A stretch of DNA of 59,076 nt from a virus. The stretch lies in IMG/VR virus record IMGVR_UViG_3300043353_000061, positions 1 to 59,076 of that record. One strand, 5' to 3'. Under the pieces are notes generated by a model that made no database searches, had not been told where the DNA came from, and worked only from the letters and a program-made list of their open reading frames with translations. Positions within the stretch are counted from its first letter, which is position 1. Every line of letters starts with the position of its first letter. The position numbers and the translations under genes were made by a program. Shown piece by piece: positions 1 through 59,076 of the stretch.

Positions 1-360
1 CCCCATGTCCTGAAGGAACGCGGAGAACGACTCACGCCACCGCCGGCAAACAGTTATGCCGCGACCGCCGTACCGCGGGTAATCGTGTGCCTTCGGGTTT
101 CGACACCGATTGTTCATACGCGACCACGTCCGATGCTCTGGCGTTTTGGCCCTACCGTGCGTTTTCAACCTTGCGGACCGGAGTTCTTGGTTGAGACAGC
201 CACACGAGAGAACGGTGCCCGATGCCACATGGCATCGCCGGACGACCTTCTCGCTACCGCACTTGCACCGATAGAGCGAGTGACCGGCCCTCTCCGAATC
301 GCCGATGTGGGTGAGCCTTGATTCGTGACTGGTCGTGTTCGTAGACTGGCCTTCAGCCAT
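1..360 (-). CDS. HNH/AP2-type endonuclease-like protein, partial at window edge
   Basis: An open frame runs from an ATG at 360 off the left edge (120 codons visible, no stop). A GAGGG lies 6 nt before the ATG. The reading shows two Cys pairs (CKCG near residue 33 and CGC near 55), then TPEHRTWSRMNNRCRNP and YGGRGITVCRRW. This order is the N-terminal part of a common phage homing-endonuclease-like family, in which an HNH or similar domain follows after a DMG sequence. Here the sequence stops right after DMG, so the nuclease part is not visible. Identification is by remembered family pattern, not by search. Confidence 0.72.
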   Translation of the reverse strand, partial: MAEGQSTNTTSHESRLTHIGDSERAGHSLYRCKCGSEKVVRRCHVASGTVLSCGCLNQELRSARLKTHGRAKTPEHRTWSRMNNRCRNPKAHDYPRYGGRGITVCRRWRESFSAFLQDMG

Positions 361-397
361 GACGTGCCCTCGTGCAAGCGTGGGTGCGGGATGGTCA

Positions 398-429
398 GGG
401 CTGAGGGGTGCGTCAACACCTTTCAGCCC
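398..429. other. Hairpin between HNH-like gene and methyltransferase gene
   Basis: Perfect 7-base arms GGGCTGA and TCAGCCC enclose an inner GGTG/CACC pairing. It lies in the short gap 361-455 between two leftward genes. It could be a weak terminator or a leader hairpin; no T-run follows on either strand. Confidence 0.45.
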
Positions 430-455
430 GCCACATTTTAGACGCTCGCCGGCCA

Positions 456-1001
456 TCAAGAATTCCCATTTAGTGCTGGAATTTCAGGGGTATAAAACAT
501 CCCGTCCGCTAACCGACGGTACTTGTCCCACGCCCGGCCCACCGCACCAGAGCCGGGGAAGATGTCCACGAACTCGTCGTCGGGCGTCATGCCGAGTAGG
601 TCGAACAGCCAAAAGCAGAACCCCTCCGGCTTGGCCCCGAAGAACCCTTTCTTGAGGGCGATGTTGCAGGACACGAAATCCCGCACCGTTGACTCCTTCC
701 TGGTCCGCTTGCGGCCACCGGCAAATATGACCGGCTCCCACGCATACGCCGGGTTCACCCCCGGCTTGAAACTGGCGAACGGCTTCACCCACGCCGCCAC
801 GCGAACGCGACCCGGTGCGAGCGGGAGGATCTGCCGTAGCGTGGGTGTGCTGAGGCTGTACGCCCATCCGTCAGGGAACTCGGCCTCCAGGCGGACGAAC
901 AGTTCCGCATGGCCCTGGAGCGTGTCGTACACCGCCGACTCAGGGTGGTCGTAGAACTTGGCCATCCCCAAATAGGGCGGGTCAGCGTATGCGAACTTCA
1001 T
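456..1001 (-). CDS. DNA N6-adenine or N4-cytosine methyltransferase (phage type)
   Basis: A 181-residue protein that would transfer a methyl group from S-adenosylmethionine to an exocyclic amino group of DNA. The catalytic DPPY motif is at residues 7-10, and the SAM-binding motif DIFPGSG is at 146-152, followed by GRAWD. With the DPPY near the N-terminus and the SAM motif near the C-terminus, the order is that of small phage MT-A70/beta-like enzymes. Its ATG overlaps the stop of the 45-residue gene upstream (ATGA), so it is translationally coupled to it and to the m5C methyltransferase. The two methyltransferases probably protect phage DNA from host restriction. Target sequence cannot be told. 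Confidence 0.85.
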   Translation of the reverse strand: MKFAYADPPYLGMAKFYDHPESAVYDTLQGHAELFVRLEAEFPDGWAYSLSTPTLRQILPLAPGRVRVAAWVKPFASFKPGVNPAYAWEPVIFAGGRKRTRKESTVRDFVSCNIALKKGFFGAKPEGFCFWLFDLLGMTPDDEFVDIFPGSGAVGRAWDKYRRLADGMFYTPEIPALNGNS

Positions 1002-1135
1002 TTCCGCCCTCCCTCTTGATCCAGACTCACCACGGCCTTCTGAAACTCCCGCTCGCTCACCACCCCCAACGCCTCCACCCTCACCCCCACGCCGGGCGGC
1101 AGCGCGGACCGGGGGACGTGGCGCGGGAGTCTCAC
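998..1135 (-). CDS. Small coupled protein (45 aa) between two methyltransferases
   Basis: A GTG at 1135 overlaps the stop of the upstream methyltransferase (GTGA), and its own stop overlaps the ATG of the next gene (ATGA). This double coupling is the main evidence that it is translated. The sequence contains SEREFQKAVVSL. That resembles the EFQ-containing stretches of the gene at 7581-7766 and of the VRR-NUC protein at 58748-59053. Function unknown; too short for a full enzyme. Confidence 0.6.
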   Translation of the reverse strand: MRLPRHVPRSALPPGVGVRVEALGVVSEREFQKAVVSLDQEGGRK

Positions 1136-2211
1136 GCTACTTCTCCCCTTGCGGCTTCGGTGATTCGTCGCCCGATCCACTCGGCGACTTGGGGCACGAC
1201 ACTGTTTCCGAGTCCTCGGATGGCATCTCGCACCAGCCCACGGGGAAGCCCATGTACCATTCGCACCACCTCGGGTTCAGCACCCCACCACCCCGACCCG
1301 ACAAATGGGCTGTTACGTCGATCAGGTTCACCTGGTGCCCGCCGTTCTCCGCCTTCGTCGCCGTCTTCCGTGGCCCCTTGTCCCCCGACGCTGCGTTCAG
1401 CGTCGGGGTGATCTTCCCCCGTGGCTTCCCGCACTTCACAAAATGGGTCAGCTCGCCCCTGCCTCCCCTCTCCCCGCTCGACGCCGTCAGTGTCGGCGTC
1501 GATTCGTGGCTCACAATCACCGCCGCTTGCGGCGGTGATTTCCTGTTCAGCTCGCCAGCCGAACCACTCCTCCGGTGGTCCGATGACAGGAGCGTCGGGG
1601 TCCAGCCGGTCAGCACGCCCAACAGGGTGGCCCGCTCCTTCCCCTTCTTCCCGCCATCTCTCTGGTAGCACCCGGAATCCGTCTCGCTGGCCCTGAGGGT
1701 AGGCGACGATGAAGACGCGAAAACGCTGCTGCGTGGAACCAAAGGCGGACGCCGGTATGCACGCCCATTCCGCGTCATACCCGCACTCGGCCAGCTCCCC
1801 AACAACGCATCCAATGGCGGCTTGTTCTTCTTCCTTCTCAGGGGCAAGCAAGCCTGGTACGTTCTCCACCACAACGAACGGCGGTCGTAGAACGCGAATG
1901 ATGCGGGCGAATTCGCTCCACAGGCCGGACCGCTCGCCTTTGAGTCCGGCCCGACGCCCGGCGAGGCTGACGTCCTGGCAGGGGAACCCGCCGCAGATGA
2001 CATCGACCTTGAACGCTTCGGGTTCGCCATCGGGGAACGTCCTCACGTCGTCGTGTCGGTGAACCGTGGGCCAGTGTTTCGCCAGCACTCGACGGCAATA
2101 CGGCTCAATCTCTACCTGCCACTTGCACACCATCCCGGCCCGCTCAAAGCCCAAGTCGAATCCGCCAATACCAGCGAAGAGGCTACCGAACGTCAACCTT
2201 GCTCCACTCAC
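1132..2211 (-). CDS. C5-cytosine DNA methyltransferase
   Basis: A 359-residue Dcm-like enzyme that methylates carbon 5 of cytosine in DNA. Motif I is SLFAGIGGFDLG (10-21). The catalytic Cys is C78 in GGFPCQD, motif VI is ENVPG (116-120), motif VIII is QQRFRVF (161-167), and the C-terminal motif is GLGNSVVPQVAEWIG. Residues about 175-310, the target recognition region, are acidic and low in complexity. The GTG start at 2211 has GGAGGGG just upstream. A second frame is open through most of the gene (see findings). Part of a leftward coupled run with two further genes. Confidence 0.93.
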   Translation of the reverse strand: MSGARLTFGSLFAGIGGFDLGFERAGMVCKWQVEIEPYCRRVLAKHWPTVHRHDDVRTFPDGEPEAFKVDVICGGFPCQDVSLAGRRAGLKGERSGLWSEFARIIRVLRPPFVVVENVPGLLAPEKEEEQAAIGCVVGELAECGYDAEWACIPASAFGSTQQRFRVFIVAYPQGQRDGFRVLPERWREEGEGAGHPVGRADRLDPDAPVIGPPEEWFGWRAEQEITAASGGDCEPRIDADTDGVERGEGRQGRADPFCEVREATGEDHPDAERSVGGQGATEDGDEGGERRAPGEPDRRNSPFVGSGWWGAEPEVVRMVHGLPRGLVRDAIRGLGNSVVPQVAEWIGRRITEAARGEVA

Positions 2212-2253
2212 GTTCGCCCCTCCGTCGGTGTGCCCGCCGCCGGGCGGGTGGTG

Positions 2254-2886
2254 TCAGGCCCGCCGGCGCGCTCCCGCCAGCATGTCGTCGAGCCGCTCCA
2301 AGTCTTCCGCGGTCGGCGGTGCGGCGTCGGCCTTCGCCAGCGCCGCCCGCGCCGCCGCCACCTCCCGGCAGTTCGGGTACTTCCGCTCGTACCCGGTGAC
2401 GGTCATCAGCGGCCGGTTCGCCTGTTCGCTGCTCTCCCGCATCCGCCGCCCGGCCTCGCACAGCACGCAGCACACCGCCGCCATGCGGGTGCAACTCCGC
2501 TCGCCGTCCGGATCGGCCGAAGGTGGCAACAGCACCTCCCGCCACCGGGCGTACTCGTCCAAGCCGGGGTGGGGCACGATCACCACTCCCGGACCGCGGC
2601 ACTCGATGCACACCCCGTCCGCGTACCCGCCCGGCTGGGGGCGGTCGGCGGCCTTCTGGCGGAGGTGCCGCACGGTGCCGATGATCAGGCCGCGGTGGTC
2701 GGCCGCCCACTTCGGCACGTCCTCCCGGCCGGTCAGGTACTCGGTCGCGGCGTGCAGATCGTCCGGGGTGAACAGGTGGACGAACTTGGCCCCCCAGGCG
2801 AGAACCGTCTTCGCCCCCTCGGGGCCGAACCCGAACGCGGTGGCGTGCTGCATCGCCCACACGTCGTACCAGTCGGGGACGCTCAC
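2254..2886 (-). CDS. Hypothetical protein with Cys pairs (210 aa)
   Basis: Not recognised. The GTG start at 2886 overlaps the stop of the replication gene (GTGA). It has CIEC near residue 93 and CCVLCEAG near 142, which could bind one zinc ion, and an Ala/Arg-rich C-terminus. Its place directly after the initiator-like gene suggests a partner in replication or an early regulator, but nothing in the sequence proves this. Confidence 0.75.
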   Translation of the reverse strand: MSVPDWYDVWAMQHATAFGFGPEGAKTVLAWGAKFVHLFTPDDLHAATEYLTGREDVPKWAADHRGLIIGTVRHLRQKAADRPQPGGYADGVCIECRGPGVVIVPHPGLDEYARWREVLLPPSADPDGERSCTRMAAVCCVLCEAGRRMRESSEQANRPLMTVTGYERKYPNCREVAAARAALAKADAAPPTAEDLERLDDMLAGARRRA

Positions 2887-3728
2887 GGATCACCTCCCGG
2901 CGTGCGGCCGGATTCCATTTCCGCCCGCAGCCGGCGGGCTCGGTCGAGGGGGGATTCGCCCGCGGCGGGTGGCGGCGACCGCGGGGCCGGTGACGCCTTG
3001 CCGCCGTTCGCGGCGTTGTTCAGCCAGTTGACGAGGAACTTGGCCATGCCGCCGGCCGTCTTCCGCTTCTTCGGGTTGGCCTCGCACCAGCCGAGAGCCT
3101 TGCGGCATTCGGCCAGCACGTCGGTTCCGGGGTAGAGCGTCCGCCAGCGGTCGAGCTGTTCTCCCGTCAGCGGCCAACTCTTCGGTCCGTCGCCGATCGC
3201 CGGGAAAGTGAGAACCGGCGGCGGCGATGGTGGCTTGTCCACCTCGCCGCTGTCTTTTCTCGTACCCGACCCCGCACTCGAACCCGACCCCGAACCCGAC
3301 CCCGAACCCGGTACGGATGTAAACGGTTGCGTGCAGTTGTTTGCATCCGTTTTCAATTGCGCGCATCCGTTTACAATTGCAAGTTGAGGTGCCGTCTCAA
3401 CGCCTTCCGGTGGTGGTGGCCACTTCGAGTCCTTGTTCCGCGGGGAGCCGAGCTTTCGGAACAGGATGTACTGCTTGCCCGACACGGAGTAGAGAGCGAT
3501 CAGCCCGGCCGTCTCGCACTCGGCGATCCAACGGGGAATGTCGGCCTCTCTCACTTTGTCGATCTGCAAGGGGTACAACCGGCTCCTCAAGACACCCGGT
3601 CTTCCGTCGTACCGACCGAAGTCGTCCACCACGCTCATCAGCCGTCTGTAAAACACCTCAGCTTGGAACGAAAGCGAACACACAGCCTCGCTGTCGAGTA
3701 TGCCCTCCCTAAGTAGTCTTGATGGCAT
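2883..3728 (-). CDS. Phage replication initiator-like protein
   Basis: 281 residues. The N-terminal 95 residues begin MPSRLLREGILDSEAV and resemble the winged-helix replication domain common in phages (helix-turn-helix replisome organiser type). A Gly-Ser linker of alternating GS (about residues 140-155) follows, then a C-terminal region with a Trp/Arg-rich LDRWRTLYP and a basic KKRKTAGGMAKFLVNWL stretch that could bind DNA or load a helicase. Like lambda O, the linker-coding part of the gene carries short repeats in AT-richer DNA that may be the origin. No helicase loader or helicase gene is recognisable next to it. Confidence 0.7.
   Translation of the reverse strand: MPSRLLREGILDSEAVCSLSFQAEVFYRRLMSVVDDFGRYDGRPGVLRSRLYPLQIDKVREADIPRWIAECETAGLIALYSVSGKQYILFRKLGSPRNKDSKWPPPPEGVETAPQLAIVNGCAQLKTDANNCTQPFTSVPGSGSGSGSGSSAGSGTRKDSGEVDKPPSPPPVLTFPAIGDGPKSWPLTGEQLDRWRTLYPGTDVLAECRKALGWCEANPKKRKTAGGMAKFLVNWLNNAANGGKASPAPRSPPPAAGESPLDRARRLRAEMESGRTPGGDP
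3280..3310. repeat. Tandem 12-bp repeat coding the Gly-Ser linker
   Basis: GAACCCGACCCC occurs twice in full (3280-3291, 3292-3303) and a third time in part (3304-3310). On the coding (minus) strand it gives the GSGSGS linker of the initiator-like protein. Confidence 0.85.
3314..3380. repeat. Iteron-like repeats, candidate replication origin
   Basis: Two 18-bp direct repeats, GCATCCGTTTTCAATTGC (3343-3360) and GCATCCGTTTACAATTGC (3363-3380), lie one helical double-turn apart (20 bp). A related inverted sequence, GGATGTAAACGGTTGC, lies at 3315-3330. The stretch is clearly richer in A and T than its surroundings. Position inside a replication gene matches the lambda-type arrangement. Origin function is inferred. 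Confidence 0.45.
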
Positions 3729-3743
3729 CGAACTGGCTCCTTT

Positions 3744-4016
3744 TCATCTGCCAAGAGGTCGAACGCTGACGGCTTCCCACTTGCTGCCGTCGTCGGTGGC
3801 CGTCAGCTTGTACAAGATGTCGGGGATGCCGCCGGCGTACACCTCGATTCGGGTCACGTCCGGCATCAGGAAGGTCGCCACCTCCAGACACCCCGTCATG
3901 TCGGTGGACGCGAGCGGCGGGATGTCCAACCGCATGGCGAACTCGTCGATCACCCGCCACGACAGCCAGCGGGTGAGCATCCGCCGGCAGGTCACGCTCT
4001 GAGTCACCGGGTTCAA
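3744..4016 (-). CDS. Hypothetical protein (90 aa), TTG start
   Basis: Not recognised. The start is taken as the TTG at 4016 because a near-perfect AGGAGGTGA stands 6 nt before it; a GTG four codons further on is the alternative. No transmembrane or signal segment. It lies between the sigma-like gene and the initiator. Confidence 0.6.
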   Translation of the reverse strand: MNPVTQSVTCRRMLTRWLSWRVIDEFAMRLDIPPLASTDMTGCLEVATFLMPDVTRIEVYAGGIPDILYKLTATDDGSKWEAVSVRPLGR

Positions 4017-4029
4017 TCGTCACCTCCTG

Positions 4030-4752
4030 TTAACGGCAGTTGTCGAGGTAAACCACTTCCAGGTCGTCGCGGACCTTCGCCATCACTTCCGCCACGACGC
4101 TATGCACGAGCTGTTTGGACACGCCGAACGACGCCGCGACCTCCTTCAGCGTCTTCGCCGACCCGCCGGCCATCCCGTACCGCATGGCGAACATCTGCCG
4201 TTTCCGCGGGCTCGACACCCGCCGGCGGAGCACGTCGGCCACGGCCGTCCGCAGCCGACTGCCTTGGCACCGCCTGACGGGGTCGAGGGACGGGTCGGCG
4301 GGCGACTCGACGACCACGAACGGGCCGGCATCGGAGTCCCCCAGCCGGGTCGTGTCCCCGCTCATCACCCGCAGGCCGGCACGGCGGGCGGGGCACCACT
4401 CCGTCACCGCCCGCCCCACCACGGCGCGGCACCACAGGGACCAGTAGCTGGTGAACGCCGCCCCACGGGTCGGGTCGTACTTGGCCGCCGCCCGCACCGC
4501 CGCCAGTCGGCACAACTGGCCCACCTCCGACGGATCGAACCGGGCCTGCCTCGCGGCGAGAGCGACCGACGGCCACATGGCGTACAACAGGTTCTCGGGG
4601 TGCGGCCACTCGGCGAGCGTCGATTCCACCAGCGCCACGCCGTCCGGGCTAAGCCGCACCCGCCACCGCCGGCCGTCCACCCACTCGGGGACGCCGAACG
4701 GGCCGACCAGCGGCGGCATGAGCGGGTCGTGGTTCCTGTACGGCACCCCCAT
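4030..4752 (-). CDS. Sigma-70-like transcription factor A
   Basis: 240 residues. KYDPTRGAAFTSYWSLWCRA (91-110) is a typical sigma region 2 (core binding and -10 recognition). The end carries a region 4 helix-turn-helix, RKRQMFAMRYG followed by KTLKEVAASFGVSKQLVHSV. Region 1.1 is absent and the first 60 residues are unusual. It would direct host RNA polymerase to phage promoters. A GAAGGAG lies 10 nt before the ATG. It is one of two sigma-like proteins in this early region and a candidate reader of the ACGCCGGTTCCCC late promoters; which of the two does so is unknown. Confidence 0.78.
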   Translation of the reverse strand: MGVPYRNHDPLMPPLVGPFGVPEWVDGRRWRVRLSPDGVALVESTLAEWPHPENLLYAMWPSVALAARQARFDPSEVGQLCRLAAVRAAAKYDPTRGAAFTSYWSLWCRAVVGRAVTEWCPARRAGLRVMSGDTTRLGDSDAGPFVVVESPADPSLDPVRRCQGSRLRTAVADVLRRRVSSPRKRQMFAMRYGMAGGSAKTLKEVAASFGVSKQLVHSVVAEVMAKVRDDLEVVYLDNCR

Positions 4753-4833
4753 CTCTACCCCACTCCTTCGCCCCTTTCGGGGAACCCCGCCCGCCGGCCG
4801 CGAGCCGGCGTGATCCGCTCCGGGCGGGTCGTG

Positions 4834-4971
4834 TCACTCAGTCGCGGACAATCGGCCGATGAAGAACGCTCCGACGCACAGCACGGCCACGATCACCGTG
4901 GCGATCAGACAGCACCAAAGTAGGCACCCTCGCAACTCGGCGTTGATGCCACGGACGTCAGCCGGTCCCAT
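4834..4971 (-). CDS. Small single-pass membrane protein (45 aa)
   Basis: The ATG at 4971 has GAAGGAGG close upstream. One hydrophobic helix spans about residues 17-39 (LLWCCLIATVIVAVLCVGAF). Overlaps the end of the preceding gene by 14 bases. Function unknown. Confidence 0.6.
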   Translation of the reverse strand: MGPADVRGINAELRGCLLWCCLIATVIVAVLCVGAFFIGRLSATE

Positions 4972-5242
4972 CAGTGCCTCCTTCGTGCGGGTTCCCGCAC
5001 CCGTCGAACGCCTCCCGCGCCGCTTCTCCAATCCCGAACCGCTCGCACTTCTCGACAACCGCCGCGATGCGGTGCAGCCCGCCCGTCGGGTCGCAGTACC
5101 AACCGGGGTTATCAGCCTCGATCCGCTTGCGGTCGATCTCGGACCATCCGCACCCGTAGCACCCCCACGGACCGTACTGGATGCCGACGTCGATATCGAC
5201 GGAATCGCGGTCACACTCCTCGTCGCACTCGGGGCAGTTCAT
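4958..5242 (-). CDS. Small zinc-ribbon-like protein (94 aa)
   Basis: Start chosen at the ATG 5242, which has AGGAG 7 nt upstream; the frame stays open further back without a better start. MNCPECDEEC and CYGCGWSE form two Cys pairs 29 residues apart, a likely zinc site. Unrecognised function; probably an early regulator or anti-host factor. Confidence 0.65.
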   Translation of the reverse strand: MNCPECDEECDRDSVDIDVGIQYGPWGCYGCGWSEIDRKRIEADNPGWYCDPTGGLHRIAAVVEKCERFGIGEAAREAFDGCGNPHEGGTDGTG

Positions 5243-5252
5243 GTGACATCTC

Positions 5253-5606
5253 CTAGTAGTCGCACTCGCAAGTACACTGGCACTTGAGGTATTCACGCAA
5301 CGCCTCCGCCACCGCAATCACGTCGTCCCGGATGTGGTCGTCCTCTTCCGGCTGCATCAGTGGCGACGGCTCATCCTCGTGGAAGTGACGCATGAGCAGC
5401 CGGTCACACGCCGAGCGAAGTTCGCTGTTGGCCAGGATTGGCGATGCCACCCCCGATGGATGTTCGGCGAGGTAGGCGCGGGCGATCATGGCCGCGTCCG
5501 TAGACCGCTGTGCAGGCTGCTCGTGCATGTCGCACGGCCACGGGTAGGCGTCGGCCGGATTCGGGTCCGACCACCGTTTCACTGCCGCTTGAAGTTCCGG
5601 CGTCAT
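5253..5606 (-). CDS. Hypothetical protein (117 aa)
   Basis: The ATG at 5606 overlaps the stop of the upstream gene (ATGA), and an AGGAGA lies in the end of that gene. Ends in a Cys-rich tail, CQCTCECDY. Mostly helical and acidic in the C-terminal half. Not recognised. Confidence 0.65.
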   Translation of the reverse strand: MTPELQAAVKRWSDPNPADAYPWPCDMHEQPAQRSTDAAMIARAYLAEHPSGVASPILANSELRSACDRLLMRHFHEDEPSPLMQPEEDDHIRDDVIAVAEALREYLKCQCTCECDY

Positions 5607-6430
5607 GTCGTCTCCTGTGAAGTCGTTTGTAATCTGGCCCATGTAATCGCGGCATCGGACAGGGCGGCGTGAGCGTCTTCGCGGGTGGTGTAACGGTCGT
5701 CTCGCTCTGGGTAAGGCGACTCCCCTTCGACTCGGGAGGGTTCCCCGATGAGCACTCGGAATAAGCCAATCGGCAAACGGTCCGGCTGGTTCTCATCCCC
5801 ACGGGCCGTTCGCTGACCCCACGACCACCTGCCGTTATGCAACTCCGCCGCCTCCATATCGGTGAGCGCCACCCGCGTGACCGGGTGGGCGGCCACGACC
5901 TTCAGGCCGATTCCGTGGGTGCGTCCGGTGGTGAAGCAGGCGTGGCAACGGTCATGAACCTCGGAGCGGTTGTCCCATACTCTCCCGTATCCATCGCACC
6001 GCTGGCACACATCGCACCCACACCAGTCGGCCACGCGGCATCGCACCTCGGTCACGAACCCACGTTCCCAAACGCAACATCGGCTGCCCACGTAACACTC
6101 CGGCCTAGCCCAATGGGGGATCAGATTGACCAAGTCGGGGATGTGCCAATCGGCTCTACCCCTCATTAACTCTGCCTCTCGATACCGCAACCGGCACCAG
6201 TAGGAGCAGCCAACGCAATCGGCGTGCTCCGATCGCATCGCCATCCAGAAATCCGGCGTGCCTTGTGCCGCTTCCACCTTCGCCATTTCAATCTGAATTC
6301 TGATAAACTCGGCCCACTCACCCTGCCCGTTCTCGTCCAACCAATCGGCGAAAACGAGTCTGGGAAGGCCGTCGTCCGGTGCCGCGACGATGGCCGCGAT
6401 GAATGCAGACTGTTCGGGCGCGGTGTTCAT
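5603..6430 (-). CDS. TIGR02996-domain protein (275 aa)
   Basis: Starts with the repeat-companion domain typical of Gemmata proteins: AFIAAIVAAPDDGLPRLVFA, then DWLDENGQGEWAEFIRIQIE (about 9-48). The rest has several Cys pairs (CVGCSYWC, CDVCQRC, CHAC) that look like a zinc-ribbon insert, and an HPVTRVALTD stretch. The domain's role is not established; in Gemmata it heads many proteins of unknown function. A paralogue with the same plan lies at 48071-48838. It ties the phage to its host lineage. Confidence 0.8.
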   Translation of the reverse strand: MNTAPEQSAFIAAIVAAPDDGLPRLVFADWLDENGQGEWAEFIRIQIEMAKVEAAQGTPDFWMAMRSEHADCVGCSYWCRLRYREAELMRGRADWHIPDLVNLIPHWARPECYVGSRCCVWERGFVTEVRCRVADWCGCDVCQRCDGYGRVWDNRSEVHDRCHACFTTGRTHGIGLKVVAAHPVTRVALTDMEAAELHNGRWSWGQRTARGDENQPDRLPIGLFRVLIGEPSRVEGESPYPERDDRYTTREDAHAALSDAAITWARLQTTSQETT

Positions 6431-6440
6431 GCTGGCGCCC

Positions 6441-6881
6441 TCAGATGACGTAGTGGTCCCATTCCATCGACAGCAACTCGCCGTAGAACGGCAGCGGGCA
6501 GGTGGCGAAATACTCCTTGATCCATCGCAACTTGGCCCACACCTCTTCGCCGCACTCGGTGTTGAGCACCCCCGCGAGCGATTCGACTTTTCCGAGCGGC
6601 CAGTTGGAACTCTCAACCAACTCGTCCCGCAACCTCTGCCGGAACACCTCGACTGAATCGTCAGTCTTCTGTTGGTTGCACCGCGAGCAGGCGTACACGA
6701 GGTTGGCCAAGTCGTTGTGGCCGTTGTCTGCCCACGGGTGAACATGGTCGATGTGACTGCCGGATCGCATAGACGTGTTCCCGAACACCATCTCCCCGCC
6801 GCAGTACCAGCAGTAACCGCCAGTCTTGGCCCAGACAGCGGCCTTCGTGTCCTTGCTGATGAAAACTCGTCTTCTCGCCAT
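6441..6881 (-). CDS. HNH endonuclease (146 aa)
   Basis: The start ATG at 6881 follows a promoter with two operators. The nuclease site reads GGYCWYCGGEM, then HIDHVHPWADNGHNDLANLV and CSRCNQQK, the Cys4-type HNH fold (metal-binding Cys pairs around an HxxH). The C-terminal 60 residues are of unknown role. As the first gene after the repressor-controlled promoter it is probably a regulated phage gene and not just a mobile intruder. Confidence 0.85.
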   Translation of the reverse strand: MARRRVFISKDTKAAVWAKTGGYCWYCGGEMVFGNTSMRSGSHIDHVHPWADNGHNDLANLVYACSRCNQQKTDDSVEVFRQRLRDELVESSNWPLGKVESLAGVLNTECGEEVWAKLRWIKEYFATCPLPFYGELLSMEWDHYVI

Positions 6882-6896
6882 GACGCCACCTCCGAT

Positions 6897-6947
6897 GTTG
6901 CCAATGGAAACACGGGAACTATACCCCGGTCTGTAGCCATTGGCAAC
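6897..6947 (-). promoter_or_regulatory. Leftward promoter with two repressor operators (repressor 1)
   Basis: On the minus strand TTGCCA (6941-6946), 17 bp, TATAGT (6918-6923). A 15-bp imperfect palindrome covers the -35 (GTAGCCATTGGCAAC, 6933-6947) and another lies just after the -10 (GTTGCCAATGGAAAC, 6897-6911). The outer 13 bases of the pair, 6895-6907 and 6937-6949, are exact inverted copies. Binding by the HTH protein encoded directly upstream would block polymerase. Confidence 0.65.
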
Positions 6948-6991
6948 ATGCGGAAGCAAGGAATTGTTCGCAACTTTCAACGACGGCGAGC

Positions 6992-7195
6992 TTACTTCGG
7001 CTTCTTCTTGAGAACGGATTTGATGAGCAAGGCGGTGCCGCGGTCGATTCGCCGCTCGCCCTTGATCCAGCGGAGCGCGGTGGATCGGTGAACCCCCAGC
7101 TTCTTTGCAAGCTGGTTCGCGTTCGTAACGCCGTTGGCCTCCATCAGATCGGCCAACTCGCCCTTTTGCATACCGACCGGCGTGTTCGGACTCAT
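6992..7195 (-). CDS. Cro-like helix-turn-helix repressor 1 (67 aa)
   Basis: Start chosen at the ATG 7195 (MSPNTPVGM). A -10 ends 7 nt before it and an operator-like site stands at the -35, so earlier ATGs would lie inside the promoter. The helix-turn-helix is NQLAKKLGVHRSTALRWIKG (27-46). It is a clear paralogue of the protein at 10065-10262: the same MSP start, VGM at residues 7-9, ANGV, and RW in the recognition helix. Likely represses the promoter at 6897-6947 and its own gene. Confidence 0.8.
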   Translation of the reverse strand: MSPNTPVGMQKGELADLMEANGVTNANQLAKKLGVHRSTALRWIKGERRIDRGTALLIKSVLKKKPK

Positions 7196-7202
7196 GCATT
7201 CC

Positions 7203-7231
7203 ATAGTACCCATGACGTTGCCTTTGGCATC
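7203..7231 (-). promoter_or_regulatory. Repressor 1 promoter with one operator, leaderless start
   Basis: The -10 TACTAT (7203-7208) ends 7 nt before the ATG at 7195. A 15-base copy of the operator (GTTGCCTTTGGCATC on the plus strand, 7217-7231) covers the -35 position. This would give autoregulation and an mRNA that begins at or next to its start codon. Confidence 0.5.
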
Positions 7232-7258
7232 GTGGTTCACCGAACCCCACGTCGAACT

Positions 7259-7561
7259 CTACACCACCACCTGCCACACTGCCGCAGCTCTCCCGCTCCG
7301 CGTCTTCCGCGTCTGCCCCGTGTCCACGATCCGACCACCCAGGGCCAGCTCGCGGAACCGGGCCGAGCACGTCTGGTGACGCAGGCCGGTGAGCACCTCG
7401 CACTCATCGCAAGTCAGGCCGTCGGGGGCGTCACGGATGGCGGACAACACTACCATCCTGAGCCGGTTCGCGTCGGGCTTGATCGACTCCGCAGCGGCGA
7501 CAGACGTCGGGCTGTGCCTCTGCGCCGGCGGGTCGTCGAACAGGATGGGTTGTCTTCTCAC
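7259..7561 (-). CDS. Winged-helix DNA-binding protein (100 aa)
   Basis: The reading MVVLSAIRDAPDGLTCDECE, then RHQTCSARFREL and a C-terminal wing ending GRAAAVWQVVV, is the compact winged-helix type frequent next to phage recombination genes. It probably binds DNA as a regulator. Short distance to the next gene in the same direction. Confidence 0.7.
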   Translation of the reverse strand: MRRQPILFDDPPAQRHSPTSVAAAESIKPDANRLRMVVLSAIRDAPDGLTCDECEVLTGLRHQTCSARFRELALGGRIVDTGQTRKTRSGRAAAVWQVVV

Positions 7562-7580
7562 GGCGGTCGCCTCCTGGTGG

Positions 7581-7766
7581 TCACTCAGTCGGTTGCGGCT
7601 TTCCGTCTGTTGCCTTCTTTGCCCGCGTCCTTCTCGCCATCCGGATCAGCACCTTCTGGAATTCGGCATCGGTCAGGTGCCCCCAGATGTGGAGCAACTT
7701 CGCCGACTTGATGAAGCGGGCTTCGAGGTCTTCCTTCGGCCACGCCATGATTTTCGCCGCGCTCAT
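7581..7766 (-). CDS. Small protein with EFQK motif (61 aa)
   Basis: Start at the ATG 7766 with CAGGAGG upstream. Contains TDAEFQKVLIRMARR, similar to a stretch in the 45-aa gene at 998-1135. Basic C-terminus. Lies 14 bases after the Erf gene, so probably cotranscribed with it. Function unknown. Confidence 0.65.
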   Translation of the reverse strand: MSAAKIMAWPKEDLEARFIKSAKLLHIWGHLTDAEFQKVLIRMARRTRAKKATDGKPQPTE

Positions 7767-7780
7767 GTCGCCCTCCTGGG

Positions 7781-8458
7781 TCACTTGGTGATGGCTTCCG
7801 CCGCGATCCTGCGGTGTTCCGGGGCCACGTCCCAGAACCCGGCGTCCGGCTTGTACTTGCCGCCGTGCTTGTCGTTCAGCCAGGCCACCACCTTCGGCCA
7901 CTCCCGCTTGCTCTTGCTCAGCCGGTCGAAGAATGCGTCGTCGTCCTCCCACAGCGGCACGGCGGTCGCCACGCTGGTGACGGGGTGTTGGGGCAGTGGC
8001 GGGCGTTGTTGCGGTGGATGAGTCAGTGCCGGTTGCTGGCGTTGCTGCGGCGCACGGCTCGCGTGGTTGCCGTCGTTGCCGTCGTCGTCGTCATCCGCCG
8101 TGATGCCCAGCACCGCTTGCAGTCCGTAGCGCCTCGCATACGTGAGCGCCGCCCCCGTGCTCTGCGGGTCGGCCTTGATGGGCCGCAGACCGATCGTGCT
8201 GCGGACATACTCGCCGCTCTCGTGGATGAGCATGGTGGACAACGCCGGGCCGACGCCATCCACCTCGCACGGCAGTTGCACCACCCCCAGCTTGAACTTC
8301 GCCAGCACCGGCTTCACCGTGTCCAGCACGGTGGCCAGGTCCGCGAACCGGCTCTTGAAGTGCGGGTTCACGCTGTCCTTCGGCGGGTTCCGCATCTCCG
8401 CTTGCGCCGCCACCAGCGCGGCGAACAGCTTGGAAACGGTTGCAGATTGCTCGACCAT
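7781..8458 (-). CDS. erf: Erf-family single-strand annealing recombinase
   Basis: 225 residues, usual length for the family. The N-terminal core has LFAALVAAQAEM, NPHFKSRFADLATVLDTVKP and the glycine-rich TGAALTYARRYGLQAVLGI, all signatures of ERF proteins. A Gln/Pro/His-rich linker (about 137-165) follows, then a C-terminal domain with WPKVVAWLNDKHGGKY. It would pair single strands in phage recombination, circularisation or repair. No exonuclease partner of the lambda Exo type is seen nearby; the VRR-NUC protein at the right end may serve. Confidence 0.85.
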   Translation of the reverse strand: MVEQSATVSKLFAALVAAQAEMRNPPKDSVNPHFKSRFADLATVLDTVKPVLAKFKLGVVQLPCEVDGVGPALSTMLIHESGEYVRSTIGLRPIKADPQSTGAALTYARRYGLQAVLGITADDDDDGNDGNHASRAPQQRQQPALTHPPQQRPPLPQHPVTSVATAVPLWEDDDAFFDRLSKSKREWPKVVAWLNDKHGGKYKPDAGFWDVAPEHRRIAAEAITK

Positions 8459-8479
8459 GCCATCTCCTCCAGTGTTGCC

Positions 8480-8764
8480 TCAGAACGGAATCCAGGTGTC
8501 GAAACATTTTTCGGTGCAGTGGTCGCCATGCACCCGCGGGGACCACGGCCACAGACGCTTGCGGCACGACGCGCAACGCTGAACGAAGAACCGCCGACCG
8601 AGATGCCACCGCACGTCGGCCAGCCAGTCCCGCAGCGGGGCGAGCCAGGACAAGCGGTATTCGATGTGATCCGGGTCGTAGATGTATTCGCCGCACCGGG
8701 GACAGAACGGCCCGTGCTCGTCGTACCCGCAGCCGAACAGCCGACAACGGAACCGTTTGAGCAT
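8480..8764 (-). CDS. Zinc-ribbon protein (94 aa)
   Basis: Start chosen at the ATG 8764 because AGGGGG stands 6 nt before it; an ATG two codons earlier touches the same G-run. MLKRFRCRLFGCGY, then CPRCGEY, CASCRKRLW and a final CTEKC give three pairs of Cys. The opening resembles small prophage proteins with a CRLFGH start (DUF1660-like, from memory). Function unknown. Confidence 0.65.
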   Translation of the reverse strand: MLKRFRCRLFGCGYDEHGPFCPRCGEYIYDPDHIEYRLSWLAPLRDWLADVRWHLGRRFFVQRCASCRKRLWPWSPRVHGDHCTEKCFDTWIPF

Positions 8765-8843
8765 GTTCATCCCCCTGGAAAAACCGGGCGGCGACACATT
8801 GCCACCGCCCGGCCTGTCGAACCCACCGCCACGAGCGATGGAC

Positions 8844-9230
8844 TCACGCACCTTGCATCTGTCGCACCGGCAGCCCGCCCGCCACGATCACGTCCTGAAC
8901 GGCGTCCTTGTGCTTGCAGGAGTTGCGGCGGAAACCCATCCGCCCCGCGTCGCAACTGCACCGCTGCACCGGCCCGACCGTCACCCGGTACGGCTGCTCC
9001 TGCTCGTCGTCCGTCACGTTCACCAGCGCGAACGTGCGGCACCGGGGGAACTCCGGCTGAATCTCCTCCACCCCGTACACGTCCAGCTCCGACCCGCCGC
9101 CCTTGATCGGCCGCTGACTCACGCTCAGCATCCCGTCCCCGCCGCCGCCCGGCGTGCAGACGAACACCCACTTCCGCCAGCCGTAGGTGAGCGTGTCCGG
9201 CATCTGCCCGTGGTACACCTTGCCGATCAT
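8844..9230 (-). CDS. SWIM-zinc-finger-like protein (128 aa)
   Basis: Ends with CSCDAGRMGFRRNSCKHKDA, the CxCx(n)CxH order of a SWIM zinc finger, which usually binds DNA or protein. The N-terminal 90 residues look like a small beta-rich domain. A second SWIM-type protein is at 15231-15662. Early-gene context only; role unknown. Confidence 0.65.
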   Translation of the reverse strand: MIGKVYHGQMPDTLTYGWRKWVFVCTPGGGGDGMLSVSQRPIKGGGSELDVYGVEEIQPEFPRCRTFALVNVTDDEQEQPYRVTVGPVQRCSCDAGRMGFRRNSCKHKDAVQDVIVAGGLPVRQMQGA

Positions 9231-9252
9231 GGTTCGCCCTCTGTCTGAAAGA

Positions 9253-9420
9253 TGCCCGGTGGGGGAGTCGAACCGCCCATCCTCCGCTCAGTTGCGGTCG
9301 CTCTCTTCGAGGGGGAGCGGGTGCAGGTGTTGCCCGGTCGTCGCTGTTGGGTCGCGCGCCACTTACCAGCGACTTCCGCACCTGCCGCCTTGTCCTCTTT
9401 CTCCGTTGAGCTAACCGGGC
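9253..9420 (-). tRNA. tRNA-like RNA with long nested insertion (168 nt)
   Basis: The ends are those of a tRNA. The acceptor arms are GCCCGGT (from 9420) and ACCGGGC. The 5' side continues TAGCTCAACGG (D arm) and the 3' side has GGTTCGACTCC (T arm, one C:C mismatch in the stem). Between them are about 90 extra bases with two perfect 7-bp helices, one inside the other (9379-9385 with 9323-9329, 9367-9373 with 9340-9346). No convincing anticodon arm is seen, and CCA is not encoded. It lies in a 195-base gap without a gene. Possibly an intron-bearing or decoy tRNA. Confidence 0.45.
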
Positions 9421-9425
9421 GTGTC

Positions 9426-9746
9426 TCACTCGTCGTCGTAGCCTGTCGCCTTTTGCAGTTGCTTCACGGTCCACTTGTCAACGCACGCCTTGAAGATCGA
9501 CACCGCCTGCGTTCTCGCCTTGTGGCGTGCTTCCGTCGTCAACTCTTCGAGCAGATGCACCTTCTCTTGCATCCTGGCCCACTCTTCGACCACCTTCGCC
9601 AGTGGCGTCTTTCCCGCCCCCGGAAGACTCTTGAGTCTGCCCAACAGTTCGGCCGTGTACTTGTCGTCTAGCTCGATGGTTCCCAAGAACTCCAGCAGAC
9701 CCTTCGGTAAATCTCTCAGTCGCGTCTTCGATTTTGCCTTCGCCAT
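9426..9746 (-). CDS. Hypothetical helical protein (106 aa)
   Basis: The ATG at 9746 overlaps the stop of the upstream gene by one base (TAATG). Basic N-terminus (MAKAKSKTRLRDLPKG), then charged helices. Not recognised. Confidence 0.65.
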   Translation of the reverse strand: MAKAKSKTRLRDLPKGLLEFLGTIELDDKYTAELLGRLKSLPGAGKTPLAKVVEEWARMQEKVHLLEELTTEARHKARTQAVSIFKACVDKWTVKQLQKATGYDDE

Positions 9747-9964
9747 TACTTGCCCTCGAAATACTTTGTGACCTCCCGGCGGACGTACCGGATTCCGCAC
9801 CCGCTGAACCCGACCGCCATGAGCGTGCGGCGCGAACCGTCTTCGACATTCTGAAGGGCCAGCCAGTACACCCCGCCGTTCTCGTACACGAACACCATCC
9901 CGTTCTCGGACACCTTGCGAGCGTGAGCGGTGGCCTTCTCGATGATGGTTTCGGTCGCGGTCAT
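9746..9964 (-). CDS. Hypothetical protein under repressor 2 promoter (72 aa)
   Basis: The ATG at 9964 lies 26 bases downstream of the -10 at 9990-9995, with GAGGG before it. The C-terminal half, with GGVYWLALQNVEDG and a GCGIRYVRREV stretch, looks like a small beta sheet followed by a helix. First gene of the operon controlled by the second Cro-like protein. Function unknown. Confidence 0.65.
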   Translation of the reverse strand: MTATETIIEKATAHARKVSENGMVFVYENGGVYWLALQNVEDGSRRTLMAVGFSGCGIRYVRREVTKYFEGK

Positions 9965-9989
9965 CGGTCGGCCCTCGGGTGATGCCACT

Positions 9990-10034
9990 ACTATACCCCC
10001 GATAGTTGCACCGTGCAAAGTGTACGGCTGTACA
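9990..10034 (-). promoter_or_regulatory. Leftward promoter with operators (repressor 2)
   Basis: Minus strand TTGCAC (10013-10018), 17 bp, TATAGT (9990-9995). The perfect 13-bp palindrome TTGCACGGTGCAA (10006-10018) covers the -35. A second dyad, TGTAC-GGCT-GTACA (10021-10034), lies just upstream. The layout copies that of repressor 1, down to GGGGTATAGT at the -10. Confidence 0.65.
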
Positions 10035-10064
10035 AAGTCCGGCGAATTACCGACTTCGCTTTCA

Positions 10065-10262
10065 TCATCCCTTCGGGAGCTTTTCGCGGATGAGCGCGGC
10101 CGCTCTTACGTCGATGGGCACGAGGTCGCGCAGCCACCGGGAGGTGGTGCTGGGACTCATGCCGATCAGCTTGGCGAGCGCGTACCCGCTCTTCACCCCG
10201 TTGGCCGACATGCGGCGTTTCAGGGTGGCTGAGGTCATGCCGACTTTCGGTGAAGGACTCAT
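10065..10262 (-). CDS. Cro-like helix-turn-helix repressor 2 (65 aa)
   Basis: Start at the ATG 10262 (MSPSPKVGM), 7 nt after a -10. The helix-turn-helix is YALAKLIGMSPSTTSRWLRD (27-46). Paralogue of the protein at 6992-7195 but with a different recognition helix, which fits its different operator (TTGCANNNTGCAA). Probably represses 9990-10034 and itself. Confidence 0.8.
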   Translation of the reverse strand: MSPSPKVGMTSATLKRRMSANGVKSGYALAKLIGMSPSTTSRWLRDLVPIDVRAAALIREKLPKG

Positions 10263-10269
10263 AGCAATC

Positions 10270-10296
10270 ATCGTATCCGCCTTTTGCACGCTGCAA
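10270..10296 (-). promoter_or_regulatory. Repressor 2 promoter with operator, leaderless start
   Basis: The -10 TACGAT (10270-10275) ends 7 nt before the ATG at 10262, the same distance as for repressor 1. The operator copy TTGCACGCTGCAA (plus strand, 10284-10296) lies at the -35 and differs from the one at 10006-10018 only in its centre. Confidence 0.5.
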
Positions 10297-10353
10297 TTAG
10301 CCACCAGTCAGACTCCGGCCCCCGTGCGGTGTTCACGCGGCCCCCGCCGAATC

Positions 10354-10701
10354 CTACCCGGCTGTGGGCGTCGGGTCAGTCGCGTACAGCTTCGCCGTGA
10401 GCAGCGTGACGAGCTGCCGCAGGTGGGCCGGCGAGTGTTCGGCCAACTTGTCGGCCAGGGCGTCCACCACTTCCACGATCTTGGACGGTTGCGCCGTCAG
10501 ACTGACCAAGTAGTCGCTCGCGTGGCCGGCACACACGCCCATCTGGTGCACGACGCTCACGCTCACATCGCCCGTGTCCGGGTGGTAGTTCGCACTCACC
10601 TTGCCCTCGTTGGGGCGGCGGGCGTAGACGTGGCCCGGCTCCCAGGGTTCGGGGAGGGGGAGGGCGGCGCACGCTTCTCTCAGGTTTATCACAGTGCTCA
10701 T
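10354..10701 (-). CDS. Hypothetical protein (115 aa)
   Basis: Not recognised. Has YHPDTGDVSVSVVHQ followed by a C-terminal helix pair. No membrane segment. Three bases from the next gene upstream. Confidence 0.6.
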   Translation of the reverse strand: MSTVINLREACAALPLPEPWEPGHVYARRPNEGKVSANYHPDTGDVSVSVVHQMGVCAGHASDYLVSLTAQPSKIVEVVDALADKLAEHSPAHLRQLVTLLTAKLYATDPTPTAG

Positions 10702-10704
10702 TGG

Positions 10705-10848
10705 TCATCTCCTCGGTTTGGGTTTCCGTCCGGTCAGGCACTCCCGCGCCAACAACAGCAGGGCGAAGAGAATGAAGACATAGAAACCGACCAATACGTC
10801 GGCGGCCGGGTCGTTGGTGGACCACAGGCGGATAGTTGTTGCGATCAT
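10705..10848 (-). CDS. Small single-pass membrane protein (47 aa)
   Basis: The ATG at 10848 overlaps the stop of the upstream gene by one base (TGATG). One transmembrane helix (about 20-36, GFYVFILFALLLLA) followed by a basic tail KPKPRR. Function unknown. Confidence 0.6.
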   Translation of the reverse strand: MIATTIRLWSTNDPAADVLVGFYVFILFALLLLARECLTGRKPKPRR

Positions 10849-11240
10849 CAGGCCGGCTCCGTGAGCTGGATGCCGAGGGCGCGGCAGATGTCCCGCACCT
10901 GAGCGCGGCTTACAATGTCGTGAGGCCAATGGATGTAGTCCTCCGCCTCACCGATGAACCCGCTGCTGCCGTACTTTTCATCCACGTCGATGGTGAACGC
11001 CGGGTTCAAGTCGTTGTGAAGGACCGTCCAGAACGTCGGCTCGTCGGCGTCTTCGTTCAGGAACCCAACCGCCTTCAGCCACTCCGCCGTCACCGGCTCA
11101 TTCGAGTCTGATGGCGGGAGCAGTTCGAGCAGGCGGCGGGCGGACGCCAGGTGGTGACGGTCCACATCAGACATCCGCTCCCTGCCGTCGAGGAAGGCGA
11201 TCATGATTTTTGCATGATGCCGCAGTTCGTCGTCGCTCAT
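10848..11240 (-). CDS. Hypothetical protein (130 aa)
   Basis: Start at the ATG 11240, overlapping the upstream stop by one base. The middle part, ending with FTIDVDEKYGSSGFIGEAED, and the end with the stretch VRDICRALGIQL look like a compact mixed fold. Not recognised. Confidence 0.65.
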   Translation of the reverse strand: MSDDELRHHAKIMIAFLDGRERMSDVDRHHLASARRLLELLPPSDSNEPVTAEWLKAVGFLNEDADEPTFWTVLHNDLNPAFTIDVDEKYGSSGFIGEAEDYIHWPHDIVSRAQVRDICRALGIQLTEPA

Positions 11241-11647
11241 CACCGTGACCTCCCCGGATGACTCAGGCTGTTCGTCCTGCCGAACACCCCCACCACCGGC
11301 GGCGGCACCCAGGCCAGGCAGCGGGCGATGACGGCCTCTACTTGGTCCATCAGGTCGCACGCCTGCCGGTAACTCACCGGCCCGCGACCCCGCACGATCA
11401 CTGAGGGAGTGGGCCACTTTCCCGACACCGACTCGTCCGATGCGATCAGGCGGAGGGACACCACCGTCCGCAGGGGTGGGGCGTCCTTGTCCGCGTAGGC
11501 CACCGCCGCGTGCAGTTGCACCAGCCACCCCCGCAGATCCTCGACGCTCACCAGCTCGACCCCGACCCGCGTGCCGCACTCGATCAGCCCGGAGCTGCGG
11601 CATCTGGCGAACAGGTCGTTCTCGGCGGCGGGTTTCGTGCGGGTCAT
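11240..11647 (-). CDS. Hypothetical protein (135 aa)
   Basis: The ATG at 11647 overlaps the stop of the sigma-like gene (ATGA), so it is coupled to it. It could be a partner or an anti-sigma factor, but there is no sequence sign of that. It begins MTRTKPAAENDLFARCRSSG and has a long middle helix. Confidence 0.65.
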   Translation of the reverse strand: MTRTKPAAENDLFARCRSSGLIECGTRVGVELVSVEDLRGWLVQLHAAVAYADKDAPPLRTVVSLRLIASDESVSGKWPTPSVIVRGRGPVSYRQACDLMDQVEAVIARCLAWVPPPVVGVFGRTNSLSHPGRSR

Positions 11648-12501
11648 GAGGGCTGCTCCGTGGCGGGTTCGCACGTTCGCCTCCCCTTGCACGGCGGGAT
11701 GAACTTCCGCTTCCGCCAGTTCCACAACGTTTGCACCGACGCCTCACGCGGCCGGCGGCAGTGCGGGCAGGCCACCAGCACGGAACCCGCTTTCTCTGTC
11801 GGCTTCGCCTTGCGGTAGCCGTCGGCCGACAGCCCCAGGGCCGCCAGGCACCGCGTCACGCCCGCCGTCGGCTCGTCCTCGTACCTCGCCGGGGCCGGCG
11901 GCGTGGTCGTCACACCGGCCCGATCGAGGACCGCCCTGTGCATCTGGCTCACCCGGCTCTCGCTCACCCCCAGCCGGACGGCGATCTCCCGCATCCCAAC
12001 CTCGTCCACGTAGTACCACGCCATCAGCCGGCGCTCGGCGGCGGCGAGCGCCCCGAACAGCCTCTTGCACACCGACAGGAACTCGGCCTCCACGCCGTCG
12101 GTCGGCTCCGGATCGCGGTGGACCGGGTCGATGCGGTAGGCGTCCGCGGCGTTCCGCGTGTGGGTGACGTCCGCCCCCCGGCGGCAAAGGAACTGCCGCC
12201 GGTTCAGGGTGGTGAACGTCTCCATCTTCGCCAGCGGCAACCCACGCTGCACGTCCAGCCGCGGCGCGAAACTGGCCACCCGCATCGCGTCGAGCACGGC
12301 CCCCCGGATGCGGGGGGTGAAGTAGGTGCATGGCTTGCCGATCGCCGGGTCGTAGTTCGCCGCCGCCCTCAGCACCGCCGCCCGCGCCTCTTGTGCCAGG
12401 TCGTCCGCGTCCAGCGGGCTTTGCGGGTGCCGCCGTGCCGTCAACTCCGCGTGCCGTCTGATGAACCGCTCGCACGCCGTTACTGCTTCCTCGCCAGTCA
12501 T
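11644..12501 (-). CDS. Sigma-70-like transcription factor B with C-terminal zinc tail
   Basis: 285 residues from the ATG at 12501, which overlaps the upstream stop (ATGA). The frame is open further back but without support. Region 2 is seen as DADDLAQEARAAVLRAA and NYDPAIGKPCTYFTPRIRGA (31-68). Region 4 is seen as LMAWYYVDEVGMREIAVRLG plus VSESRVSQMHR (about 160-195), as in FliA-like sigma factors. An extra C-terminal part of about 80 residues carries CPHC and a later C-x(6)-C pair around TLWNWRKRKF and may bind DNA or an effector. A candidate late sigma factor. Confidence 0.8.
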   Translation of the reverse strand: MTGEEAVTACERFIRRHAELTARRHPQSPLDADDLAQEARAAVLRAAANYDPAIGKPCTYFTPRIRGAVLDAMRVASFAPRLDVQRGLPLAKMETFTTLNRRQFLCRRGADVTHTRNAADAYRIDPVHRDPEPTDGVEAEFLSVCKRLFGALAAAERRLMAWYYVDEVGMREIAVRLGVSESRVSQMHRAVLDRAGVTTTPPAPARYEDEPTAGVTRCLAALGLSADGYRKAKPTEKAGSVLVACPHCRRPREASVQTLWNWRKRKFIPPCKGRRTCEPATEQPS

Positions 12502-12752
12502 GAACACCCCTCCTCTGGTTTCACTTCCTTCGCCCACGCGAGCGGCAGCCCGTGCCGCCGCGCCCACTCGATCAGGTGCCTCCGCAGAATCCGCCGGTCC
12601 CGCCCCCTGGACGGCAGGCGGTGGCATTTCAGGTCGCCCGTGTCGCAACACCGCACGATGGTCGCCTGGGAGAACTCGAACAACTCGGCCACCATCGTGG
12701 GACTGAACACCGGGCGGTCGGCTAACGGCAGTTTGCTACGTCCGCACGCCAT
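12498..12752 (-). CDS. Excisionase/MerR-like DNA-binding protein (84 aa)
   Basis: Contains FSPTMVAELFEFSQATIVRC followed by RRILRRHLIEWARRHGLPL, the winged helix-turn-helix of phage excisionase-like proteins. It could act in excision or as a transcription activator. Coupled to the sigma-like gene by the ATGA overlap. Confidence 0.7.
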   Translation of the reverse strand: MACGRSKLPLADRPVFSPTMVAELFEFSQATIVRCCDTGDLKCHRLPSRGRDRRILRRHLIEWARRHGLPLAWAKEVKPEEGCS

Positions 12753-12770
12753 CGGTCCGCCCTCTGGGGT

Positions 12771-13004
12771 TCACGCCACAAGTGGTAACTTCGCACTCGC
12801 CCGCTCCGCGTACCGCTCCACCCGCGAATCCACCTCCGCCGCCTGCTCGTCCGTCAACTTCGCGTTACACCCCTGCTGGTGCAGGAAGTAGATGTGCGAG
12901 AGTGCGGCTTTGCAGTCGTCACACTTGCCGGGCTTCTCGCACCAGACGAGGGCGCGGCAGAGGAGGCACGGGCGGAACTTCGTGTCGATGAGTTTGGTTT
13001 TCAT
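12771..13004 (-). CDS. Small zinc-binding protein (77 aa)
   Basis: CLLCRALVWC and CDDC give a four-Cys site near the N-terminus, then a helical half. Start at the ATG 13004, overlapping the upstream stop (ATGA). Function unknown. Confidence 0.65.
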   Translation of the reverse strand: MKTKLIDTKFRPCLLCRALVWCEKPGKCDDCKAALSHIYFLHQQGCNAKLTDEQAAEVDSRVERYAERASAKLPLVA

Positions 13005-13570
13005 TGGCCAGCCTCCACAGTCGTAGCGGCATGGCGGTCCACCAATTCGAGTCCGGTGGGGGTCGGGTAGTACAGACCATCGTGGGCGAAGATCAGCCCC
13101 CGCTTGTACAGCGAGCGGGAGGACCGCAGCGAGGAGGGCGGGGCGTACAGGTGGCTCGACAGGAACCGCAGGTCGGCCAACTCGTCGGCGGTGAGCGGGG
13201 TGCCGTCGATGGGTGCGGGCGTGAGGGGTCCGGAGCAGGACCGCCGGGGCATCTTGGCCTCAGATTCCGGAGCCTCCGGCCCCTTCACGAACTTGTCCAC
13301 GGCGCGGATGAGCCGGTCGGCGGCCTGAACCGCGTCCACAATGTCCCGATCCGTGATCGGGGTCGTCCCGTAGGCGAAATGTCCCTGGAACAGCTTTGCC
13401 GCGATCTGTAACACCTCGTCGCGGTACTCCTGCCGCTTCCACTGCTCGGTCTGGTCGAGCCGCTCGGTGGGCAGCGCGTCCGGCGTGTCCAGGTCCACCG
13501 TCGAGCCGGGTGGGGTCGAATGTGTCGGGCAGGTCGGCATGTTCAGTGGTCTGTCGATCAGGTCGGGCAT
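13001..13570 (-). CDS. Hypothetical protein (189 aa)
   Basis: Start at the ATG 13570. The first 40 residues are Pro/Thr-rich. A helical part with WKRQEYRDEVLQIAAKLFQG follows, and the end, LYKRGLIFAHDGLYYPTPTG, looks like a wing of a winged helix. Possibly a regulator; not recognised. Confidence 0.6.
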   Translation of the reverse strand: MPDLIDRPLNMPTCPTHSTPPGSTVDLDTPDALPTERLDQTEQWKRQEYRDEVLQIAAKLFQGHFAYGTTPITDRDIVDAVQAADRLIRAVDKFVKGPEAPESEAKMPRRSCSGPLTPAPIDGTPLTADELADLRFLSSHLYAPPSSLRSSRSLYKRGLIFAHDGLYYPTPTGLELVDRHAATTVEAGQ

Positions 13571-13583
13571 GGGTCTCACTCCG

Positions 13584-13817
13584 TTACTTGTTTCCGAGGA
13601 TGATTTGAGTCGTCCCGCGTTCCCGTCCGGCCTTCGTGTACGCCACACCGCCATCGTCGTCGGACAGGTACACCCACTCCGCCACGACGGTGCTGATGTG
13701 GCACACCGCCCAGCACCCGTTGCCGTCGTCCAGCTCTTCCTTGTTCACCACCACCTTCAAGTTGCCGTGCTTCTCCTTCAGCTTTTCCAACTGGCGAATG
13801 AGCTGGGTGACTGTCAT
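13584..13817 (-). CDS. Hypothetical phage protein (77 aa)
   Basis: MTVTQLIRQLEKLKEKHGNL leading into KVVVNKEE is the pattern of small phage proteins that open with a helix and a beta strand. The ATG start at 13817 is preferred over an upstream ATG because it matches that pattern. Role unknown. Confidence 0.65.
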   Translation of the reverse strand: MTVTQLIRQLEKLKEKHGNLKVVVNKEELDDGNGCWAVCHISTVVAEWVYLSDDDGGVAYTKAGRERGTTQIILGNK

Positions 13818-13895
13818 GGCGCGTGCGGCTCCTTCCGGGCACACTGTGGGCGTGCCCGCGTCGGTCGGGTGGGGTGATTGGTGGTTGTGTTGCTA

Positions 13896-14162
13896 CTACT
13901 TGGCGGGCGTCTTCTTCCGCAACTTCGCCACCGCCTTCCGCCCGCCGTAGGCGTAAGCCTCTACTTCCGCATACGGCAGATACCGCTTGTTCCCGTGCCC
14001 CGGCCCGTCGGGCACCAGAACGGTGAATACCTTCTTCGTCATCAACAGCCGCACCGTCTGATACTCCAGGCCGAGCAGCACCGCCGCCGTAGCCGGCCGC
14101 ACCCGCAACGGCTTCACCTCCGTCGCTCCCTCGACCACCTTCGTTGTTCCATTCGTTCTCAT
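13896..14162 (-). CDS. Excisionase/MerR-like DNA-binding protein (88 aa)
   Basis: A helix-turn-helix with VRPATAAVLLGLEYQTVRLL and a wing KRYLPYAEVEAYAYGGRKA, ending in a basic tail. It is the first gene after a promoter with an operator in its spacer (14180-14234), so it may be an early regulator or the excisionase. Confidence 0.7.
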   Translation of the reverse strand: MRTNGTTKVVEGATEVKPLRVRPATAAVLLGLEYQTVRLLMTKKVFTVLVPDGPGHGNKRYLPYAEVEAYAYGGRKAVAKLRKKTPAK

Positions 14163-14179
14163 CGGGTCGTTTCATTCCG

Positions 14180-14234
14180 GGAAGTTGTTGGCACCGACAC
14201 ACACCACGGTACACGCCAACAACTTCCGCGTCAA
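14180..14234 (-). promoter_or_regulatory. Leftward promoter with paired 13-bp operators
   Basis: Minus strand TTGACG (14229-14234), 17 bp, TACCGT (14206-14211). The arms of a perfect inverted repeat, GGAAGTTGTTGGC (14180-14192) and GCCAACAACTTCC (14215-14227), lie downstream of the -10 and inside the spacer. A regulator bound there would block initiation. The divergent RHH-like gene at 14299 is a candidate. Confidence 0.6.
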
Positions 14235-14250
14235 CTCATTTCAACACGAA

Positions 14251-14279
14251 TGGACGGAATCCCGCGAACCTGCTATTTT
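14251..14279 (+). promoter_or_regulatory. Rightward promoter for RHH-like gene
   Basis: TGGACG (14251-14256), 17 bp, TATTTT (14274-14279) with TGC directly before the -10 (extended -10). Twenty bases from the ATG at 14299. Moderate match only. Confidence 0.4.
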
Positions 14280-14298
14280 CAACAGTTGTCCCGCACGC

Positions 14299-14547
14299 AT
14301 GGGCACCATCATGACTGCACCGCGAAAGCCGAAGGCCGAAGCACCCCCGCCGAAGACGCCGCGGAAGACGATGCCCGTGCAGGTGGCCACGGACATCGCT
14401 TACATGTGCGGGGTGATCGCGGCCCACGACGAGGTGACGGTGGGCACGCTGCTCAACGACTACCTGCGTCCTTACGTCGAGACGAACTATAGGCGGGTTC
14501 TGGCGGAGATTTCCGAGCGCGTGAAGAAGCTTGACGAGGCCGGTTGA
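14299..14547 (+). CDS. Ribbon-helix-helix-like regulator (82 aa)
   Basis: One of few rightward genes in the early region. PRKTMPVQVATDIAYMCGVI followed by two helices ending YRRVLAEISERVKKL resembles planctomycete ribbon-helix-helix proteins of the ParD/Arc type. The ATG at 14311 is an alternative start; neither has a clear Shine-Dalgarno. It faces away from the operator-bearing promoter at 14180-14234 and may control it. Confidence 0.6.
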   Translation: MGTIMTAPRKPKAEAPPPKTPRKTMPVQVATDIAYMCGVIAAHDEVTVGTLLNDYLRPYVETNYRRVLAEISERVKKLDEAG

Positions 14548-14668
14548 CGACCAGTTCGACCTCTCCCTTCGGCGACACCACCAGAGCCAACACGCACACC
14601 CAGCCGGGCTGAGACAGGTCCGCGTATTCTCTCAACAGCTTCGCAAGCTGCTTCTTCTTGGTCATCAT
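14453..14668 (-). CDS. Possible small protein antisense to RHH gene end (71 aa)
   Basis: MMTKKKQLAKLLREYADLSQ, then WVCVLALVVSPKGEVELVV, reads like a small helix-strand protein. The last 30 residues overlap the RHH-like gene on the other strand and are Arg/Ser-rich, so the gene may be shorter or not real. Confidence 0.35.
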   Translation of the reverse strand: MMTKKKQLAKLLREYADLSQPGWVCVLALVVSPKGEVELVVNRPRQASSRARKSPPEPAYSSSRRKDAGSR

Positions 14669-14994
14669 GGCTCGTCCTTGGAGAGGCGGCGGGGCGCGAA
14701 CGGATACGAAAGCTCCGTCCGTGTCGAGCCGGGGGTGCATGAAAAACGTGTCGCGGTGGTAGGCCGAACAGTGTTTTTGGACTTTCCTGACAGACTTGTC
14801 TAGGGAAAACCCGATCCGAATTCGGCTTCTCCCGACACCAAATCCGACATCGAAGATTCACCGAATTCTCACGGCTCGCAGGCTAAGGGAGCCGGGCGGT
14901 TGGTGCCGCCCGGACACCGCATACCCGTCTTCTCACGGTCAGGCCGGCGGCTTGCAGGTGCCGGCGTATCCACTCCCTGATGTCCACGGCGTTC
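14669..14994. other. Intergenic region without a gene
   Basis: No convincing ORF. It holds the 10-bp palindrome CCGAATTCGG (about 14816-14825) and a short dyad GACA-GACT-TGTC near 14790. It may hold control sites for the flanking leftward genes; nothing stronger is seen. Confidence 0.4.
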
Positions 14995-15228
14995 CTAGCC
15001 TCCTGTGGCCTTGGCGATTTTGGGCGGACTCATCACCCGCCGGGTCGCGTCGGACGCCAGCGATTGCAGGCGGACCAGTTCATTCCGTAACTCGACCGGG
15101 TTGGACGCCCGGTGCTCGTCCCGCAGCAGCTCGTTGATCCGCTGCCAGACGTCGCCGGTGAAAGCGAGTAAGGCGTTCGTGTCGCTGACGGCTTTGGCGT
15201 GCCACTGGAGCAGTTCGGCGTCAAGCAT
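14995..15228 (-). CDS. Hypothetical helical protein (77 aa)
   Basis: Two long amphipathic helices (WQRINELLRDEHRASNPVEL, then RNELVRLQSLASDATRRV), possibly a coiled coil. Starts 2 bases after the SWIM gene stop. Not recognised. Confidence 0.6.
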   Translation of the reverse strand: MLDAELLQWHAKAVSDTNALLAFTGDVWQRINELLRDEHRASNPVELRNELVRLQSLASDATRRVMSPPKIAKATGG

Positions 15229-15230
15229 GG

Positions 15231-15662
15231 CTAAGCTCCGAGAGGTTCCCGCATGATCCGTCGGCCGAGCGAATCGGCCGTTTCGTCATCCGCCAGCCGG
15301 TCCGGGCCGTTGTCGTACCAATCGCTCTGCTCTTCGGCGTTGGCGTGCAGGTCCGTCACCGTCTCGCGGTCGTCCACTTCGGGCAGGTCCAGTTCACCGC
15401 GGGCAATCAGCGTGATGGTGGCCAACAGATGCCGGCAAGGAACCCGAGCCGGGCAGTCACACGAGGTCGGGCCGCTCGGCCCGCAGTCCACCCGGTAGCG
15501 GCGTTCGCTGCTGTCGGTGTGCGACCACCAAAAAGCGCCATCGCTGCTGCTCACGGTGTACTCGTCGTGCCGATTGCCCTCGCTGACCGCGACCACCAGC
15601 AGGTGCCGGGTGAGCGACGAGAGAACCTTGAGCGTGCGGCGGGTTTTGGTCATCGTCGTCAT
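15231..15662 (-). CDS. SWIM zinc-finger protein (143 aa)
   Basis: CDCPARVPCRHLLATI is a SWIM zinc finger (CxCx(n)CxH), preceded by a small beta domain (YTVSSSDGAFWWSHTD) that is usual before SWIM motifs. GGAGA lies before the ATG at 15662. It may bind DNA or associate with recombination proteins. Second SWIM-type protein of the window besides 8844-9230. Confidence 0.75.
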   Translation of the reverse strand: MTTMTKTRRTLKVLSSLTRHLLVVAVSEGNRHDEYTVSSSDGAFWWSHTDSSERRYRVDCGPSGPTSCDCPARVPCRHLLATITLIARGELDLPEVDDRETVTDLHANAEEQSDWYDNGPDRLADDETADSLGRRIMREPLGA

Positions 15663-15700
15663 CGCATCTCCCCCGTGCGTGTGTGTTGGGTCACTTCGCC

Positions 15701-15922
15701 TCACTCCGCCTTGTACTGCGGGGCCTTCTTCGCCCACTCCACCACCGCCTTCAGCTTGGCGATGGACTGCTCCGCGTCCCGGATCAGGTTCGCCACCGCG
15801 TCGGGCTGGTACTCGTAGCCGTCCTGATCCACCAGCAGCCCGTCGGGCTTCACCGCCAGCGTGTCGCCGTCCAGATACGACAACAGGTTCGTTAGGTCGT
15901 CGCGGGTCAGATCGGTCGTCAT
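15701..15922 (-). CDS. Hypothetical protein (73 aa)
   Basis: MTTDLTRDDLTNLLSYLDGD, then a C-terminal helix IRDAEQSIAKLKAVVEWAKK. The ATG at 15922 fits the coding pattern; the open frame extends upstream without support. Unknown function. Confidence 0.6.
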   Translation of the reverse strand: MTTDLTRDDLTNLLSYLDGDTLAVKPDGLLVDQDGYEYQPDAVANLIRDAEQSIAKLKAVVEWAKKAPQYKAE

Positions 15923-15948
15923 GGCAATCTCCGTTGGCTTGTGTTGGG

Positions 15949-16098
15949 TCACTTCCACCAGCCGAACCAGTTCACCGGGCGTTCTCCCGAAAGTCGGCAT
16001 TCCAGTTGGTACAGCCCGTAGCAGCCCGCACCCACGAAGGTCAGGACGGTCAGGGTGACGAGGAAAGCGAAGGCGGCGATCATTGCAGTTGGCCTCAT
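15949..16098 (-). CDS. Small single-pass membrane protein (49 aa)
   Basis: One strong transmembrane helix near the N-terminus (AFAFLVTLTVLTFVGAGCYG), ending in NWFGWWK. Unknown function; probably early membrane-associated. Confidence 0.6.
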   Translation of the reverse strand: MRPTAMIAAFAFLVTLTVLTFVGAGCYGLYQLECRLSGERPVNWFGWWK

Positions 16099-16148
16099 CA
16101 GGCACCGCGTTACGGTGCGACGGGTGGCGGTCCCCGTTTCGGCCTGAG

Positions 16149-16325
16149 TTAGATGGGCGAGAAGTGCCCGTAATCGCGTAGGTGACGGAAGCGAAGGTAG
16201 GACATCAGGTTCCCGAGCTTGATGTCTAACAGGGTGGGGAATCCGCTGTTCGCCTGGATATCCAGCCACCCGCGTTCGGCTTGGATTTCGCGGATGCGGC
16301 GGATCATGGTGAGGGTCGCGTTCAT
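16149..16325 (-). CDS. First gene of leftward early operon (58 aa)
   Basis: The ATG at 16325 has CCGGAG upstream and lies 41 bases from the -10 of a good promoter. MNATLTMIRRIREIQAERGW followed by a Leu/Arg-rich end. Not recognised; as the first product of the operon it may be an early takeover or regulatory peptide. Confidence 0.6.
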   Translation of the reverse strand: MNATLTMIRRIREIQAERGWLDIQANSGFPTLLDIKLGNLMSYLRFRHLRDYGHFSPI

Positions 16326-16366
16326 GGTCGGCTCCGGTCGGGGGTGGTGTTGGCTTGTCTGCACTT

Positions 16367-16395
16367 ACTCTACACAAGCGGTTAACCGCTGTCAA
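16367..16395 (-). promoter_or_regulatory. Strong leftward early promoter with palindromic operator
   Basis: Minus strand TTGACA (16390-16395), 17 bp, TAGAGT (16367-16372). The spacer contains the perfect 14-bp palindrome AGCGGTTAACCGCT (16377-16390), so a bound dimer would exclude polymerase. It probably drives the early leftward genes from 16325 on. Confidence 0.7.
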
Positions 16396-16491
16396 CCGCG
16401 TCTGACAAGATTTTCGGACTTCTTGTTTTGTTACCGCGAACCGCCGGACGTGGTATCCTTGTCCTGTCCCAACAGGAGGGCTGCGTGTACG

Positions 16492-16716
16492 ATGATTACC
16501 ATGAGCAAGAAGAAACAGAACAGCGGTAAGCACTCCGCACCGCGTCGTGCCGTTCAGTTCCCGGCCGCCTGGATCGAGGCCGCCGAACAGGAAGCGTCCA
16601 CCCGGCCCGCGCCGGTCATGTGGTACATCGTCGAACTCATCAAGAAGGACTTGGAAGCGAAAGGGAAGAGAACGCCGCCGACACCTTGGCCGCCAGCCGG
16701 CACCGCTCCGAAGTGA
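16492..16716 (+). CDS. RHH-like planctomycete regulator (74 aa)
   Basis: Divergent from the early operon. APRRAVQFPAAWIEAAEQEA followed by VMWYIVELIKKDLEAKGK is a short strand plus two helices, the ribbon-helix-helix plan, with a Pro-rich tail. AGGAGGG stands 11 nt before the ATG and an extended -10 (TGGTATCCT) about 40 nt upstream. Candidate ligand of the AGCGGTTAACCGCT operator. Confidence 0.65.
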   Translation: MITMSKKKQNSGKHSAPRRAVQFPAAWIEAAEQEASTRPAPVMWYIVELIKKDLEAKGKRTPPTPWPPAGTAPK

Positions 16717-16748
16717 TCCCTAACCGATACTGTACAAGTGTGAGGTGC

Positions 16749-16789
16749 GATCCGCTCGCCGTCAACCCGGCCGGGCGGATTTTCTGTTT
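16749..16789 (+). terminator. Rho-independent terminator after RHH-like gene
   Basis: ATCCGC and GCGGAT arms with a GC-rich inner part, followed at once by TTTTCTGTTT, 33 bases after the stop of the rightward gene. Confidence 0.65.
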
Positions 16790-16895
16790 CGTGCCTAAGT
16801 GTTTCGTCTTCGGGGAGTTGGGGCGGAACTACCTGTTCGGGCGTACAGATTTTCTTGACTTCGGCTTGCCATCGTTGATGGTTTGGAAGTGAAAA

Positions 16896-16924
16896 GGGCT
16901 GAGAGGTTCTAACCCCCTCAGCCC
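16896..16924 (-). terminator. Hairpin GGGCTGAG/CTCAGCCC
   Basis: Perfect 8-bp arms with a 13-base loop. On the minus strand it is followed by TTTTC, so it may end leftward transcription coming from the integrase side. Its arms share seven bases with the hairpin at 398-429. Confidence 0.45.
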
Positions 16925-17340
16925 CGGTGGTTCAGCGGTGACGGCCGCGAAACCACACCCGTGAGATTCTAGTATCCACCACGGGTTGTGCGTTTTCAAG
17001 CCGACACTTCCGAATCCCCCACCGATAGCCCCAGATTGGGCGAGCCTGTGACGCCGAAGGTTCCCTTGCGAGGGTCGGCGTAGCCCTGCCACCAGCTTCG
17101 TCGGTGGCAAACGGTGACCCGGTTGCGGGTTGCCGAACCGTCAGTGCCCGTTGACTCCGAGCCTTAAAACGGGAACAACGCTGAACGGCAGGCAGGGTGA
17201 AAGCCCCGGATGCCTGAACAAAACACCGGGGACGGTCAATGCGTACTACCGGCTCCATACCGGGAACGTCCGACCGCCACCGATTCCGCAAGGGGTCGGT
17301 GTGCACCTACCTCACCTCCCAAGAATGTCCACAGGAGTAG
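16925..17340. other. Structured intergenic region beside integrase; possible ncRNA or attP
   Basis: No credible ORF. It contains many perfect short helices in order, for example CCCGTT/AACGGG, CAGGCA/TGCCTG, CCCCGG/CCGGGG and CCACC/GGTGG. I do not recognise the RNA (not tmRNA, RNase P or a group I core by eye). It lies between the early region and the integrase, where a phage attachment site is often found. Confidence 0.35.
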
Positions 17341-17418
17341 GGCACTCAGGACAGCGTGAGCGACAACCATCACCCACAGCCGACCCCGCCGCCCGGCGGG
17401 ATACCGGAGGGAGTGCCG

Positions 17419-17814
17419 ATGAGCGACATGAGCGAGGAGACGCGGGCACAGTTGCGGACGGCGTTCGTGGCCCTCCTGTCGGCCACGGATGGTGGCATGG
17501 TGGCGGTGCGGGTGGACCGGCAGAGGGACAAGCCAGTCGATGTGGAGATGTGGGGAAGTCCAAGTGCGACCGTTCACCTCACCACCGAGAAACAACTCGC
17601 CCTTTCCGTCCTGCTCGGCGACCAAACGGTGTCGGTCGCCTACGTCCTCGACAAGTGCCAGGACGACGGGTCGTTCGTGCTGCGGTCGGCCGACGAGGTG
17701 CGGGCGGAGGAGCGGGAGCGGATTCTGTCCGCCGTGTGCGAACGGTACGAGCACTTCGCCGGCGACGAACACCCGAGCGCCGTGATTGACCTCGTCTCGG
17801 CCGCGTGCCGCTAG
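17419..17814 (+). CDS. Hypothetical protein (131 aa)
   Basis: Start at the ATG 17419 with GGAGGG 7 nt before it; a GTG at 17356 in frame is the alternative. The sequence has a beta-rich middle (VAVRVDRQRDKPVDVEMWGS) and a helical end. Converges on the integrase gene. Unknown function. Confidence 0.6.
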   Translation: MSDMSEETRAQLRTAFVALLSATDGGMVAVRVDRQRDKPVDVEMWGSPSATVHLTTEKQLALSVLLGDQTVSVAYVLDKCQDDGSFVLRSADEVRAEERERILSAVCERYEHFAGDEHPSAVIDLVSAACR

Positions 17815-17841
17815 GCGGCCCCGTCCAGCCGGGCGGCCACG

Positions 17842-18867
17842 TCAACCGGCCTGCTCCCGAGAAGCCACGTCCCGTAGCCCGGCGATATTCTGTCCGACGT
17901 GTGAATAGGTCCGTTCGATCATGCCGATACTCGTGCCCACCAGCGCCGCCACCCGCGCTGCTGGCACCCCGGCCTCCAGCCGCTCGGTGATGTAGGCGTG
18001 TCGCGTCGCGTACACCGTCGGGGCTGTGATGCCGGTCGTCGCCATGATCGCCCGCCATCGGCTGTTCACGTTGCCCATCGTTAACTTGTGCCCGCGGTGG
18101 TTGCGGAACAGCAGGCCGGAGCCGTACTTCACCCGCTGGCGGGTGAGGGCGAGCACCGCCGCCGGGGAGAAGATGATCGTCCGCAGCTTGCCGCTCTTGG
18201 CCGTCTTGTGGTCCCTCAACACCGCCTGCGCGTTCCGCCAGTCGATCCCCTCGACGGTCAGCCCCCGCACCTCCCCCGGCCGGGCGCCGCTCTCCCACAG
18301 CACCCGCAAAAAAGCCGCATAGTCGCCAACCGCCGCCGCCTCAGCCCTGACGAACTCGGCGGCGCTCACCAGGCAGTCGGCCCCGCGGTACTCGGCCGGC
18401 GGGATTCGCACCCGGAACGCGGCACACCCTGCCCACCGCACGAACGCCTGCGCCGCCGCCAAGGTCTGCCGGACGGTGCCCCGCCGCCACCCCTCCCGGC
18501 CCGCTTCCCGCTCCACCTCCAGCGGGTCGAGGTGTTCGACGTTTCTCGCCCCGAATGTTCGAACAAGCCATGCCAGCCGGTCGGCGACATCCGTGGCGGT
18601 CTTCTGCTTGATCCTGTGCCGCACGTCCGCCACGTACTTCGGCACCAGCCCGGCCACGGTGCCCGCCCTGACGCGCTCAGAGGCCCGTGGTTGCGCGTTC
18701 GCCGGCACCCCCGCCGCTTTCAGTGCCTCGCCGAGATCGGCCGCCAGACGCGCCAATTTGGCCACCGCTTCCGCCTCGTCGGGACCCAGATTCACAAGCT
18801 TGCCCCCGTGCTTCGTGTAGTAGGCGCCGCGTCCGTTGCGCTGCCACACTTTTGCCGGCCGCCCCAT
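17842..18867 (-). CDS. int: Tyrosine integrase
   Basis: 341 residues. N-terminal arm-binding region (1-70), SAM-like core-binding domain (71-165), catalytic domain from about 166. Catalytic residues visible are R196 (SGARPGEVRGL), K221/K224, R289 in YATRHAYITE and the nucleophile Y321 (IERTYSHVG). The usual box II HxxR His is a Tyr here (Y286), a tolerated variation. It would integrate phage DNA at attP/attB. No tRNA fragment that would define attP is recognised nearby. Confidence 0.92.
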   Translation of the reverse strand: MGRPAKVWQRNGRGAYYTKHGGKLVNLGPDEAEAVAKLARLAADLGEALKAAGVPANAQPRASERVRAGTVAGLVPKYVADVRHRIKQKTATDVADRLAWLVRTFGARNVEHLDPLEVEREAGREGWRRGTVRQTLAAAQAFVRWAGCAAFRVRIPPAEYRGADCLVSAAEFVRAEAAAVGDYAAFLRVLWESGARPGEVRGLTVEGIDWRNAQAVLRDHKTAKSGKLRTIIFSPAAVLALTRQRVKYGSGLLFRNHRGHKLTMGNVNSRWRAIMATTGITAPTVYATRHAYITERLEAGVPAARVAALVGTSIGMIERTYSHVGQNIAGLRDVASREQAG

Positions 18868-19157
18868 ATTCGCCTCCTTGCGAAATGGTGTCGTTTGGTG
18901 TGCCGGTACGCTCAGGATCGCGCATAACGCCTGAAAACGCTAGGCGGGATCGTAGAACTTTCTTGTCCGAACTCTTTAACGGACAAAGGTTTACGTCGAT
19001 CCGTCCGGCGTGCGTTCCGGCTGAAAACGTAGGGGGTATAGACGGAAGTGCGGGGTGCGCCAAGCGGAACGGGTTTGGTGTTCGGGGAGTGGTCAGAATG
19101 TGGGCGGGGAACGACTTGGGTGGACCCGTCCCCTTACCCCTCATACCGGCGAGATGT
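18868..19157. other. Intergenic region upstream of integrase
   Basis: 290 bases without a gene. It holds an inverted repeat TTGTCCG/CGGACAA (18963-18969, 18980-18986) and a CGCCT/AGGCG hairpin near 18926-18943. These are possible regulator or integrase arm sites. No clear promoter for the integrase is evident. Confidence 0.4.
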
Positions 19158-19679
19158 TTACAGACTGGAGAAGTCAACGACGCGGGCGGGAAGTGGTTTG
19201 AGCGGTGCCGCTTTCCGCATCCGGTTGATAGCCTTCTTCGCCTTGCGGAGCGTCACCTTTTTGCCCCCTTCGAACTCCGCGGCCTCGTGGCAAGACCTGC
19301 ACACCGGAACCAGATAGCGGATTTGCTTCCCGGACAAGTCGTTGGCATGGTATCGGTTGTGGTGGACCTGCTCTGCCGGGTTCGAACACGCCACGCACCG
19401 CCGCCCCTTCGCGGCAAACACCCTTGCCCGCACCTGCTTCCACAGATCGCTTGCCAAGTATTCGGCGTAGGTGGAGAACCCCATCGCTTTGAGGTTCCGC
19501 TGCCGGCTGGCGTAGTCGTTGCCGTACACCTCTGGTGCGTTCCCGGCCTTCGAACGCTTGCCGTTCTCGGTGCGGCAGTCGGCGCACCACAGCATTACCT
19601 TCCCGTTCGCTTTCAGGAAGGCTTCCGACGGCTTGTCTTGTTGGCACTTGAGGCAGGATTTCAACATGCGATGAACCAT
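19158..19679 (-). CDS. HNH endonuclease with zinc ribbon (173 aa)
   Basis: The N-terminal zinc ribbon is CLKCQQDKP with WCADC. The nuclease core is GRRCVACSNPAEQVHHNRYH followed by VPVCRSCHEAAEF, the HNH beta-beta-alpha metal site with a second Cys pair. A basic C-terminus could hold DNA. Free-standing homing endonuclease or phage nuclease. Confidence 0.85.
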   Translation of the reverse strand: MVHRMLKSCLKCQQDKPSEAFLKANGKVMLWCADCRTENGKRSKAGNAPEVYGNDYASRQRNLKAMGFSTYAEYLASDLWKQVRARVFAAKGRRCVACSNPAEQVHHNRYHANDLSGKQIRYLVPVCRSCHEAAEFEGGKKVTLRKAKKAINRMRKAAPLKPLPARVVDFSSL

Positions 19680-19818
19680 CGGAGAGGCGGGGAATTTTGG
19701 TCCCCCTGCCTCTCTTCGTAACCGTTCCCGCTATTGCCACGTCTGTCAAGAAAATCTGAACGTCCGACGGGGGGTGAAGTGGGCGTCGGGAGCCGTCCCC
19801 CGACGCCGGGAAGGTGCG

Positions 19819-20199
19819 TCAGGCCGCGAGGTGTTCGGCCACCACCGCGTCGAAGTCGGCGACCGTGTGCGCGCCGGCCGCCATCATCCGCACCGGCACC
19901 GCCTTGTCCGGGAACAGGGCGTTCCAGATGGAATCCATGACCGCCCCGTCGAGCTTGTCCACCACCATCGACAGGATCGCCTTCACGAACGGCATGTGCA
20001 GCTTGGCGATCTCCGCTTGCAGGAAGGTGTGCAGCCACGACTTGAGGGCGTCGGGGGCGTTGCCCACCAGCGCCGTCGGCACCGTCGGGTTGAGGCGGTC
20101 GAGGAAGCTCTTGGCCAGGGCCGCCACCCACGCGAACTGCGGGGGCAGGAACGTCGTCAGGGCGGTCAGGATCGCGCCCGCAATCGTCTTCCAGTCCAT
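19819..20199 (-). CDS. Hypothetical protein (126 aa)
   Basis: Moderately hydrophobic N-terminus (TIAGAILTALTTFLPPQFAW), then helices. It could be membrane-associated, and its place next to the small-membrane-protein cluster allows a holin-type role, but only one segment looks able to cross a membrane. Not recognised. Confidence 0.6.
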   Translation of the reverse strand: MDWKTIAGAILTALTTFLPPQFAWVAALAKSFLDRLNPTVPTALVGNAPDALKSWLHTFLQAEIAKLHMPFVKAILSMVVDKLDGAVMDSIWNALFPDKAVPVRMMAAGAHTVADFDAVVAEHLAA

Positions 20200-20255
20200 C
20201 GTCGTTACCTCGTGAGGTTGGGTCTATTGTGACCGGCCGCGGGCCGGGTTGGTGG

Positions 20256-20468
20256 TCAGGCGTAGCCCTTCTTGGCACGCCGCTTGGCAATCCGCTTGCG
20301 AAAAGCCCGCGTGTCGTCGCGTGTCGTGGACCGACTCCGCCCGCCGTTCGATTTGAAGTGGCCGGGGTCGGCCGGCGGTGTGTAGCGGTGGACCTGATCG
20401 AACGGCAGGTAGGACATCTCGGCCGCGAGAACGGCGGCAGCGAGTACGGGCATGGGTGGTCGGTTCAT
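20256..20468 (-). CDS. Hypothetical small exported protein (70 aa)
   Basis: A TTTGGAGA lies just before the ATG at 20468. Short signal-like start (MPVLAAAVLAAEMS), then a basic tail RAFRKRIAKRRAKKGYA. Function unknown. Confidence 0.5.
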   Translation of the reverse strand: MNRPPMPVLAAAVLAAEMSYLPFDQVHRYTPPADPGHFKSNGGRSRSTTRDDTRAFRKRIAKRRAKKGYA

Positions 20469-20513
20469 CGCTTCTCCAAATGGTGCCGGTAACTACCGAC
20501 AGATTGGACCACT

Positions 20514-20810
20514 TCAAGAACTCCCAGACGTGTACCGCAGCGGTTGCCACGCGGGGAGCTGCACCGGGGCAACGGGCGTGTCGATCTGTCGCCCCCACTC
20601 GCCCGCCAGCCGCTCGACCTCGGCCGGGCTGGTGGACCGGGGCCAGGTGGTCGTGCGGCCCTTGTAGGTGGCGTGCCAGGCGGCGGGGGTGACGGACACC
20701 TGCACCGGCTCGACGGTGGGGCTGAAGGCGGGCGGATCACGGTAAGCCGGCGGGTCGCGGTAGGCGGGCGGCTCGGCGGTCATCGTCACGAGCAGGATCA
20801 GCGTCAGCAT
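20514..20810 (-). CDS. Hypothetical exported protein with YRDPPA repeats (98 aa)
   Basis: AAGGAG 6 nt before the ATG at 20810. Signal-like start (MLTLILLVTMTA), then YRDPPA twice, then a small domain with two Trp. A possible secreted or outer-spanin-like protein; no lipobox is seen. Confidence 0.55.
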   Translation of the reverse strand: MLTLILLVTMTAEPPAYRDPPAYRDPPAFSPTVEPVQVSVTPAAWHATYKGRTTTWPRSTSPAEVERLAGEWGRQIDTPVAPVQLPAWQPLRYTSGSS

Positions 20811-20819
20811 CAACTCTCC

Positions 20820-21665
20820 TTAGTTGGCGGTCGGGGGTCCAGCGTCCTGGGGGTCGTCAGAGACACATTCAACGATGCACACGTCGGGCTGGTCGCCGTT
20901 GGCGAACAGGTGTTGCTCGTCCAAGTACACGCGGCCGTTGCCCCACGGACCCCAGTCCTTCCGCCACGAGTTCGGGTTGTCCAGCACCCACCGCCCGTCG
21001 GGGAGCAACTTCACCCCGTCAGCGTGGTTGCAGTGGTTCCCCGGTCCGCGGTCGTGACCGGCCACGCCGTACTTGTCGAATCGCTCGAAGTTGTTGCCCA
21101 CCATGTAGCCGTACACCGGGATCATCGGTTTCGGTAGCAACAGGGCGGTGATGATGTCGGCGTAGCTCGTCACCTGATACGCCTTCGCCAGCTTGAACCG
21201 AGCTGCCTCCGCCTTTGCCGTCGCGGGCATCCGACTTTGGTAGATGGGGTCTTGGCCGACCGTCGAGAACAGGCAGGTGCCCGTACTCATCCCGGCCGCG
21301 ATCCCGTCCGAAATCACCGCCCCTTCGTCCTGGTTGCCGTTGATGAGCGAGTAGAAGAATGCCGGCGAAAGCAGGAGCGGTTTCATACCCGCGATCGCCC
21401 GCGCCTTGCTCATCCCCATCGCCCACCCGTTCCCGACACAACTGCCGTGTTGCCCCTGGTCGAAGATGCCGAACACCGGGTCGAACGCCCGCCGGTCGAT
21501 CTCCTGCCAATCCTTCTTGTCGAACACCGGGAAGTGGTCCGCGAACCGCGGCAGCGCCTTGAACAGCCCGCCCGCGTCCGGCCGGCTGGCCAGCTTGCGG
21601 ACGTGTCCGTTGTGGTCCGTGAACTCGTCGGGCGTGTCGCCCGGCATCGCTTTCAACTGGCTCAC
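20820..21665 (-). CDS. Papain-like (C1-type) cysteine peptidase (281 aa)
   Basis: The GTG at 21665 overlaps the upstream stop (GTGA). The active-site segment is FDQGQHGSCVGNGWA, with Q72 and C76. The His is probably H214 in NHCNHADGVKLL, and the Asn N230/N232 in VLDNPNSWRKDWG, all in papain order. It could be a virion peptidase, a host-wall or S-layer degrading factor, or a lysis protein. It is coupled to a secreted protein gene, which suggests action outside the cytoplasm, though no signal peptide is visible. Confidence 0.8.
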   Translation of the reverse strand: MSQLKAMPGDTPDEFTDHNGHVRKLASRPDAGGLFKALPRFADHFPVFDKKDWQEIDRRAFDPVFGIFDQGQHGSCVGNGWAMGMSKARAIAGMKPLLLSPAFFYSLINGNQDEGAVISDGIAAGMSTGTCLFSTVGQDPIYQSRMPATAKAEAARFKLAKAYQVTSYADIITALLLPKPMIPVYGYMVGNNFERFDKYGVAGHDRGPGNHCNHADGVKLLPDGRWVLDNPNSWRKDWGPWGNGRVYLDEQHLFANGDQPDVCIVECVSDDPQDAGPPTAN

Positions 21666-22333
21666 TTCAGCACCCCCTTGAGTTTGGCCGCGAGGTCGGC
21701 GTCGGTGGCCGGCAGCGGGAACGCCGTCACCACCTTGCCCGCGTCGTCGAACACCAGCACGCACGACGGCCCCACCTTGGCGTCGGCCATCGCCGCGTCG
21801 TAGTTCTTGGCCTTCAGCTTCTCGGCGTCGGAAACGCTGCCGTACAGCCGGCACTTGCCCGCCGTCTTGAGCTGCCGGGCGGTCGGCCCGTCCGTCACCA
21901 TCACCGCCTTCGGGTCTGGGGCGGACTCGTTCACGATCATCACGGCCCACGTGCCCTGGGTGACGGGAACGGGTGGCGTTGGCGGCACGGGCGGTGGGAC
22001 GGGCGGCGCCGGCTGCCCGGCGACGGTGAACGTCGTACACACGCCCTCCAACTCGCCCGCCGTCCACCAACTGACCACGAACGCGGCGCCCGGCTTGGCG
22101 TCGTCCGGGCACTGGAACACGTACCGCCGCTCCCCCTTCTTCGGGGCCAGCTCCTCGAAGAACGCCTGCTCGTCGGTGAAGTTCCGTGCCAGCCCGATTT
22201 CCTTGTCCGTCTTCACGATGACGCGGATGAGTTGGCCGGGCTTGACGGCCTTTTCTTTGGGCACTTCGGGCGGTGCCGCGACCGCGAGAGCAGACGTCGC
22301 CAGCACGAGCAGTAATGCAGACGGACCACGCAT
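21662..22333 (-). CDS. Secreted protein with Pro-rich linker (223 aa)
   Basis: The ATG at 22333 begins a signal peptide (MRGPSALLLVLATSALAVAA). A beta-rich domain follows (about 30-120), then a Pro-rich linker (APPVPPPVPPTPPVPV), then a C-terminal domain with SCVLVFDDAGKVVTAFPLP, thioredoxin-like in look. Coupled to the cysteine peptidase. Possibly a periplasmic or virion accessory protein; not recognised. Confidence 0.7.
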   Translation of the reverse strand: MRGPSALLLVLATSALAVAAPPEVPKEKAVKPGQLIRVIVKTDKEIGLARNFTDEQAFFEELAPKKGERRYVFQCPDDAKPGAAFVVSWWTAGELEGVCTTFTVAGQPAPPVPPPVPPTPPVPVTQGTWAVMIVNESAPDPKAVMVTDGPTARQLKTAGKCRLYGSVSDAEKLKAKNYDAAMADAKVGPSCVLVFDDAGKVVTAFPLPATDADLAAKLKGVLK

Positions 22334-22356
22334 CGGTTCTCCCGTTGAGGTTGGGG

Positions 22357-22530
22357 TCAGCACTTTCCCTTGTCGCAATCCGGCCGGCTGGTCACTTCCT
22401 CGTAGCAAGCCGCGCAGTAGTAACTCCGGCACTGAGAGCACCCGCCGACCGAATGAGATTCGTCCGTCTCGCACCCGCACTCCTCGCAGGTTTGGGCGGT
22501 CGTGTCGTCATCGCCGGTCTCGGCTTCCAT
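22357..22530 (-). CDS. Small zinc-binding protein (57 aa)
   Basis: Start at the ATG 22530 because GGAGG is 5 nt before it. CEECGCETD, then CSQCRSYYCAAC, make two zinc-binding Cys sets. Function unknown. Confidence 0.6.
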   Translation of the reverse strand: MEAETGDDDTTAQTCEECGCETDESHSVGGCSQCRSYYCAACYEEVTSRPDCDKGKC

Positions 22531-22640
22531 CACGTCCTCCAGTGGTCGATCAGGCACAGGGCCGCGGCCACCAGCCCGAGCACCAGCAGCGCGGCGGACA
22601 GGTACAGGCGGCCGAGCCAGGGGTAAAGGATGTCACTCAC
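22530..22640 (-). CDS. Very small membrane protein (36 aa)
   Basis: GTG start at 22640 within the end of the previous gene; its stop overlaps the next ATG (TGATG). One helix, LYLSAALLVLGLVAAALCLI. A candidate holin or holin-like regulator from its place in a cluster of tiny membrane proteins. Confidence 0.5.
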   Translation of the reverse strand: MSDILYPWLGRLYLSAALLVLGLVAAALCLIDHWRT

Positions 22641-22815
22641 GGGTCGGCTCCGGCTTGGGCGGCGGTTGTTGCGTGTAGTCTTCCCACTCGGTGTCGGCGC
22701 GCATGTCGGCGACCTCTGCCGCCACGTCCACCCCACGCCAAGCGTCAGGGAACATGGCCGCGATCTTGTTCAGTGCCGCGATCGGGTCGGCCTTCTCCCC
22801 GAGATACTTTCCCAT
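22633..22815 (-). CDS. Hypothetical small protein (60 aa)
   Basis: Starts MGKYLGEKADPIAALNKIAA, then an acidic part and a Pro-rich tail. No membrane segment. Overlaps its downstream neighbour by 8 bases. Confidence 0.5.
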   Translation of the reverse strand: MGKYLGEKADPIAALNKIAAMFPDAWRGVDVAAEVADMRADTEWEDYTQQPPPKPEPTRE

Positions 22816-22828
22816 TTCCCCATCCCCC

Positions 22829-23107
22829 TCAGTTGTTCGGCATCCGCATCGGCACCATCGCGGGCTTCGCACGCTCCCGCAGCCTGGACAGGTCAAACCT
22901 GTGGTCACTGATCGGGCGGAACGGCGGGGTCATGGCCCAACTCCGCTCCCACGGCCCCACCAGCCCCAGCGCCTTTCCAGTCTGCCACACGATTGCGCCA
23001 TTGGTGTCGCAACTCATCCAAGCGGCGGCGGAGTCGGTGACGGGGTTCGGCTGGGCGATCAGCCAGAGGGCGGCAAAGAGGGTCACGATCTCTTGCGTGG
23101 TGGGCAC
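22829..23107 (-). CDS. Hypothetical protein (92 aa)
   Basis: GTG start at 23107 overlapping the upstream gene. A hydrophobic N-terminus (IVTLFAALWLIAQPNPV) looks like a signal peptide or anchor. Rest not recognised. Confidence 0.55.
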   Translation of the reverse strand: MPTTQEIVTLFAALWLIAQPNPVTDSAAAWMSCDTNGAIVWQTGKALGLVGPWERSWAMTPPFRPISDHRFDLSRLRERAKPAMVPMRMPNN

Positions 23108-23262
23108 GGGTCTCCCTCGTAGGCCAGACAGGAGCGGACGCGCTCCAGGAACGCGAACAGGCGGTTGCGGTGCCGGTTCCTGCGAACCCACCCGGCGAGC
23201 CACGTCCCCCAAAGCAATGACGTGGCGATGAACCCGATGATGAAGGCGTCGTAGGCGTCCAT
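23083..23262 (-). CDS. Small membrane protein (59 aa)
   Basis: Start at the ATG 23262 (MDAYDAFIIGFIATSLLWGT): an N-out helix, then basic RRNRHRNR and a Cys/Pro tail. An ATG at 23373 in frame is possible but lies inside the upstream gene. Candidate lysis or envelope protein. Confidence 0.5.
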   Translation of the reverse strand: MDAYDAFIIGFIATSLLWGTWLAGWVRRNRHRNRLFAFLERVRSCLAYEGDPCPPRKRS

Positions 23263-23323
23263 TACTTCCTCGGTTTCTTCCGTCGGAGGATTCTCCTCAG
23301 CACGCGGCTCGGATTTGGCCTCG

Positions 23324-23512
23324 TCATTTACGTCGCTTCCTTCGCTCCGCCTTGTCCCGTGCCGTCGGTTCATCCGGCTCTTTCACCGGCCGGTCGCACA
23401 CCCACCGGCCGCCCTCGAACCGGCACTCGCACGGGTCCATCGGGGCGCGGGCGTAAACGCAGCGGCAGTGCGCCCAACGGTCGATCACGGCCAGTTGTTC
23501 GGCGAGGGTCAC
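23324..23512 (-). CDS. Hypothetical protein (62 aa)
   Basis: GTG start at 23512 overlapping the stop of a 29-residue gene (GTGA). Has CRCVYARAPMDPCECRFEGG, so a possible metal site, and a basic end RRKRRK. Confidence 0.5.
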   Translation of the reverse strand: MTLAEQLAVIDRWAHCRCVYARAPMDPCECRFEGGRWVCDRPVKEPDEPTARDKAERRKRRK

Positions 23513-23598
23513 TTCCGCCTCCGGAACAACCACGCGGTGCCGAACGCGATGCCGGACAGCAGGATCAGGACGGCGGCGGTGGCGGCCGGCTCGCTCAT
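23509..23598 (-). CDS. Tiny membrane peptide (29 aa)
   Basis: Thirty codons including stop. One transmembrane segment, ATAAVLILLSGIAFGTAWLF, then RRRK. It sits between the coiled-coil membrane protein and the 62-aa gene, with a GTGA overlap. Too short for usual gene calling; probable part of the lysis set. Confidence 0.5.
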   Translation of the reverse strand: MSEPAATAAVLILLSGIAFGTAWLFRRRK

Positions 23599-23613
23599 GG
23601 TTCACCCGTGGGT

Positions 23614-24051
23614 TCATTTCGCGTCCGGCGTCCTCAACTCGTGCGAGCCGGTGGACGGCTCCGGCATCCCCTTGCTCGTCAGCCAGTCCACCGTCTGCTC
23701 GAGCTTCGACCGCAGCCGGACGATTTCCTTCTCGTGCCGCAGGCGGGCGGACTCGGCCGTGGCCCGCACCTGCACCAATTCCTTCTTGCAGTCCCGCTCG
23801 GCGTCCCGCGAGGTGGACACCTCGGCCACCAGCCGAGTCTCGACCGCCTTGGCCCGCGCCGCCTCGTCCTCCAGCGCCTTCACCTTGGCGGCCCACCCGC
23901 CCACCGCCGCCTCGACTTCGAGCTTTTTCACCCCCGTGCGGTAGTTCAGGTAGGCGGCCCAACTGGTACCGAGGACGGTGATGAAGGCCGACGCGATCCC
24001 AACCCACGTGAGGGCTTGCCCGCCAACATCCAACTGGTCCGCGAACATCAT
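23614..24051 (-). CDS. Membrane-anchored coiled-coil protein, i-spanin-like (145 aa)
   Basis: An N-terminal membrane helix (about 12-36, LTWVGIASAFITVLGTSWAA), then a long charged coiled coil from about 45 to 125, then a short tail. This is the topology of inner-membrane spanins that help disrupt the outer membrane at lysis. The family is too diverse to confirm by sequence. Position just before the small membrane proteins supports a lysis role. Confidence 0.55.
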   Translation of the reverse strand: MMFADQLDVGGQALTWVGIASAFITVLGTSWAAYLNYRTGVKKLEVEAAVGGWAAKVKALEDEAARAKAVETRLVAEVSTSRDAERDCKKELVQVRATAESARLRHEKEIVRLRSKLEQTVDWLTSKGMPEPSTGSHELRTPDAK

Positions 24052-24093
24052 CGGTCAACCTCCGGAGGGCACAGCGGGTCAGGTCAAGGCACT

Positions 24094-25863
24094 TCAGCCG
24101 CGGAACAGCTTGCCCCACCGCTCCATCTCGGCCCAGTGTGCGGCGGTGAACACGGGCTTGCCGCCCGGCATCGGCGGGTCGGTCGGGTTCGGGTCAACGG
24201 GCGGGTCGTCGGGGTCAGGATCGGGCACTGGGGTCGGTGTGGTGGACCTCAGCGGGTAGCACTCCAGCCGGTCGATAGGTTGGAATTTCGTGTCGCCCGG
24301 TTTGGCGATGTACATCCTCAGCGACGGGACCACGTCGCCCCTCGTGCCGGTGAACCCGAGCCACACCGGGTAGCCCTTCCCCTCTTCTACCTGCTGGAAC
24401 AGGTCCGTGAACTTCGGCCCGCCCGGACCGTTGTCCGCCTCCCCCGACAGGACGGTTTTCCCGCACCATTGGCCGAACAGTGCCCCCTCCCCCTCGAAGT
24501 GGAACAGGGCCGGGCCGGTGAAACTCGGCACGTACAGGAACGAGAAGTCCATCGCCACGTTGGGCGGGGCGAACCCCCCTTTCGGCGTTGCGTTCCCGCC
24601 ACCCCAAAAGCCGTTGGGGGGGCGCTGGAGGCTGGTGAACTTCGGCGGGGTGGAGAACGGGTCTTGAGTGTCCCACTCCCGGCAGAGGGTGACGCCCTTG
24701 ACAGCGGTGTCGTACTTCGAGGTGTCGGCGAGTGGAGTGGCCTTCTCGATCTGATCGAGCGGCGGGAATTCGGGGACGTTCAGCCACGGCGTCGGCGTGG
24801 GGGCGGGCGGCGGGGACGGTGGCGGAGGGGCCGGCGGGTCGAACGCCGCCGCCCACTTCGCCAACTGTTCGCCGGTGAACGGGGTCTTCGTCTCGGTGTT
24901 GCCGCTCTGCACCAGCCCCGGTGACGGCACGCCCGCCAGGTCGATCACGTCGCCAGCCTTCTCCGGGCTGACGGTGTTGTCAACCACTTGGCAGTTGACC
25001 ACCCCGGTCAGGTTGAAACAGGTGTAGTGGGACTGGATGGTGTTCCGGCGGATGGTCACGTTCGTGGAGGGGGAGGCGCCGTCCTGGTTGTAGACGTTGA
25101 TCGCCCACCCCTTCGACACGATCTGGTTGTCCTCGTACACCGCGTTCGTCACCCCGTCGCCCGTCGCCCCGCCGCCGGTGCCGTCCCACCCGCAGTCGAA
25201 GCACAGGTTGCGGCTGATCTGCGGCCCGACGATCATCCCGGTACACTCCGGCACCGGCGAGCCGTCCGCCTGCTTGGGGAAGATGGCCACGCTCGTCTTG
25301 TAGTCGCCGTTCAGGTGAATCGCCGCGTCGTCCGCGTGGTACAACTCGTTGTCGGTGATGACCGGGTTCTTGCAACTGTTGCCGCCGTACACGTTGTGCT
25401 GGCCGTGCGGTCTGGCACACTTGTTGAACGTGAACGTGAAGTCGTCGCACGCCGTGAAGTGGGTGTTACACCACGCTGCGTCCGTCTGCTCGGTCCGTGT
25501 GACCGTCACCCCGTTGGCGAACCCGAACCACATGTTCGTGGACGAACACTCGCCGAACTTGCCGCCAATGATGACCGTCCCGCGTGCCTCCTCCCGCCGG
25601 TTGAAGGGCAACTCCATCCGGATGCAGTGCGCACCCTTGGCAGCCCCGCCGGTGATTGCCCCGATCACCGCGTCCGGGTCGAACGTCAACTTCACCGGCC
25701 CCACCCGGATCTTGTCGGGGAACGTGTACGGGGTGCCGTCCCCCTTGGCGACGTTTACCTCGTCGTTCGCGGCCGGCGTCCAGCGGTCCAGCGTCCGCCA
25801 CGGCTTGCCTTTCGACCCGTCCCCGCCGGACGCGGCGGCGGAGTCAACGTAATAGGTCGCCAT
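24094..25863 (-). CDS. Right-handed beta-helix tail spike (589 aa)
   Basis: Begins MATYYVDSAAASGGDGSKGK, the usual opening of parallel beta-helix proteins (pectate-lyase-like). Repeated coils such as NPVITDNELYHADDAAIHL and TNVTIRRNTIQSHY follow to about residue 320. A Pro-rich linker (about 345-360) leads to a distinct C-terminal domain, then a Pro/Asp linker and a short end. Probably a receptor-binding or polysaccharide-degrading spike. Catalytic residues cannot be assigned. Confidence 0.8.
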   Translation of the reverse strand: MATYYVDSAAASGGDGSKGKPWRTLDRWTPAANDEVNVAKGDGTPYTFPDKIRVGPVKLTFDPDAVIGAITGGAAKGAHCIRMELPFNRREEARGTVIIGGKFGECSSTNMWFGFANGVTVTRTEQTDAAWCNTHFTACDDFTFTFNKCARPHGQHNVYGGNSCKNPVITDNELYHADDAAIHLNGDYKTSVAIFPKQADGSPVPECTGMIVGPQISRNLCFDCGWDGTGGGATGDGVTNAVYEDNQIVSKGWAINVYNQDGASPSTNVTIRRNTIQSHYTCFNLTGVVNCQVVDNTVSPEKAGDVIDLAGVPSPGLVQSGNTETKTPFTGEQLAKWAAAFDPPAPPPPSPPPAPTPTPWLNVPEFPPLDQIEKATPLADTSKYDTAVKGVTLCREWDTQDPFSTPPKFTSLQRPPNGFWGGGNATPKGGFAPPNVAMDFSFLYVPSFTGPALFHFEGEGALFGQWCGKTVLSGEADNGPGGPKFTDLFQQVEEGKGYPVWLGFTGTRGDVVPSLRMYIAKPGDTKFQPIDRLECYPLRSTTPTPVPDPDPDDPPVDPNPTDPPMPGGKPVFTAAHWAEMERWGKLFRG

Positions 25864-25930
25864 CGTCGTGCCCTCTGTGGTCGTGTCGTCAGTCGGCGGG
25901 CGGCGTATAACGATTGCCCACCCGTTGAGG

Positions 25931-27679
25931 TCACACCGCCTGCACGAACGGGAACGTCCCGGCCGGCGCGTCCCACACCACCACCGGCGTCCAACTGCTG
26001 CTGATTGGCACCGCCGCCGAGTAGACGCCGCTCGCCGACCCGTCCTCGAACGTCTGCCCGGTGGTGTGCGGGATGAGCACCGCCCCGGTGGCCGCGTCGT
26101 ACACCGTCCATCCGAGTGTCGCCGTTTGCCCGGTGTAGTCCGGCCCGTAGGGGGCCGCGAACGCCCGGCTGGTCACGCCGGAACCGGGCAGGCTCGCGTA
26201 GGTCTTGGTGCCGCTCGTGTACCCGCTCCCGGAAACGGTCAGCGTCCGCAGGGCGGCGGTGGTCGGGGTGTAGGTGAACGTCGTCGTCGTCTGCCCGGAC
26301 AGGACGGTGGGGCTGCTCGGCGAGAACGACCCGCCCGCCCCGCCGTCCGACAGGGTGAGGGATGTGTCCGCCCCGACCGAGGCTGACGCGGTGACGGTGA
26401 ACGTCGTGCTGGCCACCGAGACGGTGCCGTAGGTCGGGCCGGTGATGGTGAGCGACGGCGCGGCCGACGTGGTCACGGTGAGCGTGTTCGAGTTCGCCGT
26501 CGCGGCGGCGTTGTCCGTCACCACCACCCGGAAGTAGGCCGCCGTGCTGGGGGTCATCCCCGTGATTGCCCAACTGCCGGTGGTGCCGGCCGCCGGGTTG
26601 GTCGAGGCGGTCGCGGGGGTGGACACCCCCGTCACGTTCGTCCACCCGGTCGAGCCGTTCGCCGAATACTGCAACTGGTTCGAGTAGGGGGACGTGCCGC
26701 CGCTGTTCGTGGCCAGGCTGAGCGTGGCGGTCGAACTCGTTACCGCACTGCTGGAGAGCGTGCCGGCCGTCGGACCCCCGGCGCCGACGGTGAAGGTGGC
26801 CGTCGCCCCGTTACTCGCGTCGGTGACGGTCTGGGCGCCGTTGGTCGAGCCGGTGAAGGTGCCGCTCGACGCGGTCGCCGTCGTCACCGCCTGAGAGCCG
26901 ATGGCGTTGCCGCTGCCCGTAATCGTGAACACCGGGGCCACCGTCGTCCACTGCGTGAGCGTGCCGGTGAAGGCGAGGGCTTGGCCGGTCGTGCCGCTCG
27001 TCGGGCTGACGGCGAACGTCGCCCCGGCACAGTCCAGCACGGTCGAGCCGCTGACGTTGCCCGAGTCCAGGTGCCACAGGTTTTGAATGTTGCTCGCGGT
27101 GTTCGACCACGCGGTCGTCGGGGCGGTGAACGACGTGGCGAGGGCGGCGGTGAAGACCCCCACCTCGTCGAGTTGGCCGGACCAGAAGCCGGTCGCAATA
27201 CCGTTGTTGGAGTACGCACCGACCAGAACGCGGTCGGTGCCGCCGGTGGCGGGGGCGTAGCTGCCGGACACGCTCATCCCGCTCGGCACCGCCCCGTCCA
27301 CCGACAGGGAGGCGGTCGTGCCGGTGACGACCAGCCGGACGTGGTGCCACGCCCCGTCGTTGTAGGTGGCCGACGACACCACGTTGGCGTTGGAGTTGTA
27401 GCCCCGCACGTTGAAGTAAATGTTGCCGGTAGCCATCCCGATGACGATGTTCGCGTTCGTGCTGTTCGTCAGGGCGATCACCGCCTGGAACGCCGAACTG
27501 CTGGACGTCTTCACCCGCGCGTCGATGGTGAAGCTCGCCCCGGCCGAGAACGAGAGCGTCGTCCCGGACGGCGTGGCGTACTGGCTCGTGCCGTTGAGCA
27601 CCAGCGCCGAGCCGAACGCGGCCGGCACGCTCGTGGTCGTGAACGTCGGGGATGCGGTCAGGGTCAGGTTGTTGGCCAT
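25931..27679 (-). CDS. LamG/Ig-like tail fibre protein (582 aa)
   Basis: The N-terminal domain (about 15-195) is a concanavalin/LamG fold (ALVLNGTSQYATPSGTTLSF, then DGAWHHVRLVVTGTTASLSV, then GQLDEVGVF). Several Ig- or fibronectin-like segments rich in Thr, Ser, Ala and Gly follow. Such proteins bind sugars on the host surface. In the fibre cluster between the GH5-type protein and the beta-helix spike. Confidence 0.8.
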   Translation of the reverse strand: MANNLTLTASPTFTTTSVPAAFGSALVLNGTSQYATPSGTTLSFSAGASFTIDARVKTSSSSAFQAVIALTNSTNANIVIGMATGNIYFNVRGYNSNANVVSSATYNDGAWHHVRLVVTGTTASLSVDGAVPSGMSVSGSYAPATGGTDRVLVGAYSNNGIATGFWSGQLDEVGVFTAALATSFTAPTTAWSNTASNIQNLWHLDSGNVSGSTVLDCAGATFAVSPTSGTTGQALAFTGTLTQWTTVAPVFTITGSGNAIGSQAVTTATASSGTFTGSTNGAQTVTDASNGATATFTVGAGGPTAGTLSSSAVTSSTATLSLATNSGGTSPYSNQLQYSANGSTGWTNVTGVSTPATASTNPAAGTTGSWAITGMTPSTAAYFRVVVTDNAAATANSNTLTVTTSAAPSLTITGPTYGTVSVASTTFTVTASASVGADTSLTLSDGGAGGSFSPSSPTVLSGQTTTTFTYTPTTAALRTLTVSGSGYTSGTKTYASLPGSGVTSRAFAAPYGPDYTGQTATLGWTVYDAATGAVLIPHTTGQTFEDGSASGVYSAAVPISSSWTPVVVWDAPAGTFPFVQAV

Positions 27680-27680
27680 G

Positions 27681-29099
27681 TCAGACGCTCACCACGTTGG
27701 AGGGTTGGCCACTGGTTCCGTCGGGCGTCACGCCCCGCACCCGGTAGTAGCCCGTCGAGAGCGGGGTGTACGGCACCTGCGAGTCGAGCACGCCCGCCGT
27801 CTCGGTCGTGTACGCCAGCCCCGCCGCCGACCGCTCGACGGTGTACGACGCGGCCCCCGCCGCCCCCCGCCACCGCAGGGTGCCGCTCGACAGGCTCAGT
27901 GTCGTCACGCCGGGCACCAGCCACGCGGGAGCGGTTCGGCCCCGGAAGTCGTGCGCCCACTGCCGCAGGGCGAGCACCTTGCTTTGGTTGGTCGCGTTGC
28001 CGAACAGCAAGTCGTAGGGCAGGCTGTCCTGCCCGACGTAGTTGTTCGCGTTCTCCCACCCGTAGGTGTCCGCGTGGGCGGCGAGCGCCCACCAGCCGGA
28101 GCCGGCCATCTGACTCCGGCCCGTCACCATCGCGGCGAGGAACGTGGCCAGTGCCGTGCCGCCGCGGTTGTTGTTCCAGTCCCACTCGCCCGCGATAAAT
28201 GGTTTCGTGGCGGCGGCACACGTGCTGATGTCGGTGGCCAACTGCGTCGTGCTGAGCGGGTAGTAGTGGTCGCTGTGCAGGTCGAGGTCGGAGTAGGCCA
28301 GGCTCGTCGCGTCCCACCCGTCGGCCGCCGGGAACGCCCCGTCGAGGACTAGCTGTCGAGGGGCAATCGACTTCAAGTAGGTCGCCAGGCTCCGCGCCCA
28401 CGCCCCCCGGTTCCCGATCTCGTTACCCGTCTCCCACGCCATGATGGTCGGGTCGTCGCAGTACCGCAGGCCGGTCAGCGTGTTCCGCCGCGTGACGAAC
28501 GCCTGCACGCAGGACTTCCACCGGGTCGTGGTGGTGGAGAGTGCGTAGAAGTCGGCGTTCGTGCCGGCCCCACCCAGGGCCGTGCTCCACTTGATCGGAC
28601 TGCCGACGTAGTAGTCGTACCCCTCCCGGTCGCTCAGCACCGGGATGAGCCGCAGCCCGTAGTCGCGGGCGCGGGCCACGGCGTAATCCGCCACCACCAT
28701 CGCCGCCTCGCTCGGGGTGGCCGCGAGCGCTTCGGTGCTCGTCGGGAAGACGCTGTTCGTGTACCCGAAGGTCGGCCCGAGCGAGTACCCGCGGACCACC
28801 TGACAGCCCATCGCCACGGCCGTGGCGTACCCGTCGTCCACCTGCTTGCGGCTGGGGTAGTAGGTGCCGCCGGGCGGGGTCGGCTGCCACGTCGCCGAGT
28901 GGCTCAGCCCCAACCACATGAAGTTGACGGAGACGAACGGGTCGAAGCGTACGCCCCCGACGTACAGCCCCGCCCCGCTCCGGGTGACGAACGGGCCGAC
29001 GGGTTTGCGGGCCACCGCCCGCGTGGGGGCCGTGCGGCGGCTGACGGCCGCCGGGGGGGTCACCGCCTCCGGATACGGGCTGCGGAGGATGAGGCTCAC
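27681..29099 (-). CDS. GH5-like glycoside hydrolase virion protein (472 aa)
   Basis: The TIM-barrel-like part (about 45-380) has the acid/base pair N226-E227 in AWETGNEIGN and a nucleophile E305 in FIAGEWDWNN, as in GH5 endo-mannanase/cellulase-type enzymes. Residues 395-472 form a fibronectin-type III domain (SYTVERSAAGL, then YYRVRGVTPDG). The N-terminus has a short Arg/Pro-rich part and no signal peptide, so it is probably virion-bound. It would cut a host surface or matrix polysaccharide. Confidence 0.82.
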   Translation of the reverse strand: MSLILRSPYPEAVTPPAAVSRRTAPTRAVARKPVGPFVTRSGAGLYVGGVRFDPFVSVNFMWLGLSHSATWQPTPPGGTYYPSRKQVDDGYATAVAMGCQVVRGYSLGPTFGYTNSVFPTSTEALAATPSEAAMVVADYAVARARDYGLRLIPVLSDREGYDYYVGSPIKWSTALGGAGTNADFYALSTTTTRWKSCVQAFVTRRNTLTGLRYCDDPTIMAWETGNEIGNRGAWARSLATYLKSIAPRQLVLDGAFPAADGWDATSLAYSDLDLHSDHYYPLSTTQLATDISTCAAATKPFIAGEWDWNNNRGGTALATFLAAMVTGRSQMAGSGWWALAAHADTYGWENANNYVGQDSLPYDLLFGNATNQSKVLALRQWAHDFRGRTAPAWLVPGVTTLSLSSGTLRWRGAAGAASYTVERSAAGLAYTTETAGVLDSQVPYTPLSTGYYRVRGVTPDGTSGQPSNVVSV

Positions 29100-29632
29100 G
29101 CGGACCTCCGCAGCGTGACGCCCTTGTAGGTGCTGATGCCGCTGACGGTGATCTTCAGCACGTCACCCGCGGCCAGCGTGACGGGGAGCGAGGTGCTGCT
29201 GAAGGACGTGGTGTCGGCGGCGAGGGCTTTGGTGTAGGCCAGCGTGCCGGTGCCTCCAACGCTCGGCGAGGCGGCCAGCGTCATGGCTTCCGGGGCCACG
29301 AAGTAGGCGTCGCCGTTGTCGGTGAAGCTGACGGACACGTCTTTGGGGGCGGCGAAGGCCAGGGCCGTGCGGAGGGCGGCGGCGTCGGCCAGGGCCAGGA
29401 GCGAGCGGCCGAACGTGGTGGTGGTCAGGGCGGCAATCGCCGTCAGGTCGCTGTCGAGGGGTTGGTAGCCGGCCGCGGCGGCAGCGGCAGCCAGGGATAG
29501 TATGCCGGCGACGGTCGCCTTCTTGCTCGACCCGGCCGGGTCGTCGGTCGTGTCGGACACGTCGCAAATATAAATCAAATCGCCCGCCGCCGGGGTGGCG
29601 CTCGTCAGGTCGGAGAGCTTCGTGTCGGCCAC
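29096..29632 (-). CDS. Phage fibre/appendage protein (178 aa)
   Basis: Start chosen at the GTG 29632: VADTKLSDLTSATPAAGDLI is a typical opening of phage fibre proteins. An ATG six codons earlier is possible. The middle, with DSDLTAIAALTTTTFGRSLL, is the common fibre shaft repeat. The C-terminus is a small beta domain. Overlaps the GH5-type gene (ATGA). Confidence 0.75.
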   Translation of the reverse strand: MADTKLSDLTSATPAAGDLIYICDVSDTTDDPAGSSKKATVAGILSLAAAAAAAGYQPLDSDLTAIAALTTTTFGRSLLALADAAALRTALAFAAPKDVSVSFTDNGDAYFVAPEAMTLAASPSVGGTGTLAYTKALAADTTSFSSTSLPVTLAAGDVLKITVSGISTYKGVTLRRSA

Positions 29633-29643
29633 TGGTCGCGTCC

Positions 29644-29922
29644 TCAGCATTCGAGGGTGTTGACGGCCACGCTCACGCACATGGTGTCCGCGCCGTTCGT
29701 GGCTTCCACCGTGACCGTGACCGTCGTGCCGGCCGTTCCGCCGCTCACCCGGAAGGCGACCACGTTCTCGGTGCTGACCACGTCCGGCGTGCCGAGGGTC
29801 AGGCCGGTCGCCGACACCGTGGCCGCCGTGACGGGGGTGGCGGCGAACTCCGGGACTTCGGAGAAGTCCACGCCGACCGGCAGGGAGTCGTGGACGCCGC
29901 GGGTGTACATGCCCACGTTCAT
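29644..29922 (-). CDS. Hypothetical virion protein (92 aa)
   Basis: ATG at 29922 overlapping the upstream stop (ATGA). Ig-like beta sandwich in appearance (NVVAFRVSGGTAGTTVTVTV). Probably a small virion or fibre adaptor protein. Confidence 0.6.
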   Translation of the reverse strand: MNVGMYTRGVHDSLPVGVDFSEVPEFAATPVTAATVSATGLTLGTPDVVSTENVVAFRVSGGTAGTTVTVTVEATNGADTMCVSVAVNTLEC

Positions 29923-30071
29923 CGGCCGACCCTCACCGTGAACGTCCGCGTCGGGTTCCGCACCGTGAACACGAGCGTCGGGTACAAGACCGTCACGCCA
30001 CCCTGCAACAGCAGGCTGCCGCCGTCCTGCAACAGCAGCCGCGAGCCGTCTTGCAGGAGGAGGTACGCCAT
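29919..30071 (-). CDS. Small tandem LLLQDG-repeat protein (50 aa)
   Basis: Follows a late promoter with the exact 21-nt spacing. Three near-identical units (LLLQDGSR, LLLQDGGS, LLLQGGVT) precede a beta-rich end. Such Leu-rich repeat peptides occur next to phage fibre genes (from memory). Its stop overlaps the next ATG. Confidence 0.65.
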   Translation of the reverse strand: MAYLLLQDGSRLLLQDGGSLLLQGGVTVLYPTLVFTVRNPTRTFTVRVGR

Positions 30072-30092
30072 GCCCAAAGCATGGCACCGACC

Positions 30093-30105
30093 GGGGAACC
30101 GGCGT
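30093..30105 (-). promoter_or_regulatory. Late promoter element, fibre operon
   Basis: ACGCCGGTTCCCC on the minus strand, 21 nt before the ATG at 30071. CATGCT at the -10 position. Confidence 0.75.
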
Positions 30106-30107
30106 CC

Positions 30108-30656
30108 TCAGCACGTCGGCGACACCCTCAACACCTCTTGCCGTGCCGCGCTCCGCCCCGGCGCCCACGCCCGCCGGATCACAAACCGCCGACCATTCCC
30201 CCACTGCCGCTTGGCCCAGGCCACCACCCCCCGGCGGGCGCTCTGTTCGCTCGGGAACGGCCGGCAGCCGGGCGTCTCCTCCGCCTCGCACGCCCACTGG
30301 TATTCGGGGTGCCGGCCGATCACCCGGCCGCCCTCCCCGCAGGCGTCCACCTCCGCCCACCACCCACCGGGCGCCCGCCACACCACCCAGCCTTGAGTTT
30401 GCCGCAGGTGCCACACCTTCCGCCAGTTGGTGCCGAACGTGGCCTTCCAGTGGCGAATCAGGGTCTGAGCTGCGGCACGGGCGGTGGGCATCCCGGAGCA
30501 GATGCGTTTCTGGAAGAACCGCGCATGAAACGTGCCGCTCGTCTTGTCCGGGTACACCCCGTGGTAGCCGGTGTCGCTCTGGGGTCGGGTGTCGCGCAGG
30601 TACAGCAGGTCCGAGGCGGTGACTGGTAAAGGGTCGGGCTGTGTCTCGCAGGGCAT
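30108..30656 (-). CDS. AP2-domain DNA-binding protein (182 aa)
   Basis: TGYHGVYPDKTSGTFHARFF followed by TARAAAQTLIRHWKATFG is an AP2/ERF-like DNA-binding domain, frequent in phage homing endonucleases. No nuclease motif is seen in the rest, which is Trp/Arg-rich. An inverted repeat (30660-30711) lies directly before its ATG. Possibly a degenerate or partner-dependent mobile gene. Confidence 0.65.
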   Translation of the reverse strand: MPCETQPDPLPVTASDLLYLRDTRPQSDTGYHGVYPDKTSGTFHARFFQKRICSGMPTARAAAQTLIRHWKATFGTNWRKVWHLRQTQGWVVWRAPGGWWAEVDACGEGGRVIGRHPEYQWACEAEETPGCRPFPSEQSARRGVVAWAKRQWGNGRRFVIRRAWAPGRSAARQEVLRVSPTC

Positions 30657-30659
30657 GGG

Positions 30660-30711
30660 GCGACCGCTCCGGGGGCGTGGTACAATGGGGTACACGTCTC
30701 GGAGCGGTCGC
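30660..30711. repeat. Perfect 12-bp inverted repeat upstream of AP2 gene
   Basis: GCGACCGCTCCG (30660-30671) and CGGAGCGGTCGC (30700-30711) enclose 28 bases that hold a further GGTAC/GTACC dyad. Either an operator pair or a leader hairpin for the gene starting at 30656. Confidence 0.6.
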
Positions 30712-30808
30712 GGTAACACGGCGGCGGGGGTATTGCTGTGGCGGCGTGCCCCCGTCGTCGAACTCGAGTCTTGCACACCGGGCGGAACCGGCAGTTCAGT
30801 TCGGCGCC

Positions 30809-32122
30809 TCACCCCCGCTCGAGCACCGTCTGGTAGCCGCTCTCGGGGCGCACAACCCAGCCCTGTGACTGGAGCCATTCGACCGCCAGCCGGCCCTTGC
30901 CCTCGTACCCTCCCGCCCCTTTCGGCGTGTCGTCGAAGACGATCAGCCCACGATCGGACATCAGCCGTTCGCCCGCCTGCGCTTCCGTCAGCCCGTGCTC
31001 GGCGCATCCCGGCCGGTCCGTGTCCAAACTGTCGAGATAGGCCAGGTCGATGGGTTCGGTGCGGTTGAGCAGGTACGTCACGCTGTCGGCCTCGACCACG
31101 CTCACCCGCGACCACCGGCCGCACAGCGAACGTGACGTCGCGCAGTGCCCCGCGTCGTTGTCCACGCTCACCAGCTCGCCCCCGTGCGTTTCCAGCACCG
31201 CCCCGCACAGCCAGGTGAAGTAGCCGGCGCTCCAGTCGTCGGGCGACCGCACGCACCCCGTTTCCACAACCCGCGGGTGAGGGAAGCGTTCCCGCAGTTC
31301 CGCGAACAGCCATTCCGTCGTTGCCGCCCGCTGCCCCAACTTCTCACGCACCACCCGGCCCACGTCCACCGGCCGGCGACCCGCCGCCATCACCTCGCGC
31401 ACGCCGATGTCGGCCATCCCCCGCCCGCACCCGCCCACCCCGGCGAGCGACGGGGCTTCGCCGAACACGAACCGGAACGGGAACGCGGTCATCACCACCG
31501 TGCCCGGCACCCCGTACAAGCCGGCCAGGTGCGACATGCCGCTATCGTTGCCGTACGAGTGGTCGGCGTTGGCCACCGCGCTCGTCACCCACGCGGGCGA
31601 CTTGTCCCAATGCACCTCGCAGGACCGGCCGAACAGCGCCCGCAGGCGGGGCCGCTTGTGGTTCTCGCCGATCACGACGACCCGCCCGCCGAGCCGTTCG
31701 GCGAACTCCCGCCAGCGGTCCTCCGGCCAGTCGCGTGGCTTGTCGTTGTGCGCGTACGGGGCGATCAGCGCGTACCCCGGCGGGATGACGGGCGGCGGGC
31801 GTTTGACGGCACGCGGGCGGGCGGGGGCGAACGGGGGCAGGTCGCTCGACTTGGCGATGTTGTCGCAATACCACTGCGCCCGGCTCGCACAGGTGCCGGC
31901 CGCCGCCGCCCGCGTCTGGCCGTCGTAATCGGCGGCGGCGTCGATGCCCGTTTCGCCGCGGAACGGCAGGACCGTCACGCCGGGGTGCGACACGCCGGGG
32001 AACCACTCGCTCTTGCGGCAGTGGTAGACGACCTCGCGGCCGGCGTCGGCCAGGCCGCAGGCGGCGTAGAGGCCGGTGACGGCGTCGCCGATGCCGTGGG
32101 CGGAGAGGTGGATGTGGATCAT
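30809..32122 (-). CDS. GT9-like glycosyltransferase fused to SAM-methyltransferase-like domain (437 aa)
   Basis: The N-terminal part (1 to about 250) has the heptosyltransferase look: HLSAHGIGDAVTGLYAACGL, then YALIAPYAHNDKPRDWPEDR, then NDSGMSHLAGLYGVPGTVV. The C-terminal part (about 265-437) has a class I methyltransferase-like core with VVETGCVRSPDDWSAGYFTW, VSVDNDAGHC and LAYLDSLDTD. It may build or modify a sugar on the virion or host surface. Overlaps the stop of the next glycosyltransferase gene (ATGA). Confidence 0.75.
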   Translation of the reverse strand: MIHIHLSAHGIGDAVTGLYAACGLADAGREVVYHCRKSEWFPGVSHPGVTVLPFRGETGIDAAADYDGQTRAAAAGTCASRAQWYCDNIAKSSDLPPFAPARPRAVKRPPPVIPPGYALIAPYAHNDKPRDWPEDRWREFAERLGGRVVVIGENHKRPRLRALFGRSCEVHWDKSPAWVTSAVANADHSYGNDSGMSHLAGLYGVPGTVVMTAFPFRFVFGEAPSLAGVGGCGRGMADIGVREVMAAGRRPVDVGRVVREKLGQRAATTEWLFAELRERFPHPRVVETGCVRSPDDWSAGYFTWLCGAVLETHGGELVSVDNDAGHCATSRSLCGRWSRVSVVEADSVTYLLNRTEPIDLAYLDSLDTDRPGCAEHGLTEAQAGERLMSDRGLIVFDDTPKGAGGYEGKGRLAVEWLQSQGWVVRPESGYQTVLERG

Positions 32123-33240
32123 GCCCCGCTCGCCTCCAGCGCCCGGAACAGGTCGAGCCGCCGCTGCAACCCGCCCGCCTGCTGGGTCAGCCCGGCCGGG
32201 TGGACGAACGGGGGGAGGGGCGGGCCGAGCAGTTCCCACCCCCGGTCACGCCAGTGCTGCCAGTGGGTCGCCGGGTGCGGCAGGTCGTGCAGTTGCCACC
32301 CCGCCCGGAACGTCGTCGCCTTGCTCCACAGTTCTTCGCTGATCCAGTGCTTCGGGATCGGGCGCAGTGGCGGCTCCCAATAGCCGGCGTGCGTCGGCCG
32401 CAGGACCACCAGCCCGCTGTTCCAGTGGATATCCTCGGCCCCGTCGGGAACGCCCACCCCCTGCGAGTCGCACACTTCGCGGAGCTTCGCGGCGAACTGC
32501 GGCATCAGCCCGTGGGCGCTCAGGTCGTCGGAAATGCTCACCCCGATGCGGCCGGGGGGAACCACGTCGAACAGGTCGGGGGCGTCCCGCCGCACCCACA
32601 CGTCGGCGTCCATGCAGATCGTCCCGCCGGGATAGTGCGGGACGAAGTCCTTGAACCGGAACTTCTCCAGCATGAACCAACTCTGCGTTGTGTCGCCCAG
32701 CACCACGTAATCCGCCCCCATCCGCTCGGCGTACCGCTGCTGACTGGCCCGCGTCAGGTCGTGCGTCCGCAACCCCTCGTCGCCCACCGCCACCGTGATG
32801 ACCAGGCGGGGGCGGGTCGGGGTGAGCGTTGGCGGCGGGACGGGTTGCCAGCGGGGGAGTTGACCGGGGACCGGATAGGGATTGGGCGGAACGAGGATGT
32901 AGGGATTCGGGTCGGGGGCGGCGGTCATCTTGGCGGCGGACGCAGAGTAGCCCGGACATTTCTCGCCGCACCCCTGGCACGGACACACCACCGGGCCGAG
33001 CGGCTGAGCCGGGTGGGTGCAGTGCGACCACTTCCGCCGGTGGTCCAACTTCAGTCCGTTCCGTTCGGCCCCGGTCAACTCGTCGCCGACGTGGACGCAG
33101 GGCAGCGACACGCGGGCTGGGGCTGGTGCCGGCCGCTTCGGGGCATTCGCGTGATTCCGCCTGCCGCCGTTGCCGGCGTTCAGGTCGCACCTGTGGCACC
33201 ACGAGCCGGGCGAGCAGGCGTGTGGGATTGCGACGGCCAA
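32119..33240 (-). CDS. GT8-like glycosyltransferase with Cys-rich N-terminus (373 aa)
   Basis: The core (about 145-350) begins RPRLVITVAVGDEGLRTHDL and holds the metal-binding DxD motif GTICMDADVWVRRDAPDLFD and a second segment DIHWNSGLVVLRP. This matches nucleotide-sugar transferases of fold GT-A. The first 100 residues hold several Cys pairs (CSPGSWCHRC, CPCQGCGEKC) and a Pro-rich linker. Works presumably with its neighbour in glycosylation. Confidence 0.75.
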   Translation of the reverse strand: MAVAIPHACSPGSWCHRCDLNAGNGGRRNHANAPKRPAPAPARVSLPCVHVGDELTGAERNGLKLDHRRKWSHCTHPAQPLGPVVCPCQGCGEKCPGYSASAAKMTAAPDPNPYILVPPNPYPVPGQLPRWQPVPPPTLTPTRPRLVITVAVGDEGLRTHDLTRASQQRYAERMGADYVVLGDTTQSWFMLEKFRFKDFVPHYPGGTICMDADVWVRRDAPDLFDVVPPGRIGVSISDDLSAHGLMPQFAAKLREVCDSQGVGVPDGAEDIHWNSGLVVLRPTHAGYWEPPLRPIPKHWISEELWSKATTFRAGWQLHDLPHPATHWQHWRDRGWELLGPPLPPFVHPAGLTQQAGGLQRRLDLFRALEASGA

Positions 33241-33253
33241 GTCAGCCCCCTCG

Positions 33254-33841
33254 TCACAGCCGTGAAATGTACACGTCGGCCTCGCCGCTCACGTACTCGT
33301 CCACCCCGGCGAACAGCACCCGCCCGACGTACTGGTCCGGGTCGAACCCGTCGGCGCACGACGCGGTCGTGTACAGCCGGCCGTCGTCCGGCGCCGTGGA
33401 CCAACCCGGTTCGAGCGTACCCCCGTCGTCGAACGCGAAGTGCGTCAGCCCGTTCCCGAAGAAGATGACGATTGCCAGGTCGTCGCCGGAACAGGAGAAG
33501 CCCATCCGCAACTGCCGGATGTCGGAGCCGGTGCTGCCGAGGCACGCGGTCACGCTCCCGCACGGGGACGTGGGGGTTAGGGGGTCCAGGCGGTAGCTGT
33601 TCGCCAGCCCCATGTCGGGGGTCTGGTTCAAGAAGCTGATGACGAGCGGGTAGGGGATCGTGAAGGGTTGGGCGCACGACCCGCAGGTGACTACCAGTGG
33701 GCACGCATCGCCCGCATCTTCTAAATTCGCATACGGGCCGGTCGTCGCCCCGTCGGGGGGCGTGTACACGCCGTCCTCGTCGGCCTCCACGCCGACCGGC
33801 CCGTCGGCCGTACACCAGTAGGTCGTCGGACAACAGGACAT
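33254..33841 (-). CDS. Hypothetical Cys-rich virion protein (195 aa)
   Basis: Cys in MSCCPTTYWC, CGSCAQPF, CGSVTACLG and FSCSGDD. Beta-rich and without basic patches. Similar Cys-rich proteins follow tail genes in planctomycete phages (impression only). Part of the late leftward run. Confidence 0.65.
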   Translation of the reverse strand: MSCCPTTYWCTADGPVGVEADEDGVYTPPDGATTGPYANLEDAGDACPLVVTCGSCAQPFTIPYPLVISFLNQTPDMGLANSYRLDPLTPTSPCGSVTACLGSTGSDIRQLRMGFSCSGDDLAIVIFFGNGLTHFAFDDGGTLEPGWSTAPDDGRLYTTASCADGFDPDQYVGRVLFAGVDEYVSGEADVYISRL

Positions 33842-33844
33842 GGC

Positions 33845-34777
33845 TCAGCCCTCGCCCGGCGGGGAGACGATGTTAAACGTGATGGTGACGAACCCGCCGC
33901 CGCTGGTGTCGAACGAGTCGGTGGTCGCGCCGGAGCCGCTGTCCGACCCGGTGTCCGCGCCCACCAGCGACCACGTCGCCGTCTCCCCGACGAACAACTG
34001 GCACTCGGCGGTGTAACTGCCGTCGGGTACGTAGATCAGGATGTTCCCGGAGCTGTTGGTGACGTAGTCGGTCAGGCCCACCGTGATGGTGCGGACGAGC
34101 GAGCCGCCCCCGGTCATAATCAGGTTGACGAGAATGGTGTTCAGCGCGGCCGGCGGTGGGGGCGGCGACGTGCCGCCGATGATCTCCGTCACACCGCACG
34201 CCGGGTCACAGTACCCCGACTCCCGGCACTCCACCGTCCCGTCGGCCAGTCCCCACCGCTGGGCGATGCCGGCCACGCCGATGATCGCCCCGTACTCGTC
34301 CACGAGGGGGATCAGGCACGGGTCGCCGAGCGGGTACTCGCCGCTCGCAGCCTCCGCCGCCGGCGCCTCGAACTCCCACGTGCCCGCCACCGTCGGAGAT
34401 TTCCGCATCATCACCATCGACCCCGTCGCCACCGTGCCCGTGTACCCCGCCTCCGGCTCCGCGACGTAGGCGTCGAACTCCCCGAACCGCGACCCGTCCA
34501 CCCAGCTCCCCGTGGCCGTCTGCACCCGCTCCACCCACGAGTACGCCCGGTGGTCCCCGTCCACGCCCGACCCCGCCGACCCGCCGCCGCCGTGGCCGAG
34601 GATCTCGGCGAAGAAGAAGTTGTCGAAGGATTTGGAATCAATCCCGATGATCTGCCCCTGCATTCGGCCGGGGCGGTCGATCGTGAGGGGGGCACTCACC
34701 ACGTCCACCCGCAAGCCGTACCGCTGGTACGCCTTCATCATCTCCCGCATCAGGGCGACTTCGGCGGCGTCGAGCAT
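33845..34777 (-). CDS. Hypothetical virion protein with Ig-like end (310 aa)
   Basis: An N-terminal helix (AAEVALMREMMKAYQRYGLR), a beta-rich middle, a Pro-run (TSPPPPPAALN) and a C-terminal Ig-like domain (about 225-310). Probably a minor tail or baseplate protein. Confidence 0.65.
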   Translation of the reverse strand: MLDAAEVALMREMMKAYQRYGLRVDVVSAPLTIDRPGRMQGQIIGIDSKSFDNFFFAEILGHGGGGSAGSGVDGDHRAYSWVERVQTATGSWVDGSRFGEFDAYVAEPEAGYTGTVATGSMVMMRKSPTVAGTWEFEAPAAEAASGEYPLGDPCLIPLVDEYGAIIGVAGIAQRWGLADGTVECRESGYCDPACGVTEIIGGTSPPPPPAALNTILVNLIMTGGGSLVRTITVGLTDYVTNSSGNILIYVPDGSYTAECQLFVGETATWSLVGADTGSDSGSGATTDSFDTSGGGFVTITFNIVSPPGEG

Positions 34778-34780
34778 GGG

Positions 34781-35953
34781 TTACGGGATGGCGTAGGTGG
34801 GGTCGTCGGCGTGTCGGAACAGGTGCGTGAAGTTGGTCGATTCCAGGGCGGTGACGCCGTTGTAGCTGCCACGGGTGGTGGAATCCCCGGCGGTAGCGAG
34901 ATACCAGTACCGGGTTTTGCGCCAGGGGAACAAGTGGTGCCCGTACTTGGGGTCGGGGGTCGGCCCGCTCACCACCCGCTTGACCGCCGCCGGGTCGCGG
35001 GGAGGGTCCATGTAGTCGAAGGAGAGGGTGTAGTCGGCCGCCCACGACCCGAACTCCGAATCGGTCCGAACCGGCAGTTGGTAGCTGTGCTCCTCCAGGG
35101 CGCTGAACAGCAGCGTGCCGGCCTTGTACCGCGAAGCCGTGCCGGGGAACGGGGCGTCGTTCACCGTCCCCAACTGCCGCACCAGCCGGACCGGCAGGGG
35201 CATCATGAACGAGTCGTAGTGCGCCTCGTCGAAGTCCATCCGCCCGCACGTGTACTCGATGGGCACCGCCCGCCAGGTGATCTGGAATTTAGTCACGTTC
35301 CGGCGGACGTATTGGGTGCCGTTGAAGGCGGACGCCGACCCGCTCCCCGCGGTCGGGCCGTCGCCCCCACCTTCCGCCCAATACAGGCTCGCCGCGTCCC
35401 CGGCGCCCTCGGCGGTGATGAGGTCGAGCTGGACCGACTTGCCGACGGTCCCCACGTTCCGCATCCACTCCTTGCCGATGTAGTTGTCCGCCCACGTCGG
35501 GTCGGTGTCGGCCCACTGCCGCCCCCACACCGGCTTGAACCGCACGAGGATGTCCACCTGCGTATACCGGGTGGTGAACGCCGGGGAGTACCCCTCGAAG
35601 CCGACGCTATCCTCTTTGGCTTTATTCGCGCCGACCGTCTGATGTTGCGCGAGCGGGTTCCACAGGAGCGGGGCGACGCTATCGGCCCACAGCCACGGGA
35701 ACCGCGGGTGCTGAACCGGCACCGCCTCCCGGTGCAGGCGGTACGGCGAGGCGAAGTCCGCCCAGCTCCAGCCGAGGATCTGTTGCAGGCAACTCCGCAC
35801 CTTGTTCGAGGTGGTGGTGATGAGCAGGGCTTCCTCGCTGTTCTGGAGCGAGTGCGCCCCCGACCCGCCGGGGTTCTCCTTCGCCACCTTCTCCCGCCAA
35901 TCGTCCAGGTCCCACAGGTCGGCCGGCTTCTCCGGCAGGATGATGACCGGCAC
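34781..35953 (-). CDS. Hypothetical tail-associated protein (390 aa)
   Basis: Many aromatic residues and mixed beta segments (WGRQWADTDPTWADNYIGKE; YKAGTLLFSALEEHSYQLPV). Size and place after the tail module suggest a distal tail or baseplate protein. Not recognised by family. Confidence 0.65.
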   Translation of the reverse strand: MPVIILPEKPADLWDLDDWREKVAKENPGGSGAHSLQNSEEALLITTTSNKVRSCLQQILGWSWADFASPYRLHREAVPVQHPRFPWLWADSVAPLLWNPLAQHQTVGANKAKEDSVGFEGYSPAFTTRYTQVDILVRFKPVWGRQWADTDPTWADNYIGKEWMRNVGTVGKSVQLDLITAEGAGDAASLYWAEGGGDGPTAGSGSASAFNGTQYVRRNVTKFQITWRAVPIEYTCGRMDFDEAHYDSFMMPLPVRLVRQLGTVNDAPFPGTASRYKAGTLLFSALEEHSYQLPVRTDSEFGSWAADYTLSFDYMDPPRDPAAVKRVVSGPTPDPKYGHHLFPWRKTRYWYLATAGDSTTRGSYNGVTALESTNFTHLFRHADDPTYAIP

Positions 35954-35956
35954 GTG

Positions 35957-36475
35957 TCACCTCCCCGCGAAGTAGGCGATGTAGGTCACGGACTCGGAGG
36001 CGTGCGAGTCGAGCACCTTCACGTCCTTGTGGGTGGCGTCCACCGGGTAGCCCGTCGTGCCTACCGGGTCGCCGACCGCGTGTCCCGGCCCGCCCGGAAG
36101 GATGGTGCGGGTGTGGGCCGCGGCCCCGAAGTCGAGCAGGTGCTGGTTCGCCGCGGCGTTGCCGATGGTCAACTTGCCGGTCGTCGAGGTGATCGTGATG
36201 TAGCAGGCGACGAGTGTCGTCAGGCTGACGGTCCCGCTGGTGCCGTCCGGGCTGTCCAGCGCCTGCAGGTCAATGGTGGCGCTGGTGCCGAAGGTGAGCG
36301 TGCCCGACTTGAACCCGATCTTCTGGACGCGGTTGGTGATGGCCGCGTCGTCGTACCAGTCCGGCTGGCTGTATTCCTTCACCTTCGGCACGGCGCGGCT
36401 GAACGCCGTCGCGCCGATCGTGCAGGACGTCTCGACCCCCGTCGTCAGCTCGAATGAGGCGTTGGATACGGCCAT
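35957..36475 (-). CDS. Virion protein, tail-tube-like (172 aa)
   Basis: Start at the ATG 36475 (MAVSNASFELTTGVETSCTI), 21 nt from a late promoter. A beta-rich protein with SATIDLQALDSPDGTSGTVS and LVACYITITSTTGKLTI, resembling phage tail tube or adaptor proteins. It is the first gene of the leftward tail-tip operon. Confidence 0.6.
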   Translation of the reverse strand: MAVSNASFELTTGVETSCTIGATAFSRAVPKVKEYSQPDWYDDAAITNRVQKIGFKSGTLTFGTSATIDLQALDSPDGTSGTVSLTTLVACYITITSTTGKLTIGNAAANQHLLDFGAAAHTRTILPGGPGHAVGDPVGTTGYPVDATHKDVKVLDSHASESVTYIAYFAGR

Positions 36476-36496
36476 GTGGTGAGCATGGCCGTTGCC

Positions 36497-36509
36497 GGGG
36501 AACCGGCGT
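36497..36509 (-). promoter_or_regulatory. Late promoter element, leftward virion operon
   Basis: ACGCCGGTTCCCC on the minus strand, 21 nt before the ATG at 36475; CATGCT at the -10 position. Back to back with the rightward copy 6 bases away. Confidence 0.75.
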
Positions 36510-36515
36510 CGGGGC

Positions 36516-36528
36516 ACGCCGGTTCCCC
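36516..36528 (+). promoter_or_regulatory. Late promoter element, rightward tail operon
   Basis: ACGCCGGTTCCCC on the plus strand, 21 nt before the ATG at 36550; CACTCT at the -10 position. Confidence 0.75.
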
Positions 36529-36549
36529 GGCGGCACTCACTCTGGTGGC

Positions 36550-37023
36550 ATGGCGTCCACGAACATCATCGACAGCGTGCAGCAGTTGTTCGCCGGCTTG
36601 GCCACGTTCAGCGGCAAGCCGAGTGCCCTGTGGCTCGGCCCGGTGTGGCCGACCTACGCCGGCTCGTTCACCAACCTGCCGTTCATCCAGTTCAACCACG
36701 ACGGCACCGAGGACGAAACCGACTTCGAGTACACGCAGTTGGAGATGTGGCCGTTCACGTTCGAGATTCGGGCGGAGACCGCCCAGCAGTGCATCCTCAT
36801 CCACGACCGGGTGAAGTTGAACGGCCAGAACCCCGAGGCGCAAGCCGGCTTCCGCTACGCGGCCACGATGACCATGCCGCCGGGCTACTCGTTCAAGGAG
36901 TTCCGCCCGGTCGGAAAGTGGCGGATCAACCCCGTCCCGGCCCAGACCGGGCCGTCCGGCGCCCCGCTCCACCTGCTCACCTTCCAGATGGAATTGCACG
37001 TCCAGCGGGTCACGTTCAGCTAG
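36550..37023 (+). CDS. Tail completion/terminator-like protein (157 aa)
   Basis: MASTNIIDSVQQLFAGLATF, then a beta-rich centre ending with VQRVTFS. Position directly ahead of the tail tube gene and size agree with tail terminator or neck proteins. First gene of the rightward tail operon. Confidence 0.6.
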   Translation: MASTNIIDSVQQLFAGLATFSGKPSALWLGPVWPTYAGSFTNLPFIQFNHDGTEDETDFEYTQLEMWPFTFEIRAETAQQCILIHDRVKLNGQNPEAQAGFRYAATMTMPPGYSFKEFRPVGKWRINPVPAQTGPSGAPLHLLTFQMELHVQRVTFS

Positions 37024-37026
37024 CCG

Positions 37027-37039
37027 ACGCCGGTTCCCC
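37027..37039 (+). promoter_or_regulatory. Late promoter element, tail tube gene
   Basis: ACGCCGGTTCCCC on the plus strand; GAAGGT at the -10 position. Unlike most copies it lies 44 nt from the ATG at 37084, so this mRNA would have a leader of about 23 nt. Confidence 0.65.
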
Positions 37040-37083
37040 CCGCCGGGTGAAGGTGCGGTAGCACACCCACCGGATTCACCCTC

Positions 37084-37569
37084 ATGGCTCACCTTCCTGT
37101 CGCCGGCTCATGGGGGCGGGTCAACCTCGTGAAGGTCGCCCCATCACTGACCACTCCCGTGTTCACGTGGTCGGGGAGTACGGTCGTCGCCCGCCTGACC
37201 TCGTGGCGTGCCCGCGAGTCGAAGGCCGGCGGCACCCCGTCGGTGCTCGACTTCGAGAGCACGGCCGACGCCGAGGGCGTGCTGTACCCGACGCCCATCC
37301 GCGGCGGCACGGCCGAGATGCCATCGATTGATGTCGAGGGGAACGCGGACATCGACGCCACGTCCGGCACCCTCACCATCCTGCCAATGAACGCGGCCGT
37401 GGTGGTGGACTTCCTGATTTTCAAGACGGGCACCATCGGCTACGTCGGCGTGCCGTGCGTGGTGCAGTCGTTCGAGATCGGCGGCAAGGTGGACGACAAG
37501 ACGTTCACCTTCCGGGCCACGTTCGTGGCGGGCGCGCCGCTCAAGAACTACATCGACGTAACCCCGTGA
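37084..37569 (+). CDS. Major tail tube protein candidate (161 aa)
   Basis: A single beta-rich domain (TADAEGVLYPTPIRGGTAEM; GNADIDATSGTLTILPM; FRATFVAGAPLKNYIDVTP). Its own promoter copy, and the tail-chaperone gene right after it, give it the usual place of the major tail protein. Fold not provable by eye. Confidence 0.65.
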   Translation: MAHLPVAGSWGRVNLVKVAPSLTTPVFTWSGSTVVARLTSWRARESKAGGTPSVLDFESTADAEGVLYPTPIRGGTAEMPSIDVEGNADIDATSGTLTILPMNAAVVVDFLIFKTGTIGYVGVPCVVQSFEIGGKVDDKTFTFRATFVAGAPLKNYIDVTP

Positions 37570-37573
37570 GGCT

Positions 37574-38152
37574 ATGAGTACAGAACACCCGCTCCCGGTG
37601 TCCGACTTGTTGGGCAACGACGGGCCGTTGCCGGAGATTCACTTCAACGGGCAGGTGTATCCCGTCGGGCTGCCGTGCCCGGAGGTGGTCGCCACCGCCG
37701 AGAGTGTGGTGCCGGCGATGGCACTGGCCAACCTGAAGGGCACCCAGGCGTTCGCCGACCCCGCCGAGTACGCGAAGGACGAGGCCCGCATCAAGGCGGC
37801 CGTGCGGGGCAAGGAGTATGGGTTCGGTCGCCCACTGTTCGCCGAGGTGATCGGCGGGGCCGATGGCAACAAGGTCATCCTGTGGGCGTGCCTGCGACTG
37901 AAGACGCCGGGCGTCACGCTCAAGGACGTGGCGGACATGCTGCGCGACGAGACCGCGTCCGTGGAGCTGGAAGCGGCCCTGGAGGTGGTCGCCCCGGCTT
38001 TTTTCTCGACCGCGGCCGAGCGGATGGAGGCACCGCCGCGGGACCGGCAGGCGATGGCGGACACGATGGCGAAGCAGGCGCTGGCGAGCGTGCTGGAGCA
38101 GAAACTCCGCCGCCTGACGGCTCTGGCCTCGAACTCCTCCCCGGCCCCCTGA
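37574..38152 (+). CDS. Tail assembly chaperone, short form (192 aa)
   Basis: Starts 4 bases after the tail tube gene. The sequence has LRLKTPGVTLKDVADMLRDE, then a helical end KLRRLTALASNSSPAP. It lies between the tail tube and tape measure genes, like lambda gpG. It stops at TGA 38150-38152 in a C-run, and the -1 frame continues (next entry). Confidence 0.7.
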   Translation: MSTEHPLPVSDLLGNDGPLPEIHFNGQVYPVGLPCPEVVATAESVVPAMALANLKGTQAFADPAEYAKDEARIKAAVRGKEYGFGRPLFAEVIGGADGNKVILWACLRLKTPGVTLKDVADMLRDETASVELEAALEVVAPAFFSTAAERMEAPPRDRQAMADTMAKQALASVLEQKLRRLTALASNSSPAP

Positions 38153-38445
38153 AGGCTTACGCCGCCCTGCTGTTCGACGGCATGGGCGGGGCGAACGGCC
38201 TGCTGCCGCACGAGTTCAAGCGGTACACGTTCGACCAGATCGAGGCGTGGTGGCTGCGGCCGATGGCGGCCATGCGGAAGGCGACTGAGAGGGCGCAAGG
38301 CGGGAAGGCGGTCGAGGCGCCCGCCCCCGGCCCGATGACGATGGAGCAGTTCCGCGCCACGTTCGGCGACGTGTACCGCGACAAACCCGACGACTGGTGG
38401 GCGGGGGCGCTCGCCAAGTGGAACCGGGAGGCGGCCAGTGGCTGA
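37574..38445 (+). CDS. Tail assembly chaperone, -1 frameshift product
   Basis: The zero frame reads CCG GCC CCC TGA (38141-38152); slipping back one base on the five Cs gives GGC CCC CTG AAG and an open frame to 38445. The added 98 or so residues contain GMGGANGLLPHEFKRYTFDQ and FGDVYRDKPDDWWAGALAKW, as in gpGT-type T domains, and have no strong start of their own. The frame ends 8 bases inside the tape measure gene. Confidence 0.65.
38144..38152 (+). promoter_or_regulatory. Candidate -1 ribosomal slippery site
   Basis: GCCCCCTGA: a run of five Cs (38145-38149) right before the stop codon of the short chaperone form. Stop-codon pausing may aid the slip. Confidence 0.5.
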
Positions 38446-39565
38446 CCCACGACAGCAGGCGGAGAACGCGATCAAGGCCGAGCAAGAGGCGAAAGCCGTT
38501 GCGAAGGCTCTGGAAGCACTCCGCAAGGAACTCGACCCGACCCGGCAGGCACTCCAGAACACGGAGAAGGCCGCGGGCGGGTTCCGCGCCGTCGTCAGCG
38601 GCCTACAGTCGGTGGCCTCGATGGGCGGCCAACCGGCCGCAGCAATCAGCGCCGTGGGCGGGCAGTTCGGCAAACTGCTGTCGATGGCCGGGCCGTGGGG
38701 GGCGGCGGCCGGCATGTTCGTGGAAACGCTGAGTAGTCTCCCCCAGATGTTCAAGTCGGCCGGGGACAGCATCGCTGGATACGTCGGGAAGTTGAACCCG
38801 ACGGCCGCGGCCCGGTGGACGCAGGCGTGGGACGACATGGCTGCGGCGATCGGCGGCTACCTCATGCCCATTTTGGAGAACATGACGGGGGTGGTGAGGT
38901 TCTTCGGGGACGCCATCGCGGGGTGGCAGCCCATCATTCAACCCATCATCGACCAGGCCATGCGTCTGGCTGGGTCGTTCGGCTCGGCCTTCGGCGGGGT
39001 GATCGACAGCCTGATGGAGTTCTCGGCGGTCGGCGTGCAGGTGCTGGTGCCGTTCCTCCAGATCATGACCGACATCAACGCCGGCCCGCTCCGGCTGGTG
39101 GTCATCGGCCTGCAGGCGTTCAGCATGTGGCTGCACAACGTCGCCCAACAGTTGGCCCTGTTCTTCGGGATCGACCTGCCCAAGTTCAACGGGTCAAGCG
39201 CCGGCATGGCTGCCCGATCAACGGGGGTCAGTTCGGTTCAGGCGATGCTGACGAACCTTCAGACGCGGGCGTTCGCGCTCGGCGGGAGCAGCGGCAAGGG
39301 GGCCGACCCGGCGTTGCAGGCGGCGAACTTCCTGGAGAAGATCCTGGGCTGGATCGAAAAGACGCTCCCCGCGGAACTGAAGGCCCGAGCCAAAGAGATT
39401 GTTGACGCAATCACGACCGCGGCCAAGCAGGTGCCCGGCCAGGGCGCGGTCGGTCTGGCGTCGGGCGCCGTCAACGTGCAGTCCGGAATGAACAACGCCG
39501 TCGAGAACGCGAAGTTCGGCCTCCGACAACTGGGGTCGATACTGATGCCGCGGTTCGCCACGTGA
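38438..39565 (+). CDS. Tape measure protein, short (375 aa)
   Basis: GTG start at 38438. Helical N-terminus (QAENAIKAEQEAKAVAKALE) then long Gly/Ala hydrophobic helices (GPWGAAAGMFVETLSSLPQM; FGSAFGGVIDSLMEFSAVGV). With about 1.5 Angstrom of tail per residue it predicts a tail near 55 nm, at the short end for siphoviruses. Last gene of the rightward tail operon. Confidence 0.75.
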   Translation: MADPRQQAENAIKAEQEAKAVAKALEALRKELDPTRQALQNTEKAAGGFRAVVSGLQSVASMGGQPAAAISAVGGQFGKLLSMAGPWGAAAGMFVETLSSLPQMFKSAGDSIAGYVGKLNPTAAARWTQAWDDMAAAIGGYLMPILENMTGVVRFFGDAIAGWQPIIQPIIDQAMRLAGSFGSAFGGVIDSLMEFSAVGVQVLVPFLQIMTDINAGPLRLVVIGLQAFSMWLHNVAQQLALFFGIDLPKFNGSSAGMAARSTGVSSVQAMLTNLQTRAFALGGSSGKGADPALQAANFLEKILGWIEKTLPAELKARAKEIVDAITTAAKQVPGQGAVGLASGAVNVQSGMNNAVENAKFGLRQLGSILMPRFAT

Positions 39566-39566
39566 G

Positions 39567-40136
39567 TCACTTGGCCGGCTGGATGTCGATCGCGTCTATG
39601 ATCGGCCTGCTCAGCACCAGATCGGTCGCGGCGCCTTTCACCCGGATAATGTCACCGGCTTTGTGTTTTTTGAGTTGGTCTTTGGTTGCAGCCGTCGAGC
39701 ACTCGATTTCGACGTGGTCGAATGAAAAACCTTGGGCAAAAAGCGGATCGAGTTGAGCCTCCAGCTTACCGCCAGTCCCGCTGTTTACAGACTTCAGTTT
39801 GCCAGTGACCGTTACGCCTTGTTGCCGATACTTGTCAGCAGCCGTTGCCGCGTTCGCCTTCCATTCCTTGATCATCTCATCGGCCGTCATTTCCGGATAA
39901 GTGCGGTTGCCGGCCAGCTGACGCTCTACCTGTTGTTGACTGACGACCGCGTTGTTCACCGGCGCCGCGGTGAAGAACATGGCGAACACGCCAAACGCCG
40001 TCACCCCGCCGCACAGGAGAAGAATCGCCCCGACGACCACCAGGATCAGCCACAGGGCGACGGAATTGCCGGCTGATCGGCGGGCCGGCTTCTCGTAATC
40101 GCCGCTGTCGTCTTCATCGCGTCGTCGTCGGCTCAT
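39567..40136 (-). CDS. Membrane-anchored OB-fold protein (189 aa)
   Basis: A basic/acidic cytoplasmic start (MSRRRRDEDD), one transmembrane helix (about 25-55, VALWLILVVVGAILLLCGGV), then an outer domain with YRQQGVTVTGKLKSV and GDIIRVKGAATDLVLSRPI, a tRNA_anti-like OB fold. Such proteins occur in bacterial and prophage accessory islands. A superinfection-exclusion or lysogenic-conversion role is possible because it neighbours the repressor. Confidence 0.65.
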   Translation of the reverse strand: MSRRRRDEDDSGDYEKPARRSAGNSVALWLILVVVGAILLLCGGVTAFGVFAMFFTAAPVNNAVVSQQQVERQLAGNRTYPEMTADEMIKEWKANAATAADKYRQQGVTVTGKLKSVNSGTGGKLEAQLDPLFAQGFSFDHVEIECSTAATKDQLKKHKAGDIIRVKGAATDLVLSRPIIDAIDIQPAK

Positions 40137-40194
40137 GGCGTCACCCCTGTGGGAAGGTGACGGAGTTGTAGGCAAAGTGGTTCGGTCGAAAAGG

Positions 40195-40437
40195 TTATTC
40201 CGATGGGATGAGATCGGCGGGTGTACATCCCAACGCGCTGGCGAGCCGCTGTAGCGTCGAAATGGTCGGCTCACGTTCGCCCCGTTCCAGCCGGGCGAAC
40301 GCACTGTAGGCCATCCCTGAAGCCGTGGCGGCGTCTTGGATGGACAGGCCGACTTCCTCCCGCTTCTCGCGGAGTCGAACGCCGAACGCCACCGCAACGG
40401 GGTTCGTGTCTTTCTTCTTCTTCGCCACGGCAAGCAC
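40195..40437 (-). CDS. XRE-family repressor (80 aa)
   Basis: GTG start at 40437 with GGAGG 8 nt upstream. The helix-turn-helix is LSIQDAATASGMAYSAFARL (30-49), then ERGEREPTISTLQRLASALG. Likely binds the TACCAATTGGTA-type sites beside it and controls the divergent pair. Could be the lysogeny repressor of the phage or only of this island. Confidence 0.85.
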   Translation of the reverse strand: MLAVAKKKKDTNPVAVAFGVRLREKREEVGLSIQDAATASGMAYSAFARLERGEREPTISTLQRLASALGCTPADLIPSE

Positions 40438-40458
40438 GCGGGGTTCCTCCGGAAAAAG

Positions 40459-40500
40459 TACCTACTGGTATTGCCTACGGCTACCAATTGGTACTAGTAT
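40459..40500. promoter_or_regulatory. Divergent promoters with two operators
   Basis: Operators TACCTACTGGTA (40459-40470) and the perfect TACCAATTGGTA (40482-40493) are centred 23 bp apart. Rightward: TTGCCT (40471-40476), 18 bp, TAGTAT. Leftward: TTGGTA, 17 bp, TAGGTA. Both promoters overlap the operators. Confidence 0.6.
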
Positions 40501-40597
40501 ACACCCGCTTCGGTCGGAGGTCGGCCGGAAGCAAAGTTGCCGGGGAGGTGTTACTAGCACCTCCCCGGCGTTCACCAATCCGTGTGGGGACTGGCTC

Positions 40598-40894
40598 ATG
40601 GTGATGTTATCCACGGACAGAGCGGCGGGAAAGGCGAGATGCGAGGCGGAGAGACGGCGGCGGGCGAGGAACAGCGTCACGAACAGACGACTTCATCGGC
40701 TGGTGGCGATGCTAGAGCGGGTGAAGGTGCTGGCGGACGATCTGGCGGAAGAGGTGGTGGGCGAGCCGATGCGGGGCTACATGGCGATCGGCGAGAGCCT
40801 GAACCTGCAAGAAGACCTCATCGTGATCGCGTACCAGGCGAACGTCGGGATGGGGTTCATCGACTCCGTCATCCTGTCGCCGGACGACAAGTGA
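40598..40894 (+). CDS. Hypothetical protein divergent from repressor (98 aa)
   Basis: Start at the ATG 40598 or 40604; no strong Shine-Dalgarno. Basic N-terminus, then MLERVKVLADDLAEEVVGEP and a helical end. It shares the operators with the XRE repressor and could be a Cro-like or antirepressor partner, though no DNA-binding motif is clear. Confidence 0.6.
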   Translation: MVMLSTDRAAGKARCEAERRRRARNSVTNRRLHRLVAMLERVKVLADDLAEEVVGEPMRGYMAIGESLNLQEDLIVIAYQANVGMGFIDSVILSPDDK

Positions 40895-40966
40895 CCTGCT
40901 GACCTACCGGGCCGGCGGGTTGTCGGCCCATAGTTCCCACACCAACCACTTTCAGTACCAGACCAC

Positions 40967-41836
40967 ATGAGAAAGCCGTTCCACCGCTGCGTGTCTCCAA
41001 ACTGCGAAAAGATCGCTCAATACCGCGGGTGCGGGATGTGCGATAACCACTATAGAAAGGCGAGGTACACTCCCGCCCCGCCGATGCTGTGCAAGCACTC
41101 CGGTTGCGGCGAGCGGGCGCGCCCCAACCGCAATCGTTTCTGTGCTGCCCACTTCGTAAGTAATCGCAAGCCATGCCAAGTGGAGGGGTGTGGGAAGAGG
41201 CGCCACGGGCGCGGCTATTGTTTTTCCCACTACATGATGCTGGTGAAATACGGCGACCCGCTGAAAAGGATGGTGTCTCCAAAGGGGTTCTCGCAAGGGA
41301 AGACGTGCTGTATGGTCGGGTGTGTCACACCCACTAAGAAACTGATATTTGTCGAATTGAAATTCTACTGCAAAGCTCACTACACGCGACTCCGCAAGTA
41401 CGGCGACCCTCACTTCATCATGAAACCTCGCAGGGTGCCGAAGGAGGAGAAAAAACAGCGGCGGGCTGACGCTTGCAGGAGGTACAACAAAACGCCCCAC
41501 GGCCGGATGCGTCTCCAGTTTAACAAGGCGAAAGTTCGGGCCGCCAAGTACGGCTGCGACTCGGTGACGGGTATCCCGCAAGAAGTGTTCATCGCGCTCC
41601 ACAGCCGTACCCACTGTGCGATCTGCGGACAGTTCATGCCCGAGAATGACCGGACCCTAGACCACATCGTCGCGCTGAGTGAAGGGGGCGCGAACTCGCC
41701 GAACAACCTGCAGACGGTTCACTTGGTTTGCAACTGCCGGAAGGGAGGAGCCAGAGGGAGAAGGGCCAAGCAGTACGTGCCGCCGCCAGCGAAAAAAGTG
41801 ACTCACAGCTCGGTTGCGGCATCGCCCGGAACTTGA
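40967..41836 (+). CDS. HNH homing endonuclease with zinc-finger array (289 aa)
   Basis: Four Cys/His fingers of the form C-x3-GC or similar with a distal CxxH (CVSPNCEKIAQYRGCGMCDN; CKHSGCGERARPNRNRFCAA; CQVEGCGKRRHGRGYCFSHY; CCMVGC) cover residues 8-145. A basic linker follows, then the nuclease CAICGQFM, DHIVALSEGGANSPNNLQTV, CNCRKG (about 215-265). The end overlaps the connector gene by 34 bases on the opposite strand. A mobile gene placed between tail and head genes. Confidence 0.88.
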   Translation: MRKPFHRCVSPNCEKIAQYRGCGMCDNHYRKARYTPAPPMLCKHSGCGERARPNRNRFCAAHFVSNRKPCQVEGCGKRRHGRGYCFSHYMMLVKYGDPLKRMVSPKGFSQGKTCCMVGCVTPTKKLIFVELKFYCKAHYTRLRKYGDPHFIMKPRRVPKEEKKQRRADACRRYNKTPHGRMRLQFNKAKVRAAKYGCDSVTGIPQEVFIALHSRTHCAICGQFMPENDRTLDHIVALSEGGANSPNNLQTVHLVCNCRKGGARGRRAKQYVPPPAKKVTHSSVAASPGT

Positions 41837-42213
41837 AGGACGGAGCAGGTCAGGCTGATGCGTGCCGCCAGAATGCCGCCGTACTCGGCGTGGCCGGTGC
41901 CGCCGGTGACGGACAGATAACGCCCCTCGAACGCCTTTAGCCCTGGGACGGTCTGGGAGACGTAGAGGCGGACGTCGGGCCTGTTCAGCTCCGGCTGTTC
42001 TCCCGCCACCTTGCACGAATCCCGGTCGTTGAACGTGCCGGATGGGAAGTCCCGCCCGCCTGCGGTGGTGGTCATGAGCACATCAACCGCACTGCACCCC
42101 GTGACGGTGCTCCACGTGAGAACGGTCCCGCCGGAAACGCTGGCCGACGCCTTCTCGATCCGTACGACCGCCGTTGAAGGGAGCATGCCGAACAGGATGC
42201 GGCCGAGGGCCAT
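41803..42213 (-). CDS. Head-tail joining protein candidate (136 aa)
   Basis: A small beta-rich protein (SLTCSVLQVPGDAATEL end) located right after the gp6-like connector, where head closure or stopper proteins lie. Family not certain. Confidence 0.6.
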   Translation of the reverse strand: MALGRILFGMLPSTAVVRIEKASASVSGGTVLTWSTVTGCSAVDVLMTTTAGGRDFPSGTFNDRDSCKVAGEQPELNRPDVRLYVSQTVPGLKAFEGRYLSVTGGTGHAEYGGILAARISLTCSVLQVPGDAATEL

Positions 42214-42219
42214 GAGCGT

Positions 42220-42888
42220 TCACGCGATGAGGAGTTTGCGGTAGTTCTTCAGCATGCCGGCGACCACGGGGGAGATGAAGTCTGCGGCCCCTTCCTTTTT
42301 CCGGCTGATGACGTCGGTGTTGATGGTGATCGAAGCGCCGTCCATCGAAGCTGAGGTCACAAGGCCCACCCCCCTCCCGCCCGTCCCCAGGTTGTACCGG
42401 GCCAACGCTTCCATCAGCGCTGCTTCCTGTGCCGCGGACAGCGCGGCGGTCGTGTCGGCGGTATACACCACCTTCAGCGTCCCGGTGTCCGCTCCGATGG
42501 TGCCCGCCAGACGGTCGGGGGCACGCCGCACCTCGTATGGCCAGTTGCACCCCAGGCGGACGATCGCCGTTGATCCGGCTTTCGCCTGCATGTAGTCGGT
42601 GTCTAATTCGAGGAGTGTGTCCGACGCGAACTCGCGGCTGTCGTCCAGGTACACCGCCGACACCGTGACCGGCACGTTGCACCCGACGTCGCGGACGCTG
42701 ACACTATCGCCCCCATTCGGGCCGAGGTACTCGGTGTGCCCGGTGGCGAAGTCGGCCGTTTCCGGATCCCACCCCAAGTAGTCCTTGACCGCTTGTGCGG
42801 CGGCGCTCACGAGCTGAGTCAGGCGGGCATCACGGTCCGTAGACGAGATGCCGAGTTCCGACTTGAAAAGCGGCAACGAGAGCAACAT
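42220..42888 (-). CDS. Head-tail connector, gp6-like (222 aa)
   Basis: FKSELGISSTDRDARLTQLV followed by AAQAVKDYLGWD is the helical opening of phage gp6-like head-tail adaptors. A central beta part and a C-terminal helix (AAQEAALMEALARYNL) follow. The ATG at 42888 is 21 nt after a late promoter. Confidence 0.8.
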   Translation of the reverse strand: MLLSLPLFKSELGISSTDRDARLTQLVSAAAQAVKDYLGWDPETADFATGHTEYLGPNGGDSVSVRDVGCNVPVTVSAVYLDDSREFASDTLLELDTDYMQAKAGSTAIVRLGCNWPYEVRRAPDRLAGTIGADTGTLKVVYTADTTAALSAAQEAALMEALARYNLGTGGRGVGLVTSASMDGASITINTDVISRKKEGAADFISPVVAGMLKNYRKLLIA

Positions 42889-42909
42889 GCCCCAACGATG
42901 GCCCGACTT

Positions 42910-42922
42910 GGGGAACCGGCGT
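42910..42922 (-). promoter_or_regulatory. Late promoter element, connector operon
   Basis: ACGCCGGTTCCCC on the minus strand, 21 nt before the ATG at 42888; CATCGT at the -10 position. Confidence 0.75.
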
Positions 42923-42925
42923 GCG

Positions 42926-43102
42926 TCAACCCATGATCTGCTTCCACACCCACAGCAGAGCCGCGAACAGCACCGGGACGACCACCACCGCGGCCAGCAG
43001 CATGAACGCCCCGCCGATAGCCATCCGCCTCCACATCGCTTTCACCTCGGCGTTGTGCTCGGCTTCCATCTTCTGGCACCGCTTGTCGAAATCGCTCAGC
43101 AT
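42926..43102 (-). CDS. Small membrane protein (58 aa)
   Basis: A charged N-terminal helix (MLSDFDKRCQKMEAEHNAEV), then one transmembrane helix (GGAFMLLAAVVVVPVLFAAL) and WVWKQIMG. It sits among head genes, so it may act at the membrane in assembly or entry. Unknown. Confidence 0.55.
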   Translation of the reverse strand: MLSDFDKRCQKMEAEHNAEVKAMWRRMAIGGAFMLLAAVVVVPVLFAALLWVWKQIMG

Positions 43103-43173
43103 GTGAACACCTCACAAACGGACAACGGGCGCGGAGGACTCACCCCCACGCCCGAAGTGTACCACGCGCAGCG

Positions 43174-43428
43174 TTACTTGCACTGCCACCGCTTCGCGTC
43201 CTGCACGCCGCTCACGACCGTCAGCGCCCCGGCGTCGTTCCGCACGAGGGCCGAGACGTCGGTGCCGGAGTTCAGCCCGAACGCGAGCGCCTCGTAACTG
43301 GTGCCGCTGCTCAGCCCCCGTTCCGGGTCGTCCGGGCCGACGAAGGTCAGGCAGTGGCCCGCGGACGGCTTGCCGTGCTCTGGCTTGCCGTGCGCCGCCT
43401 TGGGTTCGGTGTGGGTCGCCTTGCTCAT
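43174..43428 (-). CDS. Hypothetical head-region protein (84 aa)
   Basis: His/Lys/Gly-rich start (THTEPKAAHGKPEHGKPSAG), then a small domain. Not recognised. Confidence 0.6.
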   Translation of the reverse strand: MSKATHTEPKAAHGKPEHGKPSAGHCLTFVGPDDPERGLSSGTSYEALAFGLNSGTDVSALVRNDAGALTVVSGVQDAKRWQCK

Positions 43429-43481
43429 CGGATCGCCTCGCGGTGTGATCGGGCGATAGGGGAATAGCACCCGCCGTGCCA

Positions 43482-44246
43482 TCACGCGCGGAGCTGGAAC
43501 ACCTTGAACGAGCGGAGCAGCATGGTGGGCCGGTCCGTCGCGTCTGACTGGACCACGATTGACGGGTAGATCAGTGCGGCCTTCGGGATGTTGGCGGTGG
43601 CGATCGCAGTGCCGACCGCGGCACCCGCCACGAAAGGCTGATAAGTATCGAGTACACCGTCGTAGAACCCGCCGAGCTTCACCCGCGTGGCGTCCACGAG
43701 GGTCGTGCCCGTCGCGGTGGTGCCCGTGCCGGCCTTGTCCGCCGTCACCACGGCCGCCAGCAGACCGCCGTCGAGGATCTGGTAGCCCAGCCGGTTGTTC
43801 GTCGTTTGGGCACCCGCCGCGATGATCGTGGTGTCGGATGCCGCGAGGCCGACGTAGAGTTGCAACTTCGTCACCGGCGGGGTGGCGGCGGACACGCTGA
43901 AGTCGGCCTCCCACCAGAGCGACTTGTTCGCGGCCGGCAGGAACCCGGCCTTGAGCGCCTGCAGGTTCACCCCCTGGTTGTCGGTGGTGGCCCCGCTGTC
44001 GATGAGCAGCGCCCCCGGCACGGTGGTGGAAGCCGCCGCGGTGCCGCTCGTCGATTGCGTCAGCGTCCACTCGTTCGTGGCGTCGTACCGGGTGGCGTTG
44101 TACTCCCACAGGATGCCGATGCTCGGGTCGAACAGTTGCTCCCACAGCGGGCAGTTCCGCCAGAGGTTGGTCGGCGCCGTCGGGTTGAGTGCCGGGTCGT
44201 ACACCGACACCCGCCCGTCGCCGTAAGTGTTGCCCTGGGTCGGCAT
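43482..44246 (-). CDS. Virion protein, possible capsid decoration (254 aa)
   Basis: A beta-sandwich-like sequence (ALLIDSGATTDNQGVNLQAL; SLWWEADFSVSAATPPVTKL; KLQLYVGLAASDTTII), Ala/Thr/Gly-rich. Gene order between capsid and connector favours a head protein. Confidence 0.6.
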   Translation of the reverse strand: MPTQGNTYGDGRVSVYDPALNPTAPTNLWRNCPLWEQLFDPSIGILWEYNATRYDATNEWTLTQSTSGTAAASTTVPGALLIDSGATTDNQGVNLQALKAGFLPAANKSLWWEADFSVSAATPPVTKLQLYVGLAASDTTIIAAGAQTTNNRLGYQILDGGLLAAVVTADKAGTGTTATGTTLVDATRVKLGGFYDGVLDTYQPFVAGAAVGTAIATANIPKAALIYPSIVVQSDATDRPTMLLRSFKVFQLRA

Positions 44247-44291
44247 CGAAAAGTCTCCGTAGCGGGTGTCAGTAGGTGAGCGGACTCAGTT

Positions 44292-44810
44292 TCAGGCGGT
44301 CAGCGACTCGGCGCCCTTGTCGGTCAGGCGGACGCGGAACTCGAACAGGCTCTCGGCCTCGGACCGCTTGATGTCGCGGCGGGCGTAGCGGGTCTCCCGG
44401 CCGTCAGCGGCGTCGCCGTTCTCCAGCCACTCCCACACGTCCTTTTCCTTGTTGACGCACACTTCGAGCTGGTACTTCTGGTAGCGGGCCCGTTCGGGCA
44501 GCTTGTCCGCCTTGATCGCCGCGAACGGCCCGTGGTGCCGCTGCTTCGGCCCGGTCCACTCCATGCCGCCCTCGATGAGAACGGCCGGCGGCGGCAGGTG
44601 GGCGCCGTTGTGGACGGTAACAGCGGTGGCCGGGTTGCCGGTGGTCACGTACTTGGTGCGGCCGAACTCGATCTCGCCCCGCAGCCAGGCGAGGGCAATC
44701 ACCTTCGGGTCCGCCGCCACCTTGTTCAGCGGCACCTCGCCCTCGGTGGCGAGGGTCAGCAACAGCTCGTCGGTGGACAGGGATTCTTTCGTCGCGGTAG
44801 CCGTAGCCAC
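44292..44810 (-). CDS. Hypothetical head-region protein (172 aa)
   Basis: MATATATKESLSTDELLLTL, then a mixed fold with EIEFGRTKYVTTGNPATAVT and a charged end. Not recognised. Confidence 0.6.
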   Translation of the reverse strand: MATATATKESLSTDELLLTLATEGEVPLNKVAADPKVIALAWLRGEIEFGRTKYVTTGNPATAVTVHNGAHLPPPAVLIEGGMEWTGPKQRHHGPFAAIKADKLPERARYQKYQLEVCVNKEKDVWEWLENGDAADGRETRYARRDIKRSEAESLFEFRVRLTDKGAESLTA

Positions 44811-44870
44811 AGGGGAGAACTCCGAAGGTGGGGAAAGGGGCGGGATCGGTTCCCGCCCCCGTCAAGCCTG

Positions 44871-45356
44871 CTAATCGATGATCGCGCTCGGAGGCGAGGC
44901 TTGCGGATAGCGGGGGCCGGTCAGGATGTACAGCACGGCGATGAGGTCGGCGTTGCTGCCGGGGGTGGCGATGCCCACCCGCACGCAGTCGAACCCGCCG
45001 TCCACGTCGAGGCTGGACGCATCGACTTCGATCACGTTGAACTTGTTCGCGGTCGCCGTCAGGTTGTACGTGTCGGAGGTGACGGTGTTGGCCGTCAGCA
45101 GGTCGGCCGTCAGGGCGGTGCCCGACCAGTATTTCGTGAAGCTCAGCGCCTTCGCGCCCGTCGCCGCCACGTCGGTGGCCTGGAGGAGCGTCACCGCCGG
45201 GGTGCCGCCGGCCCACGCCCCCTGCATGATGACGATGGTCAGGTGGGAGTACCCTTTGAGGCTCACGTAGTCCCCGGCGACCGCCGCCCCGGTGGTGTCG
45301 ATGGGGACGGCCCCCACGACGATTTTCGCGTTCTCGACCAGCCGCATGTTCGACAT
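44871..45356 (-). CDS. Virion structural protein (161 aa)
   Basis: VVGAVPIDTTGAAVAGDYVS followed by KGYSHLTIVIMQGAWAGGTP is a pattern seen in phage proteins next to the capsid gene. Beta-rich, no membrane part. Probably a head decoration or minor head protein. Confidence 0.65.
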   Translation of the reverse strand: MSNMRLVENAKIVVGAVPIDTTGAAVAGDYVSLKGYSHLTIVIMQGAWAGGTPAVTLLQATDVAATGAKALSFTKYWSGTALTADLLTANTVTSDTYNLTATANKFNVIEVDASSLDVDGGFDCVRVGIATPGSNADLIAVLYILTGPRYPQASPPSAIID

Positions 45357-45429
45357 GGGAATCGTCCCCGTGGGGGTGGTGTGGTGGGTGGTGTTTCAGT
45401 TCGGCAAGGCGCCAACACGCAGCCCCCGA

Positions 45430-46617
45430 TTAGCGGGTGGCAAGCAAAACGATCGGACTCTGGGTGTTCGTTCCGTTCAGCGGAGTCAACGCACTTGCCT
45501 GCCACGGGGCGGCATCCAACCGGAAGATCGTGCGGAACGCCTGCTCGTCGCTGGTGAAGTACACGTGCATCGAGGTCAGGGATTGCATCCCCTGGGTGAT
45601 GCTGACGATCTGCGACAGGTCCACCAGCGCGATGTCGCCGACGGTGCCGAGGGTGCTGGCGAACTCGATCTCCATGATCGGGGCGCCCATCAGCGTCGAG
45701 TACGGGGCGCCCGACACCCCGCCCGGCGGCATGAAGGTCGTGACGCCCGCGGTGCCGATGCCGAGGGTCATCAGGTACAGTTGCGGCAGGACGTCCTGGT
45801 TGATGAGCCACACGTAGTTGCCGGTCGGGCCGAGCGCGAACCGACGCGCCCACATCTTGGCGATGTTCGCCGTGGTGATGGTTGCGGCCAGTTGACCCGA
45901 TTCGGCCGCCACGCTCACCGCGCACGGGGCGTTGATGAGGCCGAGCGGCTGGCCCGCACCCGTGCCGCGGAAGATGGCGTTGTTGGCCGCGAACCCGATC
46001 TCCAGGGCGAAGACGCGGGTCAGGTATGTCTCCAGGGTGGTGGACGTGTCCTTGATGAGTTCGTCCGTCACCCGCGCCAGGCAGGCCAGCTTGTTCAGTT
46101 GCAGGCGGAGTTGCCCGAAGGTCGGGGCGCTCGCCGTGATGGTCGAACCCTCGGCGACCCAGTACGCACGGACACCACCCCAGCGGGAGCCGGTCGCCCG
46201 GCTGGATTCGGCGTTCCGCGGGAACACCATCGTGTTGCCGGCGGAGGTGTACTGGTCCGTCTTGGCGAGCAGGTTGTTTTCGTTGTAAACCCGCTCGAAG
46301 ATGTTCGAGGAGAACGTCGGCGGCACGAGGAACCCGCCGTCACTGCCGACCAGCTCGCCCATCCCGGTGGCCGCCTTCACCACCCGCTCGTCGCTGAACG
46401 CCTTCTTGATGAAGGCGCTCCCCTCGGTCCGCGAGGGGCTTTGCCGCACCTCGTGGAGGAAGTGGGAGTAGCTCTTGAACCCCCACATCCCTTCGACGTC
46501 GCGGTCGCGGGCGGTGGCGGGGACGGTGGCGAGCGGTTCCGGCGGCGTCCCGCGGTCGGGGGTGCGGTTGATGTCGGCCGCCAGCTTGGCCGCTTTCTCT
46601 TTGGTCAGGGTGCTCAT
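45430..46617 (-). CDS. Major capsid protein, HK97 fold (395 aa)
   Basis: The charged N-terminal 80 residues probably form the delta domain removed by the protease. The core has GGFLVPPTFSSNIFERVYNE, GNTMVFPRN, TFGQLRLQLNKLACLARVTD, ELIKDTS, and the end GAPIMEIEFASTLGTVGDIA with LVDLSQIV, all typical of HK97-type capsids. Directly downstream of the protease gene. Confidence 0.92.
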   Translation of the reverse strand: MSTLTKEKAAKLAADINRTPDRGTPPEPLATVPATARDRDVEGMWGFKSYSHFLHEVRQSPSRTEGSAFIKKAFSDERVVKAATGMGELVGSDGGFLVPPTFSSNIFERVYNENNLLAKTDQYTSAGNTMVFPRNAESSRATGSRWGGVRAYWVAEGSTITASAPTFGQLRLQLNKLACLARVTDELIKDTSTTLETYLTRVFALEIGFAANNAIFRGTGAGQPLGLINAPCAVSVAAESGQLAATITTANIAKMWARRFALGPTGNYVWLINQDVLPQLYLMTLGIGTAGVTTFMPPGGVSGAPYSTLMGAPIMEIEFASTLGTVGDIALVDLSQIVSITQGMQSLTSMHVYFTSDEQAFRTIFRLDAAPWQASALTPLNGTNTQSPIVLLATR

Positions 46618-46657
46618 GCGATCTCCGAAAGTGGCCCTCGCGGGCGGGGGTTGTGGG

Positions 46658-48037
46658 TCACTCGCCCTTGAGTTCGGCGTAGGCCGCGGCGATGGTCTGC
46701 AGGGCCGCCAGTTCGTCCTTGTCCACCAGCGTTTGCCCCGGCGGGATGACTTTGGCCTTGCGAACGAGGGCCGCGGGGTACGGGTTGCCGCTGGCCTTCA
46801 CCAGCCGGTCGGGGCGCCACTGGATGCCGTCGAACGCCTGGGACTTCATCACGCCCGTGTCGTCGTCCGTCTCGACGGGTTCGGGTTCCGCGTCCGGGGC
46901 TTCCTCGGCCATCTCTTCGCCCCCCTGGCTCGCGGCCACCTTCTCGGCGGCGGCCTTCGCCTTGGCGGCGACCGCACGCCCGGCCTCGCACAGCTTGGCC
47001 AGGTCTTTCAGCCCTTGCGGGTGCTCGCCCGACTCGCCCATCTGCTCGGCCGCCGCGCAGGCGTCCTCGATCCCCTGTGCGAGCTGGAACAGGCTGGCCG
47101 GGGTCGGCTTCATGTCGGGGGCGGTGGGGGCGGCGTCTTCGGGGGGCGGGGTATCGACCGGAGCGGCATCGACGGGCGGGGTCACGTCAGCCCCCGGCTC
47201 GTCGTCGTACATGCCCGCTTTGTTCACCCGCTTGGGGGCCGTCTTGGTCATGGTGGCTCCTCGGCCGGTGACGCGGTTGTTGGGCTTGAGGTTCAGCACG
47301 TCGGCGAGCGGCCGGGCCGCCTTGCGGATGATGTCGGACGTGGTCGCGGTGTCGCAGAGTCGCAGCGCCTTCTCGGCGCGTGCCATGACCTCGTCTGACG
47401 CTTGCACGTACCCGGCGAACTTGTTCACCGGCAGCTCGCAGGCGGCGGCGTAGCCGATGGCCCGCGACTTGATGAAGTGGAAGGCGTCGCGGTTTTTCAG
47501 CAGTTCGGATTTGCCGAGCGACTTGTACCACCCGCTCACCGGCTGGAACTCGAAGCTCACGCCGGAGAAGACCGAAGGGACCAGCGGGGCCAGTTCCTGG
47601 CTCAGCCGGTAGCACTCGTCCGCGTCGTAGGTGCCGTCGAGTTTCCCCGTCGCCGGGTCATACTTCCGCAGGGTGTGGTTCTCGGCGTCGGCGTAGCTCT
47701 TGAAGAACGTGGTCACGCCGAACGGCAGGGCGATCTCGCCGAGCGTGTCGTCCGGCTGCCCCGCCTTGTTCAGCCGGGGCACCACCTTGTATTCCACTTC
47801 CGCGGTGCCAATGGGCTGGCGGTGCTCGAAGTTGACCAGCCGCTCGTGGACGCTCTCGAAGTCGCTCCAGTCGATGCCGGCCGGGTCAACGCGGTCCCCT
47901 TGCAGGTCCGGTTCGGGGTAGGTGATGAGCGCTTCGGGGGTCGTCCCACTGCCCGCCGCGCTCTTCGTGACGCGGTCGCCCGGCCAGCGGTGGAACGCTG
48001 GCATCGGGGATGCGAACACGCGGCGGGGCAGGTCCAT
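46658..48037 (-). CDS. Prohead protease with scaffold-like tail (459 aa)
   Basis: An HK97-type (S78/U35) prohead protease: the putative catalytic His lies in VNFEHRQPIG and the Ser in FSGVSFEFQPVSGWYK. The second half (about 255-400) is acidic, Pro/Ala-rich and helical, like an internal scaffold. It would process the capsid delta domain. The ATG at 48037 is 21 nt from a late promoter. Confidence 0.85.
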   Translation of the reverse strand: MDLPRRVFASPMPAFHRWPGDRVTKSAAGSGTTPEALITYPEPDLQGDRVDPAGIDWSDFESVHERLVNFEHRQPIGTAEVEYKVVPRLNKAGQPDDTLGEIALPFGVTTFFKSYADAENHTLRKYDPATGKLDGTYDADECYRLSQELAPLVPSVFSGVSFEFQPVSGWYKSLGKSELLKNRDAFHFIKSRAIGYAAACELPVNKFAGYVQASDEVMARAEKALRLCDTATTSDIIRKAARPLADVLNLKPNNRVTGRGATMTKTAPKRVNKAGMYDDEPGADVTPPVDAAPVDTPPPEDAAPTAPDMKPTPASLFQLAQGIEDACAAAEQMGESGEHPQGLKDLAKLCEAGRAVAAKAKAAAEKVAASQGGEEMAEEAPDAEPEPVETDDDTGVMKSQAFDGIQWRPDRLVKASGNPYPAALVRKAKVIPPGQTLVDKDELAALQTIAAAYAELKGE

Positions 48038-48058
48038 GACGGGAGTTTCCCCGCCGCG

Positions 48059-48071
48059 GGGGAACCGGCGT
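48059..48071 (-). promoter_or_regulatory. Late promoter element, protease-capsid operon
   Basis: ACGCCGGTTCCCC on the minus strand, 21 nt before the ATG at 48037; GAAACT at the -10 position. It overlaps the stop of the gene before it. Confidence 0.75.
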
Positions 48072-48838
48072 CAGGACGTGGGGGCTGGGAGTTGGGACGC
48101 GGGCTGAGACTTGGCCCAGAGGAGGGCGGCGACGGAGACGAGATGGTCGGCCCTTCCCAGTGACGCGAACTCGACGAAATCGAAGTTGTCGCGGTCGGTC
48201 CGAACCGTGTCGAGCAATGGCCACAGCGGCCCGACGGACTCGCGGCTTATCCGGTGCCACCGACCGCCGCTCACCGCACCCGACAGCACCACCTCCCACA
48301 CCGGGTGAGCCGCCACGATTGCCGGGCCGTGGGCGAGCACTTCCCACCCGCTCGCGTCGCAGACGGGGCAGTCCGGCACGCCACTGCGGGGGTAGCCGAA
48401 GTAACCGCCCTCACAGTGGCGGCATTTCACACCGCACCAGACGCCCAGAGGGCAGCGCACTTCGTGAATGAACCCGCGATCAGTCAGGCCGGTTGCGATG
48501 GGGGTTAGGACACCCCGTGAGTCGCCTTCGCCGTACCACTGCAACACGCGATCGGCGGAGTACGCCGGGTGGCCGAGGCCGGGGATGTGAAACCACTCCC
48601 GTGCCCCGCCAAAGAACAGGTCGCGCATCCGGGCGACTTGAGCGTTCCATCGGTCGCTCCCGACGGGAATGCCGGCCCTATTCGCTCGGTCGTTGTTGGA
48701 CAACTCGCACTGGATTCGGATCAGTTCCGCCCGCTCCACTTCCCCGTTCTCCTCGAAGTGGTCGGCCAGCACCAACCGGGGCAGGTCGTCATCGGGCGAT
48801 GCGAGGACGGCTTGCAGCAGTGCTTGACGGGTGTCCAT
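48071..48838 (-). CDS. TIGR02996-domain protein, second copy (255 aa)
   Basis: LQAVLASPDDDLPRLVLADH, then FEENGEVERAELIRIQCEL, is the repeat-companion domain. Like the protein at 5603-6430 it carries zinc-ribbon-like Cys pairs further on (CGVKCRHCEGGYFGYP, CPVCDASGW) and an AAHPVWEVVLSG stretch, so the two are paralogues over their full length. It sits in the head gene cluster. Role unknown. Confidence 0.8.
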   Translation of the reverse strand: MDTRQALLQAVLASPDDDLPRLVLADHFEENGEVERAELIRIQCELSNNDRANRAGIPVGSDRWNAQVARMRDLFFGGAREWFHIPGLGHPAYSADRVLQWYGEGDSRGVLTPIATGLTDRGFIHEVRCPLGVWCGVKCRHCEGGYFGYPRSGVPDCPVCDASGWEVLAHGPAIVAAHPVWEVVLSGAVSGGRWHRISRESVGPLWPLLDTVRTDRDNFDFVEFASLGRADHLVSVAALLWAKSQPASQLPAPTS

Positions 48839-48871
48839 AGCCCGAAGTGTACACGGCACTTGAAGTGGTGC

Positions 48872-48915
48872 TATAATTCGGGGCCGGTGGGTGCTACCAA
48901 CACACCACCGGCCCC
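48872..48915 (+). promoter_or_regulatory. Extended -10 promoter and 11-bp leader hairpin
   Basis: TGCTATAAT holds a consensus -10 (48872-48877) with extended TG. Right after it comes a perfect inverted repeat GGGGCCGGTGG (48880-48890) and CCACCGGCCCC (48905-48915) with a 14-base loop, inside the leader of the HNH gene. It may stabilise, attenuate or be an insulating terminator. Confidence 0.6.
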
Positions 48916-48946
48916 TGAACACACCCAACCTTCTGAGAGGCCGGGC

Positions 48947-49477
48947 ATGTCTGAAGAACAGTCTACCGTCGAATACCGAGAGGTCGCCGGATTCCCGATG
49001 TATCGAGTCGGGAGGGACGGGAGCGTGTGGAGCCGTTGGCGTGCTAAACGATCCGGTGTCTCTCCGGATGCGGGGTGGGGCAGGCTAAAGCCAATTCGTC
49101 TCAGCAGTGGGCATTTCGTTGTCCGGTTGGGCAGGAAGAACCCCCGGTATGTTCATCGCCTTGTTCTGGAAGCGTTCACAGGCCGATGCCCAGAAGGTAT
49201 GGAGTGCTGCCATAACGACGGAGACCACGCGAATAACGCCGCAGTGAACCTGAGATGGGACACACGAAAATCGAACATCCATGACCAAATCAAGCACGGG
49301 GTGTTCGCCCGTGGGCAGGCGATGGCGAATGCAAAACTCAAGCCGGATTCAGTGCTTGCGATCCGTAAGGAGCGATCCGAACTTGGGATTCGCTACAAGG
49401 AATTGGCGCGCAAGTATGGCGTGAGTGAGAACCAAATCTATTTGGTGGTGAAAAGAAAGGCGTGGCGCCACATCTGA
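48947..49477 (+). CDS. NUMOD4/HNH homing endonuclease (176 aa)
   Basis: NUMOD4-like start (YREVAGFPMYRVGRDGSVWS), then the HNH core YVHRLVLEAFTGRCPEGMEC, CHNDGDHANNAAVNLRWDT, and a C-terminal helix-turn-helix IRYKELARKYGVSENQIYLV. GAGAGG lies 6 nt before the ATG. It runs against all surrounding genes with its own promoter, a self-contained mobile gene. Confidence 0.92.
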   Translation: MSEEQSTVEYREVAGFPMYRVGRDGSVWSRWRAKRSGVSPDAGWGRLKPIRLSSGHFVVRLGRKNPRYVHRLVLEAFTGRCPEGMECCHNDGDHANNAAVNLRWDTRKSNIHDQIKHGVFARGQAMANAKLKPDSVLAIRKERSELGIRYKELARKYGVSENQIYLVVKRKAWRHI

Positions 49478-49726
49478 CTCCACCCCACCCACAAACGCAA
49501 CAAGCCCCGGCGGTCCGGGGCTGAGGTGCGGGGTGGTGTTAGGGGGTGGTGTTTCTTCCTCCCCACCCGACTCGCCTCTCTCGGCCTGCTCCACCATCAC
49601 CCGTAAATGCTCCGGGTCGTGGTGCAGGTCCAGCAACTCGTCGGCGGTGTCGTCGTCCCCTTCGGCCCGCGCGATCAGCGTGGCGAGGACGGCGGGGGTC
49701 CAGGGTGAAGCGGTGGTGTCGGGCAT
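49349..49726 (-). CDS. Hypothetical protein, 3' end altered by HNH insertion (125 aa)
   Basis: The first 65 residues (MPDTTASPWTPAVLATLIAR; DELLDLHHDPEHLRVMVEQA) look genuine. The remainder is the antisense of the HNH gene end, so the natural C-terminus has probably been replaced. Lies 4 bases from the giant gene. Function unknown. Confidence 0.5.
   Translation of the reverse strand: MPDTTASPWTPAVLATLIARAEGDDDTADELLDLHHDPEHLRVMVEQAERGESGGEEETPPPNTTPHLSPGPPGLVAFVGGVESDVAPRLSFHHQIDLVLTHAILARQFLVANPKFGSLLTDRKH
49504..49521 (+). terminator. Hairpin after HNH gene
   Basis: GCCCCGG and CCGGGGC with a 4-base loop, 26 bases after the HNH stop. No T-run follows; likely a terminator or stabilising hairpin. 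Confidence 0.4.
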
Positions 49727-49730
49727 TGGG

Positions 49731-52700
49731 TCAGGCTCCGGTGGGTTTCATCTGGCCCTTGCGGTTCTTCTTGTGCTCCCCGCCCGCCCTGCCGTCCACC
49801 TTCACGAAGTGGAACTCGCCCGCACCCGACGGGTGGAGCGTGTGGCTCCGCAACACGTCGTCCGGGTGGTGGTCTTGAGGCATATCGACCCGGTTCAGGT
49901 TCACCTTGGCTTTGGCGTTCAGGGCCAGCAGTTTCTCTTTGAACTCCGGCAGAGTCAGTTCGGGGTGCGACTTCTTCAGGTCGTCGTACACGTCGGAGAT
50001 GAACGCCTTGTTCGGACCGCTGCCGTACTCGGCGGTTCGTGCCGCCTCGTTCACCTTCGCGGCGATTTCGTCGTCGGTGTGGGACAGAAGAGTTTTGGCG
50101 GGTGTCATCGGCTTGCCTCCCGTGGCAGGTGCGGGAGTTTTGCCGGCGGGCGTCGGCTTGTCAATGTTCGTAGCCCCCACCTTCGCCTTGCCCAGCACAT
50201 ACTCCCCGCCCTTCCCTTCCACAATCCTGTGCCCGTGGCTCCGCACCGTGACGGGGGCACCCGTGGAGACGGAACTATCGCTCTCGTGGTGAACCGGGTT
50301 GAAGGGCACAGTTGACCCCACCTCGCCAATCCTCTCGGCTCCGACGTGCTCACCAGTCAGCAGCGAATCGGCGATCTCGGCGGCGTCGTGCTTCCCAAGT
50401 CTCACGGCGTCCCGGTGGGCGCTCTGTAGCCGGCGGGCGACGAGCCTACGGTGGTCACGATCACTCAGCCCTTCCTCAGCCCCGCTCACGTTGCCGAGTG
50501 CCACTTCCGCTGCGGACGTATCCTTGCCCGCTGCCTGGTGCTTGCCCACTTCCGCCGCGAGGGCTTGCGAGCGGGGGTGGGCGAAGGACAGGGACTCGCC
50601 GTCGGCGGTGGTCAGGGTGTGGGCGGGGGGCGGGGTGGGCGAAGACTCAGCCACCTTCCGTGCGTGTGCCGTCCCCTCGTTCTCGCTCTCCCCGTTGCCA
50701 CCCGGCCCCTTGCCGCCGCCGGTCAGGATCGGCGTGGCGTCCGGGTTCTTCCGCCGGCCCCACGCGGCCGACAGCTCGGCCCGCCGCGCCTTCTCGGCCG
50801 GCGTGAGCGAGCGGAACGGCTTGCGGTTGAGGGACGCCAGTTCGGCGTCGTCCGGGTGGGCCTGCGGCCCATCTGAGGTGGCTACTCCGCTTCCTGCTCC
50901 GTCGCTGGCGAGGTTGGCGATGGGATCGGCTGAGTGCGCACTTCCAGAATCCACCCCGACGGAAGGCTGATTGACGTTTTTTGTTCGTCCTGAATCAACG
51001 GTAGCGTCGCCGGCTGTTGATCCGTTTGGTTTTGCAAGTCCGAACTCCTGAAAGACTTGGTAAGACTCGGGGAACTTCTGTTTTAGTGTGTCTTCGTCTA
51101 CCGCTCCCGTCCACAGACACATACCGAACTCAGCGAACCCCTCGAACGTAGACGCCGCCCCCAAATTCGACAGCCCGCCGCCTGCCATCTCTTTTTCCCA
51201 CGCTTGCCTCCATTCTTCCGTATTACTGAATGAGAAGCTGTCACCGTCAATGACGTGAGCATATTCGTGGGCGTGGTTTTGTGCGAGGCGCTTTGGGTTC
51301 GTCTCCTTGCCTACAACCACCTCGCCGGTTTGACGGTTGTAAGCTGCTGGAACTGTCGCCCCCATCTGCTTCAGTCGCTTCAAACTCTCCTGCTCAGGGT
51401 GTTCTTTAATGAACTGATCCAAGAGATCACGTTCGTTGGACACCGTCAATTTAGATAGGTTTTTGGACAACAAGCCCGCAGCCTTATCCGACATCCGCGA
51501 ACACGCCGTCGCGGCCGCTTTTTTGTGGTCGTATTGATATCCTCTGGGAACGTCTGACGCATCGATATCGGCTACGAGACGGGCTTTTAATGCCTCCGTC
51601 ACCCCCTCCACCTTCTCCCCCGGCCCGACCCCCCGCTTCGGGAACTCATCCCGCGAAGCCTCAGGCTTGCCACCAGTGCCCCCCGCCGCCTGCCCCCACG
51701 CCCCGTACTGACCGCTCACCTTGTTCCCCGCCCGTTGCAGCGCATCCCCGACCCCGTGCCCCTTCTCCCGCCCGGCCTTGATCGCGTCCACGAGCCGTTG
51801 GGCGACGTCCATCTGTAGCCCGCTCACCTTCTGACCCAGCACCCGCAACAGCCCCTTCGCCTCCTCTTTGTTGAGTGCGTGGACGTGGGCGATCAGGTTC
51901 TTGGCCTGTTCCGGGTTGAGCTTGTTCGGGTCCGAAACAGCCATTGCCACGATGGTGTGGCTCTCGTGCTTCTGCTCGGCGGTCAACTCCTTGGCGCCGC
52001 CCTGGTGCGTCTGCACCCCCTCATCCGCCGCTTGGCCCGCCGACTGCCCCCGGTGCGTCTCGCCCTCCGCCGGCTTCACCCACACCACCTGCCGATTCCC
52101 AAGCCGGTTCGTGATGACCTTCCGCACGAGGTGACTTCGATCGCCCTTCGTCACCCGCTCCAGCTCCCACTCGTCTTCCACGTCCTGCAACAGTCGCTCA
52201 TACTCGTCGGGGTCGAACGCCTTCACCCACCGCAGCACGTCGCCCAGCCCTTCCGCCTCTGCTTCCGCCTCCAGCCGCTCTTCCGCTTCATCCGGCACCT
52301 CCTCCAACATCGTCGCAATCGGGTCGTCCAACTCCATCACAGCCGCCTTCACGACTCTCCAATTGCTCCATTCTGATACACAGGCTTCCAGTGCGTACAG
52401 GAACGCGCTGGCGGCGTCTTCTCTCGCCAACGACTTGACCCGCCGTGCCACGGGGATCGCCAGCCTACGGGCCACTGGGAGCGGTTCCAGGCGCCGTGCG
52501 GTCGGCAGGCGCTGGGCGACGGGGAGTTCGCGGGCAATCTGGGGGGCGATGGGGGTGGCGCGACGGCGTGCGATTGGCACAGCCGGCCTTGCCGCTACGA
52601 CCGTTGCCATCCGTCGTTTCAGCACCACCGCGACCTGTTGAAGTTCCTGCGGGTTGAGGGCACTCAGGGCGTCAATCAGGGCCGGCAGCTTCTCCGGCGT

Positions 52701-53327
52701 GATGGTCTCGGGCTGCGTCACCGCTTCGGCCACGGCTTGCCGCTTCTCGGGGACCGACGCCCCGAAGACGGCATCGAGGTCCGGGTTGTGCCGCAGGTTG
52801 GAATCGTCGGGGGGCGGGGGTGACGCACTTGGTGCCCCGAACGCCGCGTCGAGGTCGGGATTGTGGCGGGGGTCAGTAGACGGTGCCGACGCCGGCCGTG
52901 CGGTCTGCTCGGCCTCCGGCGCTCGTGTCAACTGCACCACCTTCTCCCGTGCCGCCTTGACCTTCGCATCGGCCTCTTTCAGTTTCGCTTGTAGCCCCTG
53001 GAGCTTCTCGTGGTTCTCTTTGGCCGCAATCGCTTGTTCCAATTGCCCCCGGATGGCTTCCACTTCGGCCTTGGCCTTCTTCGTCTCCTTGCGGAAGTGC
53101 CGGTCGTCGCTGTCGCGGTCGTCGCGGTTGCCGTAGGTCACGCCGGGGGCGACCCGCGACTGGTGCCGGCCGTCGTTGGGCCGGACCCATCGGTGCTTCT
53201 GCTTGTCGAAGACGAGGCCGGGGCGGGGTGGCGTGCCCTGGGCCTTGAGGAACGCCAGCCCGACCTCGGCGAGCGTGCGGGTGCGGACGTCCTCGAGGGC
53301 TTTGCGGATGTGGTCGGAGACGGTCAC
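49731..53327 (-). CDS. Giant multidomain protein with HEYAH metallopeptidase motif (1198 aa)
   Basis: GTG start at 53327. In order: a small basic domain (LVFDKQKHRWVRPNDG), a charged coiled coil (about 75-130), two copies of RHNPDLDA-FGA, an Arg/Ala-rich part with repeated (P/V)IARR units (about 245-300), helical parts, then HAHEYAHVIDGDSF (HEYAH at about 687-691), a zincin-type HExxH. A long Gly/Ser/Pro region follows, and a C-terminal domain ends FHFVKVDGRAGGEHKKNR. It lies between portal and protease, where MuF-type injected proteins are coded. Confidence 0.7.
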   Translation of the reverse strand: MTVSDHIRKALEDVRTRTLAEVGLAFLKAQGTPPRPGLVFDKQKHRWVRPNDGRHQSRVAPGVTYGNRDDRDSDDRHFRKETKKAKAEVEAIRGQLEQAIAAKENHEKLQGLQAKLKEADAKVKAAREKVVQLTRAPEAEQTARPASAPSTDPRHNPDLDAAFGAPSASPPPPDDSNLRHNPDLDAVFGASVPEKRQAVAEAVTQPETITPEKLPALIDALSALNPQELQQVAVVLKRRMATVVAARPAVPIARRRATPIAPQIARELPVAQRLPTARRLEPLPVARRLAIPVARRVKSLAREDAASAFLYALEACVSEWSNWRVVKAAVMELDDPIATMLEEVPDEAEERLEAEAEAEGLGDVLRWVKAFDPDEYERLLQDVEDEWELERVTKGDRSHLVRKVITNRLGNRQVVWVKPAEGETHRGQSAGQAADEGVQTHQGGAKELTAEQKHESHTIVAMAVSDPNKLNPEQAKNLIAHVHALNKEEAKGLLRVLGQKVSGLQMDVAQRLVDAIKAGREKGHGVGDALQRAGNKVSGQYGAWGQAAGGTGGKPEASRDEFPKRGVGPGEKVEGVTEALKARLVADIDASDVPRGYQYDHKKAAATACSRMSDKAAGLLSKNLSKLTVSNERDLLDQFIKEHPEQESLKRLKQMGATVPAAYNRQTGEVVVGKETNPKRLAQNHAHEYAHVIDGDSFSFSNTEEWRQAWEKEMAGGGLSNLGAASTFEGFAEFGMCLWTGAVDEDTLKQKFPESYQVFQEFGLAKPNGSTAGDATVDSGRTKNVNQPSVGVDSGSAHSADPIANLASDGAGSGVATSDGPQAHPDDAELASLNRKPFRSLTPAEKARRAELSAAWGRRKNPDATPILTGGGKGPGGNGESENEGTAHARKVAESSPTPPPAHTLTTADGESLSFAHPRSQALAAEVGKHQAAGKDTSAAEVALGNVSGAEEGLSDRDHRRLVARRLQSAHRDAVRLGKHDAAEIADSLLTGEHVGAERIGEVGSTVPFNPVHHESDSSVSTGAPVTVRSHGHRIVEGKGGEYVLGKAKVGATNIDKPTPAGKTPAPATGGKPMTPAKTLLSHTDDEIAAKVNEAARTAEYGSGPNKAFISDVYDDLKKSHPELTLPEFKEKLLALNAKAKVNLNRVDMPQDHHPDDVLRSHTLHPSGAGEFHFVKVDGRAGGEHKKNRKGQMKPTGA

Positions 53328-53331
53328 GGGG

Positions 53332-53613
53332 TCACTCCGCCGGTTCGTAGATGGCCGCGAAGATATCCGGCTTGCACGGGTAACATCCGCGGCCGTCTGG
53401 CTCGGCAATGACCCAGTCACCGGGAGCCACCGGCGTCTTGTGCCCGTGGGCCGTGACGCAGAACGCCTCGCACTTTTGGTTCGTCCCGCTGGCGTCCGGC
53501 TCGCTCCACTCGAACACCAGCGGGAGAATGTCGTTGTTGATGAATCGGTGGTTGTCGCCGCCGTCGCGGTACTGCATGGCTTCGACCACCACCGGCTTCT
53601 TGCGAAACTTCAT
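53332..53613 (-). CDS. Small phage protein of the PCKPDIF type (93 aa)
   Basis: MKFRKKPVVVEAMQYRDGGD, then PGDWVIAEPDGRGCYPCKPD and IFAAIYEPAE. This layout is frequent as a small phage protein of unknown role. Coupled to the portal gene (ATGA). Confidence 0.75.
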   Translation of the reverse strand: MKFRKKPVVVEAMQYRDGGDNHRFINNDILPLVFEWSEPDASGTNQKCEAFCVTAHGHKTPVAPGDWVIAEPDGRGCYPCKPDIFAAIYEPAE

Positions 53614-55157
53614 ACCTTGCACACCTCCTCAACCAGCCCCGCGAAGTAATCACTCAGAGACTTTTGCACCTTGCCCGGTAGCGAGCCGGCGGACGCATCA
53701 CCCACGTCCGGCCCTTCCAAATCCCCCGGCGCGAACGGCTCGGCGTTCGGGTTGCCGCCGAGGAGTGCGGCCAGTGGGTCGGCGGGCGCTCCGGGTTGAG
53801 GTCCGCCCGGCATCCCGCCCGGTTGCGGGCTTTGCTTCTGCTGCATCGTCGCCGAGAACTCCGCGGGCGTCACGTCCCCCCACTCCACCGGCTTCATGTC
53901 CACCGAAGCGCGAATTTCATTAATCGTGTAGGTGTTCGCACTTGTGGCCCCCGTGAGCATTGCCCACTGCCGCTCTTTCTGGTCCGGGTCCATGAGCGGG
54001 GCGAGCTTGATTTCGACGCGGTAGTCAGGCCCCCAGTGCGGCAGGATCAAGTCCTTCGTCCACCGCTGCCCGATGCTGTTGGCCTCGCCGCCGAGAGAAC
54101 CCTCACGCCACGCACGGGCCGAAGCGTAAAAGCCTGAGTAGTCCGAATCCGCGAGATAAGCGCACACCGCCGGCACGCCGAACAGGGCCAGCACCGCCGC
54201 CGTGCCCTTCTCGTAGTTCTCCCCGAACGCCATTTTGTCCGGGGTGGAGCCGAGCATCTTCACATCGACACTTTCCCCATCCCCGACGAGGAACCGCTGC
54301 CCGCGGTTGGCCCCGACGAACTTCTCGGCAATCCGCTTGTCCATCTGCTCGAGCTGGTCCGGGCTGGCGCCCGCCATCGCAATCACGGCATCGAGACTCA
54401 GCCCCTTGTCCATCGCACCCTTGATCGCATCGATGGTGCCATTGAGCATGTCCACGAGCTTGTTCCCGCCGGTCAGCGGGCTGTGGCTGTCCCACGGGAA
54501 GATCGGGTGGGGTCGCTTGTGGAGGACCAATCTCTCCCTGGGGATAATCATCGTCCCGCCCGCGTTCCAGCCCAGGAACGGCCCGGTCGAGGTGTACTGG
54601 TACGCGCCACGCGGGTAGTCGGGCGACAGGCCGACGGTGGCGCTCAGGTAGTTCTTGCGGAGGTTCCAGAGTTCCGCCGGCTTGCGGTCGCCCTTGCCGG
54701 GATACCACATCACCGTGCCTTGCCCGAACAGGCAGCGGCACAGGGTGTATTCGGCCAGGAAGTCGGAGGCGGTGTCCTTCTCGTTCGGGTTGGCGAACAG
54801 CCGGCTAATCGGGTGGTCGTGTTCGACCGGCGTCCACTCGGATTCTCGACTGCCGGCGGCGCTGGACGCCTGAGACTTGCTGACCCGTCCCTTCTGCCGC
54901 TGGAGAACAACCACCTCGGCACCGGCCATCGCCGTCATCACCGTGTTCACCGCGATGTACACGGCGCTGTGAAAGCTCCGCGCCATCTGGTGCGCGTCGT
55001 CGGTCCACTGCGCGGGCGGGTCGCGCCGCCGCATCTCGGAGACGCGGAGGAGTTGCTGCCGGTCGGCCGGGGTGCCGGGGTCGTCCCGGAGTGCGGGCAG
55101 ACCGTAGGCGTTGCGGTTGCCGAGGCTGTCCACGGTCACGGTGGGAAGTGCGGCCAT
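53610..55157 (-). CDS. Portal protein, HK97 type (515 aa)
   Basis: FHSAVYIAVNTVMTAMAGAE, DHPISRLFANPNEKDTASDF, GWNAGGTMIIPRERLVLHKR and a C-terminal Gln/Pro/Gly-rich end are typical of phage portals. It forms the dodecameric ring at the head vertex. The ATG at 55157 is 21 nt from a late promoter. Confidence 0.88.
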   Translation of the reverse strand: MAALPTVTVDSLGNRNAYGLPALRDDPGTPADRQQLLRVSEMRRRDPPAQWTDDAHQMARSFHSAVYIAVNTVMTAMAGAEVVVLQRQKGRVSKSQASSAAGSRESEWTPVEHDHPISRLFANPNEKDTASDFLAEYTLCRCLFGQGTVMWYPGKGDRKPAELWNLRKNYLSATVGLSPDYPRGAYQYTSTGPFLGWNAGGTMIIPRERLVLHKRPHPIFPWDSHSPLTGGNKLVDMLNGTIDAIKGAMDKGLSLDAVIAMAGASPDQLEQMDKRIAEKFVGANRGQRFLVGDGESVDVKMLGSTPDKMAFGENYEKGTAAVLALFGVPAVCAYLADSDYSGFYASARAWREGSLGGEANSIGQRWTKDLILPHWGPDYRVEIKLAPLMDPDQKERQWAMLTGATSANTYTINEIRASVDMKPVEWGDVTPAEFSATMQQKQSPQPGGMPGGPQPGAPADPLAALLGGNPNAEPFAPGDLEGPDVGDASAGSLPGKVQKSLSDYFAGLVEEVCKV

Positions 55158-55178
55158 AGCCGTATGGTGGCATGGCGT

Positions 55179-55191
55179 GGGGAACCGGCGT
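55179..55191 (-). promoter_or_regulatory. Late promoter element, portal operon
   Basis: ACGCCGGTTCCCC on the minus strand, 21 nt before the ATG at 55157; CACCAT at the -10 position. Confidence 0.75.
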
Positions 55192-55358
55192 CAGTCGGAC
55201 GTGATGACGGTGGGGGTGTCGGCAACGGGTTCGAGCGGGGGGAGGCCGAATGCCGCCCGGATCTCGTCCGACGTGAACGGGAAGATCGAAGGCGCTGACT
55301 GCCCGCCCTCCTCTTCCACCACCTTCGGGCACCCGTTCACCACCTTGATTGCCTTCAT
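55191..55358 (-). CDS. Hypothetical small protein (55 aa)
   Basis: MKAIKVVNGCPKVVEEEGGQ, then SAPSIFPFTSDEIRAAFGLP. Two bases after the large terminase. Its stop overlaps the start of the portal promoter element. Unknown. Confidence 0.6.
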   Translation of the reverse strand: MKAIKVVNGCPKVVEEEGGQSAPSIFPFTSDEIRAAFGLPPLEPVADTPTVITSD

Positions 55359-55360
55359 GG

Positions 55361-56785
55361 TCACATCCCCGCGAAGTATTTCCGGCCACTGTTCACGTAC
55401 ACAGAGACGTAACGTAGACAGTCGCAAGAATGGTCGTTGTGTTCGATGGGTTCGTCCTTCGCCTGATCCGGCTTCGGCACCTTCCAAGTGTACCCGACGA
55501 TTTCCTCGAGCAGAGACAGTGGCTTGCCTTCCGCCTTCAGTGTCGGATCGGGTCGGTGCCGGCGGGCGTCCGGGCGAAACATGATGCGGGGCTTCCCATC
55601 CGCCTGAACATCAAATAACCCCTGCACCAACTGAATCCCTTTGTCCCGGTCGCGTTTGTCGGCCGGGCTGGCGTGGACGCTGAACGGCTGAGACTTGCCC
55701 TCCACTGTCCGCTCGCCCTTGCAGTACTGGTTCCAGGTGGCGGTGTTCTCCGGGTCGTGGTCCGCGACCACCTTTTCCGGGGGCGGCTCGTCGCCATCGC
55801 TCACCAGTTTGGCACACTCCTTGGCCACCTCCTCCACCCGTGTCCGTGTCTTGTAAATCTCGCGGTACAGGTGCATCCGCTTGTCCCCATCAATGGCCCA
55901 CATCTGCACTACCAGCGGCTGCACGAACCCCCAGTCGATGCCCCACACCCGCCGCCACTCTTTGGGAGGTTCCCACCCGGCGGGGTGGTGATGCACTTGG
56001 GGATCATAGCCGTCGTACACCAGCCCTTCCGCCGACACCCACAGCCCACGCTCGAAGCGGTTGCGGCGGGCGCCGGTCATGCGGCCGAGTGTTTCCAGGT
56101 ACGCCTTGCCGGCCGGCGTCCAGTCGCCGTTCAGGTAGAACGCCGGGTTGTCCTTGTGCGTGCCGCTCAGCATGGTCAGCGGGCCGTCGCTCTGCCGGCG
56201 GTACAGCCAGTGCGTCGGCGTCGTCGGGTTGCAGTCCATCAGGATTTGCGGGCACGGCGTCTTGCCGTTCCGCAGTGACCGCAACAGCGTCTCGTAGGTC
56301 TCGAGCGTGACCCCCTCTTCCGTGGCTTCCTGAATGTAGATCGCGTCGTATTCGCTACTCAGCGTCTTGCCCGGATCGTCCAGCCCGGCGACCACCATCT
56401 CGGAGCCGTTCGGGAACTCGTAACTCTGCCGCACCCGTCGCGTCACCGGCCGGCGGGTGAGGACCGGGTGCCGCTCGCCGAGGATCTTCTCCCACGTCAC
56501 CAGCCCCGATTGCGTGAGGCTGGCCCGCGTGCCCCGGCAGAACAGCACCCGGCAGCCGGGGTGGGACTCGAGCAGGCGGTAACAGCGGGCGAGCAGTGCG
56601 TAGGACTTGCCCGTGCCGGCCGGGCCGGCGAGCAGCAGCTCCGGTGCGGTCGAGCGGTAGGCGTCCCGATTCGCCCCGTGGAACTGGAACCGCAGCAGGG
56701 GCGACCCGGCGAGCGACAGCAGCAACCCGTCCACCCGCTTGCGGTCGGCCGGGTTGAGGGCGGCGAGCAGGGCAGCGGGTGTCAC
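55361..56785 (-). CDS. terL: Large terminase subunit (474 aa)
   Basis: GTG start at 56785 overlapping the upstream stop (GTGA). Walker A GPAGTGKS at 54-61, Walker B-like AIYIQEATEE at about 148-157. The RNase H-like nuclease domain shows VWGIDWGFVQP, VVADHDPEN and HNDHSCDCLRY acidic positions. It packages DNA into the prohead. Confidence 0.92.
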   Translation of the reverse strand: MTPAALLAALNPADRKRVDGLLLSLAGSPLLRFQFHGANRDAYRSTAPELLLAGPAGTGKSYALLARCYRLLESHPGCRVLFCRGTRASLTQSGLVTWEKILGERHPVLTRRPVTRRVRQSYEFPNGSEMVVAGLDDPGKTLSSEYDAIYIQEATEEGVTLETYETLLRSLRNGKTPCPQILMDCNPTTPTHWLYRRQSDGPLTMLSGTHKDNPAFYLNGDWTPAGKAYLETLGRMTGARRNRFERGLWVSAEGLVYDGYDPQVHHHPAGWEPPKEWRRVWGIDWGFVQPLVVQMWAIDGDKRMHLYREIYKTRTRVEEVAKECAKLVSDGDEPPPEKVVADHDPENTATWNQYCKGERTVEGKSQPFSVHASPADKRDRDKGIQLVQGLFDVQADGKPRIMFRPDARRHRPDPTLKAEGKPLSLLEEIVGYTWKVPKPDQAKDEPIEHNDHSCDCLRYVSVYVNSGRKYFAGM

Positions 56786-57072
56786 TCGCCCCTCACGCGG
56801 TAGCCGAGTTCGGTGGCGATCGGTTCGCCTTCCGCCGACTTCGCGGACGGGATGGCCGCCAGGAGTGCCGCCCGGCCGGCGTCGTAGCCGGCGCGGAATT
56901 CGGGCGTTCCGAAGTGGTGCCAGCCCGGCGTGAGGTCGGCCTCCTGTTGGGTGTACGCGAACCCTTCCACGCCCAACCGCCACCCGCCGAACCAGCGGAA
57001 GGCGGCCTGCTCTTGGGGGGTCGTAGTAGGTAATGCCGGCAGCATGACCGGCGACCTGTCTGGCTTGCTCAC
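56782..57072 (-). CDS. Hypothetical protein between terminase genes (96 aa)
   Basis: The ATG at 57072 overlaps the TerS stop (ATGA). Has TPQEQAAFRWFGGWRLGVEG followed by a FRAGYDAGRAALLAAI helix. Not recognised. Confidence 0.65.
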   Translation of the reverse strand: MSKPDRSPVMLPALPTTTPQEQAAFRWFGGWRLGVEGFAYTQQEADLTPGWHHFGTPEFRAGYDAGRAALLAAIPSAKSAEGEPIATELGYRVRGE

Positions 57073-57680
57073 TCGCCGCCCTCTGGAGTTGTGGCCGTCC
57101 CACCGAGTATCATCCGCACCAGTGCGATCTTCTCCGCCTCGGTCATGCCGTCCACCGGCTTGTCGTCATCCTTGAACAACCCGAGCTTCTTGCACAGCTT
57201 GTCGAGCGCGTCGAGCTTGCTGTACAGCTTGTACTCGACCTCCTCGACCTCCTCGACCAGATCATCGGACGCCTTCGACTTCACCTTCCGCCGCTTCACC
57301 TTGGCCACCTGGACGGCCTTCCGGGCGAGCGGGCGGATGCGGCTCGGCGGCTTCGCCCGGTCGAACTCGCCCTCGACCTCCTCGAACACCTCGCCGATGT
57401 CGGAGAACGCGACCGCCGCCAACTCCTTCAACACCTTCAGCCCGGAGATGCGGAGGTCGCGGGCGTACCCCTCCCGCATCGCCTGGAGTTCCGCCTGAAT
57501 GCTAGGGTTCGCTAGAAGCTTTGACGATTCGCACCGGGCCGTCCCGTAGGAGTGTTCGGGGAACGCCTTCAGGTAGGCCTGGGTGGCGTTGCCGTCGAAC
57601 GCGATGTACTCCTCGAGGAATCGCCGCTGTGACGTGGTGACTCCCAGGTCGCTCACCAACTTGGGCGTGCCCGTGGACAT
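57069..57680 (-). CDS. terS: Small terminase subunit (203 aa)
   Basis: SQRRFLEEYIAFDGNATQAY, ESSKLLANPSIQAELQAMRE and the KVLKELAAVAFSDIGEVFEE part match Terminase_2 small subunits, with the DNA-binding helix-turn-helix first and a C-terminal oligomerisation helix. It recognises the packaging site. Confidence 0.9.
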   Translation of the reverse strand: MSTGTPKLVSDLGVTTSQRRFLEEYIAFDGNATQAYLKAFPEHSYGTARCESSKLLANPSIQAELQAMREGYARDLRISGLKVLKELAAVAFSDIGEVFEEVEGEFDRAKPPSRIRPLARKAVQVAKVKRRKVKSKASDDLVEEVEEVEYKLYSKLDALDKLCKKLGLFKDDDKPVDGMTEAEKIALVRMILGGTATTPEGGE

Positions 57681-57683
57681 GGC

Positions 57684-57872
57684 TCAGGTATCTTGGCCCG
57701 TGGGCGGGGAACCGGCGTTGGGCTGGTGTTCGGCGGCGTGCAGGAAGTGCTGCCGGGTGTCACGCTCGCCGGCCTTGTACCCCGCGATGTACCCGAGTAT
57801 CGGGTAGCCAACCGCCATGAGGATCAGCAGGGCAAGAGTGCCCCGCGCCCGGTCTGCTTCGTTAAGTTGCAT
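57684..57872 (-). CDS. Small membrane protein (62 aa)
   Basis: LALLILMAVGYPILGYIAGY is one membrane helix; a polar tail follows. Overlaps the previous gene by 11 bases. Its 3' end contains the terminase late promoter element. Confidence 0.55.
   Translation of the reverse strand: MQLNEADRARGTLALLILMAVGYPILGYIAGYKAGERDTRQHFLHAAEHQPNAGSPPTGQDT
57706..57718 (-). promoter_or_regulatory. Late promoter element, terminase operon
   Basis: ACGCCGGTTCCCC on the minus strand, 25 nt before the ATG at 57680. CAAGAT lies one base off the usual -10 position, so transcripts would begin a few bases before the ATG. Confidence 0.65.
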
Positions 57873-58110
57873 GGGGTTGGCACTCTGGTTTCGGCGGCCC
57901 CTGCTGGGCGTGTAACTGCTTGAGTTGTGGGTACAGTTCCTTGTACCTTCGCTCCGTCCAATCCCGCACCAGTTGGTCAACGATCTGCGTTACCGATCGC
58001 CCCTCGACGGTGGAGATCCATACCAACTTGTCCAAGACATCCACAACCATCCGCACCTGTCGCGTCTTGCCGCTCACAGTCGGCGGTCGTCCGGCCTTGC
58101 GCTTCGCCAT
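57862..58110 (-). CDS. RHH-type DNA-binding protein (82 aa)
   Basis: KTRQVRMVVDVLDKLVWIST followed by EGRSVTQIVDQLVRDWTERR is the ribbon-helix-helix plan. Ahead of the terminase genes; possibly a regulator of late genes. Confidence 0.65.
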   Translation of the reverse strand: MAKRKAGRPPTVSGKTRQVRMVVDVLDKLVWISTVEGRSVTQIVDQLVRDWTERRYKELYPQLKQLHAQQGPPKPECQPHAT

Positions 58111-58111
58111 C

Positions 58112-58594
58112 TCATTCCTCCATCAGTTTCGGGTCGAACAGCCCCAACCCCACATTTTCATCCCCCTCCTCGTCCCACTCGTCCGCCGCCGGCTGCACCC
58201 CCACCCCGTTCTTCCGCACCCACCACAGCACCTCAACCGCGTCCTGCGGGCTGTCCAGGGGCGGGCCATCCGCGAGCGGGTAGATTGACTCAGGGACGTA
58301 GCCGGAGAACAGGCACGCCTTGCACCCACCAGTGTTACACCCCTCGCAGTCCTTCGACGGCTTGAGCGCCCGCACGGCTCTAATCAGGTCCACCAGCACC
58401 AGCGGGATGAACTCGGTGCGGGATGCGATGTCCACCGGGGCAAAGAGGTAGTTCCCCCGCCGATCGACCGCCCTTCTTAGCAACCTCCCCGCCGGCCCTT
58501 TCACCACCTCGCTCAGCAGGTGGGTAGACATGCCCAGCAACCGCACGGCCGCTTCATACCGCCCTCGCTCGTCGGCCGGCGTGACCTGTCTCAT
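58112..58594 (-). CDS. Hypothetical protein with Cys cluster (160 aa)
   Basis: Start at the ATG 58594 with GGAGG 8 nt upstream. CEGCNTGGCKACLFSG (about 83-98) is a likely metal site; the last third is acidic. Not recognised. Confidence 0.65.
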   Translation of the reverse strand: MRQVTPADERGRYEAAVRLLGMSTHLLSEVVKGPAGRLLRRAVDRRGNYLFAPVDIASRTEFIPLVLVDLIRAVRALKPSKDCEGCNTGGCKACLFSGYVPESIYPLADGPPLDSPQDAVEVLWWVRKNGVGVQPAADEWDEEGDENVGLGLFDPKLMEE

Positions 58595-58628
58595 GCGGAC
58601 CACCTCCGGGGGAAGCATACCACGCGCC

Positions 58629-58751
58629 CTACTTCCAGAACGCCGGGAACCCCTGGAAGGCCCACGCGACCGCGCACACGGCGACCGCCAGGCCGATCAG
58701 GGCGAGGAAGCACCCGCACCCGATACAGCCGACGTCGGCATCGTCGCTCAT
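58629..58751 (-). CDS. Small membrane protein (40 aa)
   Basis: The ATG at 58751 overlaps the VRR-NUC stop (ATGA). CIGCGCFLALIGLAVAVCAV is a Cys-containing membrane helix; tail FQGFPAFWK. Unknown. Confidence 0.55.
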   Translation of the reverse strand: MSDDADVGCIGCGCFLALIGLAVAVCAVAWAFQGFPAFWK

Positions 58752-59053
58752 GTCAGCACCTCGCGGATGATGGCCATGTCTTTCGGCGTCCAACAGAACG
58801 CCGGGATGCCCGCGGCCGCGAACGCCGCGAGCCAAAGTTTCTGCTCCGGTCTCGGCTTCTTGCCCACCCGCTTCAGCTCGGCCACCCAGAGCGATTCGCC
58901 CCGCATCCCGACCAGATCGGGGAACCCCGTGGCGCTCACACGGCGGCTGTCAGGCACGGAGTACACCGTCCACCCCAACAGGTGAGCAAGTTGAATGACC
59001 TGCCTTTGAAACTCAGCCTCGGTTATCAACGGTATGCTTCCGTTTCCATTCAC
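58748..59053 (-). CDS. VRR-NUC-type nuclease (101 aa)
   Basis: TEAEFQRQVIQLAHLLGWTV, then the catalytic segment TGFPDLVGMRGESLWVAELK (PD...ExK order) and a C-terminal IPAFCWTPKD. This is the stand-alone viral VRR-NUC domain, usually a structure-specific nuclease, possibly a resolvase that trims branched DNA before packaging. GTG start at 59053. Confidence 0.88.
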   Translation of the reverse strand: MNGNGSIPLITEAEFQRQVIQLAHLLGWTVYSVPDSRRVSATGFPDLVGMRGESLWVAELKRVGKKPRPEQKLWLAAFAAAGIPAFCWTPKDMAIIREVLT

Positions 59054-59076
59054 GCGAGTGGCACGTCGTACATAGA

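Follow-up and report, generated by a model that had tools for sequence, protein, structure and literature searches.

The stretch analysed here, hereafter the window, is a whole viral record of 59,076 bp in which the 13-mer ACGCCGGTTCCCC is perfectly repeated eight times, and we consider it very likely (probability of about 0.92) that this 13-mer is the upstream box of a two-part, phage-specific and mostly leaderless late promoter. The second part would be a degenerate sigma-type -10 element of the form [G/C]A-N3-T, in which the A at -11 and the T at -7 are nearly invariant. Four features of the element lend strong support to the original prediction of a phage-specific late promoter: the -10 motif at a fixed spacing from the box, the start codon at the predicted +1, the retention at orthologous operons of five phages, and the absence from the host family. 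That prediction had observed the repeats correctly and overlooked both the -10 element and the spacing that points to leaderless starts.

The 13-mer and its flanks in the window

A full scan placed the perfect copies at 30093-, 36497-, 36516+, 37027+, 42910-, 48059-, 55179- and 57706-, on the same positions and strands as first reported, and the relaxed search that had been proposed retrieved no copy with one mismatch from either strand of the 59,076 bp. For an exact 13-mer of this composition (10 G/C and 3 A/T) the chance expectation is about 0.01 at 66% GC in 118 kb, both strands included. Zero copies were found in the early half (1-30000), in agreement with the earlier inspection by eye. 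According to gene calling and family scans, every copy is directed at a structural gene or operon, namely those of the terminase small subunit, the portal, the head protease followed by the capsid, the head-tail adaptor, two divergent tail operons, a third tail gene, and the operon leading to the fibre genes. The proposed link to late blocks was upheld at the level of structural genes and operons, and the names tail tip and tail tube given to some of them find support in synteny with relatives only, and none in family models. An integrase is encoded at 17842-18867 and the phage is temperate. No Rfam matches were found in the window. A single copy of ACGCCGGTTCCCC with two mismatches is present at 20567-, with no start codon nearby.

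Alignment of the flanks revealed that the end of the 13-mer lies 21 nt from the next ATG in six of the eight copies, 25 nt in one and 44 nt in another. Between box and ATG, an A at +11 and a T at +15 after the box are present in seven of the eight copies, and the eighth displays the same pair with a 1-nt slip; the T lies six nucleotides before the start codon. In a sigma-type -10 element the two bases that matter most, the -11 A and the -7 T, are separated by this same A-N3-T spacing. In six copies the ATG begins seven bases past the T of the motif, and the terminase copy would have a 3-nt leader. Read most simply, this layout puts the box at -34 to -22 and the -10 element at -12 to -7 of a promoter whose transcript would have no leader. 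Against this reading, the distance from box to +1 is about 4-5 bp shorter than for a classical -35 element.

Six of the predicted promoters are on the minus strand. That of the terminase small subunit gene (57069-57680, identified by its PHROG family) spans 57683..57718, with the box at 57706-57718, the -10 CAAGAT at 57695-57690 and the predicted +1 at 57683. Upstream of the portal gene (53610-55157), the promoter at 55157..55191 combines the box at 55179-55191 with CACCAT at 55169-55164, and the predicted +1 is the A of ATG 55157. For the head protease gene (46658-48037; weak family match) and the capsid, the promoter at 48037..48071 has its box at 48059-48071, GAAACT at 48049-48044 and a predicted +1 at ATG 48037, and that of the head-tail adaptor gene (42220-42888) occupies 42888..42922 (box 42910-42922, CATCGT 42900-42895, predicted +1 at ATG 42888). 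The divergent pair consists of a left arm at 36475..36509 (minus; box 36497-36509, CATGCT 36487-36482, predicted +1 at ATG 36475) serving the tail operon 35957-36475, and a right arm at 36516..36550 (plus; box 36516-36528, CACTCT 36538-36543, predicted +1 at ATG 36550) serving 36550-37023. Also on the plus strand, the promoter at 37027..37061 precedes gene 37084-37569 (box 37027-37039, GAAGGT 37049-37054) and its predicted +1 at 37061 would leave a 23-nt leader. Finally, the fibre-side operon (first gene 29919-30071; fibre gene 25931-27679) is preceded by a promoter at 30071..30105 (minus; box 30093-30105, CATGCT 30083-30078, predicted +1 at ATG 30071). Copy 57706 shares bases with an upstream ORF that is itself only weakly predicted. 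Speculatively, a weak internal promoter might also lie within the protease gene at 47384..47424 (minus), where ACAAGTTCGCC, a box with three mismatches, is followed by GCAAGCGT and an in-frame ATG at 47386 (242 aa).

Conservation in related phages and predicted leaderless starts

A search with the capsid protein led to 69 related loci. The late gene set of the window is common to the two closest long contigs, G001 and G002, which were also the only ones recovered by a portal alignment search; a portal search of viral contigs gave no matches. The capsid of G002, a contig of 73% GC in which gene context was derived from homology and an in-frame start check, is 58% identical to that of the window. 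G002 contains 10 exact copies of CGGCAGGTTCCCCC, and after its 13-mer an A is found at +12 in 9 of 10 and a T at +16 in all 10, one base further from the box than in the window. We then scanned 2.9 million viral contigs of IMG/VR with the two-part pattern (GCAGGTTCCCC, 10-11 nt, A-N3-T, 6 nt, ATG), which matched G002, G121 and G122 only. The latter two were found from the DNA pattern alone and proved to be relatives by their genes: their portal, capsid or protease proteins belong to the same families, with capsids as little as 31% identical, and both contigs have numerous additional boxes. Across the four relatives the box has the form GCAGGTTCCCC or close variants of it, with a degenerate version, GCARGTTCC, at the portal, protease and tail genes of G001.

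When every GCA[AG]GTTCCC of the four relatives was counted, whatever followed it, 27 of the 33 boxes had A-N3-T at one single offset, against about one expected. Two offsets accounted for 28 of the 33 (P of about 2e-31, with a genome frequency of A-N3-T of 0.026). The A-N3-T columns had been noticed in the window before the relatives were used to test them, and the one-base slip was allowed after G002 had been seen. Several boxes of G121 and G122 precede small genes or genes without a structural role, or fall within genes, so that a restriction to late genes is strict in the window alone. The pattern was not seen in more distant capsid relatives (666 kb in total). Two short contigs, L001 and L002, matched the strict window 13-mer followed by 21 nt and ATG and had no further full boxes, and 11 contigs matching a two-part pattern built on GCCGGTTCCCC had neither a structural homologue nor a second full box; both sets were rejected as chance matches.

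The distance from predicted +1 to an in-frame-checked start codon was 0, 1, 0, 0 and 2 nt for the portal, and 0, 0, 2, 0 and 0 nt for the protease, in the window, G001, G002, G121 and G122, respectively. Both genes are therefore predicted to be leaderless in all five phages, and we infer that transcripts start at those start codons. In-frame starts at +1 to +4 were found at seven of the eight window copies and at all ten portal and protease genes. In the window, genes close to the promoter lack the Shine-Dalgarno sequence found at most other genes. Anti-Shine-Dalgarno pairing was weaker in 16 close-promoter genes, with a median of -3.6 kcal/mol, than in 302 others, with a median of -7.3 (p = 6e-7).

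Together, these features suggest a mechanism in which a factor recognising the box would replace the normal -35 contact and direct RNA polymerase, with +1 predicted to coincide with the first letter of the start codon. Gene position, conservation, spacing and sequence are observed directly; activity as a promoter, the sites of initiation, late expression and a phage origin of the reader are deduced. The portal, protease/capsid, adaptor and tail operons would then give leaderless mRNAs, leaving the box outside the message. A few other copies would give messages with leaders of 14-37 nt, some with a Shine-Dalgarno sequence; three of these in G002 have gggggag or gggggaa before the start. These leader copies of G002 keep A-N3-T, which indicates that the spacing is tied to the -10 and not to the start codon. 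At the divergent pair of G122 (33985+ and 34041-), the GTG at +1 was rejected as a leaderless start: both GTG codons are out of frame with the predicted tail-gene starts, so the messages probably carry leaders of 26-28 nt.

As regards the host, a four-sequence capsid alignment gave no matches in genomes, and the best ten matches among genomes to a wider capsid alignment were all Gemmataceae or other planctomycetes. In addition, gene 48071-48838 contains a TIGR02996 domain, a model whose name refers to Gemmata obscuriglobus. In 95 Gemmataceae genomes the full promoter with start codon had 12 matches versus 14 in the reversed control, and box plus -10 without start codon had 18 versus 7, with at most two per genome. 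Such low counts indicate that the element is not a host regulon.

Candidate readers and non-promoter readings

Three readers can be proposed as alternatives inside the promoter explanation. It is quite possible, at somewhat short of even odds, that a phage-coded activator binds the box and stands in for the contact that the host housekeeping sigma makes at -35, as MotA of T4 does. The box is centred at about -28, close to the -30 of the MotA box, which replaces the -35 beside a normal -10 (PMC6755090). The promoter is kept in phages without detectable sigma genes, and a -10 that is degenerate except for its strong A-11 and T-7 suits region 2 of a host sigma. However, no regulator gene common to all five phages was found, and the DNA-binding proteins shared between phages came down to one, a small Cro/C1-type HTH protein of 77 aa (40195..40428, minus), a possible regulator with homologues in G001 and G122 that is absent from G002 and G121. 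A protein common to G001 and G122 (31545+ and 6493-) was discarded as a reader, having no window homologue and no DNA-binding domain.

The window's own sigma-like proteins, which the original prediction had offered as readers, are a possible choice in the window phage, with the odds leaning against them. Both are real members of the sigma-70 family. The first, 285 aa at 11644..12501 (minus), has its best matches in FliA/WhiG, with Pfam region 2 at 46.3 bits, region 4 at 29.6 bits and TIGR02937 at 63 bits, all over cut-off. The second, which might act with it or not at all, is a 240-aa protein at 4030..4752 (minus) with a region 4 of RpoD/RpoS type and a weak region 2. GCC runs up to the -10 A in five of the eight window copies; FliA sites carry GCCGATAA. 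The bipartite late promoters of phage 7-11 are read by a phage sigma (PMC8948821). On the other hand, sigma regions 2 and 4 were undetected in G001, G002, G121 and G122, whose records may be incomplete and whose sigmas could have diverged strongly, as phage sigmas can, and the scan run on IMG/VR with the window sigma recovered no relative. A sigma reader is therefore unsupported as a general solution.

As a third reader, an alternative sigma factor or activator encoded by the host, its own sites being few in number, is unlikely. It would explain the missing shared phage reader, and the capsid relatives with the nearest genome matches belong to one bacterial family, but its regulon should then be visible among the 95 Gemmataceae genomes, where at most two hits per genome were seen.

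Beyond promoters, it seems very improbable that the 13-mer is a repressor site of the stoperator kind, similar to the asymmetric 13-mers known from L5-type mycobacteriophages (compare PMC9283540). The window 13-mer is asymmetric, intergenic and oriented with transcription, and the phage is temperate, but a pure stoperator needs neither a -10 nor a fixed distance to start codons, and all window copies are on late genes. A repressor site may overlap the promoter. Least credible of all is a translation element whose transcribed box pairs with 16S rRNA, even though the distance to start codons is fixed and GCAGGTTCCCC and the helix 45 sequence GGGGAACCTGC are perfectly complementary (11 of 11 bases in eight Gemmataceae genomes). 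Helix 45 is itself a stable hairpin. Pairing leaves the single-offset A-N3-T unexplained, including at copies whose start codon is displaced downstream by 24-30 nt; since this motif keeps a constant distance from the box and not from the start codon, it is better seen as part of a promoter than as a translation signal. Moreover, the box is expected to stay untranscribed and its variants in the window and G001 break the pairing, and we take the complementarity as a coincidence.

Returning to the two-part late promoter, one may tentatively picture a clade of planctomycete phages in which most virion proteins are made from leaderless mRNAs, an unrecognised phage regulator replaces the -35 contact without a phage sigma, and the internal copy in the protease gene yields a nested scaffold protein, although we regard this combined scenario as doubtful.

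Implications and comparison with known systems

No paper on promoters of Gemmataceae phages was found in the literature searched. A two-part promoter with predicted base-exact starts would make late operons and true start codons of uncultured phages readable from sequence, and its DNA pattern alone identifies relatives. It also offers a direct test of whether structural genes use leaderless mRNAs in a phylum, the planctomycetes, suspected of using them (PMC5397173). If the reader is phage-made and not a sigma factor, it would represent a new way of taking over the host polymerase.

Among known systems, the late promoters of phage 7-11 (phiEco32-like) have the form GTAAtg-(16)-aCTA and are read by a known phage sigma (PMC8948821). 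As described there, they resemble the window element in being two-part, in preceding the late genes of a single phage group and recurring at comparable genome positions among its members, and in starting 6-9 bp from the proximal element; they differ in their unrelated sequence, other spacing and known reader, and in messages not described as leaderless in the text consulted. Middle promoters of T4 share a box centred near -30 that replaces the -35 beside a sigma -10 (PMC6755090), and the window box lies at -34 to -22 from the predicted start. In contrast, the T4 box has another sequence, serves middle genes and follows no leaderless rule, and MotA/AsiA homologues were not seen among the window and relative proteins scanned, which were part of the total.

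Start-Associated Sequences of cluster K mycobacteriophages are also asymmetric 13-mers at a fixed place before start codons and mostly in one orientation. However, they lie 3-7 bp from the start, contain AGGAG and mark the non-structural half (PMC3203893), whereas the window box is 21 nt from the start, has no Shine-Dalgarno sequence and belongs to the structural half; this distance and the lack of GGAG rule out an assignment to that class. Stoperators of L5 type resemble the box as asymmetric, oriented 13-mers in short intergenic gaps, but they are bound by the immunity repressor, which stops transcription, and have no attached -10 or start-codon spacing (PMC9283540). Finally, bacterial leaderless promoters likewise place a -10 about 7 nt before the start codon without a Shine-Dalgarno sequence, whereas in the window the -10 goes together with a conserved upstream box and with a single set of phage operons.

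Sigma-family genes and predicted promoter boxes

The window, a temperate phage, carries two different sigma-family genes (11644-12501 and 4030-4752), one of the pair being FliA/WhiG-like and the other RpoD/RpoS-like. Neither of them had relatives among the phages studied. In relatives of the window, the upstream box of the predicted late promoter, GCAGGTTCCCC, is perfectly complementary to an 11-base stretch of helix 45, at the 3' end of the Gemmataceae (presumed host family) 16S rRNA. Within this family, genome G047 harbors a perfect promoter of the type found in relative G002, located immediately upstream of a small helix-turn-helix-like gene (contig C15, near 19075; loci L196 and L230), and this locus is possibly a prophage or a satellite.

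Other repeats among the relatives

Relative G001 (L092-L094) has a further type of repeat that differs from the predicted late promoter: the 12-base sequence TTAGGCGCGTAA occurs in eight exact copies (e.g., 25690, 41533, and 51898) that are mostly intergenic and in several places have a Shine-Dalgarno sequence fused on. In the same genome, 9-base units (ggctcgcgc / ggctgacgc) form a tandem array at approximately 26113-26266 (L093), within a predicted gene. In relative G122, CCGGTCAACCCGACCGGGCCGCACA is repeated at 51459-51771, ahead of two adjacent small genes. Among the capsid relatives of the window, approximately 14 copies of a TACAGCATGGCTATTC-like repeat were found in G019 (34 kb, 44% GC; L082 and L083), and AACCCCATC lies 24 nt upstream of an ATG three times in L034 and L050.

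Genes of the head region

Proteins related to the TIGR02996-domain gene of the window (48071-48838) adjoin the portal or the protease in the phages studied here, and some have two copies; such proteins were identified on the minus strand of G121 (13952 and 18634) and of G122 (46338 and 59498).

Copies of the predicted late promoter were also detected inside the head protease gene of G121 (5709, minus strand, L215) and G122 (42007, minus strand, L219), followed by in-frame starts that would yield products of 291 and 240 aa, respectively. A weak, possible copy occupies the equivalent gene of the window (47424, minus strand), with an in-frame start downstream and a product of possibly 242 aa. Judging from this arrangement, the internal promoter and in-frame start look like a nested scaffold gene with a promoter of its own. 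This putative gene inside the phage head protease genes can be likened to Nu3 within C of lambda.
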